This document shows, piece after piece, positions 1 through 64,000 of a stretch of 64,000 nt of DNA. This DNA is from Spirosoma validum (GTDB lineage Bacteria; Bacteroidota; Bacteroidia; Cytophagales; Spirosomataceae), in the NCBI RefSeq assembly GCF_014699035.1, contig NZ_JACXAA010000005.1, forward strand, positions 372,001 through 436,000, read 5' to 3'. Below the pieces are notes generated by a model. It worked only from the letters and a program-made list of their open reading frames with translations. It did no database searches and was not told the DNA's origin. Within the stretch, counting starts at the first letter, position 1, and each line of letters opens with the position of its first letter. The translations under genes and the position numbers were made by a program.

Positions 1-1
1 G

Positions 2-949
2 CAGGGGCTGAGCTACGATGACCGAGCCGATTTTGAAGATCAGTTGCGCCAATATTGCCAGGAATTTACCGAGTTAGACCTTCAACTCTTCCGCTGGAAC
101 GTACCGATTGTTCTTAACCAGATCATCAGTCCGCAATTCCCGAGTATTCTCTTCGGCTTCGAAACGGCGATGCTCGATTTTCTGTCGGGAGGATGCCGCA
201 TCATTCAGGCGTCTGATTTTACGGCAGGCCAACGGACGTTGCCTATTAATGGTCTGATCTGGATGGGCAGCTCAGACTACATGCGGCAGCAGATCGACGA
301 AAAGCTACGCGTAGGATTTACGACCCTTAAACTCAAAATCGGCGCTATCGATTTTGAACAGGAATGTGATCTGCTGGCCATGATCCGGGATCGTTATAAA
401 GCCGATCATATCACGATACGTGTTGACGCGAATGGTGCATTTCAACCAGCCGAAGCGATGACCAAACTGGAACGACTTGCTACGTACGATCTGCATTCGA
501 TTGAGCAACCCATACGGGCGGGTCAGTCCGATTTTCTGGCTGAACTTTGCCAACACACTCCCCTACCGATCGCACTGGACGAAGAATTGATCGGGCAGAT
601 GGAGTACGTACATAAATTTCGGTTGTTGAAAAAAATCCAGCCTCAGTTTATCGTACTGAAACCAACCTTGCTGGGTGGTCTTCGTCATTGCGATGAATGG
701 ATCGAGCTGGCTGGACGGCTGAATATTGGCTGGTGGATTACGTCGGCGCTGGAATCGAATATTGGTTTAAACGCCATTGCACAATATACGGCGCAATTCA
801 AACACCTGATGCCACAGGGATTGGGAACGGGTCAGCTTTACACCAATAATATCGATAGTCCGCTTTCGGTAGAAGACGGTCACTTACACTATAATTTGGC
901 TCATCCCTGGCATCTCAGTTCGCTGCTGACTAATGAGCCTGGGCACTAA
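2..949 (+). CDS. menC: o-succinylbenzoate synthase, 5'-truncated by window edge
   Basis: The reading frame is open from base 2, so the start lies outside the window; the TTG at 44 is only an internal codon. Enolase-superfamily landmarks appear in order: a KLKIG lysine motif, RVDANG with a metal-binding Asp, IEQP with a Glu, LDEE, VLKPTLLGG with the second catalytic Lys, and a C-terminal SALESNIG loop. The KxK plus LKP pair and the ESNIG loop fit MenC, which dehydrates SHCHC to o-succinylbenzoate in menaquinone synthesis. A dipeptide epimerase of the same superfamily is the main alternative. The next gene starts 14 bases after the stop. Confidence 0.85.
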   Translation, partial: QGLSYDDRADFEDQLRQYCQEFTELDLQLFRWNVPIVLNQIISPQFPSILFGFETAMLDFLSGGCRIIQASDFTAGQRTLPINGLIWMGSSDYMRQQIDEKLRVGFTTLKLKIGAIDFEQECDLLAMIRDRYKADHITIRVDANGAFQPAEAMTKLERLATYDLHSIEQPIRAGQSDFLAELCQHTPLPIALDEELIGQMEYVHKFRLLKKIQPQFIVLKPTLLGGLRHCDEWIELAGRLNIGWWITSALESNIGLNAIAQYTAQFKHLMPQGLGTGQLYTNNIDSPLSVEDGHLHYNLAHPWHLSSLLTNEPGH

Positions 950-963
950 TTACTACCTATTCC

Positions 964-2466
964 TTGAACCTTCCTGCCGATCATATCCGCCTTTTATTTG
1001 GCCTGAAACTACGTCAACTCCGACTCGATAAAGGCTTGTCGGTCAGTGAACTGGCGCAGCAATCCGGCTTGTCGGTTTCGTACGTAACGGAAATCGAAAA
1101 GGGACGAAAATATCCGAAAGCGGATAAAATTTCAGCGTTGGCCAATGCCATGCAGGTGGAGTACGACACGCTTGTATCGCTAAAACTCAGCAAGAAATTA
1201 GAGCCTATCTCAGACCTGCTACGGTCTAAATTTCTGACCGAAATTCCGCTTGAACTCTTTGGTATCGATCCGTCTGATCTGCTGGAACTACTGGCCGAAG
1301 CGCCCGCTAAAGTCAGTGCAATGATTCGTACATTCATGGACATTGCCCTGAGTTACAACATGAGCGTTGAGCGACTGTACCTGACGATGTTACGGTCTTA
1401 TCAGGAACTCCATGATAATTATTTTCCGGAGATTGAAGCCGACGCCGATCGGTTTCTGAGCGAATTTGCCCCCACACCCAGTCAGCCCATCACAGAAGGG
1501 CTACTGACTAATCTGCTTAAAACCCGTTACGGCGTTCATATTGAGTATTTTGACCCACTGGCGCAACCGGAATTGGTCTCACTACGTTCGGTTTTCCGAC
1601 CTGAACACCAGACACTTCACCTCAATGCCAGCCTATCGGTAGAACAACGGGCGTTTATACTGGCGCGTGAAGTAGGGTTTCAGTTTATGCACCTGAAAAA
1701 TCGGCCGTATACGTATTCATGGGTCGAAGCAGAGTCATTTGAGCAGATGCTCAATAATTATAAAGCGTCTTATTTTGCGGGTGCCATTCTGATTCGGCGC
1801 GACGTACTGGTAGCCAAGCTGAGTGAATTATTTGCCCGTGATGCCTGGAGCAACGACGCCTTTCTCCAGCTCATTACGGACTTCGGCGCTACGCCCGAGC
1901 GGTTCTTCTACCGGCTGAGTAATGTACTGCCCAGTCAGTTTGGCATCGATCAGCTGTTTTTCTACCGCTTTAACCACGTACCGGGCCAAACGACGTTTCA
2001 GCTGACGAAGGAGATGCATCTATCGCGGCAGCAGGGGCCGCGTGGGATTGTCGACGAGCATTTCTGCCGTCGCTGGATTGCCTGGACGATCCTGCAGGAG
2101 CTACAATTTCTGCAGCAAAACAAAGGCTTCGACAGCACCCTCTGCCGGGCGCAACTCTCTGAATATGCCGACTCCGGTCTGCAGTATTTGATCATTTCGG
2201 TTGCTCACCCCTTTCAGCCGCAATTTCAGCAAAACATGAGCGTATCGATGTGCTTTGCCGTGAACGACGCCCTGAAAAGTAAAATGAAGTTTCTGGCTGA
2301 GTCGCACGATGTGAAGTCCCTAACTGATATTCCCTTCCGGGTAGTCAACCAAACCTGCGAACGATGCGGTATTTTCGATTGCCGCGAACGGGTAGCCGCT
2401 CCTACCGTCCTGCAAAAGAAGCGCCAATTTGCCGCCGTGAAAAAGGCGATGGATGCGTTGAAATGA
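964..2466 (+). CDS. XRE-family regulator with IrrE/DUF955-like domain (ScfR/RamB type)
   Basis: The protein has 500 aa. An N-terminal XRE helix-turn-helix spans about residues 12-70 (LRQLRLDKGLSVSELAQQSG, then SYVTEIEKGRKYP). A long middle part resembles the ImmA/IrrE (DUF955) fold, and a C-terminal cysteine cluster lies near residues 465-475 (CERCGIFDC), as in DUF2083. This architecture is that of acyl-CoA-responsive regulators of short-chain fatty acid and glyoxylate metabolism (RamB/ScfR). Where active IrrE proteases carry HExxH, this protein reads REVGF near residue 235, so peptidase activity is unlikely. The start is TTG; no ATG fits before the HTH. It follows menC closely, but a functional link is not evident. 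Confidence 0.85.
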   Translation: MNLPADHIRLLFGLKLRQLRLDKGLSVSELAQQSGLSVSYVTEIEKGRKYPKADKISALANAMQVEYDTLVSLKLSKKLEPISDLLRSKFLTEIPLELFGIDPSDLLELLAEAPAKVSAMIRTFMDIALSYNMSVERLYLTMLRSYQELHDNYFPEIEADADRFLSEFAPTPSQPITEGLLTNLLKTRYGVHIEYFDPLAQPELVSLRSVFRPEHQTLHLNASLSVEQRAFILAREVGFQFMHLKNRPYTYSWVEAESFEQMLNNYKASYFAGAILIRRDVLVAKLSELFARDAWSNDAFLQLITDFGATPERFFYRLSNVLPSQFGIDQLFFYRFNHVPGQTTFQLTKEMHLSRQQGPRGIVDEHFCRRWIAWTILQELQFLQQNKGFDSTLCRAQLSEYADSGLQYLIISVAHPFQPQFQQNMSVSMCFAVNDALKSKMKFLAESHDVKSLTDIPFRVVNQTCERCGIFDCRERVAAPTVLQKKRQFAAVKKAMDALK

Positions 2467-2493
2467 GAGTGAAGGATTCGACATTGCACTTAT

Positions 2494-2852
2494 TTATGGT
2501 GCATCTACTTCAATCAATAGATAGCCGTTGTCTGCCGTTTTAGGTTCATAAACAACAGAAAACTGAGTATAAGTAAAAGCCGTTGTAAATGCTTTATCTA
2601 TATGCCCTTTAATCTCTAATGAATAAGAGGGATCAATTTTGTTCGGTCCATTTGGAATATACACTACTGCTTTCCCATTTAGATACCCTCTCACTCGAAT
2701 TATAACTGGGGGATCAATGTATGGTAAAATCGATTTATTTTTTACTAGAAAAGTTTGCTATTGTTAACATCATAAACTGTAAAATATCGACTTCTGCAAC
2801 CAATTAAACAGCTAAGAAGGCTTATAAATACTAAACTCTTAAGTTTTAGCAT
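2494..2852 (-). pseudogene. small lipoprotein gene split by a one-base frameshift
   Basis: An ATG at 2852 (complement) opens a clear lipoprotein signal peptide (MLKLKSLVFISLLSCLIGC) but meets a stop at 2745-2747. A second frame, open from 2757 down to the TAA at 2494, continues with plausible protein (PPVIIRVRGYLNGKAVVY). Adding one base to the A4/T4 run at 2749-2752 joins the two into one lipoprotein of about 119 aa reading across as NNSKLFLVKNKS. The gene is therefore either a pseudogene, phase-variable, or affected by a homopolymer sequencing error. The family is not recognised. Base composition is lower in GC than the neighbours. Confidence 0.6.
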
Positions 2853-3003
2853 ATAGAAAAATTTATAATATGTGATAAGTATATATCACTATAAAAATTG
2901 TGCTTATCTCAGTCTTGTTGAATAAATAAGATTATGTAAAGAGAATAAAATCACAACTCTGCTAGTTCACAGAAGTGTAATATTAGTCGAATAATACAAA
3001 ACA

Positions 3004-3655
3004 CTATAAAGCCGATTGCTTCAGGGTGACGTCTAAATTATTATACTGAAAAATACCCTGCCATTTGCCTTTTAAGGAGTAACGTTGACCGCTTGTTGTA
3101 TTTTCTAAAATGCACTCAAAAGAACAACTGAGTTGATAAGCGTCAATCTGACGAATGATATCAATTTTTGACTTTGGAGGAATATTGATGGTTGATGTTG
3201 CTCCCCGATTAGGAACATATGGTTTTTGTTGTTGACTAGAGCTAAGCGGGTATGTGTCGATGGATTGAACAAAGGAGTTACTACCATTACCGTACTGCTC
3301 TTGAGGGATATGTACCTCAAACTTGCTTAAGTCAAACTCTATGGGCAATTGGGCTGCAGGATCTAAGGTAAATTGAGATGTTTTAATCAGTTCACTGAGG
3401 TCCTCTGTTACCTGTTGAGTTGACGAAGCACTACTCGGATTTTGTACACTTGCCCCCTTCAATTGCTGTGTTGTAGTATCGATTCGATCACCCACGCCCA
3501 AATAATACCGCATGTTTTTGAGCTGATAACTAGCTGGCAGAATGGTACCTGGCTCAGCGGGTTCAGGCTTTGAGCAAGAAATAATAAGCGTGGCTATCAG
3601 TAAAATAGGCGTCGAGACAAGAAACGAGTGATTTTGTGATCGGTTGAGTGTTCAT
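3004..3655 (-). pseudogene. lipoprotein gene with 5' frameshift
   Basis: The ATG at 3513 gives a 169-aa Ser/Thr/Gln-rich protein, but the same frame is open up to 3651 and encodes a textbook lipobox upstream (TPILLIATLIISC-SKPEP). No usable start lies in that frame; the only ATG (3655) is in another frame. Removing one A from the A4 run at 3632-3635 joins MNTQPIT to this signal peptide and gives an intact lipoprotein of about 216 aa. The function is unknown. If the frameshift is real, translation from 3513 would give an unexported product. It lies next to another frameshifted lipoprotein gene at 2494-2852. Confidence 0.6.
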
Positions 3656-3711
3656 ATTTATTCGTTGAGTTTAGTGAGTCCATTTTGTTGTATAAGTGGC
3701 ATTATGTAAAG

Positions 3712-4023
3712 CTACTCTTCATTCTGTGTTTTTAATGGGCGTAAGGCTAACAGAACGAAAGTGAAAGCCACTACCGAATCAACAGTACTCCGTGTGGGTT
3801 GAGTAAAACCAATACTTACAAACGGATTCCACAAAACAGCAATCATTAGTAGGCCCATTACGGCAACGATAGAATCCTTGACTAGGATAGCGCTATAAAT
3901 GGCCAGACCGCAACTGGCAATCCGTAATATTAAGATCAGACCGTGAGGCAATGGTACTCGGGCCAGAGTAGCTAAAACGATAAAAGCAGCGGTGACTAGC
4001 AGAGTCGTTTTATAGATATTCAT
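3712..4023 (-). CDS. small integral membrane protein, unknown function
   Basis: This 103-aa protein is almost entirely hydrophobic, with about three to four predicted membrane spans (LLVTAAFIVLATLA near residues 8-21, LILILRIASCGLAIYSAIL at 29-47, VAVMGLLMIAVLW at 53-65, VVAFTFVLLALRP at 84-96) and a charged C-terminal tail. I do not recognise the family with certainty. It is an isolated gene on the minus strand between a broken lipoprotein gene and a porin-like gene. The 302 bases on its far side (4024-4325) are AT-rich and show no gene. Confidence 0.6.
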   Translation of the reverse strand: MNIYKTTLLVTAAFIVLATLARVPLPHGLILILRIASCGLAIYSAILVKDSIVAVMGLLMIAVLWNPFVSIGFTQPTRSTVDSVVAFTFVLLALRPLKTQNEE

Positions 4024-4325
4024 AAGTTAACAAAGCAATTACGTTGCTAATCTATAGATATTTCATTAACATAATAGAAGGTTTTCGTATCCCCTTTCTA
4101 AAGGACAATTGGGCCTGTTGCTGCTGCTTGTATAGAGTGGTTAATCTTGAAATATTCCCTTAACATAACGTTGCTTACAAGTTGCTTATAAAAAATCACT
4201 AAGAATAGTACAATAAAAGGGCCATAAAACAAGCAAAAACTGAGTCATAAGAAATATAAATTAAACTGGCTTTAACTAGCTACAGTCATTGAGCTATTTA
4301 CTAATCAAGCCCGGCGCTCGCTCCA
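4024..4325. other. AT-rich intergenic stretch without a gene
   Basis: No convincing ORF, RNA gene or long inverted repeat is visible. A short sequence at 4100-4115 (AAAGGACAATTGGGCC) recurs with one change at 35765-35780 near the Y1 transposase gene; the meaning is unclear. Confidence 0.4.
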
Positions 4326-4931
4326 TCACTTCGTTGTTGGAATACCAATTTGTATGCCCACATTCAGCATAAAGAATTTTGTCGTTCGGTCGAAGTTGAC
4401 GTTACCAACTCCACCTACATTCGCGCTGCCGTCTTTGTTACCAAACATAATGTTATAGTCGCCTTCGGCAAAAATACCCAGATTCCCCAAGGCAAGCATG
4501 AGACCTACTTTGGGCGCAACACCTACGTTGGTTGAATTTACTTTGCTGGTTTCCTGATTATTAAATTTTATCCGGTAACCGGTGGCATAAACACCTACCT
4601 CTGCACCAATATAAGGGCGCAAAAAGCTATCCGTGAAATAATAGTCGATCATGCCGGTAATGGGAATAATTCCTGCCGAATATTCCAAGCTTTGGCCGAC
4701 CGCTTCAAATTTTCGGTTTTCACCAAAGGCTTTAAGACCAATACCAATGTCCAGTTTAGAGGACAGAAACAGTTTGGCATTGATGCCCCCGCCATAAAAT
4801 GTTTCCGAGCCTTTGGCATCGCCCGATGCTAAGGAACCGTGTAGACCAACAGAAAACTGAGCCCGTCCAGGGAGAGCTGATAATAGGCAGATACTTACCA
4901 GGCCAACTAAGTTGAAGAAAAATCGTTTCAT
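4326..4931 (-). CDS. porin-like outer-membrane beta-barrel protein
   Basis: This 201-aa protein has a Sec signal peptide (MKRFFFNLVGLVSICLLSALPGRAQ, cleaved after RAQ). The mature part has alternating amphipathic strands rich in Gly and aromatics (FSVGLHGSLASG, YGGGINAKLF, YIGAEVGVYATG, LGIFAEGDYNIMFG) and ends in a strand LNVGIQIGIP. This is the usual form of small Bacteroidota outer-membrane beta-barrel proteins (OmpA_b-barrel / PorT-like). The cargo or role cannot be inferred. It is a monocistronic minus-strand gene with no clear partner. Confidence 0.8.
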   Translation of the reverse strand: MKRFFFNLVGLVSICLLSALPGRAQFSVGLHGSLASGDAKGSETFYGGGINAKLFLSSKLDIGIGLKAFGENRKFEAVGQSLEYSAGIIPITGMIDYYFTDSFLRPYIGAEVGVYATGYRIKFNNQETSKVNSTNVGVAPKVGLMLALGNLGIFAEGDYNIMFGNKDGSANVGGVGNVNFDRTTKFFMLNVGIQIGIPTTK

Positions 4932-5114
4932 GATACGTTTTGATTTAGCAGGTGAATGATTTTATGAATAACTCACAAACGATCTCATGGTTTTACATCA
5001 GCTAAAGAACCTTATGTAAACGATATAAAAAATTAAACAACAGACCTATACAATCATTTTGTCTCAGTCAGAACACACTTTCCGCTACGTTCGTAAACAC
5101 CGTCGTAGCATGGA

Positions 5115-6569
5115 CTATTGCCACCCTCCGCCTAAAGCGCGGTATAAATCTACCAGTGCCAGGAACTGTGCCCGTTTGGTGTTGATCAACGACAACTCTG
5201 CGTCGAGTACATTGCGTTGCGCTGTAATAACTTCCAGATACGTAGCATATCCATTGGCGAATAACTCATTCGACGTAGTAGCCGCCTGTCGAAGTACGGC
5301 TACCTCCTGCTGCTGAAGACTCGCTACGTTCCGGTAGTTTTCCAGTCCTTTCAGGCTGCTAACCACTTCAGAAACCCCCGTCAGCATGGCCCGCTGATAC
5401 GTGTAATACGCTTCGCGGCTTTGCGCTACCGATATTGTCAGGTTTCCTTTCAGCAACCGACGGTTGAATATGGGGGCCGCTAGTCCCCCGAATATACCCA
5501 GTGTCAGCGACTGCGGGCTGAGTAACACCCCAGGCCGGAAAGCATTAAAGCCCAGATACGGCGTCAGGTTGAGCGATGGCAGGAATTCAGCCCGTGCTAC
5601 AGCAACATCGACACTAGCCGCTTCCAGTTCGCGCTCAGCCTGTCGGATGTCGGGGCGACGACGTACCAGTTGCGCCGGTATGCCAGCGGATACGGTGGCC
5701 GGTAAGGACTGTTTTTCGATGGATGCCCCCCGCGCTATTGATTGTGGATAGCGGCCTAGCAGTGTATTGAGTTGGTTTTCTGTTTCAACGATCTGCTGCC
5801 GCACACCACCCTCCAGCGCACGCGTATTCAACAACTGCGCCCTGAATTGTTGAACAGCCAATTCGGTTACCCGGCCCGCATCTTTCTGAACCTGCACCAG
5901 TTCGAGGGCTTTTTGTTGCAACTCGACGTTATCACCGATGATTTCCAGTTCTGCATCTAAGGCCAGTAATCCGTAATACAATCGGGCTACATCAGCCGTC
6001 AACGATGTAACAACCAGGTTTCGGCCTTCCTGCGAAGCCAGAACCCGTGTTAGGGCCGCCCGTCGGCGGTTGCGAAGTTTACCCCAGATGTCAATCTCCC
6101 ATGAACTGCGCAGGCCAACAAAATAGTCTGGGGTAGGATTCGGTATCAGGCTTTGGCCCGTTACGTTGCCTGACAAATTGGTATCGTAATTGCCAACGCC
6201 ATTCAGGGTATAGCGTCCATAGCGATCGACGGCTGCGGTCGCTACGGCATCGACCCGCGGCAGTAAAGCTCCGCGAGCAATGCCAAAGTTAGCCCTGGCT
6301 ACTTCGATACGCTGCAAAGCAATCCTTAAATCAGGATTACGACTCAGCGCCGTATCGATCAGCGTCACCAGATTTCGGTCGGTAAACAACGTCTGGTGCG
6401 GCAATGCCCCAATTCCGGTCGAATCGGTCCTGCCAACATATGATTCGGGCACCAGGAGCCTGGGCACTGGTGCGGGAGTATGCTGAATCCGACAACTGCT
6501 GATGCTGCCGGCAAAAAATAAACTCAGTAAAAAAGAGGACGTGTTACGATTCCTGAAGAACGGCACCAT
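5115..6569 (-). CDS. RND efflux outer-membrane factor (TolC/OprM/NodT family)
   Basis: The product is the outer-membrane channel of a tripartite efflux pump. The start chosen at 6569 gives a lipoprotein signal peptide (MVPFFRNRN...SLFFAGSISSC) and about 484 aa, typical of OprM-like factors; upstream in-frame starts only lengthen the overlap with the pump gene. Two OEP repeats are visible, with motifs typical of the family: LRSSWEIDIWGKLRNRRRAA, SLTADVARLYYGLLALDAEL, and LVRRRPDIRQAERELEAA beginning the second half. It overlaps the end of the RND pump gene by 26 bases and is last in the operon, so co-translation with the pump is likely. Confidence 0.92.
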   Translation of the reverse strand: MVPFFRNRNTSSFLLSLFFAGSISSCRIQHTPAPVPRLLVPESYVGRTDSTGIGALPHQTLFTDRNLVTLIDTALSRNPDLRIALQRIEVARANFGIARGALLPRVDAVATAAVDRYGRYTLNGVGNYDTNLSGNVTGQSLIPNPTPDYFVGLRSSWEIDIWGKLRNRRRAALTRVLASQEGRNLVVTSLTADVARLYYGLLALDAELEIIGDNVELQQKALELVQVQKDAGRVTELAVQQFRAQLLNTRALEGGVRQQIVETENQLNTLLGRYPQSIARGASIEKQSLPATVSAGIPAQLVRRRPDIRQAERELEAASVDVAVARAEFLPSLNLTPYLGFNAFRPGVLLSPQSLTLGIFGGLAAPIFNRRLLKGNLTISVAQSREAYYTYQRAMLTGVSEVVSSLKGLENYRNVASLQQQEVAVLRQAATTSNELFANGYATYLEVITAQRNVLDAELSLINTKRAQFLALVDLYRALGGGWQ

Positions 6570-9500
6570 TCGCATTCGTTTTGGTGGAAAGAGAGTCGAG
6601 TTTTTCGTCATCGCTGGACAAATCTTTTGAATCAAACCGCTGAGCAAGTTTGGCAAACACTACGTATAGGCCCGGCACCAGTACTAAGCCGAACACCGTT
6701 CCAATAAACATCCCTCCGGCTGCTGCCGTACCAATAGATCGATTACCCAGTGCGCCGGCACCCGATGCAATACACAGCGGAATCAGCCCGGCGATAAACG
6801 CCAGCGATGTCATCAGAATGGGCCGTAAGCGGGTGACAGCACCTTCAATGGCCGCTTTCACGATCGGAAGACCTTCCTTCTGGCGCTGGTTGGCAAACTC
6901 CACGATCAGGATGGCGTTTTTCCCCAGCAAACCAATCAGCATCACCAGCGATACCTGCGCGTAGATGTTGTTTTGTAACCCCGCCAGTTGCAGACACAAA
7001 AACGATCCAAAAATCCCGGCGGGCAATGACAACAGCACTGGCAACGGCAGGAATAAACTTTCGTATTGTGCTACTAGCAGCAGGTAGACGAAAACCAGGC
7101 AGATCAGGAAGATGAAAATAGCCTGATCGCCCGATAGCACTTCCTCCCGTGACATACCCGACCAGGCAAATACGTACCCACGTGGTAACTCTTTATCAGC
7201 CACTTCCTGCACGGTACGTAGCGCGTCGCCACTACTATACCCCGGAGCCTGTTCGCCGTTGATAAGCGCTGACATGTACATATTATAGCGTGTAATTTGC
7301 TCCGGCCCATACACCCTTTCCAGTCGTACGAAATTGGAATAAGGCACCATTTCCCCCGCATCGTTCTTTACCCGCAAGGCCAATACGTCCTCTGGCTTGG
7401 CTCGATATTCAGGGGATGCCTGCACCATCACTTTATACATCTGCCCGAAGCGGATAAAGTTCGACGCGTAAAAGCTACCCATCATCGTTTGCAGCGTACC
7501 CATCGCGTTTTCAATCGACACCCCTTTCTGAGCGGCTTTATCCTGGTCGACGTGGAGTAGATACTGCGGGAAACTGGGGTCGAAACTCGTAAAGGCATTC
7601 CCAATTTCAGGCCGCTTTTTCAGGGCAGCAATAAACTTATCGCCTACTTTCTTCAATTTGATCAGATCGCCCGTTCCCGTCTGATCGAGCAATCTTAATT
7701 CAAAACCGCTGGAGTTACCAAAACCCGGAACGGTGGGCGGAGGGAAAAACTGGATGCTGGCATCCTGAATCGTTTTGGTTTTTTCGACAAGATCAGCAAT
7801 GACGTCATCAACGGTTTGTTTACGTTTATCCCAGCTTTTCAGGTTAATCATACCCATCCCGTACGAAGCGCCATTTCCATCGGTCATCATACTGAAACCG
7901 GCCAGGGTCGACACGTTTTCGACCGATTCCATTTTTGAGGCTACTTTCTCAATCTTGTCCATTACGTCTTCCGTACGCTTAACGGTCGCGCCAACGGGCG
8001 TCGTTACGTTCACGTAAATCATACCCTGATCTTCCGTCGGAATGAAACCACTTGGCAATATTGAGCTTATGCCCCAAGTTCCAGCGGCAAACAAAGCCAA
8101 CATCGCCAATGTAACGATACCCCGGCTGGCAACCCGCCGGAGTAGTTTCTGATAGCGACCCGTCAAGGCATCGAATCCCCGATTAAACCGAGCAAAAACG
8201 CGCCCTAGTAATCCAGTTGCTTCATGACCGTGAGTTGGCCGAAGCAACAACGCGCACAAAGCCGGGGTAAGCGTAACGGCGTTAATACCCGAAATAACAA
8301 TGGCCACCGCCAGCGTCAGCGAAAACTGCCGATAGAAAATACCCACCGGCCCCGACATAAATGCTACGGGAACAAATACGGCCGACATCACCAGCGTGAT
8401 AGCAACAAGCGCACCGCTGATCTCTTTCATAGCCGCAAACGTAGCGGCTCTCGGCGATAAATTTTCTTCGGCCATTTTGGCGTGAACAGCCTCAACGACC
8501 ACAATCGCGTTATCGACCACAATCCCAATCGCCAGTACCAGCGCGAACAGGGTCAGCAGGTTGATCGAGAAACCAATGGTGCTCATGAAGGCAAAGGCAC
8601 CGACCAGTGCCACCGGAACCGCCAGTGCACAAATCAGGGTTGATCGCCAATCCTGCAGGAACAGGAAAACGACCAGGAACACCAGCACAAACGCTTCGAT
8701 CAGGGTTCTGACTACTTCGTGAATCGATGCGTCCAGAAAGCGCGATACGTCATACGCAAAGTTGTAGTTCATACCCGGCGGGAATTTGGTTTTCTTCAAT
8801 TCCGCCATCTTCTCCTTTACGTTGTTGATGACTTCCCGCGCATTGGAACCTGGCCGTTGTTTGAGCATGATCGACGCCGAGGGACGCCCGTCGGTTTTCG
8901 ACAGTACGTCGTAGTTGAGTGAGCCAAACTCTACATCCGCTACGTCTTTCAGGCGAAGAATCGAACCGTCCGTTTCAGCCCGTAACACGAGATTTTCGTA
9001 CTGCTTCGGTTCAAAAAATTTACCCGTATAGCGCAATACGTACTGCAACATCTGTGGACTCCGGTCGGCACTTTCACCCGCTTTCCCGGGAGCAGCTTCT
9101 ACGTTTTGCTTACGAATGGCGTCAATGACATCATCGGCCGATAAATCATACGAGGTCATGCGGTCAGGCTTTAGCCAAACCCGCATCGAATACTCACGAG
9201 CACCCATGATGGTAGCCACGCCAACGCCATCGATTCGTTTCAGCTCGGCTAGTACGTTAATATCCGCGAAATTGTAAATAAATTTTTCGTCAGCGGTGGG
9301 ATCATCACTTAACACGTTGAGGTACAGCAGCATACTATTCACCTCTTTCTCGGTAGATACCCCTGATTTGGTCACTTCCGTGGGTAATTCGTCCAGCACG
9401 GTTGTTACGCGGTTCTGAACACTCATGGCCGCCAGATCGGGATCGGTACCTACTTTAAAAAATACCTGAATAACCGTCGAGCCATCGTTTCCTGACACGG

Positions 9501-9738
9501 AGTTCATATATACCATGTTTGGCACCCCGTTGATGGCCCGTTCAAGCGGCATGGCTACCGCTTTCGTCGCCACTTCAGCATTTGCACCGGTATATTTAGC
9601 CGTCACGATTACTGACGGAGGTACAATGTCGGGGAACTGGGTAACGGGTAAACCCAACAACGCCAGAAATCCCAGCAACGTAATCAGCACTGAAATCACG
9701 GCCGACAACAGCGGGCGTTTAATAAATAAATCGAACAT
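6544..9738 (-). CDS. RND inner-membrane efflux pump, HAE1 family (AcrB/MexB-like)
   Basis: At 1064 aa this is full length for HAE1 pumps. N-terminal MFDLFIKRPLLSAVISVLITLLG and the TM2-TM6 block are typical, and two homologous halves are evident (second half from about residue 545). In the proton-relay helix the usual Asp-Asp pair reads VDN (IGIVVDNAIVVVE, about residue 408), while the relay Lys is kept (LLGKNAILIVEF, about residue 940). It probably exports drugs, detergents or lipophilic metabolites by proton antiport. It sits between adaptor (24 bases upstream) and outer-membrane factor (26-base overlap). Confidence 0.95.
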   Translation of the reverse strand: MFDLFIKRPLLSAVISVLITLLGFLALLGLPVTQFPDIVPPSVIVTAKYTGANAEVATKAVAMPLERAINGVPNMVYMNSVSGNDGSTVIQVFFKVGTDPDLAAMSVQNRVTTVLDELPTEVTKSGVSTEKEVNSMLLYLNVLSDDPTADEKFIYNFADINVLAELKRIDGVGVATIMGAREYSMRVWLKPDRMTSYDLSADDVIDAIRKQNVEAAPGKAGESADRSPQMLQYVLRYTGKFFEPKQYENLVLRAETDGSILRLKDVADVEFGSLNYDVLSKTDGRPSASIMLKQRPGSNAREVINNVKEKMAELKKTKFPPGMNYNFAYDVSRFLDASIHEVVRTLIEAFVLVFLVVFLFLQDWRSTLICALAVPVALVGAFAFMSTIGFSINLLTLFALVLAIGIVVDNAIVVVEAVHAKMAEENLSPRAATFAAMKEISGALVAITLVMSAVFVPVAFMSGPVGIFYRQFSLTLAVAIVISGINAVTLTPALCALLLRPTHGHEATGLLGRVFARFNRGFDALTGRYQKLLRRVASRGIVTLAMLALFAAGTWGISSILPSGFIPTEDQGMIYVNVTTPVGATVKRTEDVMDKIEKVASKMESVENVSTLAGFSMMTDGNGASYGMGMINLKSWDKRKQTVDDVIADLVEKTKTIQDASIQFFPPPTVPGFGNSSGFELRLLDQTGTGDLIKLKKVGDKFIAALKKRPEIGNAFTSFDPSFPQYLLHVDQDKAAQKGVSIENAMGTLQTMMGSFYASNFIRFGQMYKVMVQASPEYRAKPEDVLALRVKNDAGEMVPYSNFVRLERVYGPEQITRYNMYMSALINGEQAPGYSSGDALRTVQEVADKELPRGYVFAWSGMSREEVLSGDQAIFIFLICLVFVYLLLVAQYESLFLPLPVLLSLPAGIFGSFLCLQLAGLQNNIYAQVSLVMLIGLLGKNAILIVEFANQRQKEGLPIVKAAIEGAVTRLRPILMTSLAFIAGLIPLCIASGAGALGNRSIGTAAAGGMFIGTVFGLVLVPGLYVVFAKLAQRFDSKDLSSDDEKLDSLSTKTNANGAVLQES

Positions 9739-9762
9739 GCATGAAGAGGATTTTGGTCACTG

Positions 9763-10896
9763 TTACTGCTTAGCCAGGTCATGACGCAGGCTGTCAGTCG
9801 AAATCGCCTGGGGAACAATCTGGTCGCCATCGTGAATATTCTGAATACCTTCGTAAACAACCCGCTCACCCGGTTTCAACCCTGAACGAACAATGTAGTT
9901 TAAGCCAATCCGGGCCTGTGGCTCGAAGCTTCGTGACTTTACTTTGTTCGACGCATCGACCACAAATACGTAGTTTTTATCCTGCACTTCAAACACGGCT
10001 TTCTGGGGCACCAGCAATGCGTCGCTTACGAGACTGGGAAGTCTGACCTTTCCCGATGAGCCGTGTTTCAGTAGTTTTTTCGGATTCGGAAACCTCGCCC
10101 GGAAAGCAATCGTACCGGATTCTTCCTCAAAGACGCTTTCCATGGTTTCGATACGTCCTTTGAATGGGTAAGGCGTTTCATCCGCCAGCATCATCTCAAC
10201 CTCCTGACCGCCTTTTCCGACCAGGTCTCGATTTCGTTTTATAAAGCTTAAATACTCTTTTTCCGATACGTCGAAATACGCAAATACCTCATGAATGTCA
10301 GACACTTCCGTTAATAAGGCACCCTCTTCGATCAGACTGCCCATTTTGAACGGAATGCGGTTAATGACGCCGTCGAACGGAGCCCGGATATTGGCGTGTG
10401 CCAGTCGCAAGGCGGCTGTTTCCTGGGCCGACTGAGCCCCTTCAATCTGAGCACGGGCCGCATCCAGTTTGGCTTTTGCCAGATCAAGTTCCGACGGCGA
10501 AACGATTTTTTTGTCGACCAGCAGCTTTACCCGACCTACTTCCACCTCGGCCGTTTTCGCTTCCGCCACGGCACTCTTCAACGCGGCACGCGCCTTTTCC
10601 AGTCCAACCCGATATTCAGCCGCGTTCAGGCTGAACAGTAGTTGACCCTGGCGAACCGTTTGGCCCTCATCGACGTGAATTTTTTCCAGAAACCCCGACA
10701 CACGCGCCCGAATTTCTACATTTCGAACCGCTTCGAGGGTCGTTACGTAATCACGTTGCAGAGTTGTCGGTTGTTGGGTTAACTGGACAACCGGTACCGT
10801 CAGTTTTTCAGGCTCCTCGGTTTTCTTTTCATCACCGGAGCAGCCGATGAACAGTATACTTATCAGGAGAATACTTGATCTTAACATGTTTTTCAT
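9763..10896 (-). CDS. RND periplasmic adaptor (membrane fusion protein, AcrA/MexA family)
   Basis: The start at 10896 (MKNMLRSSILLISILFIGC) gives a lipoprotein signal peptide; a longer frame from 10947 adds 17 unlikely residues. The order of domains is standard: biotinyl-lipoyl half (RARVSGFLEKIHVDEGQTVRQG), a helical hairpin (ALKSAVAEAKTAEVEVGRVK and the Ala/Glu-rich stretch after it), a second lipoyl half (IRAPFDGVINRIPFKMGS), then beta-barrel and membrane-proximal domains. It bridges pump and outer-membrane factor and is first in the three-gene operon. An operator-like dyad lies about 90 bases upstream. Confidence 0.93.
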   Translation of the reverse strand: MKNMLRSSILLISILFIGCSGDEKKTEEPEKLTVPVVQLTQQPTTLQRDYVTTLEAVRNVEIRARVSGFLEKIHVDEGQTVRQGQLLFSLNAAEYRVGLEKARAALKSAVAEAKTAEVEVGRVKLLVDKKIVSPSELDLAKAKLDAARAQIEGAQSAQETAALRLAHANIRAPFDGVINRIPFKMGSLIEEGALLTEVSDIHEVFAYFDVSEKEYLSFIKRNRDLVGKGGQEVEMMLADETPYPFKGRIETMESVFEEESGTIAFRARFPNPKKLLKHGSSGKVRLPSLVSDALLVPQKAVFEVQDKNYVFVVDASNKVKSRSFEPQARIGLNYIVRSGLKPGERVVYEGIQNIHDGDQIVPQAISTDSLRHDLAKQ

Positions 10897-10970
10897 AAGG
10901 AAGTACAGAACAATTGGGTGTGACCAGAAGGCGCTGGAGCGAACCATCCGGCAATCCGGTTTTCCAGAAA

Positions 10971-11005
10971 CAGAAATAACACTAACCAGTTGATTAACTG
11001 ATTAG
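10971..11005 (-). promoter_or_regulatory. operator-like dyad overlapping a putative RND operon promoter
   Basis: Bases 10982-11005 form a 24-bp dyad with half-sites CTAACCAGTTGA and (opposite strand) CTAATCAGTTAA, 10 of 12 identical. On the minus strand a -7-like TATTTCTG (10978-10971, one mismatch to TAnnTTTG) follows directly. Dyads of this size upstream of RND operons are typical TetR-family operators. No TetR-type gene is present in the window, so a regulator would act in trans. Confidence 0.55.
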
Positions 11006-11056
11006 TAGACTTACGATAATTCCGTAGTAGCGTTGTGATCAGGAGCGAAGCCTGAC

Positions 11057-11461
11057 TTAAATCGTGGGTTGAGGGGGCGGAGCAATGATTTCCTGTACGT
11101 GTACAGAAACAGGCTCAGGCCAAAAGGACACATTCCCCGTTAACAGAAACTGAACGACTGCCCGTAAGGGCGCAAATACAAAAAGCTGGTTGAAGTCGTA
11201 ATCCTGCTCCTGCTCGGTTAGTTCAGACTCATCATCTGGATCATCGTGTTCGGGCACAGCGTCCTGAATGCCGAAGCATTCTTCCAATAAAAACTCACTG
11301 ATGCTCTCAATTTTATTAACCGACAATTTTTCATCGCTGACGGTCATCCGACCAGTCAGGGGCATCATATCCTGCACGTCAACACTAAGATTGACCAGGT
11401 GCAAAGCCATTAACAGGCAAAGAACCCGGTACACCCAAAAGTTGTATTGTCGATTAGTCAT
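11057..11461 (-). CDS. small acidic exported or anchored protein, unknown function
   Basis: This 134-aa protein starts with one hydrophobic segment (WVYRVLCLLMALHLVNLSV, residues 9-27) that could be a signal peptide or anchor. A helical stretch follows (NKIESISEFLLEECFGIQD), then a strongly acidic run (PEHDDPDDESELTEQEQDYD, about 74-93) and a Pro-rich end (APPPQPTI). I recognise no family. Its own promoter is visible at 11475-11505. It lies upstream of and in the same direction as the RND operon, separated by about 160 bases containing the dyad, so co-function is possible but unproven. Confidence 0.6.
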   Translation of the reverse strand: MTNRQYNFWVYRVLCLLMALHLVNLSVDVQDMMPLTGRMTVSDEKLSVNKIESISEFLLEECFGIQDAVPEHDDPDDESELTEQEQDYDFNQLFVFAPLRAVVQFLLTGNVSFWPEPVSVHVQEIIAPPPQPTI

Positions 11462-11474
11462 ATTGTTCGGAAAT

Positions 11475-11505
11475 CAAATATACTCCGAGCCCATTAAAAA
11501 CTCAA
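11475..11505 (-). promoter_or_regulatory. Bacteroidota-type promoter for the 134-aa gene
   Basis: On the minus strand, TTG (11505-11503), a 20-base spacer and TATATTTG (11482-11475) match the Bacteroidota TTG / TAnnTTTG consensus. The -7 element ends 13 bases before the ATG, so the leader would be very short. Confidence 0.6.
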
Positions 11506-11595
11506 CTAATTACCCGCCAGATAGTTATAAAACTTGGATAAAGATAACTCGATCAAGATAAGATTAAATTTAGATTAAAATACCAAAATTACTTT

Positions 11596-12126
11596 ATGAC
11601 TTTTTTAAGAATCACGGATGGGCACCCGTACCTGGCCACGATACGAAACTGGTACACAGACGCCTTCCCACCTGATGAGCGACGACAGGCCGACGAACTC
11701 GTTGAGCTGCTCCCCCGCTCAGATATGAACCTCTGCGCGCTGATCTCTGACAATCAAGTAGTGGGTTTCATTAGTTACTGGCACTGGGACGATATTGTCT
11801 TCGTCGAGCATTTTGCCATTGATCCTGCACAGCGCGGAAAACGCTTTGGTCAACAGGCGCTGTCGCTTTTAGTACGTATTCCTACCCAGTATATTATCCT
11901 GGAAGTTGAGCGACCTATCGACGAAATCAGTCATCGACGGATCAAATTTTACGAACGACAGGGATTCACATTAAATCCATTTGACTATGTCCAGCCGCCT
12001 TATCAGGCAGAAAAATCAGCGGTCCCAATGCGCTTGATGTCGATTCCAGCCATCACCAGCGAAGCGGAATTCATCGATTTAAGCGGGTTGATCAGAGAGC
12101 GGGTTTATGAACGGTTTTATACCTAA
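11596..12126 (+). CDS. GNAT family N-acetyltransferase
   Basis: The 176-aa protein shows the GNAT core: NQVVGFISYWHWDDIVFVEHFAI as strands 2-4 and an acetyl-CoA loop AQRGKRFGQQAL, followed by ILEVERP and YERQGFTLN. This motif set assigns the fold but not the substrate, which could be a small amine, an aminoacyl group or a peptide N-terminus. It is a single plus-strand gene in a divergent pair with the 134-aa gene. The downstream hairpin at 12132-12170 separates it from aconitase, which converges on it. Confidence 0.8.
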   Translation: MTFLRITDGHPYLATIRNWYTDAFPPDERRQADELVELLPRSDMNLCALISDNQVVGFISYWHWDDIVFVEHFAIDPAQRGKRFGQQALSLLVRIPTQYIILEVERPIDEISHRRIKFYERQGFTLNPFDYVQPPYQAEKSAVPMRLMSIPAITSEAEFIDLSGLIRERVYERFYT

Positions 12127-12131
12127 AAACA

Positions 12132-12170
12132 AACCCGACCATTTACCCCTGTCGGATACATGGTCGGGTT
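12132..12170 (-). terminator. intrinsic terminator of the aconitase gene
   Basis: A perfect 10-bp stem (AACCCGACCA, 12132-12141; TGGTCGGGTT, 12161-12170) is followed on the minus strand by a T-rich tract. On the plus strand there is no T run, so it serves mainly the minus-strand gene. Confidence 0.7.
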
Positions 12171-12204
12171 GAAAAGTATCGGATAAATACCCGCCTTTTA
12201 CGTG

Positions 12205-14472
12205 TTACGCGTTTTGCTTCATCCGAATGATGTTCAACGCAGCGCCTGCTTTGAACCACTCGATCTGACCTTCGTTGTAGGTATGATTAACAGCGAATTC
12301 GTCGGTCGTTCCATCAGCATGGTGCAGCACGATCTCAAGCGGACGACCTGGAGCAAACTCCGTTAATCCATCGATATCGATCACATCATCTTCCTGGATT
12401 TTGTCATAATCCGCCGGGTTGGCGAATGTTAAAGCAAGCATACCCTGCTTTTTCAGGTTCGTTTCGTGGATACGCGCAAAGGAACGTACCAGAATGGCCC
12501 GAACACCCAGGAAACGAGGCTCCATAGCCGCATGTTCGCGGGATGAGCCTTCCCCGTAGTTCTCGTCACCCACGACAATCGACCCGATGCCAGCGGCTTT
12601 ATACGCTCGTTGCACGGCAGGAACTTCGCCATATTCGCCCGTCAGTTGATTTTTTACGGTGTTGGTCTTCTCGTTGTAGAAGTTTACCGCGCCGATCAGC
12701 ATGTTGTTCGAGATATTGTCCAGGTGACCACGGTATTTCAGCCAGGGACCCGCCATTGAGATATGGTCGGTGGTACACTTGCCTTTCGCTTTGATCAGCA
12801 GTTTCAGCCCTTTGATGTCAGTACCTTCCCAGGCCGCGAATGGGGCCAACAGTTGCAGTCGGTCGGAGGTTGGCGAAACGATTACCTGTACGCTGGAGCC
12901 ATCCGCAGCCGGTGCCTGATAACCGGCATCGTCAACGGCGTAGCCTTTTACAGGCTGCTCGATTCCCTGCGGTTCATCGAGTTTCACCTGCTCACCATTT
13001 TCGTTGGTCAGGGTATCCGTCATTGGGTTAAACGTCAGGTCACCGGCAATGGCTAATGCCGTTACGATTTCGGGGGAAGCCACGAAGGCGTGGGTGCTGG
13101 CGTTTCCGTCGTTCCGCTTGGCGAAGTTCCGGTTAAACGACGTAATGATCGAGTTTTTGCGGGTCGGATCGTCCATATGCCGTGCCCATTGGCCAATACA
13201 GGGTCCACAGGCATTGGCCAGCACGACACCACCAATTTCTTCGAACGTATCGAGCAGTCCATCACGTTCAGCCGTAAAACGAACCAGTTCCGAACCCGGT
13301 GTAACGGTAAATTCAGCTTTGGTTTTCAAATGCTTAGCGGTTGCTTGGGCCGCTATCGACGCCGAACGGGTCATGTCTTCATAGCTGGAGTTCGTGCACG
13401 AACCGATCAGACCAACTTCCAGTTTTTCGGGCCAGCCGTTTTCTTTCACCGCCTTGGCAAAATTTGATATTGGCCAGGCCAGGTCAGGTGTGAACGGACC
13501 GTTGATATGGGGTTCCAGTTCCGACAGATTGATTTCAATAAGCTGGTCGTAATACGAAGCCGGATCAGCATACACTTCTTCGTCGGCCCGGAGATCCGCT
13601 TTAACAGCATCGGCTGCGTCGGCAATATCGGCCCGGCTGGTAGCCTTCAGGTAGTTGGCCATTTTCTCGTCATAGGCGAAAATCGACGTTGTCGCACCGA
13701 TTTCAGCACCCATGTTACAGATCGTGCCTTTCCCCGTCGCTGACAGACTTTCAGCCCCTTCGCCAAAATATTCAACGATGCAGCCCGTCCCGCCTTTTAC
13801 AGTCAGGATACCCGCTACGCGTAGAATTACGTCTTTGGCCGATGCCCAACCACTTAGCTTACCCGTTAACTTAACGCCAATGAGTTTCGGCATTTTCAAT
13901 TCCCAGGCCAGTCCCGCCATGACGTCACAGGCATCAGCTCCACCCACGCCAATGGCAATCATGCCCAGACCACCCGCGTTGGGCGTGTGCGAATCGGTAC
14001 CAATCATCATACCACCCGGAAAGGCGTAGTTTTCAATCACCACCTGGTGAATGATCCCCGCGCCGGGTTTCCAGAAACCAATACCGTATTTGTTCGAAAT
14101 AGACGACAGGAAGTCGTACACTTCTTTGTTTTTATTTTTGGCAATGTCCAGATCCTGCTCGGCTCCGACTTCGGCCTGAATCAGGTGATCGCAGTGAACC
14201 GTTGACGGAACCGCTACCTGCGGCCGACCCGCCTGCATAAACTGCAACAACGCCATTTGGGCCGTTGCGTCCTGCATGGCCACCCGGTCGGGTGCGAAAT
14301 CCACGTAGGCTTTCCCCCGCTCGAACGCCTGTGTAGGCATACCGGCAAAGAGGTGACTATACAAAATCTTTTCCGACAGAGTCAGCGGTTTGCCCACTGC
14401 CTGCCGGGCTGCTTCGACGCGTTCGCCGAGGTTTGCATAAACGCGCTGAATCATGTCTAAATCAAAAGCCAT
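12205..14472 (-). CDS. acn: aconitate hydratase, mitochondrial-type
   Basis: This TCA-cycle enzyme isomerises citrate to isocitrate through cis-aconitate. At 755 aa it matches the mitochondrial-type aconitases common in Bacteroidota. The 4Fe-4S cysteines are in GSCTNSS (about residue 361) and [10 protein letters not shown] (about 420). [13 protein letters not shown] lies in the N-terminal domains and the swivelling C-terminal domain carries [17 protein letters not shown]. The gene appears monocistronic, with a hairpin terminator after the stop. A TAATTTTG element (complement of 14557-14564) is a possible -7 box, but no good -33 partner was found. Confidence 0.95.
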
Positions 14473-14717
14473 AGCAAGTAGGAATAACAGGTTACTGAAA
14501 AGTACGTTCTATAAAAACAACCAACGAATGCCTAAAATGGATTCCAGTTAGCGGATCAAAATTAGAAGATTCTGGAACGTTTTGGAAATATTGCACGCTA
14601 ATCCGCCGATTCGTTGATAAATAGTCGGTACTATCTCTTAACAACAGGCCCGCTCAATCTGTTTATTTGCTGATAAGTGACACCAAAACGATAATCATTC
14701 TAAATTACCGAATCACA

Positions 14718-14747
14718 TTGCAATCCCTCGCTTATCCTGCATATTTG
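14718..14747 (+). promoter_or_regulatory. promoter of the CHRD lipoprotein gene
   Basis: TTG at 14718-14720, a 19-base spacer and CATATTTG at 14740-14747 match the Bacteroidota promoter pattern with one mismatch. Transcription would start only a few bases upstream of the ATG at 14769. Confidence 0.5.
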
Positions 14748-14768
14748 ATCTACAAACGCTAACATCCT

Positions 14769-15239
14769 ATGTACAAACGAAACATTTTTCTATCCATAGC
14801 AGCGCTGCTGGCAGTCGGATTAACGCTTACTTCGTGCCTTGATGAAGAGAATCCATACACGGTCGGTTTGGGAGTTACTCCGCCAACTTCGTTTACGGCT
14901 ACCCTAAACGGCGCCAGCGAAAAACCAACCTCAACAACGTCAACAGCAACTGGTGCGTTTGTGGGTAAGTTGAATGAAACAACGCGCGTTTTGAGCTATA
15001 CGGTTACGTATACAGGGTTAACGCCAACAATGGGACACCTACACCGGATCGATACAACCAGAACGGACGGTACAGGTGGAATTGACATTCCATTTCCTAG
15101 CCTAACGTCACCAATTATCGCCAGCACAACGGCCTTAACGCCCTTGCAGATTTACCGGATGAAGAACAACCAGTATTATGCGAATCTGCATACGACGCAA
15201 TATCCTGCTGGTGAGATCCGTGGCGATCTTAGACGGTAA
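14769..15239 (+). CDS. CHRD-domain lipoprotein
   Basis: The 156-aa protein starts with a lipoprotein signal peptide (MYKRNIFLSIAALLAVGLTLTSC). The mature part shows a single CHRD domain: FTATLNGASEKP at the start, GAFVGKLNETTRVLSYTVTYTGL, GHLHRIDTT, and the typical closing YYANLHTTQYPAGEIRGDL. CHRD domains occur in chordin and in many bacterial surface proteins; the bacterial role is unknown. It is monocistronic with its own promoter and a strong terminator. Confidence 0.88.
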   Translation: MYKRNIFLSIAALLAVGLTLTSCLDEENPYTVGLGVTPPTSFTATLNGASEKPTSTTSTATGAFVGKLNETTRVLSYTVTYTGLTPTMGHLHRIDTTRTDGTGGIDIPFPSLTSPIIASTTALTPLQIYRMKNNQYYANLHTTQYPAGEIRGDLRR

Positions 15240-15270
15240 TATTGTTTTAAAGAGACTTGTATGATAACAA

Positions 15271-15302
15271 AAAGCCAGCCTATTTTGAGGGCTGGCTTTT
15301 TT
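15271..15302. terminator. bidirectional terminator between CHRD gene and hsp20
   Basis: A 10-bp perfect stem (AAAGCCAGCC 15271-15280, GGCTGGCTTT 15290-15299) is followed by T runs on both strands, serving the two converging genes. Confidence 0.85.
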
Positions 15303-15322
15303 ACTTATATCCAGTGGCACAA

Positions 15323-15790
15323 TTATGCCACAGTAATCGTCTGAGCTGGCTTATTCGTCTCAGGATTCTTTGGGAGTACCACTTTCAGAACGCCATCGGC
15401 ATAACTAGCCGAAATGCTTTCCGTGATCACTTTATTGTTGAGCTGAAAAGACCGCTCAAACGAACGATTGCTGTGTTCCTGATACGTATAAGTACCCGTT
15501 GCACTGGACTCGGCAATATCTGATTGGTCGGTACCCTGATATGAAATGGTCAGTACGTCGTCTTTTACGGCCAGCTTTACGTTTTCTTTCACTAAAGCGG
15601 CTGCAAATAAGGAAATAACGTATTCCCCATCGGTTTCTTCAATATTAACCGGTACCTGATGGAACTCGCCCATGTGGCGCCCCCAGAAACCACCGAACTT
15701 GCCACGGTTAAAAGGACCACCAAACTTACCACGCCCCCACGGGCCACAATTACCTCTATTACCGGTTTCGAATGCTTGTTTATTATACAT
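15323..15790 (-). CDS. Hsp20 / alpha-crystallin small heat-shock protein
   Basis: The product is a predicted ATP-independent holdase chaperone of 155 aa. The N-terminal arm (residues 10-40) is Gly/Arg/Phe-rich with a near-tandem repeat (GRGKFGGPF, NRGKFGGFW). The alpha-crystallin domain follows (VPVNIEETDGEYVISLFAAA, VKDDVLTISY, SFERSFQLNN, ASYADGVLKVVLPKNP), and the end carries an I-x-V type motif (TITVA) for oligomer contacts. A small membrane-protein gene lies 57 bases upstream on the same strand and may be co-transcribed. Confidence 0.9.
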   Translation of the reverse strand: MYNKQAFETGNRGNCGPWGRGKFGGPFNRGKFGGFWGRHMGEFHQVPVNIEETDGEYVISLFAAALVKENVKLAVKDDVLTISYQGTDQSDIAESSATGTYTYQEHSNRSFERSFQLNNKVITESISASYADGVLKVVLPKNPETNKPAQTITVA

Positions 15791-15847
15791 GGTTGTGTTT
15801 TGTCTTGTGTTTACTGATTTGTTTTTGATTGTTTACTCGTTTTTGGC

Positions 15848-16114
15848 TTAGCCAATGGGAATGACGCGTTCATAACTGGCTCTGGTCACGCCTGAACGGT
15901 ACGTCGGATTGTCAATCGAAATGATGGTTGACGACTGCCACCCCCCGCGACCCAATGGTCCAAATGCCCGGCCACCCATCAAACGTGGTCCTACCACCCG
16001 GGCCAGCAGAAATAAACCAGCCCCGACCAGCAGAACTTTTATGATGAGGGTTAACAGAAACAGGGCCAATCCGACCGCCAGGGCCACGCCCGCTACTCTC
16101 CAAATGATGTTCAT
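15848..16114 (-). CDS. small single-span membrane protein, unknown function
   Basis: The 88-aa product has one long hydrophobic region (VAGVALAVGLALFLLTLIIKVLLVGAGLFLL, residues 7-38) that could form one or two spans. A Gly/Arg-rich linker (GPRLMGGRAFGPLGRGG) and a short polar tail follow. I recognise no family. The overlapping plus-strand ORF of similar length is a shadow. Because it is directly upstream of hsp20, it may belong to the same stress transcript. Confidence 0.5.
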   Translation of the reverse strand: MNIIWRVAGVALAVGLALFLLTLIIKVLLVGAGLFLLARVVGPRLMGGRAFGPLGRGGWQSSTIISIDNPTYRSGVTRASYERVIPIG

Positions 16115-16442
16115 GTTGTTTATGATTTTAATGGTTTTAATGGTTTATAAAAGTCCTGTGTAGCCGAAAGACCGATGCAACTGAGGTAGACAATGAAAAA
16201 TCTGCCGTCTTTTCAGCGCCCTTACTTCCTGGTTGTGGGCTTTGATAGGGATGACGGTTAGTGATGTTCTTTTACTTTAACAAATCGCAAACTTTTTCAG
16301 AAAAGACGTAGCGCCATCTTCACTTTTATCGACTAATCTCCTGGCAATAAGTGCACTAGCTATCATAAAAAATTTTCGTTTTCAACAAAAAATCCCCACC
16401 GTTTATTGGTAGGGATTGTCGTTTCGGACAAATTTCTTCGGA
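16115..16442. other. intergenic region of 328 bases with one terminator
   Basis: No gene was found here. The only clear element is the hairpin at 16391-16417 that ends the purine-catabolism operon. Confidence 0.5.
16387..16417 (-). terminator. terminator of the urate-to-glyoxylate operon
   Basis: Stem AATCCCCACC (16391-16400) pairs with GGTAGGGATT (16408-16417) with one mismatch. On the minus strand it is followed by T6, just after the stop of the last operon gene. Confidence 0.75.
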
Positions 16443-17699
16443 TCAACCCACTATTTTCAGGATGGTCTGATAAAGTACTTCACTCCCTAAAGCCAGGTCT
16501 TCGTAAGACGCGTATTCCAATGGATTATGACTAATGCCGTCTTTGCATCGAACAAAGATCATCCCATAATCGCAGGCTTCTGACATCACGAGCGCATCGT
16601 GGAAAGGGCCACTGACCAACTCCGGCGCATCTAAACCCAGCTCGACACAACTTTCCCGAATCGTATCTTTAATCCAGTCAGCGCAATAGCTTGATTTAAT
16701 ATCCGTATCGACCGTGAGTTCGTAGGTCAGTCCGTGCTGCTGCGAAATAGCCTCAATGGCCTCCTTTAATTGCCGTTCGCAGGTATCCCGACGAACCATG
16801 TCAATATCCCGGAACTCCATTGTCATGTTAACGGCTTCGGGGATGATGTTACGTGACGACGGGAACACGTTTAGCGTACCGACCGTCCCCACCGTTGGCG
16901 CAGGCGTAAACTGTGACGCGATTTCATTGACTGCCACGACAACTTTTGCGGCACCGAGCAAGGCGTCTTTACGTAACGGCATAGGTACCGAACCCGCATG
17001 ACCGGCCATTCCTTTCAGGTTCAGGCTTAGCAACAGCGGTCCGGCAATACCACTGACAATACCAATGGGTTTGTTTGATTTGTCAAGCACCGGCCCCTGC
17101 TCGATGTGCAGCTCAATGAAGCAACGAATGCTACCGGGAGCATATTGATCTTCGTTGAATTTGGTGATGTCGCAGCCGAAATCACGTAAGGCCTGCTCAC
17201 GCGTTACGCCGTCTTTGTCTTTCCGTTGCAGCTCACCGTCTTCCAGTTTCCCCAGAATGCCGCGCGACCCAAAAAGACCTTTGTTAAATCGCCAGCTTTC
17301 TTCATCGGCAAAGGCAATGACGTCAATGCTGCATTCGGGTACGATTCCTTTTTCGGCAATGGTACAAACGGCTTCAATCGCGCACAATACACCCGATATG
17401 CCATCGAACCGGCCACCGTATGGCTGCGTATCCAAATGAGAGCCAGTCATCAATATGGGCGCATCCGGATTTTTGCCTTTCAGTCGCCCAATCAGATTAC
17501 CAAGACTGTCGATACGTACCGTTAAGCCCGACGATTCCATCCAGCCTTTAGCCTGTTCAAACATCTGTTTTTCCAGAGGAGAATGGGCAGGGCGACACAT
17601 ACCCGTTTCGCCAATTTTTCCAATTTCACTTGATACCTCGAAGAAATGCTGAAGACGCGCTGCGTTTATATTCATTTGTATAAAGTAATTTGTGTTCAT
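16443..17699 (-). CDS. M20-family amidohydrolase, probable ureidoglycolate amidohydrolase
   Basis: This 418-aa Zn/Mn-dependent hydrolase belongs to the family containing allantoate amidohydrolase, ureidoglycolate amidohydrolase and N-carbamoyl-L-amino-acid hydrolase. Metal ligands are in GSHLDTQPYGGRFDG, ADEESWRF, ELHIEQGPVL and SHNPLEYAS. It is a clear paralogue of the M20 protein at 19573-20808. That protein has the SDEEGVRF and YLGS pattern of allantoate amidohydrolase; this one has EESWRF and FGSRGILG, closer to the ureidoglycolate type. Since the operon otherwise lacks the ureidoglycolate-to-glyoxylate step, that is the best assignment. A second start is Met9. A general N-carbamoyl hydrolase remains possible. 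Confidence 0.7.
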   Translation of the reverse strand: MNTNYFIQMNINAARLQHFFEVSSEIGKIGETGMCRPAHSPLEKQMFEQAKGWMESSGLTVRIDSLGNLIGRLKGKNPDAPILMTGSHLDTQPYGGRFDGISGVLCAIEAVCTIAEKGIVPECSIDVIAFADEESWRFNKGLFGSRGILGKLEDGELQRKDKDGVTREQALRDFGCDITKFNEDQYAPGSIRCFIELHIEQGPVLDKSNKPIGIVSGIAGPLLLSLNLKGMAGHAGSVPMPLRKDALLGAAKVVVAVNEIASQFTPAPTVGTVGTLNVFPSSRNIIPEAVNMTMEFRDIDMVRRDTCERQLKEAIEAISQQHGLTYELTVDTDIKSSYCADWIKDTIRESCVELGLDAPELVSGPFHDALVMSEACDYGMIFVRCKDGISHNPLEYASYEDLALGSEVLYQTILKIVG

Positions 17700-17784
17700 C
17701 GGTAGTCATTGTTCGTTATCGACCGTTTACAAGTGAATGAGGATATATGACTAGGAGTTGACCAATTCAATGGTTTGAGAAAAA

Positions 17785-17847
17785 GGTACCACGGGTTTTA
17801 ACCCGTTTTTTGGGTCGATTCCCGAACGGGTTAAAACCCGTGGTACC
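17785..17847. repeat. perfect 23-bp inverted repeat inside the purine operon
   Basis: The arms begin GGTACCACGGGTTTTAACCC (17785-17807) and are perfectly complementary to 17825-17847, with a 17-base loop. Each arm also contains its own smaller palindrome (ACGGGTTTTAACCCGT). It lies in the 182-base gap between the HIU hydrolase gene and the M20 gene. It looks like one of the dispersed intergenic palindromes of this genome, not a simple terminator. Confidence 0.85.
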
Positions 17848-17881
17848 GGTAATAAGAATTAAATCGGAGCAGTACTAGTTA

Positions 17882-18214
17882 TCACGAACCCCGATAGGTT
17901 GAATAGCCAAACGGATTTAGTAGCAAGGGAATATGATAATGTTCGCCGGTGATTACGGAGAACGTAATGTCGACAAACGGATAGAACGTAGTAACACCCA
18001 GTTTATCGAAATAAGCCTGTGTCTCAAACCGCAATTTATACGTACCGGATGGAATGGCCTCCGACAGTAAGTTACTGATACGTCCATCCGAGTTGGTACT
18101 TCCCTGAGCAAGCTCCATCCAATCGTTTTGTTGATGACGGCACAACGTAATAGAAACGCCTTCGGCTGGTTTTCCGAGGGTTGTGTCGAGAATGTGGGTG
18201 GTGATCGGGCTCAT
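17882..18214 (-). CDS. uraH: 5-hydroxyisourate hydrolase
   Basis: The product hydrolyses 5-hydroxyisourate to OHCU, the second step after urate oxidase. At 110 aa it has standard transthyretin-related length. Catalytic landmarks are present: the N-terminal His in THILDTTLGKPA, the Arg in SDGR, the His in EHYHIPLLL and the C-terminal signature YRGS. Its ATG overlaps the uraD stop as ATGA, indicating translational coupling in the operon. Confidence 0.95.
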   Translation of the reverse strand: MSPITTHILDTTLGKPAEGVSITLCRHQQNDWMELAQGSTNSDGRISNLLSEAIPSGTYKLRFETQAYFDKLGVTTFYPFVDITFSVITGEHYHIPLLLNPFGYSTYRGS

Positions 18215-18717
18215 GTCGATAGCAATTTTTCCAGCCGGATTTTAGTGATTTTATTTTGCTCCTGCATGGCAATCAGGATTTCTTCTTCGGGTGAATTAGG
18301 TAATCTTGATTCCAGAATGTCCAGCATTTCGTCGGCAGATTTTCCGGTAGCGTACACGATGAAAATATACCCGAATTTCTCTTCGTACAGTCGATTGCCT
18401 TCGGCCAGCTTTTCCAGTACGTCCTGCGATGCCGTAGACACGCCCGATTGCTCGCCCGATGCCCAGGCTTTAGTATTGGCAAATTTTTCACGTAACGAAT
18501 TGATGTCGCCAATTTTAGGGTGATGCTCGAACGCTTCCCGCCAGTCGCTTTGGGAGCAGGCAAACCAGATAATTTCGGCTTGTTCGAACAGACTTTCTTT
18601 ACTCTCGACTGGAAAAATTTTTGCCATCTCATTTAGCCAGGCCGTTGAGCCACAACACGTAGCGAGAGCTTCTTTGAGCTGCGAAACCGGCAATTCATTT
18701 AATTCGGGCAGGATCAT
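18211..18717 (-). CDS. uraD: OHCU decarboxylase
   Basis: The product converts OHCU to S-allantoin. The start at 18717 (MILPELNELP) overlaps the stop of the preceding gene as ATGA, so the longer frame from 18792 is rejected. The resulting 168 aa is standard. The catalytic His lies in HHPKIGD, followed by the conserved WASGEQSGV segment and FGYIFIVYATGKSADEML, typical of the family. The gene is coupled to its neighbours at both ends by 4-base overlaps. Confidence 0.95.
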   Translation of the reverse strand: MILPELNELPVSQLKEALATCCGSTAWLNEMAKIFPVESKESLFEQAEIIWFACSQSDWREAFEHHPKIGDINSLREKFANTKAWASGEQSGVSTASQDVLEKLAEGNRLYEEKFGYIFIVYATGKSADEMLDILESRLPNSPEEEILIAMQEQNKITKIRLEKLLST

Positions 18718-19460
18718 ACAGTCGTTGGGAAGCGGTTCACATTCTTGTAATAAATATAAACCGCTGGTTCTTTGCCCATGGCCGTAAACCACTGCTGGCA
18801 GTACGGTGCCATCCAGATCGAATCCCCTTTTTTGATCGGATACCAGTCTTTGTCGAGCATGTACACCCCCTGCCCTTGCAGATAAATCAGGCCATGCTCC
18901 ATAATGTGTGTTTCGACAAATGGCAGATGTCCACCCGGATCGTAGGTAAAAATATTGACCGCCATATCGAACGCCAACGTATCTGGCAAGAGCACCTGTA
19001 AACGTAGCGCAGCATCGCCCAGGTACGTTGGTCCTTCAATGTTCGCAGCATCTCCGAAGATGACGGGTGGTACGTCGTACCCATCCAGTTTTTCGTAGAC
19101 TTTATGAAACGTCAACAGTTGAGTACCCGGCTCTGGCTTGTCAACTTTGTACTCTTTGGCGATTGGAATGTAAACGAACTGGCCTTTTTCTAACGTGTTT
19201 GTTTCTCCTCCAACTGTGGCAGTACACCGGCCTTCAACTACATAAAAGAACAGTTGTGAATGTAGTGTAGCCCCTGTCAGTACACTAATCTCGTTTAACG
19301 TGATGAGCGTCTGACAGAGATGAGCGCCCATCTGTTCGTTGATGATCACATTGACCGTGCAATTGTCCCAACCCGGCACGCGACTATTGATGTAGCCATC
19401 GGGACTGATGACGGCATGATTCCGTTTAACGACAGATCGGGTAAGTGCTGAAATTTCCAT
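18714..19460 (-). CDS. allE: (S)-ureidoglycine aminohydrolase
   Basis: This bicupin enzyme releases ammonia from ureidoglycine to give S-ureidoglycolate. The start at 19460 (MEISALTRSVVKRNHAVISP) gives 248 aa; the longer frame from 19520 would run into the palindrome at 19489 and is rejected. The C-terminal cupin carries the expected metal ligands in FVETHIMEHGLIYLQGQG and a later Gln in PYCQQWF. In gene order it sits between allantoate amidohydrolase and uraD, filling the step between them in the pathway. Confidence 0.92.
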   Translation of the reverse strand: MEISALTRSVVKRNHAVISPDGYINSRVPGWDNCTVNVIINEQMGAHLCQTLITLNEISVLTGATLHSQLFFYVVEGRCTATVGGETNTLEKGQFVYIPIAKEYKVDKPEPGTQLLTFHKVYEKLDGYDVPPVIFGDAANIEGPTYLGDAALRLQVLLPDTLAFDMAVNIFTYDPGGHLPFVETHIMEHGLIYLQGQGVYMLDKDWYPIKKGDSIWMAPYCQQWFTAMGKEPAVYIYYKNVNRFPTTV

Positions 19461-19488
19461 ACTGTTTATTTCTGATGAGTTTATAGGC

Positions 19489-19571
19489 TTTCTGTCATTC
19501 CGACGAAGGAGGAATCTCAAGCTTGACTAATGCACAACATTGAGATTCCTCCTTCGTCGGAATGACAGAAA
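19489..19571. repeat. perfect 32-bp inverted repeat between allC and allE
   Basis: Arms at 19489-19520 and 19540-19571 are perfectly complementary over 32 bp, with a 19-base loop. The core, GTCATTCCGACGAAGGAGGA, resembles palindromes I recall as dispersed in many Bacteroidota genomes. It fills most of the gap between the allC stop (19573) and the allE start. Confidence 0.9.
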
Positions 19572-19572
19572 A

Positions 19573-20808
19573 TTATTGTTCAAGTAAGTATTTCATAAAT
19601 GTATCGGCAACTTGTAGTGTCGCAGCCATATCGGTTAGGTCAACATGTTCGAGTGGGTTGTGACTAATTCCTTTGAAACAACGCACAAACAGCATGGCGA
19701 TTGGTGCAACCAGTGAAATTGGCACCCCATCATGGCCAGCTCCGCTGACTAAACGTATTACATCATAGCCACTACGTTGAATAGTCTGTTCGAGTAGTTC
19801 ACTCATGCCCTTGTCGCAGGCAACGGAAGCCGTTTCCTGAATCAAACCCCAATCAACCTGAACAGTCCGTTTGTGCCCAATGTCCAGACAAATTTGCTGC
19901 AATTGCTGATACGCTGACATTAGAACGGCTTCATCGTTACTCCGAACATCCAGACTGCAACTGACTTCGCCGGGAATCACATTGCTGGCAGCATTCACTA
20001 CGTTCAACTTGCCTACCGTAGCGACCAGATTCACCTGAGTAGCGGCCAGCTTTTCTACTTCCAGAACAAATTCAGCCGCTGCACAGAGAGCATCCTGACG
20101 CATCGTCATTGGAACCGTTCCCGCATGACCAGCCATTCCCGTAAATGTAATTTCGATACGTTTCTGACCAGCAATGTCCGTGACAACGGCTACCGGTACG
20201 TTACGTTCGTATAAGACGGGGCCCTGCTCAATGTGAATCTCGAAATAACCGAACCAATCATCGGGCGCAATCGCATCCGCCGGTAGCTGCGTTACGTCGT
20301 TACCCATGAGCTGAATCACTTCGCTCAGCGTACTACCCGAATCATCTTTTTTATCGAGAAGGTCTGGATCAAACGAACCGGCAACGACTTTACTGCCGAG
20401 ATACGTAGTATGAAATCGAACCCCTTCTTCGTCACTGAATGCAATCAGTTCAATATGAAATGGCAGTGGTTTGGCTGATCGAACGAGTTGATCAACGAGA
20501 TCTACTCCCATGATCACGCCCAGTGGTCCGTCAAACTTTCCGGCGTTCACGACCGTGTCCATGTGCGAGGCTATGACAAACGTTTTGGCACCAGCATTCG
20601 AACTTTCCAGCCTGCCTCGCACATTACCAATCGAGTCGATTCGCGTTTGTAAACCAACGTCCTCCATCCACTGCTGAATCACGCGACTTCCCTGCTGAAA
20701 CGTAGCGGTGCCAAACGTTCGGGTAATGCCCGCAGGGTCTTCGCTGATCGACGCCAGTTCGTTGATTTTTGTCAGTACGTTCACGGCCCGCTGCAAATAG
20801 ACATTCAT
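19573..20808 (-). CDS. allC: allantoate amidohydrolase
   Basis: This M20-family enzyme hydrolyses allantoate to ureidoglycine, CO2 and ammonia. The start at 20808 (MNVYLQRAVNVLTKI) leaves a 4-base gap to the allantoinase stop and is preferred over 20838; it gives 411 aa. Metal and substrate motifs are ASHMDTVVNAGKFDG, SDEEGVRF followed by YLGSKVVAG, FEIHIEQGPVLY and SHNPLEHVD. The EEGVRF-x-YLGS pattern separates it from the operon's other M20 enzyme and matches plant and bacterial AAH/AllC. Confidence 0.92.
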   Translation of the reverse strand: MNVYLQRAVNVLTKINELASISEDPAGITRTFGTATFQQGSRVIQQWMEDVGLQTRIDSIGNVRGRLESSNAGAKTFVIASHMDTVVNAGKFDGPLGVIMGVDLVDQLVRSAKPLPFHIELIAFSDEEGVRFHTTYLGSKVVAGSFDPDLLDKKDDSGSTLSEVIQLMGNDVTQLPADAIAPDDWFGYFEIHIEQGPVLYERNVPVAVVTDIAGQKRIEITFTGMAGHAGTVPMTMRQDALCAAAEFVLEVEKLAATQVNLVATVGKLNVVNAASNVIPGEVSCSLDVRSNDEAVLMSAYQQLQQICLDIGHKRTVQVDWGLIQETASVACDKGMSELLEQTIQRSGYDVIRLVSGAGHDGVPISLVAPIAMLFVRCFKGISHNPLEHVDLTDMAATLQVADTFMKYLLEQ

Positions 20809-20812
20809 TGAC

Positions 20813-22147
20813 TTAACGCATGATAAGTTTTCCGGCATTTAACGTAGTGAAGTGGCCTTCATCAAAAACCTGAACGCCACTCAGGAACGTCTGCTCGACA
20901 ACGCCATACAACACCTCGTTTAGATACGGAGTCATCTTATGTCGGTGCTGCAGCCTGTCTTCCGAAACGGTAAATGATTTTTCCGGATTCCAGACCAGTA
21001 AATCAGCATCGTAGCCGGGTGCAATGCGTCCTTTTCGCTGCGACAATCCGGCTAATTCGGCAGGTTTTTCACAAAGCCACCGGGCCATATCCGATACGGT
21101 AAAACCCCGCTTTCGGGCGGCTGTCCATAATACCGGCAAGGCCAGTTGCAACGATGCAATCCCGCCCCAGGCTTTCATAAAATCACCGCGCTGCATTTGC
21201 TTCAAATCAGGCGGAGCGGGCGAATGATCAGTGGCGACAAAATCGATGATTCCGGCTCTTAAGGCTTCCCACAACTGATCATTATTTACTTTTTCACGTA
21301 TCGGCGGAGCACATTTGAATTGGGTTTGCCCATCCAGAATAGCCTCTGCGTTGAAAAATAAGTAATGCTGCCCGGTTTCGACCGTCAACGGCAAACCTTT
21401 TTCTTTTGCCTTCGCAATCGGTTCAATGGAGTTCGCCGACGACAAATGCACGATGTGCGTTCGACAAGTGTATTCTTCGCACAAGCGAATCATCATATCG
21501 ATGGCGTTATCTTCCCATTCTTTCGGACGGGATGCCAGGTAGTTCTGGTGTGATCTGGCATCGCCAGTGGCCAGCACCTCATCCGTCGATAATTCGCAGT
21601 GCACCAGCAACGGTAAGCCATATTCAGCGATGATCGGCATGGCTTTTCGGAGGTCGTCCTCCGTTACGTTCGGAAATTCGTCGATACCGGAATGCGTTAG
21701 AAATGCCTTGAAACCCAAAACCCCTTTATCGATCAGTCGTTTAATTTCGTCCGTATTCCCGGGCACGAGTCCACCCCAGAAACCGCAATTCGTATGCAGC
21801 TTTCCCTGAAGAGCCGCTAGTTTCTGGTCGAACGCTTCTGCTGTGGTGGTTACGGGTGACGAATTCAACGGCATATCAACCAGCATAGTCAGCCCGCCCG
21901 CAATAGCCGCGCGCGTTGCCGTATCAAAGCCTTCCCATTCCGTTCGGCCCGGTTCGTTGATGTGCACATGCGGATCAATAACGCCCGGCATCAATACGCG
22001 ATCCTGAATGTCGATTACGTTGCCAGCAAAACCTTGTGGCAGGTCGGATACGACATCGGCAATCATACCTTCTTTGATCAGGACAACTGCCGGTCGGCTT
22101 CCCGTTGGCGTAAGAACCGCATTGCTCCGAATCGCGAACTCACTCAT
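20813..22147 (-). CDS. allB: allantoinase
   Basis: This cyclic amidohydrolase opens allantoin to allantoate. Binuclear-metal residues are visible: DPHVHINEPGRTEWEG, the carboxylated Lys in GFKAFLTHSG, VHCE, HIVHLSS and VATDHSPAPP. The start at 22147 (MSEFAIRSN) gives 444 aa; an ATG three codons earlier is an alternative. It is the first gene of a tight operon running allB-allC-allE-uraD-uraH-M20 and is divergent from urate oxidase, 67 bases away. Confidence 0.95.
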   Translation of the reverse strand: MSEFAIRSNAVLTPTGSRPAVVLIKEGMIADVVSDLPQGFAGNVIDIQDRVLMPGVIDPHVHINEPGRTEWEGFDTATRAAIAGGLTMLVDMPLNSSPVTTTAEAFDQKLAALQGKLHTNCGFWGGLVPGNTDEIKRLIDKGVLGFKAFLTHSGIDEFPNVTEDDLRKAMPIIAEYGLPLLVHCELSTDEVLATGDARSHQNYLASRPKEWEDNAIDMMIRLCEEYTCRTHIVHLSSANSIEPIAKAKEKGLPLTVETGQHYLFFNAEAILDGQTQFKCAPPIREKVNNDQLWEALRAGIIDFVATDHSPAPPDLKQMQRGDFMKAWGGIASLQLALPVLWTAARKRGFTVSDMARWLCEKPAELAGLSQRKGRIAPGYDADLLVWNPEKSFTVSEDRLQHRHKMTPYLNEVLYGVVEQTFLSGVQVFDEGHFTTLNAGKLIMR

Positions 22148-22214
22148 ATGATTCAAAATAGGGAATTAATCACTATACTAGAGGCTAATACTACCCAAAA
22201 CAGCCGAAACAACC

Positions 22215-23060
22215 ATGAAGCTTACGTTGAAAAAAAATGCGTACGGTAAGAATGCCATCAATTTATCTAAAATCATTCGGCATCCTACCTACCATGAATT
22301 CAGGCAGATCTCAGTCAACGTATCGTTGGAAGGCGATTTTGACACGGCGCATACAATCGGTGATAACGCGAAGATTCTCCCCACCGATACGCAGAAAAAT
22401 ACCATTTACGCACTTGCAAAAGAGCATTTTACGGACTCCATCGAAACCTTCGGCCTGTATGTAGCGAATCATTTCATCAACAATAACCCGCCGGTTTCGC
22501 AGGTAACAATCAGCATCATTGAACATCCCTGGACGCGCATGGCTTTCGATGGCGAGCTCCATCACCATGCTTACGTTGGCGGTGCTTCCGAGAAACGTAC
22601 CACGACTATTACACAGACAGCCGACAGCGTAACCGTTACGTCTGGCCTTAAAGACCTGCTGATTCTGAAAACGACTGATTCGGGTTTTGAAGGGTATAGT
22701 AAGGATCAGTATACTACGTTGAAAGAAACCCCTGATCGCATTTTCGCTACGCAGTGCGAAGCCACCTGGACCTACACCGCACAACATCCTGATTATACAG
22801 CCCTCTTTACTAAAATTCGCGAAACGCTGCTGAAAACATTCGCGCATCATAAAAGTCTATCGGTTCAACAGACCCTGCTGGCGATGGGCGAAGCGGTATT
22901 GAACGAAAATGCTGAAGTCAGCGAAATAACCCTTAAACTCCCCAATAAACACCATATCTTATTCAACCTGGAGCAATTTGGTATGGAAAACAAAAATGAG
23001 ATTTTCATCGCTACCGACGAACCCTACGGCTACATTACGGGAACGGTGTCGAGGGAATGA
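22215..23060 (+). CDS. uaZ: urate oxidase (cofactor-independent uricase)
   Basis: The product oxidises urate with O2 to 5-hydroxyisourate and H2O2. At 281 aa it is standard for uricase. Motifs include NAYGKNAI with the catalytic Lys, GDNAKILPTDTQKNTIYALA with the catalytic Thr, ETFGLYVANHF, and LKLPNKHHILFNL near the C-terminus. It is the only purine-pathway gene on the plus strand, sharing a 67-base divergent intergenic region with allB; a common regulator there would control both. Dependence on O2 implies an aerobic lifestyle. Confidence 0.95.
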   Translation: MKLTLKKNAYGKNAINLSKIIRHPTYHEFRQISVNVSLEGDFDTAHTIGDNAKILPTDTQKNTIYALAKEHFTDSIETFGLYVANHFINNNPPVSQVTISIIEHPWTRMAFDGELHHHAYVGGASEKRTTTITQTADSVTVTSGLKDLLILKTTDSGFEGYSKDQYTTLKETPDRIFATQCEATWTYTAQHPDYTALFTKIRETLLKTFAHHKSLSVQQTLLAMGEAVLNENAEVSEITLKLPNKHHILFNLEQFGMENKNEIFIATDEPYGYITGTVSRE

Positions 23061-23195
23061 TGAATAAAGCTTTTTATTGCTCTTAGTTGTTAAGGCTAAT
23101 GCTGTTTGTATCTACCAGGCGAATTATTGTTTATTAAACTGCAGTAAACTATTATTTTTACGGCCAAGTTCATTCCAAAAGCAGAGTCCACAAAT

Positions 23196-23573
23196 ATGGC
23201 ATCAATACAGGAAGCTAAACGATACATCGATAATGCGCGGGAAATTTTACGGGACAAGGCGCGCAAGGAAGACGGATATTATCAGGACACGAAGTACGTT
23301 AAAATGGCAGGCCATACAGCCTACGCGGGTATTTTATTAGTTTTAGATGAATTCTTAGGCAAAAAAGGCAAAGGCCGCAAAGATGTCGGCTGGTATAAAG
23401 AACATCTAGGAAAACTGGATAGAAAATTGCTTACAACCTTTGTCTCAGCCTATGATATCCTACATCTATCTATGAGTTACGATGGCAATCCAAATTCAAC
23501 AGTAGCATCGGTCGGTCTTCAGGAAGCGGACACCATCATCAATTGGGTAGAAACTCGAACAGCAACAACTTAA
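23196..23573 (+). CDS. DUF5618-like protein, unknown function
   Basis: This 125-aa soluble protein is helical, with a motif-rich start (IQEAKRYIDNAREILRDKAR), a conserved-looking centre (KYVKMAGHTAYAGILLVLDEFLG) and YDILHLSMSYDG. I place it tentatively in DUF5618, a Bacteroidota family with no known role. It lies 135 bases downstream of urate oxidase on the same strand and could be co-transcribed. It converges with xdhC, with only six bases between the ends. Confidence 0.65.
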   Translation: MASIQEAKRYIDNAREILRDKARKEDGYYQDTKYVKMAGHTAYAGILLVLDEFLGKKGKGRKDVGWYKEHLGKLDRKLLTTFVSAYDILHLSMSYDGNPNSTVASVGLQEADTIINWVETRTATT

Positions 23574-23579
23574 GCGATT

Positions 23580-24557
23580 TTATTGACCAGCGTTCTTCAC
23601 CCGAATAATCTGAGCAGCAATGCTCACCGCGATTTCTTCCGGGGTTTGGCTGTTAATGGTAAGGCCAATGGGAGCGTGAATACGCTTCAGTTTGTCATCA
23701 GAAATGCCTTCTGCACGATAATCCGAGAATAATTTTTTTATCTTGGTTTGGCTACCTAATACGCCAACGTACATTAGTTGTTTATCAAGCAAAGCCCTGA
23801 TCGCCAGATCATCCGTGCGGTAGCCGAACGTCATGACAACAACGTAGTGATGGTTGCCCGACGGAATCAGGTCAGTAAGTTCACTATAACTGTCAACCAG
23901 GATTTTCTCATGCGCAACATCGTTTAGCTGCATCGTGTGGAGTTCCGGGCGATTGTCGTAAACGCGAATGTAAAAATCCATCTGGCTCATCAGTCGCGAT
24001 AAAGCCAATGCGCAATGTCCACCCCCGATGATGAAAAGCTGGTTCTTATAGCCAAGTCGTTCCTGATACGTCCATTCCTGCCCGGACTGCCTTACAAACT
24101 GGCGATCCATTTTAGACGATGGGTTATCAAAACATTGAATACCCGCTGGCGATAGTTGCAGTACGCCATTTTTATGCTGTTCCAGAGAATCAATTATGTA
24201 CTCAACTGCCGGAGTATCCCCAGGCTCAACACGATACAGCAGGATGGTTTGATCGCCGGAGCAAATCATACCACTCTGATTATGAGCTGCTTTTTTATCG
24301 TGATACTGTGTTCGAATGGATAGTTCAGGAACGTAATGCTGGAGTTTTTCTTTGGCCATTTCCACAAACTTGTGCTCCATAATGCCCCCCCCTATCGAAC
24401 CCTCCATCTCCCCCAACGCATTCACCGCCATCAGAAAACCCTGCCTGCCCGGACTGCTACCGTGACTTTCCACTACGTATAGCAGCATAACCGGCTGACT
24501 CTGCTGAAGACTTTTACGAATTAACTGCCAGGTGCTGAGCGACTTCGGTTTCTCCAT
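23580..24557 (-). CDS. xdhC: XdhC-family protein, Moco insertion/sulfuration factor for xanthine dehydrogenase
   Basis: XdhC proteins bind molybdenum cofactor and help load its sulfurated form into xanthine dehydrogenase. The start at 24557 (MEKPKSLSTWQLIRKSL) gives 325 aa. The N-terminal XdhC_CoxI domain shows VVESHGSSPGRQG and GSIGGGIMEHKF; the C-terminal Rossmann domain shows FIIGGGHCALALSRL and VVVMTFGYRTDDLAI. It starts 44 bases inside the end of xdhB, so the two are translationally linked. Confidence 0.92.
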   Translation of the reverse strand: MEKPKSLSTWQLIRKSLQQSQPVMLLYVVESHGSSPGRQGFLMAVNALGEMEGSIGGGIMEHKFVEMAKEKLQHYVPELSIRTQYHDKKAAHNQSGMICSGDQTILLYRVEPGDTPAVEYIIDSLEQHKNGVLQLSPAGIQCFDNPSSKMDRQFVRQSGQEWTYQERLGYKNQLFIIGGGHCALALSRLMSQMDFYIRVYDNRPELHTMQLNDVAHEKILVDSYSELTDLIPSGNHHYVVVMTFGYRTDDLAIRALLDKQLMYVGVLGSQTKIKKLFSDYRAEGISDDKLKRIHAPIGLTINSQTPEEIAVSIAAQIIRVKNAGQ

Positions 24558-26835
24558 TAGCAGAGGGCATGGGGTGAGGGGCAGTGGGACTCTGGTAGAG
24601 AGCAAGAAGAAGTTTTTCTGGTGTCATCGGCGCATCGAAGGGAATGGTAGCCATCGGATTGAATGCCCGAACGGCGTTCCGTAACGCGAAATAGGCTCCT
24701 ATCCCGTACATTAGTGGCGGTTCGCCCACTGCTTTCGACCGGAATATCGCCAGATTATCCTGTTCAGTTTTCAGCGGTTCGATAGCAATCTCTTTGGGCA
24801 CCGAATAGATATCCGGTACTTTGTAGGTCGACAAGGCATTGGACCGCAACCGACCCGCCTGATCAAACACAATTTCTTCCATCGTCATCCAGCCGAGGCC
24901 CTGCACAATGCCACCTTCAATCTGTCCACGGTCAATCAGCGGGTTCATGCTGACGCCAAAATCATGCACGACTTTAACGGACTCCATTTCATAGGTACCG
25001 CGCAGACAATCAATGGTCACGTCAACGATGGCCGTGCCGTACACGTGATAGGTAAACGGATGCCCTTTCTCTTCGGAGGCATCGTAGTGAATGTCGGGCG
25101 TAGCGTAATGCGCATGCTCGGACAGACTGACGCGCTTGGTAAAGGCTTCCATCACGAGTTGATTCCAGTTCCAGTCGGTACGTTCGCCGTTGGCATATAC
25201 CCATTCGTCTTTCAGGAAAATTTCCTCAGCAGAGACGTTTAATTCGCCAGCGGCCACAACTTTTAGTCGCCGAACGATTTCCGTACAAGCCATCTGCACG
25301 GCTTTCCCGTTCAAATCGGCCGTAGCGCTGGCAGCCGAGGGCGACGTATTGGCAATGCGATACGTACTGGTCGTCTGCAATTTGACCCGATCCGGCTGAA
25401 TCGACAGCACGTGCGCAGCGACCTGTAGCATCTTCGTATTGACCCCCTGCCCCATCTCCACAGCGCCCGTACTCACGCCTACGCTGCCATCGGTGTAGAC
25501 ATGCACCAACGCCCGCGCCTGGTTCATGCGCGTGTTCGTAAACGAGATTCCAAAGCAGATGGGCATAAGCGCCAAACCTTTCTTATACAGCAGGTTAACA
25601 CTGTTAAATTTTGCTATATTGTCACGAATGGCTTCCAGATCATACAGTTCATTAGCCTTGTTCCAGCAGGCATGTGCTTCACTCACTGCTTTTTGTCCGT
25701 AAGCAAACTCATCGCCGGTTTTATTCAGATTTTTGGCCTGAATTACGGATGCATCAATACCTAAAGACTCGGCCGCTTTAGTAATAGCCGCTTCAATAAC
25801 AAACATACCCTGCGGTCCACCGAACCCCCGGAAGGCTGTATTGGGAGGCAGATGAGTCCGGCAACTGTAGGCCGTGGCCGTTACGTTCGGGATGAAATAC
25901 GTGCTCGTGCAATGGAACAATGTCCGTTCCATAACGGCGGGCGACAGATCGGCAGAAGCGCCAGCATTTTGATAGAACGTAGCTTCGTAGGCAAGGATGT
26001 TCAGATCATTATCCAGACCGATTTTGAAGTCGGACGAATACGGATGCCGTTTGCCGGTCATCGCCATATCTTCCATCCGGTTTAGCGCGTATTTAACAGG
26101 TTTATGAAGTACGTGAGCCGCCAGTGCACATAGAGCCGCCCACATGTTGGCCTGATCTTCTTTGCCGCCAAACCCACCACCCAGCCGCGTTACGTCCACA
26201 TCAATCTGATGCATGTGCAGTCCTGACGATCGGGCAACGGCGCGTTGAACAGCCGTGGGTCCCTGTGTCGACGAATAGAGCTTGATGGCGTTATTCTCCT
26301 GCGGAATGGCATAGGCGCCTTGGGTTTCAATGTACAGGTGTTCCTGCCCGTTTGTATCGGCTCGCCCTTCGAAGATATGCGTACATTGCGACCAGGCCGT
26401 AGTGGTCTCACCTAGCTTATGTGTCCGCGGCCGGATGATAAATTCTCCTTGGGCGTAGGCTTCGCGAGGGTCGGTAATGACAGGCAATGGCTCAATCTCA
26501 ACCGTTATTCTTTTGACAGCCGCCCGCGCTTCATCGTCTGTTTCGGCCACCACAAATGCAATCGGCATCCCGCAAAAGTGAACGTGATGTTCGGCTAACA
26601 ACGGTTCATCCGGAACGATACCGCCAATCTGGTTTTCGCCCGTTACGTCCTCGTACGTAAAAATCTTGACCACACCGGGCATAGCTGCTGCCGCTGACAA
26701 GTCCAGTGTTTTGATAATACCGTGCGCAATGGGTGACCCGAAGGCCGCTCCAAACAACGTACCCTGAATCAGCGGAATATCGTCCAGATAAACCGATTCT
26801 CCTCGTACGTGCGTTCTGGAATCTATATTTTTCAT
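24514..26835 (-). CDS. xdhB: xanthine dehydrogenase, molybdopterin-binding subunit
   Basis: This catalytic subunit oxidises hypoxanthine and xanthine to urate. The start at 26835 (MKNIDSRTHVRG) gives 773 aa. Family motifs include GGGFGGKEDQANM, TAFRGFGGPQGM with the substrate-binding Arg, the Moco loop GAVEMGQGVNTKMLQVAA and the catalytic Glu in SKAVGEPPLMYG. The set is that of bacterial XdhB. It follows xdhA after an 88-base gap holding a degenerate palindrome. Confidence 0.95.
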   Translation of the reverse strand: MKNIDSRTHVRGESVYLDDIPLIQGTLFGAAFGSPIAHGIIKTLDLSAAAAMPGVVKIFTYEDVTGENQIGGIVPDEPLLAEHHVHFCGMPIAFVVAETDDEARAAVKRITVEIEPLPVITDPREAYAQGEFIIRPRTHKLGETTTAWSQCTHIFEGRADTNGQEHLYIETQGAYAIPQENNAIKLYSSTQGPTAVQRAVARSSGLHMHQIDVDVTRLGGGFGGKEDQANMWAALCALAAHVLHKPVKYALNRMEDMAMTGKRHPYSSDFKIGLDNDLNILAYEATFYQNAGASADLSPAVMERTLFHCTSTYFIPNVTATAYSCRTHLPPNTAFRGFGGPQGMFVIEAAITKAAESLGIDASVIQAKNLNKTGDEFAYGQKAVSEAHACWNKANELYDLEAIRDNIAKFNSVNLLYKKGLALMPICFGISFTNTRMNQARALVHVYTDGSVGVSTGAVEMGQGVNTKMLQVAAHVLSIQPDRVKLQTTSTYRIANTSPSAASATADLNGKAVQMACTEIVRRLKVVAAGELNVSAEEIFLKDEWVYANGERTDWNWNQLVMEAFTKRVSLSEHAHYATPDIHYDASEEKGHPFTYHVYGTAIVDVTIDCLRGTYEMESVKVVHDFGVSMNPLIDRGQIEGGIVQGLGWMTMEEIVFDQAGRLRSNALSTYKVPDIYSVPKEIAIEPLKTEQDNLAIFRSKAVGEPPLMYGIGAYFALRNAVRAFNPMATIPFDAPMTPEKLLLALYQSPTAPHPMPSANGETEVAQHLAVNS

Positions 26836-26851
26836 GGTAAGTTTTATTGTA

Positions 26852-26925
26852 AACCGCAAAGACGCAACGTATTTCGCAGAGAGCGTTGAGTTTTCTTGGC
26901 GAAAACCTTAGCGTTCTTTGCGGTT
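26852..26925. repeat. inverted repeat, AACCGCAAAG family, without GC module
   Basis: AACCGCAAAGACGC (26852-26865) faces the complement of AACCGCAAAGAACGC (26911-26925). The right arm overlaps the xdhA stop codon. The same arm sequence recurs at 46609 next to topA, where one arm is interrupted by a GC-rich module; this copy lacks it. Confidence 0.7.
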
Positions 26926-28342
26926 AAGAAATGACCAGCAATTGTTCCACATTCAACTCCGGAAACAACCTGATAAAATGCGCTTTGATCAATTGGCTAA
27001 GCAATAGGCGTTTATAAGCTTCAGTACCACGGGCATCGCTGATCGGTGAAATCTCGGACTGAGCAACAGAAGTAGCTTCCATGATCATTTCTTCGGTTAC
27101 AAATTGTCCCGTCAGAAATTCTTCTGTTTTGAATAATCGCTTCGGAATTGGCGCGACGCCCCCTGCCGATAACGTAACCGACGTAATGACATCACCCTCA
27201 ACCGTCAGTTTGATTGCTGAATTAACGCTCGCAATGTCAAGGTGCGTTCGTTTACTGACTTTCTCGAAGTTGAATCGAGTCGTTACGTTAGGCAACTCAA
27301 ACCGGATTTGTTTTAGATATTCTGCCGACTGTTTATCCAGTGTTTTATAGCCAAGATATAAATCACGTAGTGGTAACTCCCGCTCTGTGACGCCATTGCT
27401 TAGAGTTAACGTAGCATCCAGTGCCAGGAAGAAAATCGTGAAATCACCAATGGGCGACGCGTTGATAAAGTTACCGCCGACGGTCGCCATGTTACGGATA
27501 GGTGTGGATGACACCAGCTTTGTGTACAGCTTAAAATCGGGAAAATACGTTTGCATGACCGCTGACTCGATCAGGTCGGTTACCGTCGACGCCGGACCGA
27601 TTATACACTGATTACCATCTTGTCTAATTCCTTTTAAATCAGCGTCGTCGAACAAAAACTGAATCGACGCATCTTTAATTTCATCGTGCTTTTGTACGTA
27701 TAAATCTGTACCACCTCCAACGCGTTGTGCCAGCGGATTGTCATTGCCGAGTTCACCATTCAAGCTTAGGGATAACGCCTGTAATCGCTCCTGAATGTTC
27801 GAAAAATAAGCCGGTAAAATTTCCTGTTCAACCGCAAATTGAATTGGCGTCCCCTCGCTACGTTGCGCCAATAGGTTAGCCACACGAGCAGCCGCCCGCT
27901 TGATGGATTTGTAACCCGTACAGCGGCAGATATTTCCGTCAATAGCGGCAATGGAATTTTGAACCGTTGGTGCTTTTTTACTCAGACAAAATCCAGCCAG
28001 CGACATCACAAAACCGGGCGTACAGAATCCGCACTGCGTCGCCGATTCGTCGGACATAGCCTGCTGAATCGGGTTCAGATCGCTCATGTTAATCCCTTCG
28101 ACCGTTACGATGTGCTTTCCGTGCGCATTGCCGAGCGGCATCAGGCAGGACGTAGCCGTTCGGTACCGTAGTTCACCTTCGTTCAGGTCGCCCACGAGCA
28201 CGGTACAAGCCCCACAATCGCCTTCCCGACAGCCGATTTTCGTCCCCATCAACTGCTTACGATAGCGGACAAAATCCAGTACGGGCGTTCCTGGCGGCAG
28301 GGACGTACTAACGTTTTTATTATTTAAAATGAACTTGATCAA
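26924..28342 (-). CDS. xdhA: xanthine dehydrogenase small subunit (2Fe-2S and FAD domains)
   Basis: This 472-aa protein passes electrons from the Moco subunit to NAD+. The N-terminal plant-type 2Fe-2S cluster is in GCREGDCGACTVLVG (about residues 38-52). The second cluster is in TQCGFCTPGFVMS and GNICRCTGY (about 105-145). The FAD-binding domain (CODH_FAD type) begins near residue 185 with VGGGTDLYVQKHDEI and TPIRNMATVGGNFINASPIGD. It is the first of the three xdh genes and lies downstream of the NCS2 permease gene, with a palindrome in the 110-base gap. Confidence 0.95.
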   Translation of the reverse strand: MIKFILNNKNVSTSLPPGTPVLDFVRYRKQLMGTKIGCREGDCGACTVLVGDLNEGELRYRTATSCLMPLGNAHGKHIVTVEGINMSDLNPIQQAMSDESATQCGFCTPGFVMSLAGFCLSKKAPTVQNSIAAIDGNICRCTGYKSIKRAAARVANLLAQRSEGTPIQFAVEQEILPAYFSNIQERLQALSLSLNGELGNDNPLAQRVGGGTDLYVQKHDEIKDASIQFLFDDADLKGIRQDGNQCIIGPASTVTDLIESAVMQTYFPDFKLYTKLVSSTPIRNMATVGGNFINASPIGDFTIFFLALDATLTLSNGVTERELPLRDLYLGYKTLDKQSAEYLKQIRFELPNVTTRFNFEKVSKRTHLDIASVNSAIKLTVEGDVITSVTLSAGGVAPIPKRLFKTEEFLTGQFVTEEMIMEATSVAQSEISPISDARGTEAYKRLLLSQLIKAHFIRLFPELNVEQLLVIS

Positions 28343-28370
28343 GGCTAGATAGCGCGTTCTTTTTAATTAA

Positions 28371-28446
28371 CCACAGAGCCACAAAGAACACGGAAAATAT
28401 AAGCTATGGTATTAATCCTCTGTGCTCTTTGTGGCTCTGTGGTTAT
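28371..28446. repeat. inverted repeat, CCACAGAGCCACAAAG family
   Basis: Arms of 26 bases at 28371-28396 and 28421-28446 match at 24 positions; the outer part is AACCACAGAGCCACAAAG. It fills the gap between the NCS2 permease and xdhA genes. No GC module is present. Confidence 0.8.
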
Positions 28447-28452
28447 ATGATC

Positions 28453-29832
28453 TTAATTACTAATAGTTTTTATGTTCTCAAGCATTTCGCTTGGCTCTTC
28501 TTTCACTAGTCTTTCTTTTTCCCAATCAGGCATTAAAAGATTCAGCAGCAAGGCTACTAAGCCACCTGCAGAAACGCCCGATTCCAGAAACGTCTGAATG
28601 ACCGAAGGCAACGTTTTCAGCCACTCTTCCTGCGACGGAACGCCGATGCCAATTCCCAGCGCCATAGCTGCGATCAGCGCATCCCGCTGAGATAAACCAC
28701 CCGACACCATTAAACGCAGTCCTGACACGGCAACTAAGCCGAACAGCATAATAGCCATGGCACCAAGTACGCACGCAGGCATTACGGTAATCCAGCGACC
28801 AACGGGTGGAAAAATACCCAGGCAAAGCAAAATGATCGCCATAACCCAGCCGATTCGCCGGGCCGCAACGCCCGTCATTTGAATAACTCCATTGTTCTGG
28901 GCATACGTAGCGCTCGGGAATCCGCCGATTAACGTCGAGAAAATACAGGTTAACCCATCGGCCAGAATACCTCCGCGAATACGTGTCCAGTGCGCGGGGC
29001 CACTGGTCGGCAAACCAGACAATTGAGACGTAGCGGTAATATCGCCCATCGCTTCGAGTACGCAGACCAGATAAATAAAGGCAAACGGAAACAGCAGTTC
29101 CCAGTTGAAATCCAGTCCCCACGGCAACAGTTGCGGTACGGTAAGCCAGGAACCATTACTCGGCGCAGGGCTTTGCAACCAGCCCATAAACCCACAAATG
29201 GCATAACCGGTAGTCACGCCAACCAACACAGCAGCCATTCGTGCCCAGGCTTTACCAATCGACTGGGCAATAATCATAACCGTAACGACCGCCAATGCCA
29301 CCAAACCACCACTCCAGGCAGGAGCGCCTTCCATGGGGAGCTTAGCGATGCTTCGCATACCCGTCGGAATCAGCGAAAGGCCGATCAGCAACACGACAAT
29401 TCCTGAAACAAGTGGTGTAAAGACTCGCTTTAGTTTCGGCAGAAAAGGTGCCAGAATTAACTGGACGGGCGTTGCGGCTAACGACATACCAACCATGAGC
29501 GGCAAACCACCCGCTAAACCGGCCTGTATAAGTGGGGCAAGAAACGCAAAGCTAGTGCCGGTGATACTCAGTAATCCGGAACCCACAAAACCAAATCGCA
29601 TGGTTTGGAGGAACGTACCGAGAGCCGAGGCCACCAGCGCCATGCTGACCAGGTAAGCCGTTTCGGACTGACTAAAATGCAGAATTCCCGATAAAATCAA
29701 CGCCGGGGTAATTGTGCCAACGACCATTGCTCCCACTTGTTGAAGACTCACCAGCAGCGCCGGCATTAGCGGAACCTGATCTTCCAGGCCATAAACGAGA
29801 CGGGTTGGTTGTGCATTAACGAGCTCGCTCAT
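28453..29832 (-). CDS. NCS2-family xanthine/urate/uracil permease
   Basis: This 459-aa integral membrane protein has many hydrophobic segments consistent with the 14-helix UraA fold. The NAT signature reads QNNGVIQMTG (about residue 310), and the TM1-TM3 region shows QVGAMVVGTITPALILSG. It imports nucleobases by proton symport. The position directly upstream of xdhA favours xanthine or urate as substrate, but the sequence alone does not separate these from uracil. Confidence 0.9.
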   Translation of the reverse strand: MSELVNAQPTRLVYGLEDQVPLMPALLVSLQQVGAMVVGTITPALILSGILHFSQSETAYLVSMALVASALGTFLQTMRFGFVGSGLLSITGTSFAFLAPLIQAGLAGGLPLMVGMSLAATPVQLILAPFLPKLKRVFTPLVSGIVVLLIGLSLIPTGMRSIAKLPMEGAPAWSGGLVALAVVTVMIIAQSIGKAWARMAAVLVGVTTGYAICGFMGWLQSPAPSNGSWLTVPQLLPWGLDFNWELLFPFAFIYLVCVLEAMGDITATSQLSGLPTSGPAHWTRIRGGILADGLTCIFSTLIGGFPSATYAQNNGVIQMTGVAARRIGWVMAIILLCLGIFPPVGRWITVMPACVLGAMAIMLFGLVAVSGLRLMVSGGLSQRDALIAAMALGIGIGVPSQEEWLKTLPSVIQTFLESGVSAGGLVALLLNLLMPDWEKERLVKEEPSEMLENIKTISN

Positions 29833-29895
29833 ACGTGTGAATAATGAGTGATGAATTGTGATTTCCTACAGATGATTAGTGCGCCCATCATTTAT

Positions 29896-29915
29896 AACCG
29901 CGCGGGCGGCCCCGT
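29896..29915. repeat. GC-rich module copy (a)
   Basis: The sequence ACCGCGCGGGCGGCCCCGTC, read from 29897, is a diverged copy of the roughly 20-bp module whose consensus is AACCGCwCCGGCGGnCCGGy. It is flanked by ATGAT-rich sequence that, on the other strand, resembles the flanks of the module copy at 32619. It lies in the gap between the preA and NCS2 genes. Confidence 0.55.
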
Positions 29916-29925
29916 CATCATTTTG

Positions 29926-31194
29926 TTAGTGGTCGTTTAGCGGCAGACCGCGCCGTTGAAACTCTTTCCAGTTCAGATATTCGTCGCCCTTCCGTTGCTC
30001 CACCATCGTGATACAGTCATCGACAGGACATACTAATTTACATAAATTACAGCCAACACACTCCTCTTCTTTGATGGAATACGTATTGAAAGGCTTGCCA
30101 TACGTCAAGTTGATGGCCTGATGGGAGGTATCCTCACAGGCAATGTAACACAAGCCGCAGTGGATACACTTGTCCTGATTGATGTTCGCAACGATGTGAT
30201 AATTAATGTCGAGGTCTTCCCAATGGGTAATGGTCGGGACAGATTTTCCGATGAAGTCGTAGATGGTTTTGAAGCCTTTTTCGTCCATCCAGTTGTTCAA
30301 TCCGTCGCACATGTCTTCGATGATGCGAAAACCGTGCTTCATAACTGCCGTACAGACCTGAACCGACGTAGCGCCCAGCAGCATGAACTCGGCAGCATCT
30401 TTCCAGGTACTGACTCCACCAATCCCCGAAATCGGCACTTGGGACGTAACAGGGTCCTGCGCAATGGTCGTCAGCATTTTCAGCGCGACAGGCTTAACCG
30501 CCGGACCGCAGTACCCGCCATAGACGGATTTTCCTGCTACGTAGGGATTCGGCACGAACGTATCCAGATCGACGCCCGTCACGGACTGAATGGTATTAAT
30601 CAGCGACAGCGCATTCGTGCCGCCTTCCACTGATGCATGGCCTGTCGGCACTACGGAATGCACATTAGGCGTCAGTTTGGTAATGACGGGAATCGTTGCT
30701 TTTTCCATCACCCATTCCACCACCATTTTGGCAATCTCCGGGTCCTGACCCACAGCTGCACCCATACCACGCTCGGTCATTCCGTGCGGACAGCCAAAGT
30801 TCAGCTCCAGGCCGTGTGCACCCGTATCTTCAACCTGTGCAATCAATTCGTGCCATTTTTCGCGCGAATTATCAGCCATAAGCGATACGACCATTGCCCG
30901 ATCGGGAAACAGACGAACGCATTCGGCAATTTCGCGGAGGTTGATATCCAGCGGTCGGTCGGAAATGAGTTCGATATTATTAAAACCCATCATTTTGGTC
31001 CCGTTAAAATCGACCGCTGAATACCGCGACGATACGTTCTTTACCTGACTGCCGAGGGTTTTCCAGACCACACCACCCCAACCGGCTTCGAAGGCACGTA
31101 GTACATTATATTTCTTATCTGTCGGTGGGGCGCTGGCCAGCCAGTACGGATTGGGCGATTTGATACCGAGGAAATTTGTGCTTAAGTCTGCCAT
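29926..31194 (-). CDS. preA: NAD-dependent dihydropyrimidine dehydrogenase, PreA subunit
   Basis: With PreT this reduces uracil and thymine to dihydropyrimidines, the first step of the reductive pathway. The 422-aa protein has an N-terminal FMN TIM barrel (PYWLASAPPTDKK, ELNFGCPHGMTERGMGAAVGQ, TKLTPNV, PISGIGGVSTWKDAAEF) and a C-terminal pair of 4Fe-4S motifs (CIHCGLCYIAC and CVGCNLCKLVCPVDDC). The active-site Cys is in NFGCPHGM. It follows preT by 60 bases, a gap largely made of a palindrome. Confidence 0.95.
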   Translation of the reverse strand: MADLSTNFLGIKSPNPYWLASAPPTDKKYNVLRAFEAGWGGVVWKTLGSQVKNVSSRYSAVDFNGTKMMGFNNIELISDRPLDINLREIAECVRLFPDRAMVVSLMADNSREKWHELIAQVEDTGAHGLELNFGCPHGMTERGMGAAVGQDPEIAKMVVEWVMEKATIPVITKLTPNVHSVVPTGHASVEGGTNALSLINTIQSVTGVDLDTFVPNPYVAGKSVYGGYCGPAVKPVALKMLTTIAQDPVTSQVPISGIGGVSTWKDAAEFMLLGATSVQVCTAVMKHGFRIIEDMCDGLNNWMDEKGFKTIYDFIGKSVPTITHWEDLDINYHIVANINQDKCIHCGLCYIACEDTSHQAINLTYGKPFNTYSIKEEECVGCNLCKLVCPVDDCITMVEQRKGDEYLNWKEFQRRGLPLNDH

Positions 31195-31207
31195 AGAATC
31201 AGTGAAG

Positions 31208-31273
31208 AATGAAGAGTGAAAAGTGAAAAATAGGTTGCGTCAGCTGTTTATTCTTCACTTTTCACTCTTCACT
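31208..31273. repeat. inverted repeat, GAAGAGTGAAAAGTGAA family, without GC module
   Basis: Arms of 25 bases at 31208-31232 and 31249-31273 match at 23 positions. The right arm encodes the last residues of PreT (LVKSEK and stop). The same arm occurs at 58268-58316 but is there interrupted by a GC-rich module. Confidence 0.8.
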
Positions 31274-32604
31274 AAAAAACTCAGTATCGCTTTTGCCCCG
31301 TCTTTTCCCGCCTGAACTGCATCGACGACTTCTTTGCCGCCGTTAACGCAATCGCCACCGGCGAAGACACCAGGAATGTTTGTAGCGCAGTTACCGTCAA
31401 TGGCCAGTTTGCCATTCCAGTTTGTCAGTTGATTGCTGCTAACCAGTTCTTCATACGGAATCTGGCCGGCGGCTTTGATCACCATGTCGACAGCCAGCGT
31501 AATAGTTTCACCGGTTTCGACGGGCGACCGACGGCCACTGGTATCGGGTACGCCTAGTTCCATTACGTTGCAAATCAGTTGTGTCACTCGTCCGTTTTCG
31601 CCTATGATTTCTTTAGGCGATGCCAGCCAGATCAGATGACACCCATCTAGTTTCGCCAGATTCAGTTCAACTTCGGTGCTGGGCATTTCGGCTTGGGTCC
31701 GGCGGTAGACAATCGTTACTTCTTTGGCTCCCAGCCGTTTCGCCTGCGTAGCCGCATCAATCGCCGTCATGCCTAATCCAATCACAGCGACTTTATCACC
31801 GACCGGTACTGACGGGTATCCTTTCTCGCGGATGTCGTAAATGAAGCGTATCGCATCTTCAACGCCCGCCAACTCTTCACCGGGAATCTCCAGATGCCTG
31901 GCCACGCCAACACCGATTCCGAGATAAACAGCATTGTAATTGGTCTGCAACTCGGCTAACGTTACGTTACGTCCCAGTTCCTGATCGTACTTGATGTCGA
32001 TTCCGCCCAGCGACGTAATGAAATTAACTTCATCTTCGCAGAATTGGGGCGTTACTTTGTAAGCAGCAATGCCATAGGTCATCAACCCACCGCCTTTCTT
32101 TTCCTTCTCGTAGATCGTTACGTCGACACCTTCCCGACTCAATACGTGCGCACAGCTTAATCCCGCCGGTCCCGCTCCTATTACGGCTACTTTCTTTCCA
32201 ACAGACGGCTTACGCTGAAATAACGGCCACTTTTGCTCAATGGCTTTTTCCGTCGAGAAGCGCTGTAATTTGGCGATTGGAATCGGCGGTTCCTCCAGAA
32301 AATTGTAAACACACGAACCTTCGCATAACTTTTCTACGGGGCAAACCTTCGAGCAGCCGCCCCCCATAATGTTCGCGTCAAAAATCGTGTAGGCCGACCC
32401 TTTGACGTTATCCGTGGTAATCTGCTTGATGAACTTGGGAATGTTGATGCTCGTCGGGCAGCTTTTTGTGCACGGGGCATCATAACAAAACAGACAGCGA
32501 TTCGCTTCCACCAGTGCCGCTTCGCGATTTTCGAACGGTGGATGGATGTCGCTGAAATTTTGCTCGTATTGTTCAGCTGTTAATCGATTGTTGAGTATCG
32601 CCAC
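31255..32604 (-). CDS. preT: NAD-dependent dihydropyrimidine dehydrogenase, PreT subunit
   Basis: This 449-aa flavoprotein feeds electrons from NAD(P)H to PreA. The N-terminal Fe-S region carries CLFCYDAPCTKSCPTSINIP and GGGCSKVCPVEKLCEGSC. The FAD site is VIGAGPAGLSCAHVLSREG and the NAD(P) site VIGLGMTAIDAATQAKRLG. The closing FAD motif is VFAGGDCVNGGKEVVDAVQAGK. The last six codons and stop fall inside the palindrome at 31208-31273, so the natural C-terminus has been replaced or trimmed by the repeat. Confidence 0.95.
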   Translation of the reverse strand: MAILNNRLTAEQYEQNFSDIHPPFENREAALVEANRCLFCYDAPCTKSCPTSINIPKFIKQITTDNVKGSAYTIFDANIMGGGCSKVCPVEKLCEGSCVYNFLEEPPIPIAKLQRFSTEKAIEQKWPLFQRKPSVGKKVAVIGAGPAGLSCAHVLSREGVDVTIYEKEKKGGGLMTYGIAAYKVTPQFCEDEVNFITSLGGIDIKYDQELGRNVTLAELQTNYNAVYLGIGVGVARHLEIPGEELAGVEDAIRFIYDIREKGYPSVPVGDKVAVIGLGMTAIDAATQAKRLGAKEVTIVYRRTQAEMPSTEVELNLAKLDGCHLIWLASPKEIIGENGRVTQLICNVMELGVPDTSGRRSPVETGETITLAVDMVIKAAGQIPYEELVSSNQLTNWNGKLAIDGNCATNIPGVFAGGDCVNGGKEVVDAVQAGKDGAKAILSFLVKSEK

Positions 32605-32618
32605 GTGTTTAGAATGAT

Positions 32619-32688
32619 GACCGGGTCGCCGGTGCGATTATGAATGATAAATGATGGTACCCAAATGGCTCATTCATCATTTATCATT
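32619..32688. repeat. inverted repeat with GC module copy (b)
   Basis: Perfect 14-bp arms AATGATAAATGATG (32643-32656) and complement (32675-32688) form the inner stem. Outside the left arm lies the module, complement ATCGCACCGGCGACCCGGTC (about 32619-32638). The module is on one side only. The element occupies the preT to nitrilase gap. Confidence 0.75.
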
Positions 32689-32691
32689 AGA

Positions 32692-33558
32692 TTACAGTTC
32701 TACCAATTTATCATACGTCTCCGGTCTTCTATCCCGGAAGAATTGCCAGACGCTACGTACTTCGTCGATCATGTCGAGATCAAAATCAGCTATCAATAGC
32801 TCGTCTTTATCTTCAGAAGCCGTGGCAAAAATCTGGCCGCGCGGATCAACGAAATACGATGAGCCATAGAACCGTCCAAGGTTCCAGGGCTTCTCTTCAC
32901 CCACGCGGTTAATGCAGCCCATGAAATAGCCATTCGCAGCGGCATGGGCGGGCTGTTCCAACTTCCATAGGTATTGCGACAAACCCGCTACGGTTGCCGA
33001 CGGATTGTATACAATCTCCGCACCATTCAGGCCCAAGCAACGCGCGCCATCGGGAAAGTGCCGGTCGTAGCAGATGTACACACCGATTTTGGCGTACATG
33101 GTTTGGAAAACGGGATAGCCCAGATTGCCGGGCTTGAAGAAAAACTTCTCCCAGAAGCCCGAGGTATGCGGGATGTGGTTCTTCCGGTATTTACCCAGAT
33201 ACGTACCATCGGCGTCGATGACGGCAGCGGTGTTGTACAGGACACCAGCCTGCTCTTTTTCATAGACGGGCACGATCATGACCATTTTGTATTTTTTGGC
33301 GTACTCGGCCATCCGATCTGTCGTTGGACCGGGAACCGACTCCGCCGAAGCGTACCAGGCACTGTTCTGCCCCGGACAGAAATACGGGGTATTAAATATT
33401 TCCTGCAAACACAAAATCTGCACGCCTTTCTCACCAGCTTCTTCAATGAGCGGGATGTGCTTTTGCACCATCGCTTCTTTAATTTCCTCAATCGTGCCTT
33501 CGCCCTCGGTCTTCGGCAGACTCATTTGTATCAATCCCGATTTAATAATTCGTGGCAT
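32692..33558 (-). CDS. nitrilase-family beta-ureidopropionase
   Basis: The product is predicted to hydrolyse N-carbamoyl-beta-alanine to beta-alanine, CO2 and ammonia. At 288 aa, the nitrilase-superfamily triad is visible: Glu in CLQEIF, Lys in GKYRKNHIPH, Cys in GVYICYDRHFPDG. The downstream segment (YNPSATVAGLSQYLWKLEQP) resembles beta-ureidopropionase and N-carbamoylputrescine amidase. The location between dihydropyrimidinase and dihydropyrimidine dehydrogenase genes decides for beta-ureidopropionase. Confidence 0.88.
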   Translation of the reverse strand: MPRIIKSGLIQMSLPKTEGEGTIEEIKEAMVQKHIPLIEEAGEKGVQILCLQEIFNTPYFCPGQNSAWYASAESVPGPTTDRMAEYAKKYKMVMIVPVYEKEQAGVLYNTAAVIDADGTYLGKYRKNHIPHTSGFWEKFFFKPGNLGYPVFQTMYAKIGVYICYDRHFPDGARCLGLNGAEIVYNPSATVAGLSQYLWKLEQPAHAAANGYFMGCINRVGEEKPWNLGRFYGSSYFVDPRGQIFATASEDKDELLIADFDLDMIDEVRSVWQFFRDRRPETYDKLVEL

Positions 33559-33583
33559 GCTTATTTCGTGTTTAATTGGTTTT

Positions 33584-33636
33584 AGCAGGGAGCAGGGCGT
33601 TTATTTTTCTCTGCCCATCGCACCATGCTCCCTGCT
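33584..33636. repeat. inverted repeat, AGCAGGGAGCA family
   Basis: Perfect 11-bp arms at 33584-33594 and 33626-33636 (AGCAGGGAGCA and complement) are separated by 31 bases. It ends two bases from the dihydropyrimidinase stop codon, in the gap to the nitrilase gene. Confidence 0.65.
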
Positions 33637-33637
33637 T

Positions 33638-35020
33638 TTAAATCTTCCCGCTCACTTTATTACGTTTAATAAACTGGCCGTATCCCTTGTCAACCAGGCA
33701 TTTATTGTCGTCAATAGTAACCTGACCACGTAGTAAAACGGTTTTTACTTTACCCGTTAATTCCCAGCCTTCATAACCCGAATAATCAACGTTCATATGG
33801 TGGGTTTTCGCGGAAAGCGTGTGTTTTTCTGCTGGATCGAAAATGACAATATCGGCGTCGCTCCCCACGGCTATGGTTCCTTTTTTTGGGAACATACCAA
33901 AGATTTTGGCGGGGTTCGTACAGGCAACTTCGACGTATTTATTCAGCGTAATTTTGCCTTTGTCGACGCCCTCGCTGTACAACAATTCCATCCGATTTTC
34001 GATGGCAGGATGCCCGTTGGGAATCTTCGAGAAATCGTCTTTCCCCATCAATTTTTGCTCCCACATGAATGGGCAGTGATCCGTAGCGACGACCTGAATC
34101 ATTCCCTGATTGATACCGGCCCAGAGTGCTTCCTGATCTTTCTTCTCCCGTAACGGCGGACTCATCACCCATTTGGCGCCGTCAATATCCTCGCCATAAA
34201 GCGACGCGTCAAGCACCAGATACTGGATGCAGGTTTCGGCAAATACTTTCTGATTCCGGCGAGTGGCATTCCGAACACCATTTAGCGCCCCTTCACAGGT
34301 CATATGCACAATGTACCCCGGACAACCCGTGTAATCGGCCATATCGGTAAAACGGCAACTGGCTTCGGCTTCGGTCACTTCGGGTTGCGAGAGATAATGA
34401 TAAAGGGGCGACATTTTCCCTTCCGACCGGTGCTTGGCAATGAGGTAATCGATCATGTCGCCGTTGGTCGCGTGAACCGTCACCATGCCGCCTTGTTTCT
34501 TCACCTCCTGCATCAGACCAACCATCTGGCTGTCATTGATCATCAATGCTCCTTTATAGGCCATAAAGGTTTTGAACGACGTAATGCCTTCGTTCTCAAC
34601 CATCTCTTTGATTTCAGCTTTCGAATTTTCGTTAAAATCCGTTACGGCCATATGAAAACTGTAATCCCCAACGGCGGTTCCGGTAGCGCGGGAATTCCAT
34701 TCGGCCAGGGCTTCTTTTAGCGAATGCCCTTGTTTTTGCAGAACAAAATCAATCACGGTCGTTGTGCCGCCAAACAGAGCTGCGCGTGTGCCGGTCTCGT
34801 GTGTATCGCTCGAAAACGTACCCATGAAGGGCATATCCAGATGCACGTGGGGGTCAATACCGCCCGGAAATACTAATTTACCAGTGGCATCAATGACCGT
34901 ATCGGCCTGAACGGGCAGGTTTTTCCCAATGGCCGAAATCGCTTCGCCCTCAATGAAAATATCCGCAACGTAATCGTCGGCCGCCGTAACGATCCGACCA
35001 TTTTTAATCAAAAGCGACAT
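33638..35020 (-). CDS. hydA: dihydropyrimidinase
   Basis: The product opens dihydrouracil to N-carbamoyl-beta-alanine. The start at 35020 (MSLLIKNGRIVTAADDYVAD) gives 460 aa, the usual length; a longer frame from 35062 is not supported. The binuclear-metal residues are in GGIDPHVHLDMPF, TSFKTFMAYKGAL (carboxylated Lys), VTVHATNGD, YIVHMTCEG and QVVATDHCPF. It forms the second step of the reductive pyrimidine pathway encoded next to it. Confidence 0.95.
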   Translation of the reverse strand: MSLLIKNGRIVTAADDYVADIFIEGEAISAIGKNLPVQADTVIDATGKLVFPGGIDPHVHLDMPFMGTFSSDTHETGTRAALFGGTTTVIDFVLQKQGHSLKEALAEWNSRATGTAVGDYSFHMAVTDFNENSKAEIKEMVENEGITSFKTFMAYKGALMINDSQMVGLMQEVKKQGGMVTVHATNGDMIDYLIAKHRSEGKMSPLYHYLSQPEVTEAEASCRFTDMADYTGCPGYIVHMTCEGALNGVRNATRRNQKVFAETCIQYLVLDASLYGEDIDGAKWVMSPPLREKKDQEALWAGINQGMIQVVATDHCPFMWEQKLMGKDDFSKIPNGHPAIENRMELLYSEGVDKGKITLNKYVEVACTNPAKIFGMFPKKGTIAVGSDADIVIFDPAEKHTLSAKTHHMNVDYSGYEGWELTGKVKTVLLRGQVTIDDNKCLVDKGYGQFIKRNKVSGKI

Positions 35021-35070
35021 AGTTAATTTATCGTTTATGACCACTCCCGTGGAGAGCCTCAACTACAAAT

Positions 35071-35189
35071 TCTACTACAAAGAATTCAGGCCCGTCGGGC
35101 CGATATCTTTGTAGTAGAAAAGTTCAAATTCTGCATCAGCAAAAGCTCCATAGGAGCGACATCTTTTCTATTTCGCTACTATGGAGCTT
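35071..35189. repeat. two adjacent palindromes upstream of hydA, near the Y1 transposase
   Basis: The first has perfect 12-bp arms TCTACTACAAAG (35071-35082) and complement (35107-35118) around GGCCCGTCGGGCC (35089-35101). The second has 17-bp arms, AAGCTCCATAGGAGCGA (35143-35159) and complement (35173-35189), with one mismatch. Related AGCTCCT-type palindromes occur on the other side of the transposase gene. They may be its substrates. Confidence 0.75.
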
Positions 35190-35275
35190 GAAACTCATTG
35201 GCGTCTTTTTAACTACAAAGATTTCGCCACTATGTGGCTACACACGAATTGATTCAATTCAATGATACACGAATT

Positions 35276-35737
35276 TCAATTTATCCATTCAAATAAATAT
35301 CGTTCATCGTATTCAACCTCAAACTTTTCCAAAAACGCTAAATACTCATCTTTAAAGCTCCTTTTCTGATGATGCACTGGCTGTGACAGAATATAGTTTA
35401 TCACGTTGTCTAAATGAGATTTAGAGTACGAAAAAGCGCCAAAACCTTCCTGCCAATTGAATTTATTTTTCAATAATTTTCGGTCATTAATCCAAGCCGA
35501 CGAATTTGCTTTTATATCCCTCACTAAATCAGATAATGAGATATTCGGCTTTACACTTAAAAGCAAATGTGTATGGTCAGGCATACAATATAGGGCTAAA
35601 ACTTTTTGACTTTTACCATTTACAATCCCGCAGATATATTTCTCCAGTTCATCTCGAAATTCTTCTTTTATCAAGTTCTCTCTACCCTTTACGGCAAAGA
35701 CGAGTTGAATATAAATTTGCGAATACGTATTTGGCAT
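35276..35737 (-). mobile_element. tnpA: single-domain Y1 transposase (IS200/IS605 TnpA or RAYT-like)
   Basis: This 153-aa protein is a HUH nuclease. The HUH pair reads PDHTHLLL (about residues 54-61), and the probable catalytic Tyr lies in VINYILSQ in the C-terminal helix. Conserved features of the Bacteroidota group are NTYSQIYIQLVFAVKGR at the start and WQEGFGAFSYSKS. No TnpB or accessory gene is beside it, and both sides carry palindromes with AGCTCC-type cores. It looks intact and interrupts the nucleobase operon between the NCS1 and hydA genes. Confidence 0.88.
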
Positions 35738-35819
35738 TTGAGCTTACGGTATTTATTTTGTTTTAAAGGCCAATTGGGCCGAATCATTGTAGCAAAATTG
35801 GGATTCGCAATTTCAGCTA

Positions 35820-35864
35820 AGCTCCTTAGGAGTGATATTGAAAAGATGCCGCTCCTAAGGAGCT
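35820..35864. repeat. perfect palindrome next to the Y1 transposase
   Basis: Perfect 13-bp arms AGCTCCTTAGGAG (35820-35832) and CTCCTAAGGAGCT (35852-35864) flank a 19-base loop. Each arm has its own inner palindrome (CTCCTTAGGAG, imperfect). It resembles the 35143-35189 element and may mark the other end of the mobile unit. Confidence 0.75.
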
Positions 35865-35922
35865 AAAAACGGCTCAATCACCTTGCTTTTCTACAAAGAT
35901 TACAGCCCTATGGGCTTAAAAT

Positions 35923-37428
35923 TCAGTCAGCTAACGTAACAGCGGACTGCTGAAAGTTAGAAATCGAAGACCGACTATTCATCAAACCCATATAAACTAA
36001 ACCGCTTACGAAAAAACCAACAAACCAGGCATAGTTGTAAAGATTTGAAATCCAGATCGGTACGCTGTCAGCAGGAATCACCTGAATCGTGGTGAGAAAG
36101 CCTGGAATGTTGGGAATAATACCAGCTAACAAAGCGATGATCGCTGCGGAGTTGAACCCGTTTTTGTAGCTATACATCCCGATTGTGCTGTACAGATCAT
36201 TCAGGACAAGCTTTTGTTTACGCAGGAAGAAATAATCCGCAATCATAATCCCACCCACCGGTCCGAGCAGGCTGGAGTAACCAACCAGCCAGGTAAAAAT
36301 GAAGCCTGTCGGATCGGCGATTAACTTCCAGGGGAAAATCAGAATCCCAATGACTCCCGTAATGTACCCTCCCTTCCGAAAGTCAATTTTTGCCGGAGCC
36401 AGATTCGCAAAATCATTGGCCGGACTGACAATGTTTGCGGCAATATTTGTCGCCAATGTGGAAATCGCCACTGCAATCATGGCGATGCTTACGAGAAGTT
36501 TACTCTCAAATTTCCCGGCCAATACGAGCGGGTCCCAGATCGTAGTGCCGTAAATAATAGTGGTTGCCGACGTAACGACGACGCCGATAAACGAGAAAAG
36601 GGTCATAGAGGTTGGAAGGCCAATAACCTGTCCGCGTACCTGCGCTTGCTGACTGGTGGCGTAGCGGGTGAAATCCGGAATGTTCAGCGATAACGTAGCC
36701 CAGAAACCAACCATGCCGGTTAACGCTGGAAAGAAAAAAGCAAAAAATGCAGCCGAGTCCGAGAATTTAGCGGGTTGCTCCAGAATGGGTCCGAGACCGT
36801 TTCCGGCAGAAATAGCCCACCAGAGTAACGCTATTGCAGCTATAGGCAAAAAGAACGCTTTGAATACCAGAAGCTTACGAATACTATCAACGCCGAGGTA
36901 AACGACGTACATGTTCAGCAGCCAGAACAAAAAGAAACAGATAGCCGGACCCGTTTGTAAGCCAAACGAAGCCGGAAAAACCGGTGGCAACGTTTCCAGC
37001 GACGGAATCCACAGCCGAAGCATCTGATAGATAGAAAACCCACCAATCCAGGTCTGAATACCAAACCAGCCACAGGCCACAATGGCACGTAGCAACGCCG
37101 GAACATTCGCGCCACGAGTGCCGAAACTGGAACGTACTAAAACCGGAAACGGAATACCGTATTTGGCTCCAGCACGCCCGTTCAACACCATCGGAATCAG
37201 CACAATGGTGTTGCCCAGAAAGATGGTGAAAATAGCCTGCCACCAGTTCATACCGCCCTGGATCAGCGAACTCGCCATCATATACGTTGGAATACACAAA
37301 CTCATGCTGATCCAAAGAGCCGCATAATTCCAGGTAGTCCACGTTCGTTTCGACGCGGGAATAGGTGCCAAGTCCTCACTATAAAGCGTTGACGATTCGG
37401 ATATAGTTGCTTCCGTTACTTCCTGCAT
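35923..37428 (-). CDS. NCS1-family nucleobase:cation symporter
   Basis: This is a membrane transporter for nucleobases or related ring compounds (uracil, cytosine, allantoin, hydantoin). The start at 37428 (MQEVTEATISESSTLYSEDL) gives 501 aa. NCS1 hallmarks are YSEDLAPIPASKRTW, WNYAALWISM, RSSFGTRGANVPALLRAIVACGWFGIQTWIGG in TM3, and NIPDFTRYATSQ in TM6. Substrate is uncertain. Its position between the nucleoside hydrolase and dihydropyrimidinase genes suggests uracil or thymine uptake. Confidence 0.9.
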   Translation of the reverse strand: MQEVTEATISESSTLYSEDLAPIPASKRTWTTWNYAALWISMSLCIPTYMMASSLIQGGMNWWQAIFTIFLGNTIVLIPMVLNGRAGAKYGIPFPVLVRSSFGTRGANVPALLRAIVACGWFGIQTWIGGFSIYQMLRLWIPSLETLPPVFPASFGLQTGPAICFFLFWLLNMYVVYLGVDSIRKLLVFKAFFLPIAAIALLWWAISAGNGLGPILEQPAKFSDSAAFFAFFFPALTGMVGFWATLSLNIPDFTRYATSQQAQVRGQVIGLPTSMTLFSFIGVVVTSATTIIYGTTIWDPLVLAGKFESKLLVSIAMIAVAISTLATNIAANIVSPANDFANLAPAKIDFRKGGYITGVIGILIFPWKLIADPTGFIFTWLVGYSSLLGPVGGIMIADYFFLRKQKLVLNDLYSTIGMYSYKNGFNSAAIIALLAGIIPNIPGFLTTIQVIPADSVPIWISNLYNYAWFVGFFVSGLVYMGLMNSRSSISNFQQSAVTLAD

Positions 37429-37518
37429 TTTTCCGTTTTTGGTTTCTGATTTGAGCTTTGACAAAGTTTTGAACTTTGTCAAAGTTATTCTGCCGGTAAA
37501 CTGTAAACTACAAACTAT

Positions 37519-38568
37519 TTAGCTCATTTTCAACGTATCGAAGACCATTTTCTTGAATTTAGCTTCGTCGGCTTCGACACAAATCGTCGCATTCGGCGGT
37601 TTACCCCAAACGCCCAGTTCGTCAATCGCCAAAGCGCCTAACGTTAATTCGCCACGTGTTTCAACATCTACGTAACGCGACACTTTTTCCGATATGATTG
37701 TCGGATCAATCACGGCGGCAATCGTAATCGCATCGGGGTGATTCGAACCGTTCATTTTCTGGTGCTCTTTGCAATACACCCGGCGAACGCGGTTAATCTT
37801 CATGAAAAAGTCAGAGTATTTCGTTCCCAGCTTTTCCACTTTCGCGTAATCGTCGTCCGTAAATACCGAACTCTTCACACTCACGTCGAAACCAACCGTC
37901 GTCAGCGGAATTCCAGACTGAAACACGACCCGGGCAGCTTCTGGATCAACCCAGGCGTTATACGTAGCACTCGGGTTAATGTTGCCGTAAAATTTATAGA
38001 AACCGCCCATAAAGTACAACTCCTTAATCTTCTTCGCGATGGATGGATCGCGTAGTAACGCCAATGCTACGTTGGTCAATGGCCCGATGGCAACCAGCGT
38101 CAATTCACCGGGGTTAGCATTGACCAGACGAATAATTGCATCGACAGCGTGTTCTTTCTCCGACTTTTGTTTCGGGTCCGGGAAGTGCGCGTCGCTCATG
38201 CCATCGCTGCCATGCACATACGTAGCGTTTCCGTGCACCTGCCGCACCAGCGGACGTGCTGAGCCCTGATAGACTGGAACTTGGCCGGCTTTACCAGCCA
38301 TTTCCAGCGTGTACAGTGCATTCTTGGTCTGTTGTTCAAACCCAACGTTACCGCACGTAATGGTAATAGCTTCTACTTTCAACTTCGGCGACATTACGGC
38401 CATCAGAACGGCCAGCGCATCATCGGTAGCGGTATCACTATCCAGAATAATTCGTTTTACGGAATCAGCCTGTCGCTTTTCGCCTGACGCAAATGCCCAG
38501 GCAGGCAATAAGGCCGAGGCCGATCCGGCCGAAACGGTTTTAATGAAGTTACGTCTTGTCGCGAGCAT
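37519..38568 (-). CDS. exported nucleoside hydrolase (IUNH family, Tat signal)
   Basis: The product cleaves ribonucleosides to base and ribose. The N-terminus has a twin-arginine signal, RRNFIKTVSAGSASALLPAWAFA (TRRNFIK motif at residues 4-10), predicting export. The catalytic calcium site reads ILDSDTATDDALAVLMA (the family usually has DTDxGxDD), and AIGPLTNVALAL follows. Most IUNH enzymes are cytosolic; here export plus two neighbouring base permeases imply periplasmic cleavage and uptake of free bases. The start codon directly follows the stop of the GNAT gene (TAAATG). Confidence 0.88.
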   Translation of the reverse strand: MLATRRNFIKTVSAGSASALLPAWAFASGEKRQADSVKRIILDSDTATDDALAVLMAVMSPKLKVEAITITCGNVGFEQQTKNALYTLEMAGKAGQVPVYQGSARPLVRQVHGNATYVHGSDGMSDAHFPDPKQKSEKEHAVDAIIRLVNANPGELTLVAIGPLTNVALALLRDPSIAKKIKELYFMGGFYKFYGNINPSATYNAWVDPEAARVVFQSGIPLTTVGFDVSVKSSVFTDDDYAKVEKLGTKYSDFFMKINRVRRVYCKEHQKMNGSNHPDAITIAAVIDPTIISEKVSRYVDVETRGELTLGALAIDELGVWGKPPNATICVEADEAKFKKMVFDTLKMS

Positions 38569-39045
38569 TTAGTCAAGTTTACGTTTCATTCCTTCGTGCG
38601 TTGCTACGAATCCCAGCGATTCATAAAATCGGATAGCGTCAGGCCTCCGCTTATCGGTTGTCAGTTGGATCAAATGGCAACCTTTTTCTTTAGCCCGGTT
38701 AATCGCGTACTCAAACACTTTTGTCCCGATGCCTTGTCCGCGATACGTCGACTTGGTCCGTACGGCTTCAATTTGCGCTCTTAATCCACCCTGATACGTC
38801 AAATATTGAATAAATGACAGTTGAAACGTAGCCACTTTTTCGCCATTCAATTCAACAATCGTTAACTCCTGATTTGGATCAGCCTGGATCTTTTCAAAGG
38901 CGTTTACGTAGCTATCTGACAACGTAGCGTCGTGTTTCTCTCGCAATGCGCCAAGTGTGTCATCCAGCAGCATTTGAACGATTTCATACAGATCATCTTT
39001 TGTTGCCAGCCTGAATATCAGGTTTTTATCCAAAGGTATTATCAT
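38569..39045 (-). CDS. GNAT family N-acetyltransferase
   Basis: The start at 39045 (MIIPLDKNLIFRLATKDD) gives 158 aa; the longer frame from 39099 runs through a palindrome and is rejected. The acetyl-CoA loop is TYRGQGIGTKVFEYAI, followed by LIQLTTDKRRPDAIRFYESLGF, typical of the fold. The substrate is unknown. It is in the catabolic transcript, touching the nucleoside hydrolase gene, so an acetylation linked to nucleobase or amine metabolism is possible but unsupported by sequence. Confidence 0.82.
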   Translation of the reverse strand: MIIPLDKNLIFRLATKDDLYEIVQMLLDDTLGALREKHDATLSDSYVNAFEKIQADPNQELTIVELNGEKVATFQLSFIQYLTYQGGLRAQIEAVRTKSTYRGQGIGTKVFEYAINRAKEKGCHLIQLTTDKRRPDAIRFYESLGFVATHEGMKRKLD

Positions 39046-39052
39046 TGAAAAG

Positions 39053-39146
39053 TTTATAGAACACAGATTTTTATGATGATTATGATTCACGCAGATCATA
39101 ACTAACCATAATCATCATAAAAATCTGCCGGTCCGCCGGTGCGGTT
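39053..39146. repeat. inverted repeat with GC module (c) in one arm only
   Basis: Perfect 20-bp inner arms AGATTTTTATGATGATTATG (39065-39084) and complement (39107-39126). Outside the left arm the sequence continues ATAGAAC-AC. Outside the right arm, on the complement, it reads ATAGAAC, then CGCACCGGCGGACCGGC, then AGATTTTT. So the right arm has 17 bases where the left arm has two. The same arm with module on both sides occurs at 49950-50065. Confidence 0.88.
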
Positions 39147-39153
39147 CTATTGG

Positions 39154-40500
39154 TTAAACAACATGCTCGTCAGCGATTTTCAATGCTTCACTTATGATCG
39201 CCATCCCTTCATCAATCTGCTCTTTCGTGACACAGAGTGGTGGGGCCACAAATACGTAACTCCAGCGCACAAAGGTGTACATGCCTAGCTCCTTGATTTT
39301 AGCCCCGACTTTGCTCATCACCGCCATCTCCTCGGGCTTGGCGTTGAACGGTGCCATAGGCTCCTTTGTGGTCCGATTTTTAACAATTTCGAAGCAACCC
39401 AGCAGGCCCGTTGTCCGGAAATCGCCGATACTCGGATGTTTTTGCTTCATCAATTCGGCCTGCTCAGCAACGTATTGACCCATTTCGACGGCATTCTCAA
39501 TCAGATTTTCATCTTCGTAAATTTTCAGCGTTTCGAGCGCAGCCGCACAACCCACCGGGTGCGAATTATAGGTCATACCCGTTGCCAAGACCGTATCGTT
39601 ATAGCGGGCAGCAATTTTATCTGTGACCATCAGACAACCGAATGGAATGTATCCGCTGGTAATCCCTTTGGCCATCGTAACCATATCCGGCACAATCCCG
39701 TGATTTTCAAAGCCAAACCATTTTCCGGTACGTCCGAAACCACTCATGACTTCATCGATAATCAGCAGAATATCGTACTTGTCACAGATCTCCCGAACAG
39801 CTTTTAAATAGCCTACTGGATACTGTAAACATCCCGACGTGCCCGACTCGCCTTCCAGCATAATCGCAGCAATGTTACCAGATCCTTCGTAGGCAATGAC
39901 TCGTTCCAATTGCTCAACCGAATCGGTCAGCATACTGGCTTCGTCGTGGTTCCAGCGATACCGGTACGGAATATCGATGTGGATAAAATTTGGGGCCTGC
40001 TGCGAATCGTCGGGCAGTTTACGAGGATCGCCACCCACCGATAAGGTGCCATACGTAGCGCCATGATAGGACTGGTATCGGCTCAGAATCTTGTGCCGAC
40101 CGGTATACGAACGTGCCATTTTTATAGCCGCTTCATTCGACGTAGCACCACATAACGTAAAGTACGCTTTGTTCAGATCGCCGGGGCAGATTTCGGACAG
40201 TTTCTTGCCGAGTTCACCCCGAACCTTCGTCACGCAATAGGGCGTTACGTAGCTCACTTCCTGCATTTGCCGGACCACCGCTTCCGTAATCCGCTGATTC
40301 CCATGCCCGATATTGACATTCATCAACCCGGACGAAAAGTCGATGTAGCGCTTATCATCGTAATCATACAGATAAACGCCTTTGCCGTATTTAACCGCAA
40401 TCGGTGAAATACCTTTTTGTTTGCTCCAGACAAATACGGTTGAATCAAAATTATCCTGGAGGACTTCCTCCGTTTCGGAAAGTGTTGCTGTGTCAAGCAT
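39154..40500 (-). CDS. class III aminotransferase, probable beta-alanine:pyruvate/glyoxylate transaminase
   Basis: This PLP-dependent 448-aa enzyme belongs to the omega-transaminase/AGXT2 group. The PLP Lys is in VTMAKGITSGYIPFG, preceded by the carboxylate Asp of LLIIDEVMSGFGRTGKWF; the N-terminal GVYLYDYDDKRYIDFSSGLMNVNIGH is typical. The location next to an acyl-CoA-forming semialdehyde dehydrogenase and beneath beta-ureidopropionase suggests conversion of beta-alanine to malonate semialdehyde. Pyruvate or glyoxylate would be acceptor; glyoxylate is also the end product of the purine arm. Confidence 0.85.
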   Translation of the reverse strand: MLDTATLSETEEVLQDNFDSTVFVWSKQKGISPIAVKYGKGVYLYDYDDKRYIDFSSGLMNVNIGHGNQRITEAVVRQMQEVSYVTPYCVTKVRGELGKKLSEICPGDLNKAYFTLCGATSNEAAIKMARSYTGRHKILSRYQSYHGATYGTLSVGGDPRKLPDDSQQAPNFIHIDIPYRYRWNHDEASMLTDSVEQLERVIAYEGSGNIAAIMLEGESGTSGCLQYPVGYLKAVREICDKYDILLIIDEVMSGFGRTGKWFGFENHGIVPDMVTMAKGITSGYIPFGCLMVTDKIAARYNDTVLATGMTYNSHPVGCAAALETLKIYEDENLIENAVEMGQYVAEQAELMKQKHPSIGDFRTTGLLGCFEIVKNRTTKEPMAPFNAKPEEMAVMSKVGAKIKELGMYTFVRWSYVFVAPPLCVTKEQIDEGMAIISEALKIADEHVV

Positions 40501-40529
40501 ATTTTTTTAGTTTGAAGTTCGCGATTTGA

Positions 40530-41987
40530 CTAACTCATCCAGTTTATTCCAGCTTCGGGATTCCACTTGGTGGTACTCTTCTTAAGCTTCGTCCAGAATT
40601 CGATGGAGCTTTTTCCGGTAATATCCCCTACGCCAAAACGGCTTTCGTTCCAGCCGCCGAACGAGAACGGTTCGCGCGGAACGGGGACGCCCACATTTAC
40701 GCCTACCATGCCCGCACTCGCTTTGTCGATGACGTAGCGGGCCATGCCACCATTCTGCGTAAAAACAGAGGCCGCGTTACCATACGGATTCGCGTTTTCA
40801 ATCGCCAGTGCTTCATCGACGGTATTCGTTCGCATGATGCTGATGACGGGGCCAAAAATTTCTTCCTGCGCGATAGCCATGTCGGGCGTTACGTAGTCAA
40901 TCACCGTCGGACCAACGTACGTACCGTTTTCTTTTCCTTCAACATTCGGGCTACGTCCATCGACCAGCACTTTCGCGCCCTGACTTTCTGCTTCGGTGAT
41001 GTAGCGTTCAATACGTTCTTTCGACGCCCGATTGATAACGGCGCCCAGGTTTTTTCCGGGCACTACTTTCTGCGCTTCTTCGCAAAGTTTCTCAATGATA
41101 TGATCAACCGGACCAACGGCTACCATCGCCGAAGCGGCCATGCAACGCTGTCCTGCGCAACCTGCCATAGACGCCGTAATGTTTTGAGCGGTCATGCCGG
41201 GAATTGCGTCTGGCAGGACAATCAGGTGGTTTTTGGCACCGCCCAATGCCAGACAGCGTTTAAAGTTGCTCGTAGCCCGTTGATAAACGTGTTTGGCAAT
41301 TTTGGTCGAGCCGACGAACGAGACGGCTTCGATGCCCGGATGATCACAAATAGCGTTCACGACCTCACTGTCGCCGTGTACTACGTTAAAAACTCCCGCG
41401 GGCAAACCGGCATCCTGTAATAGCTCTGCTAGTCGTCCGACGCTCAGAGGGACTTTCTCCGATGGCTTGATAATCATACAGTTTCCCAGCGCAATGGCAT
41501 TCGGAATGGTCCAGTTCGGCACCATGCTCGGAAAGTTGAAGGGCACGATACTGGCCACGACGCCTAAAGGCACGTGTTCGGTCCGGCATTCAACGCCTTT
41601 GCTCACCTCCAGGATTTCGCCGGTCACGAGTTGCGGGAGTGAGCAGGCAAATTCCGATAACTCCGCCCCTTTTTCAATTTCGGCAACAGCTTCGTCGTAC
41701 GTTTTGCCGTTCTCTTCCTGAACCAGCAAAGCCAGCTCTTTTAAATTCTTCTCTAATAGCGCTTTGTATCGAAAAAAGACTTGTACTCTCTCCTTAATCG
41801 TTGTCCGGCTCCAGGCTGGGAATGCGGCTTTGGCTGCCTTCACGGCTGTGTCCAAATCCGTAGCTGTCGACAATGGAACCGTTGACAGATGCGTACCATC
41901 TACAGGCGAGATGACATCCAGTGTCTGGTCAGTTGCCGCGTCGACAAACTGTCCATTTATGTAATTCTGAATGGGGGTATATTTCAT
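40530..41987 (-). CDS. mmsA: CoA-acylating (methyl)malonate-semialdehyde dehydrogenase
   Basis: The product converts malonate semialdehyde (from uracil) or methylmalonate semialdehyde (from thymine or valine) to acetyl- or propionyl-CoA with NAD+ and CoA. The start at 41987 (MKYTPIQNYINGQFVDAATD) gives 485 aa. The catalytic Cys is in GCAGQRCMAAS, the NAD-site Glu region in LALGGAKNHLIVLPDA, and VPVPREPFSFGGW is typical of MMSDH. It is the first gene of the minus-strand catabolic run, 29 bases ahead of the aminotransferase gene. Confidence 0.93.
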   Translation of the reverse strand: MKYTPIQNYINGQFVDAATDQTLDVISPVDGTHLSTVPLSTATDLDTAVKAAKAAFPAWSRTTIKERVQVFFRYKALLEKNLKELALLVQEENGKTYDEAVAEIEKGAELSEFACSLPQLVTGEILEVSKGVECRTEHVPLGVVASIVPFNFPSMVPNWTIPNAIALGNCMIIKPSEKVPLSVGRLAELLQDAGLPAGVFNVVHGDSEVVNAICDHPGIEAVSFVGSTKIAKHVYQRATSNFKRCLALGGAKNHLIVLPDAIPGMTAQNITASMAGCAGQRCMAASAMVAVGPVDHIIEKLCEEAQKVVPGKNLGAVINRASKERIERYITEAESQGAKVLVDGRSPNVEGKENGTYVGPTVIDYVTPDMAIAQEEIFGPVISIMRTNTVDEALAIENANPYGNAASVFTQNGGMARYVIDKASAGMVGVNVGVPVPREPFSFGGWNESRFGVGDITGKSSIEFWTKLKKSTTKWNPEAGINWMS

Positions 41988-42002
41988 AGTTTTGTTGTAC
42001 AC

Positions 42003-42059
42003 CTGCATTTTTTGCAGAAACTGAGCATGCAAACTAAAAATAATTTACAGTTAAGTCAA
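42003..42059 (-). promoter_or_regulatory. mmsA-operon promoter with Lrp-like operator
   Basis: On the minus strand TTG (42059-42057), a 19-base spacer and TTAGTTTG (42037-42030, one mismatch to TAnnTTTG) form a promoter. A 15-bp dyad, CTGCATTTTTTGCAG (42003-42017), lies just downstream of the expected start site. Its length and symmetry fit Lrp/AsnC operators, and an Lrp-type gene is divergent from it. Confidence 0.55.
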
Positions 42060-42095
42060 CTTTTAACAATATTTTTACCAAGCAAAACCACGAGA

Positions 42096-42566
42096 ATGGA
42101 ACGAAATCACAGTACGCTGGACGATCTGGACTTTGCCATTTTATCCTGCCTACAGAAAGACGGGCGCATGTCATTTACGGAAATTGCCGACCAATTGAAC
42201 GTATCCGTCGGTACAGCCCGAACCCGGCTCAATCGCTTAATCGAAGAAGGCGTCATTAATATCATAGGCCGGGTTGATCCGGAAAAAGTAGGCTTCCAGG
42301 CCTATGCACACGTAGCGGTATACGTCCGGCCCGCTACGTTGAAAGAGCGTATTGCTGAGGAAATTTCAAAGATGCCGGAAGTGAGCTTTCTGGCGAGCAC
42401 ATCGGGGGAATACGACCTGGAAGTGGACGTAATGTGCCAGACAAACAATCATTTAGTCGAGTTTATCAACGAAATCTCAAAGCTCGAGGGGATATATCAG
42501 ACCAAAACAACGCTGTATTTCAAAGTCTACAAATACGCCCAGCCGGATTTGAATTTATTGAAATGA
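42096..42566 (+). CDS. Lrp/AsnC-family transcriptional regulator
   Basis: The start at 42096 (MERNHSTLDDLDFAILSCLQ) gives 156 aa, the usual length; the longer open frame reads into mmsA antisense and is rejected. The N-terminal winged HTH spans residues 7-60 (MSFTEIADQLNVSVGTARTRLNRLIEEGVI), and the RAM ligand-binding domain follows (AHVAVYVRPATL, ASTSGEYDLEVDVMC). It is divergent from mmsA with a 15-bp dyad between them. The ligand may be an amino acid such as beta-alanine or a pathway intermediate; that is inference. Confidence 0.9.
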   Translation: MERNHSTLDDLDFAILSCLQKDGRMSFTEIADQLNVSVGTARTRLNRLIEEGVINIIGRVDPEKVGFQAYAHVAVYVRPATLKERIAEEISKMPEVSFLASTSGEYDLEVDVMCQTNNHLVEFINEISKLEGIYQTKTTLYFKVYKYAQPDLNLLK

Positions 42567-42613
42567 GTGCTTACCTACAATATTCATTCCTATAAATATC
42601 GTCACCAGATTTA

Positions 42614-43474
42614 TTATGCGGTATTCCGTCGTTGTCGATACCAGCGACGGACAAGCCAGCTTATCCCGCCCCCCACAATGAGAACTGGCAAAAAATAGAA
42701 CAGGCCGATAAACACGGATCCTAACAGTCGAAAGCCGTCGCTAAAATTACTCCAGAGCTGCGAGAAGAATGGCTCTTCAGGCCGCAGGGCGGTCGCCGTC
42801 TGCTGGTAATACGTCAGACTAATGGTGCTGAGAGCTACGTTGTCTTTGAGCTGACGTAACTCAGCTTCCTGCACTTCGCGCTCCTCCCGAATCTGACCCA
42901 GTTGCTCCTCTATTTTCAACACATCTTCCACACTACGAGCCTGTTTCAGCAAGTTCAGGTAGGTTTCTTCTACGACTTTTTTGCTCCGTATGCGAGCTTC
43001 CACATCTACGTACTGTCGTGTGACATCATCAACCGTAATCGTTTTTATATCGGTATAAATCGATTCATTCACCACAGCCGTCAGTAAAGCGTCAAACTGA
43101 TTGGCAGGCACCCGTATCGTCAGCGCATTTTCGATCGTGTTATCGGTTTTTGTTTCGTTTGAATTCGTAATCTGTCCCCCTTGCTGGTGAACAGCCTGCT
43201 CGATAGCCTGCCCTGATGCCTTAAAATCATCCACACGAATACGTACCCGCGCATTGCGGATAATTTTTTGATTAATAGCGGGCGTAGGCTGAACCGATTG
43301 TTCATTCCTCACCTTCTTACCTTGTTGTGGAGAAGACGTAGCGTCCTGGGTAAGTGCTGATGGCTGCAGTAAAGCCACATCTGCCATCGCGTGTTGATCA
43401 GTTTCACGGTTAGTGGGCTTTGACTGGCAGGCCATAACGACCAGCAACAGCCCAAGAGCTAAAAAATTATTCAT
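42614..43474 (-). CDS. DUF4349-domain lipoprotein
   Basis: The start at 43474 (MNNFLALGLLLVVMAC) gives 286 aa with a lipobox Cys at residue 16; an ATG three codons upstream is possible. DUF4349 features are RNARVRIRVDDFKASGQAIEQ, GGQITNSNETKTD, LTIRVPANQFDALL, DVTRQYVDVEARI, a coiled coil (VLKIEEQLGQIREEREVQEAEL) and a C-terminal membrane span (GSVFIGLFYFLPVLIVGGGISWLV) with a basic tail. The role is unknown. Lipid anchor plus C-terminal span suggests a tether across periplasm or membrane. Confidence 0.85.
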   Translation of the reverse strand: MNNFLALGLLLVVMACQSKPTNRETDQHAMADVALLQPSALTQDATSSPQQGKKVRNEQSVQPTPAINQKIIRNARVRIRVDDFKASGQAIEQAVHQQGGQITNSNETKTDNTIENALTIRVPANQFDALLTAVVNESIYTDIKTITVDDVTRQYVDVEARIRSKKVVEETYLNLLKQARSVEDVLKIEEQLGQIREEREVQEAELRQLKDNVALSTISLTYYQQTATALRPEEPFFSQLWSNFSDGFRLLGSVFIGLFYFLPVLIVGGGISWLVRRWYRQRRNTA

Positions 43475-43852
43475 AGTGGTCAATACGTTATTCCCTCCCT
43501 GTAAGATGCCTACCGATGATAATTTCCATATGAGGTCGTTTTAATTTTATTATTCGACAAAAACACGTCATATCACTTATTTTTAAGGATTTCGCGCATC
43601 GTAACCGAACTGTGAGCCATTAGCTGTTGTTATCCTTGTATAGCCGGTTGAGCGGCCCGACAATCCCCCCGTTTTATTGTATCGTACATAACTTGTCTTG
43701 CACAAGTCAGTGCTTTTGCGTCTATATTTGGCCCGAGGCATATAATCAGACCAGGAATGGCAAGCCCGTTTTTGTCCGGAATATACGCTCTGTCCATACA
43801 GATGCTTCGCAATAAAAGGCAGCGAAGATAGTTTCAATCTGAACCTCGAATT
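43475..43852. other. intergenic region of 378 bases upstream of topA
   Basis: Short ORFs on both strands here have no start context, family likeness or conserved neighbours and are treated as noise. The only supported element is the promoter-like pair at 43698-43730, which would give topA a leader of roughly 115 bases. No clear RNA fold was identified in that leader. Confidence 0.4.
43698..43730 (+). promoter_or_regulatory. putative topA promoter
   Basis: TTG (43698-43700), a 22-base spacer and TATATTTG (43723-43730) match the Bacteroidota consensus; the spacer is slightly long. Confidence 0.45.
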
Positions 43853-46555
43853 ATGTCAAAAAACTTAGTCATAGTGGAGTCGCCGGCGAAAGCGAAAACC
43901 ATCGAAGGCTACCTCGGCAAGGACTTTACGGTGAAGTCTAGTTTTGGTCACGTACGCGATCTGCCCAAAGATGGGCTGGCTGTGGACGTAGCAAATGGAT
44001 TTCGACCATCCTACGAAATTTCACCCGACAAAAAGAAGTTAGTCAGTGAATTAAAATCATTGGCGAAATCGGCCGATGAGGTTTGGCTGGCTACGGATGA
44101 TGACCGCGAGGGCGAAGCTATTTCGTGGCATTTGAAGGAAGCTCTGGGCCTGCGGGACAACACCAAGCGAATCGTATTCCGCGAAATCACGAAGAATGCA
44201 ATTCAGAACGCTATTTTATCTCCCCGCACCATCGACGTCGATTTAGTGAATGCTCAACAGGCCCGGCGTGTGCTGGACCGGCTGGTAGGTTATGAGCTAT
44301 CGCCCGTACTTTGGCGCAAGATCAAAGGCGGCAGCACAGGCTTATCGGCTGGTCGGGTTCAATCCGTGGCGCTACGTCTTGTGGTTGAGCGCGAGCGGGA
44401 GATTGATAAACACTCGGCAAAATCGTCGTTTAAAGTTACGGCGCAGTTTATTGTCGATGGTAATAAAGTTCTTAATGCGGAATTGCCTAAAAACTTCCCG
44501 ACGTCCGGCGAGGCTCGAAAATTTCTGGAAGCTTGTATCGGTGCTACGTTCACCATCAAGAATTTAGAAGTCAAACCCGCCAAAAAGTCGCCCGCTCCAC
44601 CCTTTACTACGTCGACACTGCAACAGGAATCGTCGCGCAAACTGGGTTATTCCGTGGATCGTACAATGCGGATTGCTCAGAACCTGTACGAAGCCGGTAA
44701 GATTTCGTACATGCGGACCGACTCAACGAACCTCTCGCAGGAAGCCATTGATAAGGCCAAAACCGAAATCGAAACAGAGTTTGGTCCGAAATACGTACAG
44801 ACCCGGCAATTTAAGACGAAGAATGAATCGGCTCAGGAGGCCCACGAAGCCATCCGTCCGACGAATTTCAACGACCGTAATGCCGGTGGCGACCGCGATC
44901 AGAAACGGCTATATGAACTAATCTGGAAACGGGCCATTGCCTCTCAAATGGCGGACGCTCAGCTCGAGCGGACGATTGTAACGATCAGCATCCGGTTTGC
45001 GAACGGCGCGTCAGGAGCTACTGTTCAGCAGGATCTTAGTTTCGATGTATTCGGCGAAGATTTCGATCCGGCACAGAAAACAGCTTTTAATTCGCAGACT
45101 CCAGCCACGAACACTACGTTCCCGAATGAGCTGGTTGCGCAAGGCGAAGTCATTAAGTTCGACGGCTTTCTGCGGGTTTATCTCGAATCGAAAGATGACG
45201 AGGACGATGAAGACTCGAAAGGCATGTTGCCCCCGCTGAACATCGGACAAATTCTGAATCTTGGTCAGATGAAAGCGACGGAAAAGTTTACCCGTCCGCA
45301 ACCCCGTTACGCGGAAGCCTCACTGGTGAAGAAACTGGAAGAAATGGGCATCGGTCGTCCGTCGACGTACGCGCCAACGATTTCAACCATTATCAACCGG
45401 GGCTACGTTACCAAGCAGGACAAACCCGGTCAGGAACGGAAGTACATAGAATATACACTCCAGAACAACAACATCAACGAAACCAGCGGCAGAGAAACCT
45501 TTGGCTCCGAAAAAGCGAAGCTGTTCCCAACCAACACGGGTATCGTTGTCAATGATTTTCTGGTCGAATATTTCCCGGACATTGTGGATTATAAATTCAC
45601 GGCAACGGTGGAGAAAGATTTCGATGAAATTGCCGATGGCAAGATGAACTGGCAAACCATGCTGGAAGGCTTCTACGGCGATTTCCACAAGAATATTGAA
45701 GAGATTCAGGGATCGTCGATCGTATCCTTCAAGACAGGTGCGCGGGAACTCGGTCTCGATCCACGTACCGGCAAGAAAGTGTCGGCCCGCTTGGGTAAAT
45801 ATGGTGCCTACGCGCAAATTGGTGAATCGACGGACGACGAAAAACCGCAATACGCCAACATGCGCGACGGACAGCTTATCGAAACCATTACGTTGCAGGA
45901 TGCACTGGATTTGTTTTCGCTGCCCCGCGAAGTTGGTTTCTTTGAAGATAAAGCCATGACGATCGGAATCGGCAAATTCGGCCCCTACGTGAAGCATGAC
46001 GACAAATACGTTTCGCTGACAAAGGAAGATGACCCCTACTCGATTGACGCGGATCGTGCCATTCAGCTCATTCAGCAGAAACGGGCGGAGTCGGTTAGCG
46101 AATCGATAGGCGAGTACGAAGGGAAGCTTGTCACGACTGGAAAAGGGCGATTTGGTCCTTATGTTAAGTATGAGGATAAGTACATTTCGATTCCACGAAA
46201 CGAATCCCTGGCAGGGCTATCGCTCGACCGGGCCATCGAACTGATTCTGGCTAAACGTCAGGCCGAAGCGAATAAATACATTAAGGAATTCCCGGAGAAT
46301 CCGGCTGTAAAGGTCGTGAATGGGCAATACGGACCGTATCTGGCGGTTGGCAAACGTAACGTCAAGATCCCGAAAGATGTTGACCCCGCTACGTTAACCC
46401 TGGAAGATTGCCTGAAACTGGCTGGCGATGACCCGGCACCCGCAAAAAAAGCAGCTACCAGTAAAACAGCTGCGCCGTCTGCGAAAGCACCGGCAAAAGC
46501 GAAAGCGGCCGTCACGAAAAAACCGGTCGCGAAGAAAGCAGCCGCGAAAAAGTAA
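43853..46555 (+). CDS. topA: DNA topoisomerase I
   Basis: This 900-aa type IA topoisomerase relaxes negative supercoils. The TOPRIM domain starts at once (LVIVESPAKAKTIEGYLG, DDDREGEAISWH), and the active-site Tyr is in GKISYMRTDSTNLS (about residue 286). Instead of zinc ribbons, the C-terminus has repeated Toprim_Crpt-like units (KFGPYVKHDDKYVSL, RFGPYVKYEDKYISI, QYGPYLAVGKRNVKI). A Lys/Ala/Pro-rich tail of about 45 residues follows and probably binds DNA non-specifically. The gene is monocistronic with its own terminator. Confidence 0.96.
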   Translation: MSKNLVIVESPAKAKTIEGYLGKDFTVKSSFGHVRDLPKDGLAVDVANGFRPSYEISPDKKKLVSELKSLAKSADEVWLATDDDREGEAISWHLKEALGLRDNTKRIVFREITKNAIQNAILSPRTIDVDLVNAQQARRVLDRLVGYELSPVLWRKIKGGSTGLSAGRVQSVALRLVVEREREIDKHSAKSSFKVTAQFIVDGNKVLNAELPKNFPTSGEARKFLEACIGATFTIKNLEVKPAKKSPAPPFTTSTLQQESSRKLGYSVDRTMRIAQNLYEAGKISYMRTDSTNLSQEAIDKAKTEIETEFGPKYVQTRQFKTKNESAQEAHEAIRPTNFNDRNAGGDRDQKRLYELIWKRAIASQMADAQLERTIVTISIRFANGASGATVQQDLSFDVFGEDFDPAQKTAFNSQTPATNTTFPNELVAQGEVIKFDGFLRVYLESKDDEDDEDSKGMLPPLNIGQILNLGQMKATEKFTRPQPRYAEASLVKKLEEMGIGRPSTYAPTISTIINRGYVTKQDKPGQERKYIEYTLQNNNINETSGRETFGSEKAKLFPTNTGIVVNDFLVEYFPDIVDYKFTATVEKDFDEIADGKMNWQTMLEGFYGDFHKNIEEIQGSSIVSFKTGARELGLDPRTGKKVSARLGKYGAYAQIGESTDDEKPQYANMRDGQLIETITLQDALDLFSLPREVGFFEDKAMTIGIGKFGPYVKHDDKYVSLTKEDDPYSIDADRAIQLIQQKRAESVSESIGEYEGKLVTTGKGRFGPYVKYEDKYISIPRNESLAGLSLDRAIELILAKRQAEANKYIKEFPENPAVKVVNGQYGPYLAVGKRNVKIPKDVDPATLTLEDCLKLAGDDPAPAKKAATSKTAAPSAKAPAKAKAAVTKKPVAKKAAAKK

Positions 46556-46561
46556 AAAGAG

Positions 46562-46593
46562 AATCCCGTTACTGATACGTAGCGGGATTTTTT
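46562..46593 (+). terminator. intrinsic terminator of topA
   Basis: Arms AATCCCGTTAC (46562-46572) and GTAGCGGGATT (46579-46589) pair with one G-T wobble and are followed by a T run. Confidence 0.85.
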
Positions 46594-46608
46594 ATTGATT
46601 GATTTATC

Positions 46609-46687
46609 AACCGCAAAGAGCACAGAGGACTCTTGGCGACCTTCGCGATTATCTCTGCGTACTTTGCGCTGGGTTGCCGGAGCGGTT
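46609..46687. repeat. inverted repeat, AACCGCAAAG family, with GC module (d) in one arm
   Basis: The left arm reads AACCGCAAAGAGCACAGAG (46609-46627). The complement of the right arm reads AACCG, then an extra CTCCGGCAACCCAGCG, then CAAAGTACGCAGAG. The extra bases align with the GC module (15 of 20 identities to copy c over AACCGCTCCGGCAACCCAGC). The family's module-free form is at 26852-26925. Confidence 0.7.
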
Positions 46688-46845
46688 AAAATTATGGCGT
46701 TCATTAATCGAAAACCTTGTCAGTTTGTCTTTTGTAAGATTATCACCAAAAAGCCTTTCCAGTCGGGAAGGCTTTTGTTTTTAAGAGCCTTTGGAAAATC
46801 ATCGCTATTTTGCCGCTTAAACCATATGCTACGTTGTCATTCCGC

Positions 46846-49125
46846 ATGAAACATCTGCTTTTATTCTTTTTTCTTTCGTACACGACATTTGCCCAGACTG
46901 AAAATCAATACAATCTCATTCCGTTTCCAGCCCGCTTTGTCGGACAGAACGGCCAGTTTACCCTTTCGGCAAGCACTCGCGTTGTTACGTCACCCGCTAC
47001 GGATGCGAGCGTAAAAGCCGTAGCCCAAACGTTTGTGAACCAAGTCAAAGCCGCGAATGGATTAACGCTGCCTGTTGCTGGAACAAGCCCAGCTTTAGCG
47101 AAAGGAGCGCATATTTTTCTGACGCTGAATAAGAAACTGAACCTCGGCGACGAAGGCTACAAACTAACTATAACGCCAACGCGCGTATTGGCCGAAGCTG
47201 CTACACCAAAAGGGTTGTTTTATGCCGCACAAACCATGCGGCAACTGTTGCCCGTTGGTCAGTCGGCAACGGCTACGATGCCTGCCTGTGCTATCACTGA
47301 CAAACCTCGTTTTAGTTACCGGGGATTGCATCTCGACGTATCGCGGAATTTTATGCCTGTGTCGTTCGTCAAAAAATACATCGACTTACTGGCGATGCAT
47401 AAACAAAATACCTTTCACTGGCACTTAACCGACGATCAGGGTTGGCGTATTGAAATCAAAAAATACCCGAAACTGACGCAGATTGGCAGCAAACGGGCCG
47501 AAACGGTCGTTGGACAGTATTTTCAAAATTACCCGCAGCAATTTGATGGCAAGCCCGTCGGCGGATTTTATACGCAGGATGAGATTCGGGACGTAGTGCG
47601 CTACGCGCAAAGCCGGTTCGTCACGATTGTTCCTGAAATTGAAATGCCTGGTCACGCACTGGGAGCGTTGGCTGCTTATCCAGAATTAGGTTGCGAACCA
47701 ACAAAAGCGTACCAGGTAGCCACGAAATGGGGCGTGTTCGATGACGTATTCTGCCCATCCGACAAAACTTTTGGCTTTTTGCAGGACGTACTGACGGAAG
47801 TAATGACCCTGTTTCCCGGAAAACTCATTCACATTGGGGGTGATGAGTGCCCGAAAACAGCCTGGAAAAACAGTGCGTTCTGCCAGGAGCTGATGAAGAA
47901 AAATAATCTCAAAGACGAGCACGAGCTACAGAGCTATTTTATTCGGCGCATCGAAAAATTCGTGACCAGTAAAGGGCGGGCTATTATCGGCTGGGACGAA
48001 ATTCTGGAAGGTGGTCTGGCGCCGAACGCCACCGTCATGAGCTGGCGCGGAACAGAAGGCGGTATTGCTGCGGCCAAACAGAAACACAACGTTGTGATGA
48101 CGCCTACCGGAACCTGCTACATGGATTATTACCAGGGCAATCCGGCTACCGAACCGCTGGCGATTGGTGGTTATCTGCCGCTCGATCAGGTGTATGCCTA
48201 TGAACCCATGCCAACGGAGCTAACACCCGCCGAGCAGAAATACGTGTTGGGCGTTCAGGGTAATATCTGGACGGAATATACACCCACGCCCGAAGCAGTT
48301 GAATACATGGTTTATCCACGCGCCATTGCCATTGCTGAATTGGGTTGGATGCAGGCGGGTCCGCATAATTTCGAGGACTTTGCTCAACGTCTCAAAAATC
48401 ACCTGCCCCGACTTAGTGGGGTCAACTACGCCAAACGGCTTTTTGACATTACAGCTACGACTCAGGGCAACGAGCAGGGACAGTTGCAAGTGGTTCTGAA
48501 AAAACTCGATTCCGATAGCCGGATTTTCTATACGCTCAACGGCAAGGAGCCAAACGAACGTAGCACCGAATACATTGGCCCATTTACGTTAACCAAAACC
48601 ACCACAGTTAAAGCCATGACATCTGCTGGTGGTCGTTTGCAACAAACGTTCACGCTACACAAAGGCAAGAATAAGCCCTATACGTATGCCATTCCGCTCG
48701 AAAACAAAAGCGACCAGACAACGAAAAAACTGACCGATGGTATCCGGGGCGAAACACCACGTGATCGTCGCCAGTGGGCCAATTTCTTCGGCGATATGGA
48801 CGTAACGGTTGATCTTGGCGACGTAACGAGCGTTACGAAAGTGTCATTGAATTTTCTGAAAGTTATTTTAGAGAAGAACTTCCCCCCTACCTCCGTTGAG
48901 ATTGCTTTATCAAAGGACGGAACGGATTTCAAAGAAGCTATTGCTCAGCCCATTACGTATGAGTTGAACGGCCCGTGGGACATTCTGCCCGTCGTGGCTG
49001 ATTTCAAGACCGCTCGCGCCCGTTACGTTCGGATTCGTGCCAAAAACATAGGTGTGTGCCCCGCCGGACACCCGAATGCGGGCGAAAAAACCTGGTTCGC
49101 CACAGATGAAATTGTGGTAGAATAA
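46846..49125 (+). CDS. beta-N-acetylhexosaminidase (GH20)
   Basis: The product removes terminal GlcNAc or GalNAc from glycans, chitin oligomers or peptidoglycan fragments. The start at 46846 gives a Sec signal peptide (MKHLLLFFFLSYTTFAQ) and 759 aa. Domains in order: GH20b (residues 20-145), a GH20 barrel (YRGLHLDVSRNFMP, HWHLTDDQGWRIEIKKYP, catalytic pair in HIGGDECPKTAW near residue 328, then IGWDEILEGG and WRGTEGG), a chitobiase C-terminal/Fn3-like segment (YTLNGKEPNERSTEY), and an F5/8C-like carbohydrate-binding domain. The enzyme is periplasmic or surface exposed. Confidence 0.93.
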   Translation: MKHLLLFFFLSYTTFAQTENQYNLIPFPARFVGQNGQFTLSASTRVVTSPATDASVKAVAQTFVNQVKAANGLTLPVAGTSPALAKGAHIFLTLNKKLNLGDEGYKLTITPTRVLAEAATPKGLFYAAQTMRQLLPVGQSATATMPACAITDKPRFSYRGLHLDVSRNFMPVSFVKKYIDLLAMHKQNTFHWHLTDDQGWRIEIKKYPKLTQIGSKRAETVVGQYFQNYPQQFDGKPVGGFYTQDEIRDVVRYAQSRFVTIVPEIEMPGHALGALAAYPELGCEPTKAYQVATKWGVFDDVFCPSDKTFGFLQDVLTEVMTLFPGKLIHIGGDECPKTAWKNSAFCQELMKKNNLKDEHELQSYFIRRIEKFVTSKGRAIIGWDEILEGGLAPNATVMSWRGTEGGIAAAKQKHNVVMTPTGTCYMDYYQGNPATEPLAIGGYLPLDQVYAYEPMPTELTPAEQKYVLGVQGNIWTEYTPTPEAVEYMVYPRAIAIAELGWMQAGPHNFEDFAQRLKNHLPRLSGVNYAKRLFDITATTQGNEQGQLQVVLKKLDSDSRIFYTLNGKEPNERSTEYIGPFTLTKTTTVKAMTSAGGRLQQTFTLHKGKNKPYTYAIPLENKSDQTTKKLTDGIRGETPRDRRQWANFFGDMDVTVDLGDVTSVTKVSLNFLKVILEKNFPPTSVEIALSKDGTDFKEAIAQPITYELNGPWDILPVVADFKTARARYVRIRAKNIGVCPAGHPNAGEKTWFATDEIVVE

Positions 49126-49222
49126 AAGGTAGCCTGGACTTTAGTCCGGGTAGCCGTAGGCTAATTTGTAACTATAATCTTTTAGCCTATGGCTACCCGG
49201 ACTAAAGTCCAGGCTACCTTTT
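49124..49222. repeat. 41-bp inverted repeat between hexosaminidase and sirtuin genes
   Basis: Arms at 49124-49164 and 49182-49222 match at 40 of 41 positions, with a 17-base loop. The core is GCCTGGACTTTAGTCCGGGT, itself containing a small palindrome (GGACTTTAGTCC). It overlaps the last two bases of the hexosaminidase stop codon. No GC module is present. Confidence 0.9.
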
Positions 49223-49250
49223 CACCACTGAATTTCGTATCTTGTCTATT

Positions 49251-49943
49251 ATGCAGACACGCAAAAAAATCGTTGTTCTTTCAGGCGCAGGGATCAGTGC
49301 TGAAAGTGGAATTCCCACCTTCCGGGCGTCGGATGGGTTATGGGAAAATCACCGCATCGAAGACGTAGCAACGCCCGAAGCCTGGATACGGAATCCAGCT
49401 TTGGTGCAGGATTTTTACAACCAGCGCCGGGAACAGGCACTGAGCGTTCAGCCCAACGCAGGACACTTTGCCCTTGTGAAACTGGAGGAGAAATACGACG
49501 TAACGGTCATTACGCAGAACGTCGATAATCTCCACGAAAAAGCGGGCTCCTCAAACGTGATTCACCTACACGGCGAGTTGTTTAAATCACGTAGCACTAA
49601 AGACCCGGACTTAGTTTATGACATCGAAGGCTGGGAACTGAAGGCGGGTGATTTCTGCGAAAAAGGCTCCCAATTACGGCCGCACATTGTCTGGTTTGGC
49701 GAAGCCGTACCTATGATGGACCTAGCGCTGGAAATTACCAACGAAGCCGATATTTTTATCGTCGTTGGTACGTCGCTAAATGTATATCCAGCTGCGGGTT
49801 TGGTCTATGCTGTTCAAAAGGGCATTCCAATCTACGTCGTAGACCCGAATATCCCTTCCATGCACAAACGGCCCAATGTTACGTTCATCGCCGAACCCGC
49901 TACGGTTGGCTTAACGCAATTAGCGGAAGAGTTACTGCATTGA
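49251..49943 (+). CDS. Sir2-family NAD-dependent deacylase lacking zinc cysteines
   Basis: The start at 49251 (MQTRKKIVVLSGAGISAESG) gives 230 aa. NAD-binding and catalytic motifs are complete: GAGISAESGIPTFR, TQNVDNLHEKAG, the catalytic His in HLHGEL, and HIVWFGEAVP and GTSLNVYPAAG. The four zinc-binding Cys of typical sirtuins are absent: the segment after HGEL reads FKSRSTKDPDLVYD with no CxxC, and a single Cys remains in DFCEKGSQLRP. A zinc-free form seems to be usual in Bacteroidota, so activity as deacylase is still likely. Confidence 0.9.
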   Translation: MQTRKKIVVLSGAGISAESGIPTFRASDGLWENHRIEDVATPEAWIRNPALVQDFYNQRREQALSVQPNAGHFALVKLEEKYDVTVITQNVDNLHEKAGSSNVIHLHGELFKSRSTKDPDLVYDIEGWELKAGDFCEKGSQLRPHIVWFGEAVPMMDLALEITNEADIFIVVGTSLNVYPAAGLVYAVQKGIPIYVVDPNIPSMHKRPNVTFIAEPATVGLTQLAEELLH

Positions 49944-49949
49944 CGAAAG

Positions 49950-50065
49950 AAAATAGAACCGCACCGGCGGACCGGCAGATTTTTATGATCAATCTGATTT
50001 AAATGATCTTCGAAAATCATAAGCTATCATAAAAATCTGCCGGTCCGCCGGTGCGGTTCTATTTT
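49950..50065. repeat. 40-bp perfect inverted repeat with GC modules (e, f) in both arms
   Basis: Arms at 49950-49989 and 50026-50065 are perfectly complementary. Each contains the module AACCGCACCGGCGGACCGGC (49957-49976) or its complement (50039-50058), followed by AGATTTTTATGAT. This is the symmetrical counterpart of the 39053-39146 element, where only one arm has the module. Confidence 0.92.
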
Positions 50066-50093
50066 TCAGCCATTACCCTAAACCTAAATCCAC

Positions 50094-50477
50094 ATGACAA
50101 CAGATAAACCCAACACCATTGATGAATACATCGCTGAGTTTCCAGAAGACGTTCAGGAGAGGTTACAACAGATTCGTGCAACGATTAAAAGAGCAGCCCC
50201 AGACGCTGAAGAAACGATAAAATACGCGATGCCAACGTTCACACTAAAGGGCAACCTGGTTTACTTTGCTGCATTCAAAAACCACATCGGCTTTTACGCG
50301 ACACCGAAAGGCAATGAAGCCTTTCAGAAAGAACTTTCGGCTTACAAACAAGGAAAGGGCTCGATTCAATTTCCGCTCAATAAGCCCATGCCGTTGGATT
50401 TGATTGCCAGAATGGTGAAGTATCGCGTTGAGGAAAACGTAGGGAAAGCGGCAAAAACGAAAACAATGAAGGGATAA
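50094..50477 (+). CDS. DUF1801 / YdhG-like protein
   Basis: The 127-aa protein has the layout of the DUF1801 (SHS2-like, YdhG/frataxin-like iron chaperone) family: TIDEYIAEFPEDVQERLQQIRATIKRAAPDAEETIKYAMPTF at the N-terminus, LVYFAAFKNHIGFYATP in the centre and SIQFPLNKPMPLDLIARMVKYRVEEN at the end. The family's biochemical role is poorly known. It is a lone gene preceded by a 40-bp palindrome. Confidence 0.85.
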   Translation: MTTDKPNTIDEYIAEFPEDVQERLQQIRATIKRAAPDAEETIKYAMPTFTLKGNLVYFAAFKNHIGFYATPKGNEAFQKELSAYKQGKGSIQFPLNKPMPLDLIARMVKYRVEENVGKAAKTKTMKG

Positions 50478-50531
50478 ACAGTTTACTACTTGATAAATAC
50501 ATTAGTCAGTTAATCAGCATATCCCCGAAGA

Positions 50532-50972
50532 ATGAACACACTAAACATTGCCATTATTACCGTGTTGCTTACCAGTACGATTGCCAACGCGCAAATGAAC
50601 GTTGCGAATTATTCGTACGGTAAACCCGGAACTGATACGTATGAACACCTTAGTTTCTGGGTAAAAGATGCTAAACGACAAGACATTACGTATGCCTACG
50701 GTAAGGATCGCAAAGAAGTCAAATTACGCTACGCAGGTAAAGCACAGGTCAATAATACGTCTGGATTTAACGCCCAGTTTCCCAATAATACCATCCTGAC
50801 GATCATGCCCTCTGGCACTACGTTAAAGGTGAGTAATCCGAAAGATAACTACTCAAAAACATTTACCTGGGAATACGAAGGTCCGGTAAACGGCATTGGC
50901 ACGTTCTGTGATGTCTGCACTCAAGATGAAAAAGAGGCATTAAAGCTTGTTCAGAAGTATTATTTAAAATAA
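50532..50972 (+). CDS. small exported protein, unknown function
   Basis: The 146-aa protein has a Sec signal peptide (MNTLNIAIITVLLTSTIANAQ) and a beta-rich mature part (YAYGKDRKEVKLRYAG, FPNNTILTIMPSGTTLKVS, FTWEYEGPVNG). A Cys pair FCDVC near residue 127 could form a disulfide or bind metal. I do not recognise the family. It is 54 bases after the DUF1801 gene on the same strand, so co-transcription is possible. Confidence 0.7.
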   Translation: MNTLNIAIITVLLTSTIANAQMNVANYSYGKPGTDTYEHLSFWVKDAKRQDITYAYGKDRKEVKLRYAGKAQVNNTSGFNAQFPNNTILTIMPSGTTLKVSNPKDNYSKTFTWEYEGPVNGIGTFCDVCTQDEKEALKLVQKYYLK

Positions 50973-50994
50973 TTACTTCCAGTTTGGCATCTAC

Positions 50995-52209
50995 TCATAA
51001 CTTCAACTTCACCCCCACTTTATTCAATTGCCCCGTAATCCAGGCGCACAGGATTGCAAAGAGGAAGGATTTCAGTAAGCCAACCCCACCGACGAGCACA
51101 GCTTCTGGTAAATGAAGGTGCAGAAGCGTCATACCGGCGTAGGCGAAGTACGGAATCAGGTAGCATAGTAACGTATCGGTTCCGGCGGGTTTGATTAGGG
51201 TGAACCAGTTTGCTTTTCCGCCTACGTCCGTGAGCCAATAGATGGCCATGAAGGCCAGAATCGTAAAGGCGCTGCACAAGAATAGCCAGGCGGGTGTTTC
51301 TCTCAGTTTGCTGATTCCCCAGAACTGACGCGTATACAGTGCTAATCCAATCAGTGCTACGGCGATGACTAGAAAGACCAGTGTCATTTGTTTGTTATCT
51401 CCTCGTTGGCGATACTCCTGAAAAAGCGTTGAAATCACGACGCCCCCCATCGTCAGGCCAACTAACGTACCACCGCTAATCGCGCCGGGAATAAGATGAA
51501 CCGCTTCTGGGAACAAATCTGCACTATTCGCTACGCTTAGAAGCGCGAAAGCAACCCAGGCAAGTACCAGAACAGGCATTCGATTTCGGGCGACCACCGT
51601 AACTAAAGCTGCAGCCAGATACGACCAGCCTATCAAGCCCAGAATCCCCCACCAGTGCGTGGCAAAACGTGGAGCCTCTTCGCCCCGATAAATGAACGCC
51701 AGCGCCAGCAAGATAGCCACGCCCAAGCCTTTACTCGTAGTTACAATCCATTTCGCTACGGTTTTGGGATATGTATTCCAGATCAGAATGAACGATAGAC
51801 ATGACAAGGTATTCCAGACACCCCGAGTCAAACCCGTCGCGGATTCGTTAATCGACTCTCCATTGACTAGAAAGACGCCCATAACCAGCAAGGCAATCGA
51901 GCGCATGATAACATGGCCAACCAACGTAGCATCCGAATCTCCTTTTTTTCGCCGGGCGTCAATGGCATACGGCAATGACATCCCTACGATAAACAGAAAC
52001 GCTGGAAAGACCGAATCGGCTAGTCCCATCCCGTCAGCGTCGTGCGATACGTGTTCCAGCCAGGCAGGTATGTCTGTCAATGACCATAAGTCATTGACAG
52101 AAATCATCAGGACCATCGTTAGGGCCCGCAATATGTCGATAGACGTAACCCGTACAGACGTGACGGATAGCGTATTTGATTGAGTGAGCAATGTTTCTGG
52201 CTGAGGCAT
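50995..52209 (-). CDS. DUF5009 / NagX-like membrane acyltransferase
   Basis: The start at 52209 (MPQPETLLTQ) gives 404 aa with about ten to eleven membrane spans. A TTG at 52221 would overlap the stop of the upstream gene as TTGA and is also possible. The N-terminal RVTSIDILRALTMVLMISVND and ADSVFPAFLFIVGMSLPYAI are typical of the heparan-alpha-glucosaminide N-acetyltransferase/NagX group (DUF5009), often linked to amino-sugar use. The hexosaminidase gene is 2 kb away on the other strand. Coupled to the CPBP protease gene upstream. Confidence 0.82.
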   Translation of the reverse strand: MPQPETLLTQSNTLSVTSVRVTSIDILRALTMVLMISVNDLWSLTDIPAWLEHVSHDADGMGLADSVFPAFLFIVGMSLPYAIDARRKKGDSDATLVGHVIMRSIALLVMGVFLVNGESINESATGLTRGVWNTLSCLSFILIWNTYPKTVAKWIVTTSKGLGVAILLALAFIYRGEEAPRFATHWWGILGLIGWSYLAAALVTVVARNRMPVLVLAWVAFALLSVANSADLFPEAVHLIPGAISGGTLVGLTMGGVVISTLFQEYRQRGDNKQMTLVFLVIAVALIGLALYTRQFWGISKLRETPAWLFLCSAFTILAFMAIYWLTDVGGKANWFTLIKPAGTDTLLCYLIPYFAYAGMTLLHLHLPEAVLVGGVGLLKSFLFAILCAWITGQLNKVGVKLKL

Positions 52210-52217
52210 ACACGGAT

Positions 52218-52961
52218 TCAAACTAACGCATAAAAGATACAGACGTTCATCGTCAAGTTAAACGCAACGTGGGCAGCAATAGCCGGATAAATCGAATCAC
52301 TTTTTCGTTTTATCCAGGCAAACAGGCAGGCGGTCAGGAACATAAGTAGTACCCATACACTCCCCGAAACGGGACGAAAAACAAATTGATGATTCACCAG
52401 ACTGAGGCCATGATGACAAAGATGAATAATGCCAAAGAACAACGACTCGCTAACCACACTCGCCCGATAATTGAATCGTGTAGACAACGCATCCTGCAAG
52501 AATTCTCGGAAATAAATTTCTTCCCCAACTGGACTAAAAATAAGAGCAGGTATCGTGATGATCAGAAAGGCCCCCTTGCTATCCAGAGGTACAGTATTTG
52601 CATACGCATTTTTTATAGTTACGTACCAATTGTCGAGGCTTGTATCAAAGAAGGCTTTACCTAACAGAAAACAGAATAAGGCAGCAACCATTCCAGTCAG
52701 CAAAGCCAACCCATAAAACGATTGGCTCTTACTGCGCGAGAAGCCCATTTTCTGCCGTTGAGACCGGTTGAGAAAGATAAATGGCATCAACGCCATGAGT
52801 ATAAAACCCAACGGAAGAACGAACCGGTAGGTAAGTGGACCCAGGATTCCGACTACCCTGACAACAGCGAAAATGATCCCAAACAATAGGGCAATCGGTA
52901 GATAATACGTACCGGTAGCCGTTTGATCTCGGGATGTCAATTGCTGTAGCATTAAGCACAA
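52218..52961 (-). CDS. CPBP-family intramembrane metalloprotease
   Basis: This 247-aa membrane protein (start 52961, or Met4 at 52952) has several membrane spans. CPBP (Rce1-like) motifs are in order: EEIYFRE (EExxxR, about residue 147), FFGIIH (FxxxH) and HVAFNL near the C-terminus. Bacterial members act in peptide maturation, bacteriocin self-immunity or membrane-protein turnover; which applies here is unknown. The stop overlaps or lies just before the start of the NagX-like gene, forming a two-gene operon. Confidence 0.88.
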   Translation of the reverse strand: MCLMLQQLTSRDQTATGTYYLPIALLFGIIFAVVRVVGILGPLTYRFVLPLGFILMALMPFIFLNRSQRQKMGFSRSKSQSFYGLALLTGMVAALFCFLLGKAFFDTSLDNWYVTIKNAYANTVPLDSKGAFLIITIPALIFSPVGEEIYFREFLQDALSTRFNYRASVVSESLFFGIIHLCHHGLSLVNHQFVFRPVSGSVWVLLMFLTACLFAWIKRKSDSIYPAIAAHVAFNLTMNVCIFYALV

Positions 52962-52986
52962 TTTTACTGATGAAGCGCTTTTGTAT

Positions 52987-53029
52987 AAAACAAATCAGGC
53001 CCGATAATCTACCGAGCCTGATTTGTTTT
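52987..53029 (-). terminator. terminator of the M61 peptidase gene
   Basis: Perfect 14-bp arms AAAACAAATCAGGC (52987-53000) and complement (53016-53029) overlap the stop codon of the M61 gene and end in a T-rich tract on the minus strand. Confidence 0.8.
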
Positions 53030-54884
53030 ACTTAATGTACAACCACTTGTTATAGAGTGCCTTTTGGGCAGCTGTTACGTTCGGCAAGGGCGTTAGCCGA
53101 TAACTTGCTAAAGGATTCGGCGTTAACGTAACGGGTATTTTACGTAACAAGCCCGACCGGTTGACTAATACGTTGAGCGTTTCACCAACCTGCCGATTGC
53201 TAATGAGACGTAACAAATCATCACCCACCCGAACGCTGTCTACTGAAAGGATTTCGTCGCCTACGTTTAGGCCGTCGGTGTAGGCGGCTGATCCGCGCCG
53301 AACACTCGTAACGGTCGATTTCCCGCCCGCAGTTGATACACCTACACCCAAAAATCCGTCCTGCGTTTTTGACGCTACGTTGGTCAGTTGCAGGCCAACC
53401 GGTTCAAAATATGTATTGTAACTGATCGGGTCAGCCGAGTTGACGCCAATGTTGAAAAAATCGTCGAGACTACGTCCGGCCGTTTGCTCAGCCGCTTTCC
53501 GGAATTCATCATCTGTAAACCCGCGCTTCTGTTTTTTATAGTACTCGTTATACAGGAATCGCATCAGGTCGTCCATGCTACGTTCGCCATTATTACCTGC
53601 CAGAATTGCCAGATTCAGCAACGTTCCCAATACGCTTCCTTTGCTGTAGTAGGAAATGGTCGTATTGTTTGAGTTTTCGTTGGGCCGGTACCCTTTAATC
53701 CACGCATCCCAGCTCGATTCAGCCGCCGACTGCACGCGCACGCCTGGTTGATTTTCGATACCCGTAATGTCGTTGGCAACAATATTGAGGTACGTTTCGG
53801 GTGAATGGAAGCCCGCCCGACGTAGAATGTAATCTTCATAAAACGACGTACAACCTTCTGACAACCAGAGCATGTGCGTATAATTCTCATTCTCGTAATC
53901 GAACGGTCCAAGTGCGACGGGCCGAATACGCTTTACGTTCCAGAGGTGAAAATATTCGTGCGCTACCAGGGTTAGAAAGCCTTTGTAATTCGCTTCCGTT
54001 GAATAGGCATTCCGATACGTTTCGAGCGTCGTCGAATTCAGGTGCTCCAGCCCCCCGCCACCGGTAGGGATATGGTGCACGATGAAGGTGTAATGTTTGC
54101 AGGGATGTTCACCGATGACCATTGCAGCGGCTTCACAAACGCGCTTATAATCAGCCTGTAAGCGCTTTTCGTCGTATTCCACATCACCAAACATAGCTAC
54201 GGTATGCGGCACGCCCGACGCTGTGAAACCAAAAGTTCGGTGGTTGCCGATTTCAATGGGTGAATCCACCAGCAAGTCGAAATCTGGCGCTTCGTAGGTA
54301 AAGTTGGCACCGGCTACGGGTTCTAGCCCGGTTGCTACGTATTTCCAGGATTTGTAGGGTTGCACAACGACACGTAACGGAATGGTTTTCAGCGCGTCGT
54401 GGTACATGAACGTACTGGCGGGTGTTACGTACCCATGATCGGCATCCACAAAGTTCGTCCGTACAGTAAGTTCGTTGGCATAAACGCGATAGCGAATTGT
54501 TACGTTGTCATCAGCTGTGTACACGCGCCAGGCATTCTTTCGGATTTTCTCGCTTTTAACAGGCTTTCCAGCAGCCGTTGCCGTAAAGGCCTCGACGTTT
54601 TTGGCGTACTCCCGGATCAGATACGAGCCGGGCGTCCAGACCGGCATTTTGATATCCAGATACCCGTTTTTTTTTGCATTCGTCGCCGTTGCACTATTTT
54701 TCAGCTGCATCTCCACGTCAAAATAATGGGTCTGCGGCTCGGGCATCGAAAGCACGTAGGTTATGCCCGGCGATGCTGCTGAGGGGGTTTCGTCATTAGT
54801 AGATAGGGGCTTTGCAGTTGATGAAAGGAAAATAAAAAATGTCCAGACAGTAAGTAAATACAGGAGCCGGGCGTTTTTTTTCAT
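53028..54884 (-). CDS. M61-family (glycyl aminopeptidase-like) metallopeptidase with PDZ domain
   Basis: The start at 54884 (MKKNARLLYLLTVWTFFIF) gives a signal peptide and 618 aa; the longer frame from 54962 is rejected. An N-terminal beta-domain (YVLSMPEPQTHYFDVEMQL, WTPGSYLIREYAKNVE) precedes the catalytic domain, where zinc is bound by HEYFHLWNVKRIRP (about residue 311) with LSEGCTSFYEDY supplying the third ligand. A C-terminal PDZ domain covers about 525-605 (FLGVGVSTAGGKSTV, AYTDGLNVGDEILSVDS). It is probably a periplasmic aminopeptidase. Confidence 0.92.
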   Translation of the reverse strand: MKKNARLLYLLTVWTFFIFLSSTAKPLSTNDETPSAASPGITYVLSMPEPQTHYFDVEMQLKNSATATNAKKNGYLDIKMPVWTPGSYLIREYAKNVEAFTATAAGKPVKSEKIRKNAWRVYTADDNVTIRYRVYANELTVRTNFVDADHGYVTPASTFMYHDALKTIPLRVVVQPYKSWKYVATGLEPVAGANFTYEAPDFDLLVDSPIEIGNHRTFGFTASGVPHTVAMFGDVEYDEKRLQADYKRVCEAAAMVIGEHPCKHYTFIVHHIPTGGGGLEHLNSTTLETYRNAYSTEANYKGFLTLVAHEYFHLWNVKRIRPVALGPFDYENENYTHMLWLSEGCTSFYEDYILRRAGFHSPETYLNIVANDITGIENQPGVRVQSAAESSWDAWIKGYRPNENSNNTTISYYSKGSVLGTLLNLAILAGNNGERSMDDLMRFLYNEYYKKQKRGFTDDEFRKAAEQTAGRSLDDFFNIGVNSADPISYNTYFEPVGLQLTNVASKTQDGFLGVGVSTAGGKSTVTSVRRGSAAYTDGLNVGDEILSVDSVRVGDDLLRLISNRQVGETLNVLVNRSGLLRKIPVTLTPNPLASYRLTPLPNVTAAQKALYNKWLYIK

Positions 54885-55139
54885 ACGGAAACAGGAATAC
54901 CTTCGTTTTTTGTCCAGATTAAACGTGAATTTTGCCAATTCATTGGCGAAACTACGACGCAATCCAGAGAATAAGTAGTTTCATGTTTAAAGTTTCTGGT
55001 TTCAGTTGAACGTATCGATGTGTCAAGTGGAAGGTTTAACGTTCTAATGGGCCTGCCCTCTATCGAACTACGTGACAATCTGAAACCTGGGATGTTGAAC
55101 CTTAAACCTCAACCCAACGTAAAATCGTTGTTTTCATCT

Positions 55140-58100
55140 ATGCCCTATTCACTCACCCACACGGGTCAATGCCAGTCAGGCTATTTTTCGCTAAGTCGGC
55201 TAGTGTTTACCCTGACCCTGGGGTTGCTTTCTTCACTATCCGTTACTGCTCAGCGAACGCAGAGTTACGCTGAACCAGATTATCACTACCGCAACGGGAT
55301 CGAACTGTTCGAGCGAGCGAATTACGCAGCGGCCCGTTACGAATTTCGGCAATATCTCGAACCTCGCCGGGGTGATGGTTCACAAACGCTGTTTAACGGC
55401 AACGATCAAAATGCCGTCGAAGCCGAGTATTATATCGCCCTGGCCAGTTTGTACATCGATGAGCCCGGTGCAGAGCTGCTCGTTGACCGGTTTGTCAAGA
55501 ATCACAGCCAGCACCCCAAAGCGGCACAGCTTTACGGCGATCTGGGAACGTACTACTATACCCGTCAGAACTATGCAAAGGCCATTGACTTCTTAGAAAA
55601 AGCCGTTGCTCAGGGAGGTAGTAGTTCTCAACAGATTACGTACAAATACCAGTTGGGTCTCTCCTATTACAATACGCAGAATTTGCAGAAAGCGTTGCCA
55701 CTGCTAAACGAGGTAAAACTCGATACCAGTTCACCCGACGCTCCGGCAGCTTCGTATTACGCCGGGGTCATCAACTTCCGCAATCGTAACTTTAACGAAG
55801 CCGTTGCCGATTTCCGACGTATCGAGAAAAACCCAACGTATCAGAATCAGGTGCCAAACTGGATTGCGCAGGCGCTTTATCGGCAACGCCGGTTCGATGA
55901 ATTACTGGCCTATACTGAACCGCTCCTTAAACGAAATAGTGGTTCGGCCATGAGCGAGGTGGCTCTTTATACGGCCGAGGTGTATTATCAGCAAAATCAG
56001 TTTGCTAAAGCAATTCCGTATTACAAGCAATACATTACAGCGGCTGGAGCAAAAGCGCCCGGTGCAGTCAAGTTTCGGTATGGGAAATCGCTGTTCCGTA
56101 CGGGCGCATATAACGACGCTATTACGCAGTTAAAAACACTGGCAGGGGGTAAGGATACGACGGCTCAGTACGCAGCTTACACCCTGGGGGTTAGCTACTT
56201 ACAGACTCAGAATCCAAGTTATGCTTTAAATGCATTCGATCAGGCTGGCCGGTTAACTTTTAATCAGGAAATTCAGGAGGAAGCTCGCTTTAACCATGCC
56301 AAACTTCAATTAGATCAGAACAATGGAGCTGACGCTGTAAAGGAATTAACGGCCTTTCTGAAGCAGTATCCGAATAGCAAATTTGAGAACGAAGCGAATG
56401 AACTGGTTGGCGAAGCGTACTTTGCCTCAAACAATTACCCGGCAGCTATTGCCTATATTGAAGGGCTAAAAAAACGGACACCCAAAATTAACGCTACGTA
56501 TCAGCGATTGACCTACAACCAGGGTGTCAATGATTTCAACGCTGAACGCTATCCGCAGGCGGTGGCGAATCTGGATAAGTCACTGAAATTTCCGGTTGAT
56601 ACTGAATTACAACAAGCTGCACAGTTCTGGAAAGGTGAATCCTACTCAGCCGGTAAACAGTACGATACGGCCATTCCAATTTATGCCAGCGTATCTAAGT
56701 CGGGTTCGACCTACGCTACGAAAAGCTTATATGGACTCGGCTATGCGTATTATAACAAGAAAGACTACGGCAATGCCGCTACGTATTTCCGCGATTTTGT
56801 AGGCAAACGAGCCAGCGTTGACGACCAGGCGCAGGTCCAGGATGCTACCATTCGCCTGGCGGACTCGTATCTGGCGACAAAGCAGTATGAAAATGCGCTA
56901 CGATCCTACGATCAGGCAATTGCACAGAATGCCGCTGACAAAGATTATGCCTCGTATCAGAAAGCCGTTACGTTAAGTTACCTTGGTCGTGACACCGAAG
57001 CGAAATCTCAGTTTGATCAGGTACAGCGCCAGTATCCGAACTCACGTTTCGTTGACGAATCACTATTTCAACGGGCTAACGTCGATTTCGAGAAGGGTTC
57101 GTATCAGGTGGCCATTCAGGGCTTTACGAAGCTGATTCAGGACAAACCCAATAGTTCACTAATTCCGGCGGCCTTGCTGAAACGCGCCATTGCTTACGGA
57201 AACATACAGCAGTATGATCCGGCGGTTGCCGATTACAAACGAATTCTGGATAACTACGGTAACTCAGAACAGGCCCAAAGCGCATTGCTTGGCATTCAGA
57301 ATGCGCTGAGTGATGCTGGTCGACCAGAAGAGTTTTCGCAGGTGCTCGGCCAGTACAAGAAAAGCAATCCGGGCAGTACCGATGTTGAGCGCGTGCAGTT
57401 TGACAACGCCAAGGATATTTACGCGAATGGGAAATACGCTCAGGCCATTCAGTCGCTGCAAGCGTTCATGCAGGAATACCCCAACAGTCCAAGCACGAAC
57501 GAAGCTCGCTATTACATAGCGGAGTCTTATCGGCAAACCAACGACCCTGCGAATGCCCTTCGGTACTATAATCAAATCATTGCCGACAACAAATCTGATT
57601 ATCTAATACGTGCTGCCACGCGGGCTGCGGACCTGGAATCAAAGCAGAAAAATTATCCGCGTGCCATTCAGAATTATCGGGTTATTCTGAGCAAAGCCAG
57701 CGGAAAACCCGATCAGGTTACGGCCCAACTAGGCATGATGGATACGTATTTCGTTTATCCAAAGCTGGATTCCGCGGCCATTCTTGCCCGCGACATCGTA
57801 GCGGCTGGAAGCGTGGTGCCGGGTGCTCAAAATCGGGCTCAACTTATGCTGGGCAAAGTAGCCCTTGCGAAAAGTGATTATAAAACGGCTCAAACGGAAT
57901 TCGATAAAACCATCGCGCTAGCCAAAGACGTGAATGGCGCTGAAGCCCTCTATCATCTTGGTGAAATCCAGAACAAACAGAAAAAGTACAAAGAGTCGAC
58001 GGCTACGTTGCTGAAGTTTAACGAACAGTTCGCCGACTTTGAGTACTGGAAAGGCAAAGCGTTTATTCTGGTTGCCGATAACAACGTAGCGCTAGACGAA

Positions 58101-58208
58101 ACGACGCAGGCTAAGGCCGTTCTGAATTCAATCATCGAAAACTCATCCGACGAAACCATTATCGCCGAAGCCAAACAAAAATTGGCCACGCTTGAAAGCA
58201 AAAATTAA
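55140..58208 (+). CDS. large tetratricopeptide-repeat exported protein
   Basis: The start at 55140 (MPYSLTHTGQCQSGYFSLSR) gives 1022 aa with an export signal ending near LSSLSVTAQ; further upstream starts lack a signal-like context. The whole mature chain is TPR/TPR-like helices in tandem (for example NYAAARYEFRQYLEP, YYNKKDYGNAATYFRDFVG, NGKYAQAIQSLQAFMQEYPN), several of the Tol-Pal YbgF/BamD type. It lacks a lipobox, unlike the T9SS TPR lipoprotein PorW/SprE. It is first in a same-strand trio with an outer-membrane barrel and an HU/SPOR protein, suggesting an envelope scaffold. Confidence 0.85.
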   Translation: MPYSLTHTGQCQSGYFSLSRLVFTLTLGLLSSLSVTAQRTQSYAEPDYHYRNGIELFERANYAAARYEFRQYLEPRRGDGSQTLFNGNDQNAVEAEYYIALASLYIDEPGAELLVDRFVKNHSQHPKAAQLYGDLGTYYYTRQNYAKAIDFLEKAVAQGGSSSQQITYKYQLGLSYYNTQNLQKALPLLNEVKLDTSSPDAPAASYYAGVINFRNRNFNEAVADFRRIEKNPTYQNQVPNWIAQALYRQRRFDELLAYTEPLLKRNSGSAMSEVALYTAEVYYQQNQFAKAIPYYKQYITAAGAKAPGAVKFRYGKSLFRTGAYNDAITQLKTLAGGKDTTAQYAAYTLGVSYLQTQNPSYALNAFDQAGRLTFNQEIQEEARFNHAKLQLDQNNGADAVKELTAFLKQYPNSKFENEANELVGEAYFASNNYPAAIAYIEGLKKRTPKINATYQRLTYNQGVNDFNAERYPQAVANLDKSLKFPVDTELQQAAQFWKGESYSAGKQYDTAIPIYASVSKSGSTYATKSLYGLGYAYYNKKDYGNAATYFRDFVGKRASVDDQAQVQDATIRLADSYLATKQYENALRSYDQAIAQNAADKDYASYQKAVTLSYLGRDTEAKSQFDQVQRQYPNSRFVDESLFQRANVDFEKGSYQVAIQGFTKLIQDKPNSSLIPAALLKRAIAYGNIQQYDPAVADYKRILDNYGNSEQAQSALLGIQNALSDAGRPEEFSQVLGQYKKSNPGSTDVERVQFDNAKDIYANGKYAQAIQSLQAFMQEYPNSPSTNEARYYIAESYRQTNDPANALRYYNQIIADNKSDYLIRAATRAADLESKQKNYPRAIQNYRVILSKASGKPDQVTAQLGMMDTYFVYPKLDSAAILARDIVAAGSVVPGAQNRAQLMLGKVALAKSDYKTAQTEFDKTIALAKDVNGAEALYHLGEIQNKQKKYKESTATLLKFNEQFADFEYWKGKAFILVADNNVALDETTQAKAVLNSIIENSSDETIIAEAKQKLATLESKN

Positions 58209-58316
58209 TGAAGAGTGAAGAATGAAGAATGAAAAGTAAGAACAATGGTCTGTCTTCAGAAATAGACTTTATTCTTCACTTTTCACCGCTCCGGCGGCCC
58301 GGTCTTCACTCTTCAC
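58207..58316. repeat. inverted repeat, GAAGAGTGAA family, with GC module (g) in one arm
   Basis: The left arm begins AATGAAGAGTGAAG (58207-58220). The right arm reads TTCTTCACTTTTCA (58272-58285), the module CCGCTCCGGCGGCCCGGT (58286-58303), then CTTCACTCTTCACTA. In the related repeat at 31249-31273 the two flanks are contiguous. It lies between the TPR and outer-membrane barrel genes. Confidence 0.85.
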
Positions 58317-58334
58317 TAATTCTCACTCTTCACT

Positions 58335-60020
58335 ATGATCGTACGTCCCCTTCTCACCCTTACTTTCCTTTCTTTATCAGCAACGCTTTGGGCTCAGGAG
58401 CAACCCAAGCCAACGCGTCCCGTTAAAGAAGGTGAAATCGATACGCAGGAAATTACGGTTGAAAAGAGCCGGAAAATTAATCTCCCACCGGCCAATCGAC
58501 TATTCAACAAAATCCCATCCGTTAAGCCATCGGCTGAACAACGAAAACTAACTTACGAATTTGAAGACCGGAAGTTAACCGTTGGCGATCCCCGGATTAT
58601 GCCGGGTGTACTGGCTCCCGCAACGGGTCAGGTTGACGAAACGTCAGGTTATAGTAATTACGTAAAATTAGGCGCCGGGAATTACAGCTCGTTTTTAGGC
58701 GAAGGTTTCGTCGGACTTAATACCCTTTCGAACCTTGCTCTTGAAGGCTCCATACGGCATTTATCATCAGGTATTGGGCCGGTCGATGGAAAAAATTCGA
58801 GCCAGAGTGATACGCGGGTTCGGGTTACGGGTAAATACTTAACCGATGCGTTTAAGCTGCAAGGTGATTTAGGGTTCGACCGAAACGCGTATAATTTTTA
58901 TGGCTACAGCCGTGAATACGCAGCTTCACCAAGCTTCAATCCTGACTTGATCAAGCAAAACTTGAATACAATCAATTTTAAGATTGGCATCGAAAACGCC
59001 AAAACCGAAAATGCGATTGATTATTCGCTACGTACGGGTATTACGTCTCTTCGTGATCGCTTTAATGCATCCGAAACTGACTGGGGTACGAACCTAAATG
59101 CATCGCTTGGTATCACTGACAATATCGTAGCTCTTGTAGCCGCTGATGCCTACGTAACGCAACGCTCAGACGGCTCTATTGTTGATAATCGGAATCTGTT
59201 TCGGGTAAAGCCTACCTTTAAGTACACTTCCGATTTATTTACAATCACAGCCGGTATCAATGCCGTTAACCAAACCGATAAACGCCAGGGCATCAACGAT
59301 ACCAGAGCATTTCCAATTGTTGATGTCGATTTCGTTCCGGCAGGAAATATCCACGTATTCGCGGGTCTTGATGGCGATATTAATCGCAATACACTACGTT
59401 CGTTACTTGGCGAAAACAAATGGCTTGCTTCTCAGGTCGTTTTAGCGAACACCGTTAAGTCGCTGGATGTTTATGCGGGTACGAAAGGGGCTTTGAGCGG
59501 AGGGTTCTCGTATGAAGGTAAAGTTTCTTACGCTCGCTACCGGAACTTCTATACGTTCAACAACTCGCAACCCGACACAACCAAGTTTGGCGTACTATAT
59601 GACGGTGGTATATCAAACGTGTTGACTGTTTCAGGACAATTAACTTATGCATTGAAAGACAAATTCCGCTCAACACTAAAAGCCGACTTTTTTGGGTATA
59701 ATCTCGACCGTCTGGAACAGGCATGGGGTCGCCCACAGACTGCCGCCACCTGGACTAACTCGTACATTCTCGACAAAAAATTATTCATCACGGCCGATTT
59801 GTATTTTTATCAGGGCATCGTAAATAAAAACTTTACATCTAACGTGCTCTACACCCTAAAACCGATCTATGATCTTAATGTAAAAATTGACTATTTCCTA
59901 GGGAAACAAGTATCTGCATTCGTGTCGTTAAATAATATCTTTAGCCAAAACTACCAGCGGTATTTGTATTATCAGTCGCAAGGTCTTAACTTTCTCGGCG
60001 GAATCAGTTACTCATTCTAA
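58335..60020 (+). CDS. TonB-receptor-like outer-membrane beta-barrel protein without plug domain
   Basis: The 561-aa protein has a Sec signal (MIVRPLLTLTFLSLSATLWAQ), then a periplasmic Pro/Lys-rich stretch (residues 22-75), then a barrel made of long amphipathic strands (YVKLGAGNYSSFLGEGFVGL, ALEGSIRHLSSG, INFKIGIENAKTENAIDYSL). It ends with an aromatic-terminated strand (NFLGGISYSF), as BAM substrates do. No plug or TonB box is seen, so import is doubtful. Position between the TPR protein and the HU/SPOR gene is typical for Bacteroidota and suggests a structural role at the envelope. Confidence 0.82.
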   Translation: MIVRPLLTLTFLSLSATLWAQEQPKPTRPVKEGEIDTQEITVEKSRKINLPPANRLFNKIPSVKPSAEQRKLTYEFEDRKLTVGDPRIMPGVLAPATGQVDETSGYSNYVKLGAGNYSSFLGEGFVGLNTLSNLALEGSIRHLSSGIGPVDGKNSSQSDTRVRVTGKYLTDAFKLQGDLGFDRNAYNFYGYSREYAASPSFNPDLIKQNLNTINFKIGIENAKTENAIDYSLRTGITSLRDRFNASETDWGTNLNASLGITDNIVALVAADAYVTQRSDGSIVDNRNLFRVKPTFKYTSDLFTITAGINAVNQTDKRQGINDTRAFPIVDVDFVPAGNIHVFAGLDGDINRNTLRSLLGENKWLASQVVLANTVKSLDVYAGTKGALSGGFSYEGKVSYARYRNFYTFNNSQPDTTKFGVLYDGGISNVLTVSGQLTYALKDKFRSTLKADFFGYNLDRLEQAWGRPQTAATWTNSYILDKKLFITADLYFYQGIVNKNFTSNVLYTLKPIYDLNVKIDYFLGKQVSAFVSLNNIFSQNYQRYLYYQSQGLNFLGGISYSF

Positions 60021-60038
60021 TCTCCACCGGCGCATCTT

Positions 60039-61169
60039 ATGGCTTCCGTTAACGATTATCTCAAAAAGCTGCTGTATCAATACGACTGTGTAGTTGTTCC
60101 CGAGTTTGGCGCTTTTCTGACCCATTACCAACCGGCAGCCTTTTCTGAAGCCAGTGGCCTCTATCTCCCTCCTCGTAAACGGGTTGCTTTTAATGAAGCA
60201 CTTCGCTTTGACGATGGTATTCTGGCTAATTACATTATGTTACACGAACCCGTTACGCGCGAAGGTGCGCAACGGCACATTAGCGTATTTGTTGATGAGT
60301 TACGTGAACAAGTTGAAGTAATAGGTCATTTTGAATTGGATGGTATTGGTACCTTCAGTCGTAATGATGAAGGAAAACTTCAGTTTGACCCTAGTTTGCG
60401 ACACAACTTTTTTGGTGAAGCCTATGGTATGAGTGCCCTGTCGGTGCATTTGGTTAATCGCCCGGCAGTAGCAGAGACTCCAATCGAAGCTGTACCCGTT
60501 ATAGCCGTTGGCCCCGTGTTAGTCCGAGATGAAGATGTAACATTAACCCCTTTACAACCCGCCCGGCCGTACTGGCGTGTGGCTGCCGCCGTCCTACTGG
60601 TTGGCTCGCTGGGTTTAGTTAGCTATTTCTCTGTTGTAAAGCCGGGTCAGCCTTTACAGAGCAGCCTCGACCCTGCCAATCTATTTCGGGTGCCAGCGGC
60701 ATTAACTGCCCCTGCCAAAGATAAGGAAACACCGAAAAAAATAGAGGTGACTCATAAAATTGTCCCAGCGACGGCGCCTGAGACAAAACCTGTTGTCGCC
60801 CCTCCCACCACTGTCGGGCCAGTTGCTGTTACACCAGCGACCGTTGCTACGGAACCAGCGGTAAAAGAGGAGGCTATTATAGAATTAGAACCTGTCAAAA
60901 GGGTTCCTCTTGCGAAACTTGCTCCGGTTCATAGCGATCATCATTTTACCGTTATTGCCGGGGTGTTTTCCAGAAAAGAGAAAGCGATGCCTCTAGTGAG
61001 CTATTTACACAAAGCTGGCTATACAGATGCTTATATAATGGTTCAAGGCCGCAAATCATTACGTTACAAAGTTGCCGCCATTGGCTCAGACGATAAGTCA
61101 GAAGTTCAGTCGCATATTCCAGCTATCAGCAAAATGATTGGCTCGACGGCCTGGATCTATACGAAATAA
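60039..61169 (+). CDS. HU-CCDC81 and SPOR domain envelope protein
   Basis: The 376-aa protein has three parts. Residues 1-140 form a tandem CCDC81-like HU region (VNDYLKKLLYQYDCVVVPEFGAFL, HISVFVDELREQVEVIGHFELDGIGTF). A single membrane span follows (WRVAAAVLLVGSLGLVSYFSVV, about 184-205), then a Pro/Ala/Thr-rich linker. A C-terminal SPOR domain (HHFTVIAGVFSRKEKAMPLVSYLHKAGY, residues 300-376) binds denuded peptidoglycan in known cases. The HU part would be cytoplasmic, so the protein could link chromosome or cytosolic factors to the wall. It follows the barrel gene by 18 bases. Confidence 0.88.
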   Translation: MASVNDYLKKLLYQYDCVVVPEFGAFLTHYQPAAFSEASGLYLPPRKRVAFNEALRFDDGILANYIMLHEPVTREGAQRHISVFVDELREQVEVIGHFELDGIGTFSRNDEGKLQFDPSLRHNFFGEAYGMSALSVHLVNRPAVAETPIEAVPVIAVGPVLVRDEDVTLTPLQPARPYWRVAAAVLLVGSLGLVSYFSVVKPGQPLQSSLDPANLFRVPAALTAPAKDKETPKKIEVTHKIVPATAPETKPVVAPPTTVGPVAVTPATVATEPAVKEEAIIELEPVKRVPLAKLAPVHSDHHFTVIAGVFSRKEKAMPLVSYLHKAGYTDAYIMVQGRKSLRYKVAAIGSDDKSEVQSHIPAISKMIGSTAWIYTK

Positions 61170-61187
61170 GCAATCATATTTCTTTGT

Positions 61188-61218
61188 AAAAAGACAGTTC
61201 GTGAGGACTGTCTTTTTT
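61188..61218 (+). terminator. terminator after the HU/SPOR gene
   Basis: Arms AAAAAGACAGT (61188-61198) and ACTGTCTTTTT pair perfectly, with an 8-base loop and a T run. Confidence 0.88.
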
Positions 61219-61258
61219 GTTTTACTTAGCTTTCACAATACTCAATGCGTTAAAAACA

Positions 61259-61288
61259 AAACGACTCCCACTTTCGCAGGAGTCGTTT
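61259..61288 (-). terminator. terminator of rpoD
   Basis: Perfect 10-bp arms AAACGACTCC (61259-61268) and GGAGTCGTTT (61279-61288), followed on the minus strand by TTGTTTTTAA. Confidence 0.88.
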
Positions 61289-61308
61289 GGCAAATACAAA
61301 CAGGAACA

Positions 61309-62172
61309 TTAACCCAGATACGTCTTCAATGCTTTCGACCGTGAGGTATGGCGGAGCCGACGAATGGCTTTTTCTTTTATCTGTCGGACCCGTTCGCGGG
61401 TCAGGTTGAATTTTTCACCGATTTCTTCGAGTGTCATTGCATGTTCGCCATTCAATCCGAAGTAGAGCGTGATCACATCGGCCTCACGTTGCGTTAACGT
61501 TGAGAGTGCACGTTGTACTTCTTTACGTAACGAGTCATTAATTAAGCCCGAATCTGGTTTGTCTTCGCCGTCATTTTCAAGAACGTCGAGCAGGCTATTT
61601 TCCTCACCCTGTACAAACGGTGCATCCATTGATACATGGCGACCTGAGATTTTCAACGTATCGACAACTTCAGCAGCCGAAATTTCGAGCACGGCAGCTA
61701 ACTCTTCCGGAGAAGGCTCCCGCTCGAACTTTTGCTCTAAATCCGAGAACGTTTTGGAAATCTTGTTCAGTGAACCAACCCGGTTGAGAGGTAAACGTAC
61801 AATCCGCGACTGTTCGGCCAGAGCCTGCAAAATGGATTGACGAATCCACCAAACGGCGTAAGAAATAAATTTAAACCCGCGCGTTTCATCAAAACGCTGA
61901 GCTGCTTTAATTAATCCTAAATTCCCTTCGTTGATCAGGTCACCTAGCGAGAGTCCTTGATTTTGATATTGCTTAGCAACCGACACAACGAAGCGCAGGT
62001 TTGCCTTAGTTAATCGCTCCAGCGAGAGTTGATCACCATCCCGAATTTTTTGCGCCAGCGTTACTTCCTCATCAGGCGTAAGCAGGTCTACTTTACCAAT
62101 TTCCTGCAAGTACTTGTCTAACGACTGGCTCTCGCGATTGGTAATCTGTTTTGAAATCTTTAGCTGTCTCAT
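61309..62172 (-). CDS. rpoD: primary sigma factor RpoD/SigA, short Bacteroidota type
   Basis: This is the housekeeping sigma factor. At 287 aa it is the compact Bacteroidota form without the long region 1.1 and spacer of E. coli sigma-70. Region 1.2 starts with [19 protein letters not shown], region 2 reads [57 protein letters not shown], shown here only by parts such as [12 protein letters not shown] and [11 protein letters not shown], and region 4.2 has [20 protein letters not shown]. The gene is single with a strong terminator and lies 75 bases downstream of pnp. Confidence 0.97.
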
Positions 62173-62247
62173 GATACGTTTTCCCCGGTGGAATGACTAT
62201 ATAACGCTAACGTTTGACGATGCATTACACAAAAAAGTAACAATGGC

Positions 62248-64000
62248 TTACGCATTTTTGTTCTCTGGCTTGGGCAGTAAAACCTTGCGTGACAAACGAT
62301 ATTTTCCTGTCTTTTTATCGATGTCAATCAGCTTTACCGTCACCTCTTCGCCTACTTGTAAGACACCTTCCATGGTTTCCAACCGTTCCCACTTAATCTC
62401 GGAAATGTGCAATAGCCCATCTTTACCCGGCATGAATTCAACAAAAGCCCCAAACGGTTGAATTGTTTTGACTTTACCTACATACGTTTCACCAACTTCC
62501 GGTACAGCCACAATACCTTTCACACGGGACACGGCTTTGTCCATGCTTTCTTTGCTGGTTGCAAAAATGCTAACCCAGCCAGCATTGTCATGTTCATCTA
62601 TATTGACAACAGCACCAGAATCTTTCTGGATGTCCTGCACAACTTTACCGCCGGGTCCAATAACAGCGCCAATCTGGTTTGTATCGATCTTAATAACCAT
62701 AGCACGAGGAGCATGTGGTTTTAGATCTGAGCGGACATCAGCAATACCTTTCTGCATTTCACCCAAGATATGAAGCCGTCCAACGCGAGCCTGTTCCAGA
62801 GCCTGGGCAAGCACATCGTACGATAAACCCTCCACTTTAAGATCCATCTGGCAGGCGACAATACCTTTTTCGGTTCCAGTCACTTTAAAATCCATGTCAC
62901 CAAGGTGATCTTCATCACCGAGAATATCTGATAACACGGCATACTTATCACCATCCGAAATCAGGCCCATGGCAATACCAGCGACCGGTGCTTTAATTTT
63001 TATACCGGCATCCATCAACGCCATTGTACCGGCACAGACTGTCGCCATCGATGATGAGCCATTCGACTCCAGGATATCCGAGACGATGCGAATCGTGTAT
63101 GGATTTTCTTCTTCGGGTGGCAGTACTTTTTTCAGCGAGCGGTGAGCTAGATTACCATGACCAATTTCCCGCCGACCAGCGCCCCGATTTGGCTTAACTT
63201 CGCCCGTCGAGAAACCAGGAAAGTTGTAATGCAACAGGAATTTAGCATATCCCTGATACATGGTCTGATCGACAATCTGCTCGTCAGTTTTTGTACCAAG
63301 GGTAACAGTTGTCAATGATTGAGTTTCACCTCGGGTAAACAACGCTGAACCGTGTGGACCAGGTAAAAGACCCGCTTCGGTAGAAATAGGGCGAATTTCA
63401 TCTAATTTCCGTCCATCCAGACGAGTACGTTCGTCCAATACCAACCGACGTGAAGCCTCCCACACTAAATCAGCGAAATAGGTTTTAACTAAAGTCTGAT
63501 TTATTTCTGAGCCTTCAAGAAATGAAGCCATGTATTCGTCGCGAACGGTTCTGAAACCCTCCGAACGGCCTTTTTTACTACCGCTCTGAAGACGCGCTAC
63601 GTCATAAATCTTATCGTAGGTAGCAGTCCGCACGGCTGCACGCAGGACTTCATCATGTGTTTCATGATTGTACTGTCGTTTTTCAGTCTTACCAACTTTA
63701 GCCTCTAGCTCTTTCTGAGCCTGGCATTGTACTTTAATAGCTTCGTGGGCTACTTTAAGCGCTTCCACAACTTCGGCTTCTGAACATTCGTCCATTTCGC
63801 CTTCTACCATGCAAATATCTTTCTCCGTAGCTGCTACAATTAAATCGATGGTAGCCCGCTCAATATCAGCTGTTTTCGGGTTAATCTTATATTGACCATC
63901 AATTTTAGCAACCCGTACTTCAGAGATAGGTCCATTAAATGGAATATCCGATACGGCCAAGGCTGACGAGGCAGCTAAGGCAGCTAAGGCATCAGGCTGA
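62248..64000 (-). CDS. pnp: polyribonucleotide nucleotidyltransferase, 5'-truncated by window edge
   Basis: This phosphorolytic 3'-5' exoribonuclease degrades mRNA. The frame is open to the last base of the window ([21 protein letters not shown]), so the apparent start at 63960 is an internal TTG. The first RNase PH core is cut, and the helical domain, the second RNase PH core ([66 protein letters not shown]), the KH domain ([20 protein letters not shown]) and the S1 domain ([20 protein letters not shown]) are complete. Confidence 0.97.

Follow-up and report, generated by a model that had tools for sequence, protein, structure and literature searches.

A 16-nucleotide module with two overlapping hairpins is probably a mobile micro-element of Spirosoma and its relatives

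A stretch of 64,000 nucleotides from Spirosoma validum (the window) contains several copies of a short GC-rich module, and it raises the question of whether the module is a part of the palindromes in which it is often seen or an element that inserts itself into them. The pattern AACCGCWCCGGCGGNCCGGY fits seven sites of the window with 0–3 mismatches, each within one base of the coordinates given by the first-pass annotation, compared with a mean of 0.02 sites in shuffled windows; none of 100 shuffles reached 7. In the numbering used here, the target base is position 1 and the insert occupies positions 2–17; the seven pairs mentioned in the list belong to the predicted fold described below.

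29898–29914, plus strand: module copy of the CGGG/CCCG subtype (CCGCGCGGGCGGCCCCG), all seven pairs formed
31196–31232, minus strand: module-free relative (TTTTCA-C-TCTTCA) of the host at 58286, with a single target base against the 17 nucleotides of the filled site
32621–32637, minus strand: module copy of the T1/A12 subtype (TCGCACCGGCGACCCGG), adjoining a 14-bp inverted repeat (32643–32688)
39064–39127: host inverted repeat with 24-nucleotide arms (39064–39087 and 39104–39127), the left arm being the module-free counterpart in an empty-site alignment
39128–39144, minus strand: module copy of the net +15 subtype (CCGCACCGGCGGACCGG), present only in the right arm of the inverted repeat
46669–46685, minus strand: degenerate module copy (CCGCTCCGGCAACCCAG), without three of the seven pairs
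49959–49975, plus strand: module copy, left arm of a perfect 40-nucleotide inverted repeat (49950–50065)
50040–50056, minus strand: module copy, right arm of the repeat at 49950–50065
58286–58302, plus strand: module copy (CCGCTCCGGCGGCCCGG) within a TTCACTCTTCACT-type palindrome

The copies had been described as intergenic and as lying in or at inverted repeats. They do lie between long open reading frames, except that the copy at 46669–46685 falls within a 148-residue minus-strand frame, which overlaps the end of a topoisomerase-like gene and is taken to be spurious. The inverted repeats were also confirmed, except at 29898–29914, where the best candidate (score 8) was under the cut-offs and none was convincing; the degenerate copy at 46669–46685 was left out of this scoring. 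The hosts are indeed of different families, and four types could be distinguished (CATCATTTATCATT, CAGATTTTTATGAT, AACCGCAAAGAGCACAGAG, and TTCACTCTTCACT). Single-arm copies and module-free relatives of hosts, both noticed before, are exemplified by the repeat at 39064–39127 and by the empty palindrome at 31196–31232. A scan of the window against Rfam gave no family at its threshold. Among 10 neighboring proteins that were scanned, 9 belong to ordinary metabolic or housekeeping families, and 1 had no Pfam match. The best protein match carrying a species name, at 88%, is to S. endophyticum.

To see what the module is, filled sites were compared with empty homologues, in which the flanks are joined without the module; these were found among paralogous transposase genes, palindromes, and related species. 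Counting as site groups those with at least 15 of 20 identical bases on both sides of the module, 38 independent groups have an empty homologue. Exactly 16 nucleotides were gained in 36 of these groups, with a single base in the empty site against 17 in the filled one; in the other 2, whose empty sites have two bases, the gain was 15 nucleotides. No flank was duplicated in any of the 38 groups, which indicates insertion without target duplication. Both net +15 sites carry the CCGC[AG]CCGGCGGACCGG subtype, also found in the window at 39128, 49959, and 50040. Several of the empty and filled partners, inside DNA of IS110-family transposases, are 96%–99% identical across species. These loci were chosen for carrying modules or for resembling loci that do, so the mix of hosts among them is not that of a random sample.

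A second scan, blind to both sequence and structure, yielded 156 distinct insertions of 5–40 nucleotides, with a peak at 16 nucleotides (51 insertions), further peaks at 15 (23) and 14 (16), and smaller ones at 6 (22) and 12 (11). The register of each insert was picked for best pairing, and shuffled inserts were handled alike. All seven pairs are formed in 37 of the 51 16-nucleotide inserts (0.6% of shuffled inserts), and the 14 others, which miss at least one pair, form six (9 inserts; 8.6% of shuffled inserts), five (4), or four (1). Near-duplicate flanks were merged before counting, albeit imperfectly, and a few of the 51 may be one event counted twice. The 15-nucleotide inserts form all seven pairs in 5 of 23 cases (2.6% when shuffled) and six pairs in 4, and the 14-nucleotide inserts do so in 1 and 5 of 16 cases, respectively (0.3% and 3.6% when shuffled); the remaining inserts of these two lengths look like ordinary indels or decayed copies. 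The module is thus an inserted unit of 14 to 16 bases. The 38 filled and empty groups, the near-constant size, and the structure-blind scan bear out the earlier suggestion of a very small element that inserts.

The 17-nucleotide core (consensus YCGCWnnGGCGRnCCnn) covaries as two predicted, overlapping 4-bp hairpins, formed by positions 1–4 with 9–12 and by positions 6–9 with 14–17. Variation in the core is not free: bases 6 and 7 change with 16 and 17, and base 1 changes with 12. Among 175 non-redundant sites found with a fixed core, Watson–Crick pairs were observed at 1-12 in 152 sites, at 6-17 in 146, and at 7-16 in 166, compared with 99, 69, and 88 expected under independence, and all three pairs were present in 127 of the 175 sites compared with 1 of 13 in the reversed control. 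Changes at positions 2–3 and 10–11 are hidden in this set because the pattern letters there are fixed, a limit that the structure-blind scan removes. In its inserts, positions 1–3 are CCG, TCG, TGG, CGC, GCG, or CAG, with the complement at positions 10–12.

An alignment of 34 distinct variants was then built from 29 17-mers of the 16-nucleotide insert list and 5 from other copies (another 4 inserts were set aside, one as degenerate and three for their odd registers). In this alignment, 95.8% of the cells are paired compared with 76.3% in shuffles, 38 cells are changed on both sides compared with 8.8 in shuffles, and every slid register is less than 49% paired; the pairs 3-10, 8-15, and 9-14 are nearly invariant and so carry little information on covariation. 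Sets restricted to pairing copies overstate the mutual information for 1-12, 6-17, and 7-16; the 175-site and structure-blind sets are free of such filtering. The pair of covarying hairpins, which is the key feature of the module, was absent from the first-pass annotation.

All 34 variants have C4, G8, G9, and C14. Invariance of C4, G9, and C14 is expected if G9 has to be capable of pairing with either partner. Bases 4 and 9 can pair as well. The 15-nucleotide class has no base 5, and a few 14-nucleotide inserts have neither base 5 nor base 13; their loss turns the 4-base loops into 3-base loops. The element would therefore consist of two exclusive hairpins that are alternatives to each other, since both use G9 and the 14-nucleotide form leaves no linker for a pseudoknot. 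A tight pseudoknot with both helices at once is a possibility in the 16-nucleotide form; exclusive hairpins fit better because G9 is in both, 4 and 9 can pair, and bases 12 and 14 are directly adjacent in the 14-nucleotide form. When variants are folded singly as single-stranded DNA, their energies are mostly not unusual (z from −0.1 to −2.6). Position 13 is usually the same base as position 6, which the two hairpins alone do not explain; a base triple of 13 with the pair 6-17 agrees for T, C, and A and fails for G, position 13 then being mostly A. A third hairpin (11–13 with 17–19) was rejected: the segments are complementary, yet 12 and 18 covary weakly. In a full scan for two-helix layouts, the reversed-sequence control was invalid (239 compared with 247) because the fold reads similarly backwards, and only the xxGG subset was used (191 compared with 11). 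In this subset, the 15- and 14-nucleotide layouts showed little or no excess over the control (17 compared with 7, 3 compared with 1, and 6 compared with 11), and the evidence for the 14-nucleotide class is thus its insertions.

At 24 of the 36 net +16 sites, position 1 is the target base seen in the empty homologue. Target C occurs with C1/G12 at 16 sites and with T1/A12 at 1, and target T occurs with T1/A12 at 8 and with C1/G12 at 5; the association of target C or T with G12 or A12 is significant (table 16,1/5,8; Fisher p = 0.0016). At the other 12 sites, position 1 disagrees with the best empty homologue (T, A, or G to C1/G12 at ten, T to G1/C12 at one, and C to T1/A12 at one), and disagreement is also present in 5 of 18 close pairs with at least 36 of 40 identical bases. 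Other homologues have the fitting base at some of these sites. The disagreement implies that the homologues have drifted, or that the base was corrected afterwards, or that it is sometimes brought in. Five distinct inserts of the C12 subtype have an unpaired T1; if this T is the target's own, base 1 is left by the target.

The flanks have a bias of their own. Across 110 sites, position −1 carries A in 69% and position 18 carries a pyrimidine in 90%, and, base 1 aside, these are the flank positions most coupled to the element (18 via base 5, and −1 via bases 13 and 6). Watson–Crick pairs directly below hairpin 1 (−1 with 13) occur in 9 of 136 cases compared with 29.5 expected, and those below hairpin 2 (5 with 18) in 22 of 136 compared with 46.9 expected. 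Watson–Crick extension of either hairpin into the flank is avoided, and the hairpins tend to end at 4 bp. A reading of −1/13 and 5/18 as wobble pairs was replaced by this plainer description.

Where the copies lie was examined in 60 loci taken from two genome searches regardless of context. Of 58 copies in these loci, 14 are in or beside an inverted repeat and 19 are in open frames of at least 100 residues; in stretches picked for having modules, 17 of 56 copies are in inverted repeats. Most copies are thus outside inverted repeats, the outcome that the first-pass annotation had named as refuting, and the proposal that the module nests specifically in palindromes is not supported. Compared with random intergenic sequence, as the first-pass annotation had proposed, non-coding copies are about three times enriched in inverted repeats (11 of 39 compared with 114 of 1,260 random non-coding positions; Fisher p = 0.0007). 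Palindromes are an enriched but minority address and are not required. Part of the enrichment is amplification of palindromes that already carry a module: the same filled type recurs at three loci (L069, L072, and L073) and at one of another genus (L219). Modules occupy both arms in the window (49959 and 50040) and at five loci (L068, L069, L071, L072, and L073), in either mutual orientation (49959 plus and 50040 minus in the window; 10053 minus and 10108 plus in L072), so that such pairs do not form a single fixed unit of the REPIN kind. It is simpler to suppose that one arm was copied to the other or that the palindrome was amplified later, and an exchange of modules between palindromes, as once suggested, is not needed to explain the data. 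Many copies lie inside transposase genes of the IS110 and IS4/5 (DDE) types. Of 50 insertion events, 41 have an open frame of at least 200 residues in an empty homologue; relative to that frame, 16 are in sense and 25 in antisense orientation, which is not significant (p = 0.21).

The module is found genome-wide. In the source genome (8.2 Mb), YCGCNNNGGCGRNCCNN has 148 matches compared with 20 for the reversed pattern, which gives the genome-wide count that had been proposed. The pattern was found in all 36 genomes of the genus, with a clear excess over the reversed control in most; the excess was absent from two (42 compared with 45 in G009, and 25 compared with 35 in G020) and small in a third (78 compared with 57 in G021). 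In the family, the module occurs in many genera but not in all; the excess is strong in some (311 compared with 6 in G438, 239 compared with 10 in G334, and 189 compared with 14 in G380) and absent from certain others. With a stricter pattern, 3 of 137 genomes of the order outside the family show a strong excess (59 compared with 0 in G557, 46 compared with 2 in G454, and 23 compared with 1 in G481), and three more are suggestive only (7 compared with 1 in G501, 5 compared with 0 in G485, and 4 compared with 0 in G508). A narrow pattern matched 6 of 296 genomes in a sample of the phylum; two of these are all the genomes of the genus in the sample, and the other four have 1–2 matches each, which does not exceed the yield of the reversed pattern over the whole sample. 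A patchy distribution of this kind resembles that of mobile DNA. Which self-consistent subtypes prevail differs from genome to genome: GTGG/CCAC in G401, for example, and CGGG/CCCG together with GCGG/CCGC in G334.

Taken together, the module is probably a non-coding mobile micro-element with two hairpins that inserts after one target base. An element of 16 nucleotides (also 15 and, less surely, 14) would enter after one base, usually a pyrimidine preceded by A. Its single strand would fold either as hairpin 1 (1–4 with 9–12, loop 5–8) or as hairpin 2 (6–9 with 14–17, loop 10–13). The 5′ junction would then lie inside the first pair of hairpin 1, which joins target base 1 to element base 12, and the 3′ junction exactly at the base of hairpin 2. 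Both hairpins may thus mark the two junctions for an enzyme that cuts and joins single strands in trans, and base 12 may bias the choice of target base. A palindrome with a module in each arm could result from copying of one arm onto the other or from amplification of a palindrome that was already filled.

Our best guess is that a single-strand transferase acting in trans moves the module. The leading candidate, which we hold only tentatively, is a Y1 (HUH) transposase of the IS200/IS605 or RAYT type. Nothing in the data links the module to Y1 genes: the surroundings of the family's 30 best Y1 transposase matches, 96,528 bases in all, contain no module. Y1 matches are present in 109 of 121 family genomes, irrespective of module abundance, and 5 of the 12 genomes without a match still exceed the control in modules (64 compared with 25 in G024, 97 compared with 63 in G403, 33 compared with 15 in G374, 35 compared with 20 in G032, and 15 compared with 5 in G371). 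The one Y1 frame seen near modules, at C4:78721–78993 of the source genome, is truncated and has decayed transposases clustered around it. No preference for a strand by chromosome half was seen in the one genome analyzed (G001; 76 pattern matches including background, one position off by 4 bases). A bolder idea, conceivable though doubtful, is that the module is a two-state hairpin replicator of 14–16 nucleotides that encodes its own cut and insertion rule and is moved by an unrecognized class of transposase; no smaller mobile DNA would then be known.

Other explanations were weighed against the same data. Movement might instead be RNA-mediated, with a tiny structured RNA joined into transcripts or nicked DNA and then reverse-transcribed. 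Such a route is reported to have been suggested by Elhai in 2008 for some small dispersed repeats of cyanobacteria, and the paired structure could well be an RNA fold, since covariation cannot separate RNA from single-stranded DNA. The mixed orientation of the copies in host frames (16 sense and 25 antisense) does not favor insertion into mRNA, and we regard this route as unlikely. It is far less probable that the inserts are templated repair junk, that is, snap-back or end-joining fillers left at breaks with no transmission from copy to copy. The inserts are self-complementary and lie in dead genes and palindromes, where breaks or template switching are likely; against this reading, the inserted bases share the conserved core C4, G8, G9, and C14, identical subtypes recur at unrelated sites in one genome, and insert size is concentrated at 14–16 nucleotides. 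Copying of inserts from their flanks was judged by eye.

Slightly less credible again is a selected functional site, whether a protein site, a terminator, or an RNA switch. Intergenic GC-rich hairpins can be terminators or attenuators, and two exclusive hairpins resemble a switch; transposase genes nevertheless contain copies in either orientation, homologous sites differ in whether they have a copy, and the Rfam threshold was reached nowhere in the window. The least credible explanation is that several palindrome families have long contained the module internally and that some arms have lost it. Some palindromes are filled in both arms, as it would predict, but most copies are outside inverted repeats, and empty sites have one target base in place of 17 nucleotides in unrelated hosts that include transposase genes. 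Ancestry as part of the palindrome is excluded wherever an empty arm or an empty paralogue exists.

If the module is indeed a mobile micro-element, it would be among the smallest mobile DNA elements known. It would lower the size bound for a unit that spreads by its own sequence, a claim backed by covariation and by dozens of filled and empty sites, and it makes the movement of elements of about 20 nucleotides directly testable, with predicted cut points, a target rule, and a fold. The module also accounts for some of the repeat clutter between genes, and for a number of short insertions within transposase genes, in Spirosoma and its relatives, and it serves as a warning that insertions of 14–16 nucleotides in these genomes are not random indels.

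Insertion of IS200/IS605 elements leaves no target duplication. The module resembles them in this respect (36 of 38 groups net +16 and 2 of 38 net +15), and it differs in having neither coding capacity, nor a subterminal palindrome of that kind, nor a four-base fixed target. In IS608, guide bases within the element select the cleavage sites by pairing with them, and non-canonical contacts and base triplets take part (PMC5934647); the lagging strand is targeted (PMC6006769). The junction geometry of the module is reminiscent of this guide-base logic, base 12 tracking the target at 24 of 36 sites and bases 14–17 tracking bases 6–9; no strand bias was seen among the 76 pattern matches, background included, of the one genome analyzed, and the module avoids Watson–Crick contacts immediately beyond its stems, whereas IS608 makes use of such contacts. 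One TnpAREP is described as having CT or CA cut sites read by a GTAG guide (PMC8266576), a flexible choice that the junction geometry also resembles.

REP and REPIN sequences are likewise short, numerous single-strand hairpins that often occur as inverted pairs, and REP singlets are described as likely remnants (PMC3116915). By contrast, the module consensus has no GTAG or CGTC tag and no single palindromic core, its single copies were evidently inserted, and no module lies near the 30 Y1 genes. Like MITEs and GC clusters, the module would be a non-coding insert that depends on an enzyme in trans. In fungal mitochondria, GC clusters are short inserts rich in GC, set in DNA of lower GC content. 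Bacterial MITEs are far larger than 14–16 nucleotides, and the module has neither the terminal inverted repeats nor the target duplication of a MITE.

Among the top matches in the open-license literature, there was no description of such a module for Spirosoma or its relatives. Within this scope, four of its features appear to be new: the size, the family, the design with two hairpins, and the target rule. The closest precedent is the small dispersed repeats (SDRs) of cyanobacteria. According to Elhai et al. in 2008, the SDRs of Nostoc and its relatives are reportedly very small (21–27 nucleotides) and precisely inserted, have compensatory changes in their predicted fold, and sometimes lie inside other repeats and minitransposons. 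The first-pass annotation, which knew of no description of such nesting, was thus too strong on this point. SDR5 sits precisely between bases 3 and 4 of HIP1 (PMC4390886). The Spirosoma module shares with the SDRs a small dispersed insert, a compensatory structure, and an occasional location inside repeats, a likeness of kind that does not bear on descent. Compared with the SDRs, it is distinguished by its length of 14–16 nucleotides, its occurrence in the Spirosoma family, its two overlapping hairpins, and the pairing of its target base.

Base 13 of the module was identical to base 6 (C/C, A/A, or T/T) in 104 of the 136 copies. The exception to this identity was G6, which among the same 136 copies was mostly matched with A13. 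The agreement between the 2 positions was accounted for by neither hairpin 1 (bases 1–4 with 9–12) nor hairpin 2 (bases 6–9 with 14–17).

Genome G401 contained one repeat in 2 versions (loci L202 and L217): a module of the GTGG/CCAC subtype was present at one place and absent at the other, and the empty version read TTTA-T-TCGTAAATC. The coexistence of filled and empty copies within a single genome suggests that the module has been active fairly recently.

Modules also occurred in tandem. At one place in genome G334 (loci L198, L203, and L208), a CGGG-subtype module was followed by a GCGG-subtype module with a 19-nt step, and 3 copies with a 32-nt step were arranged in tandem in genome G359 (G359:C3:3256–3338). 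In both genomes, the tandems perhaps represent a new insertion beside or inside an earlier copy. Separately, at least 9 copies in both orientations lay in a 1.7-kb stretch of contig C23 (L063:800–2500), where the host DNA was a decayed IS110-family transposase. In the indel scan, lesser peaks of distinct insertions accompanied the 14–16-nt peak at 6 nt (n = 22) and 12 nt (n = 11); these may be in-frame coding indels.

The window contained the following features:

19489–19571, 37-nt inverted repeat of the GTCATTCCGACGAAGGAGGAATCTC type without the module
35070–35239, imperfect palindromes containing GTAGTAGAA
35276–35737, minus strand, Y1 (HUH) transposase frame (PF01797, 92.8 bits)

The module-free inverted repeat was related to module-carrying palindromes on other contigs. 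The imperfect palindromes adjoined the Y1 frame, and together they probably constitute a REP/RAYT locus distinct from the module.
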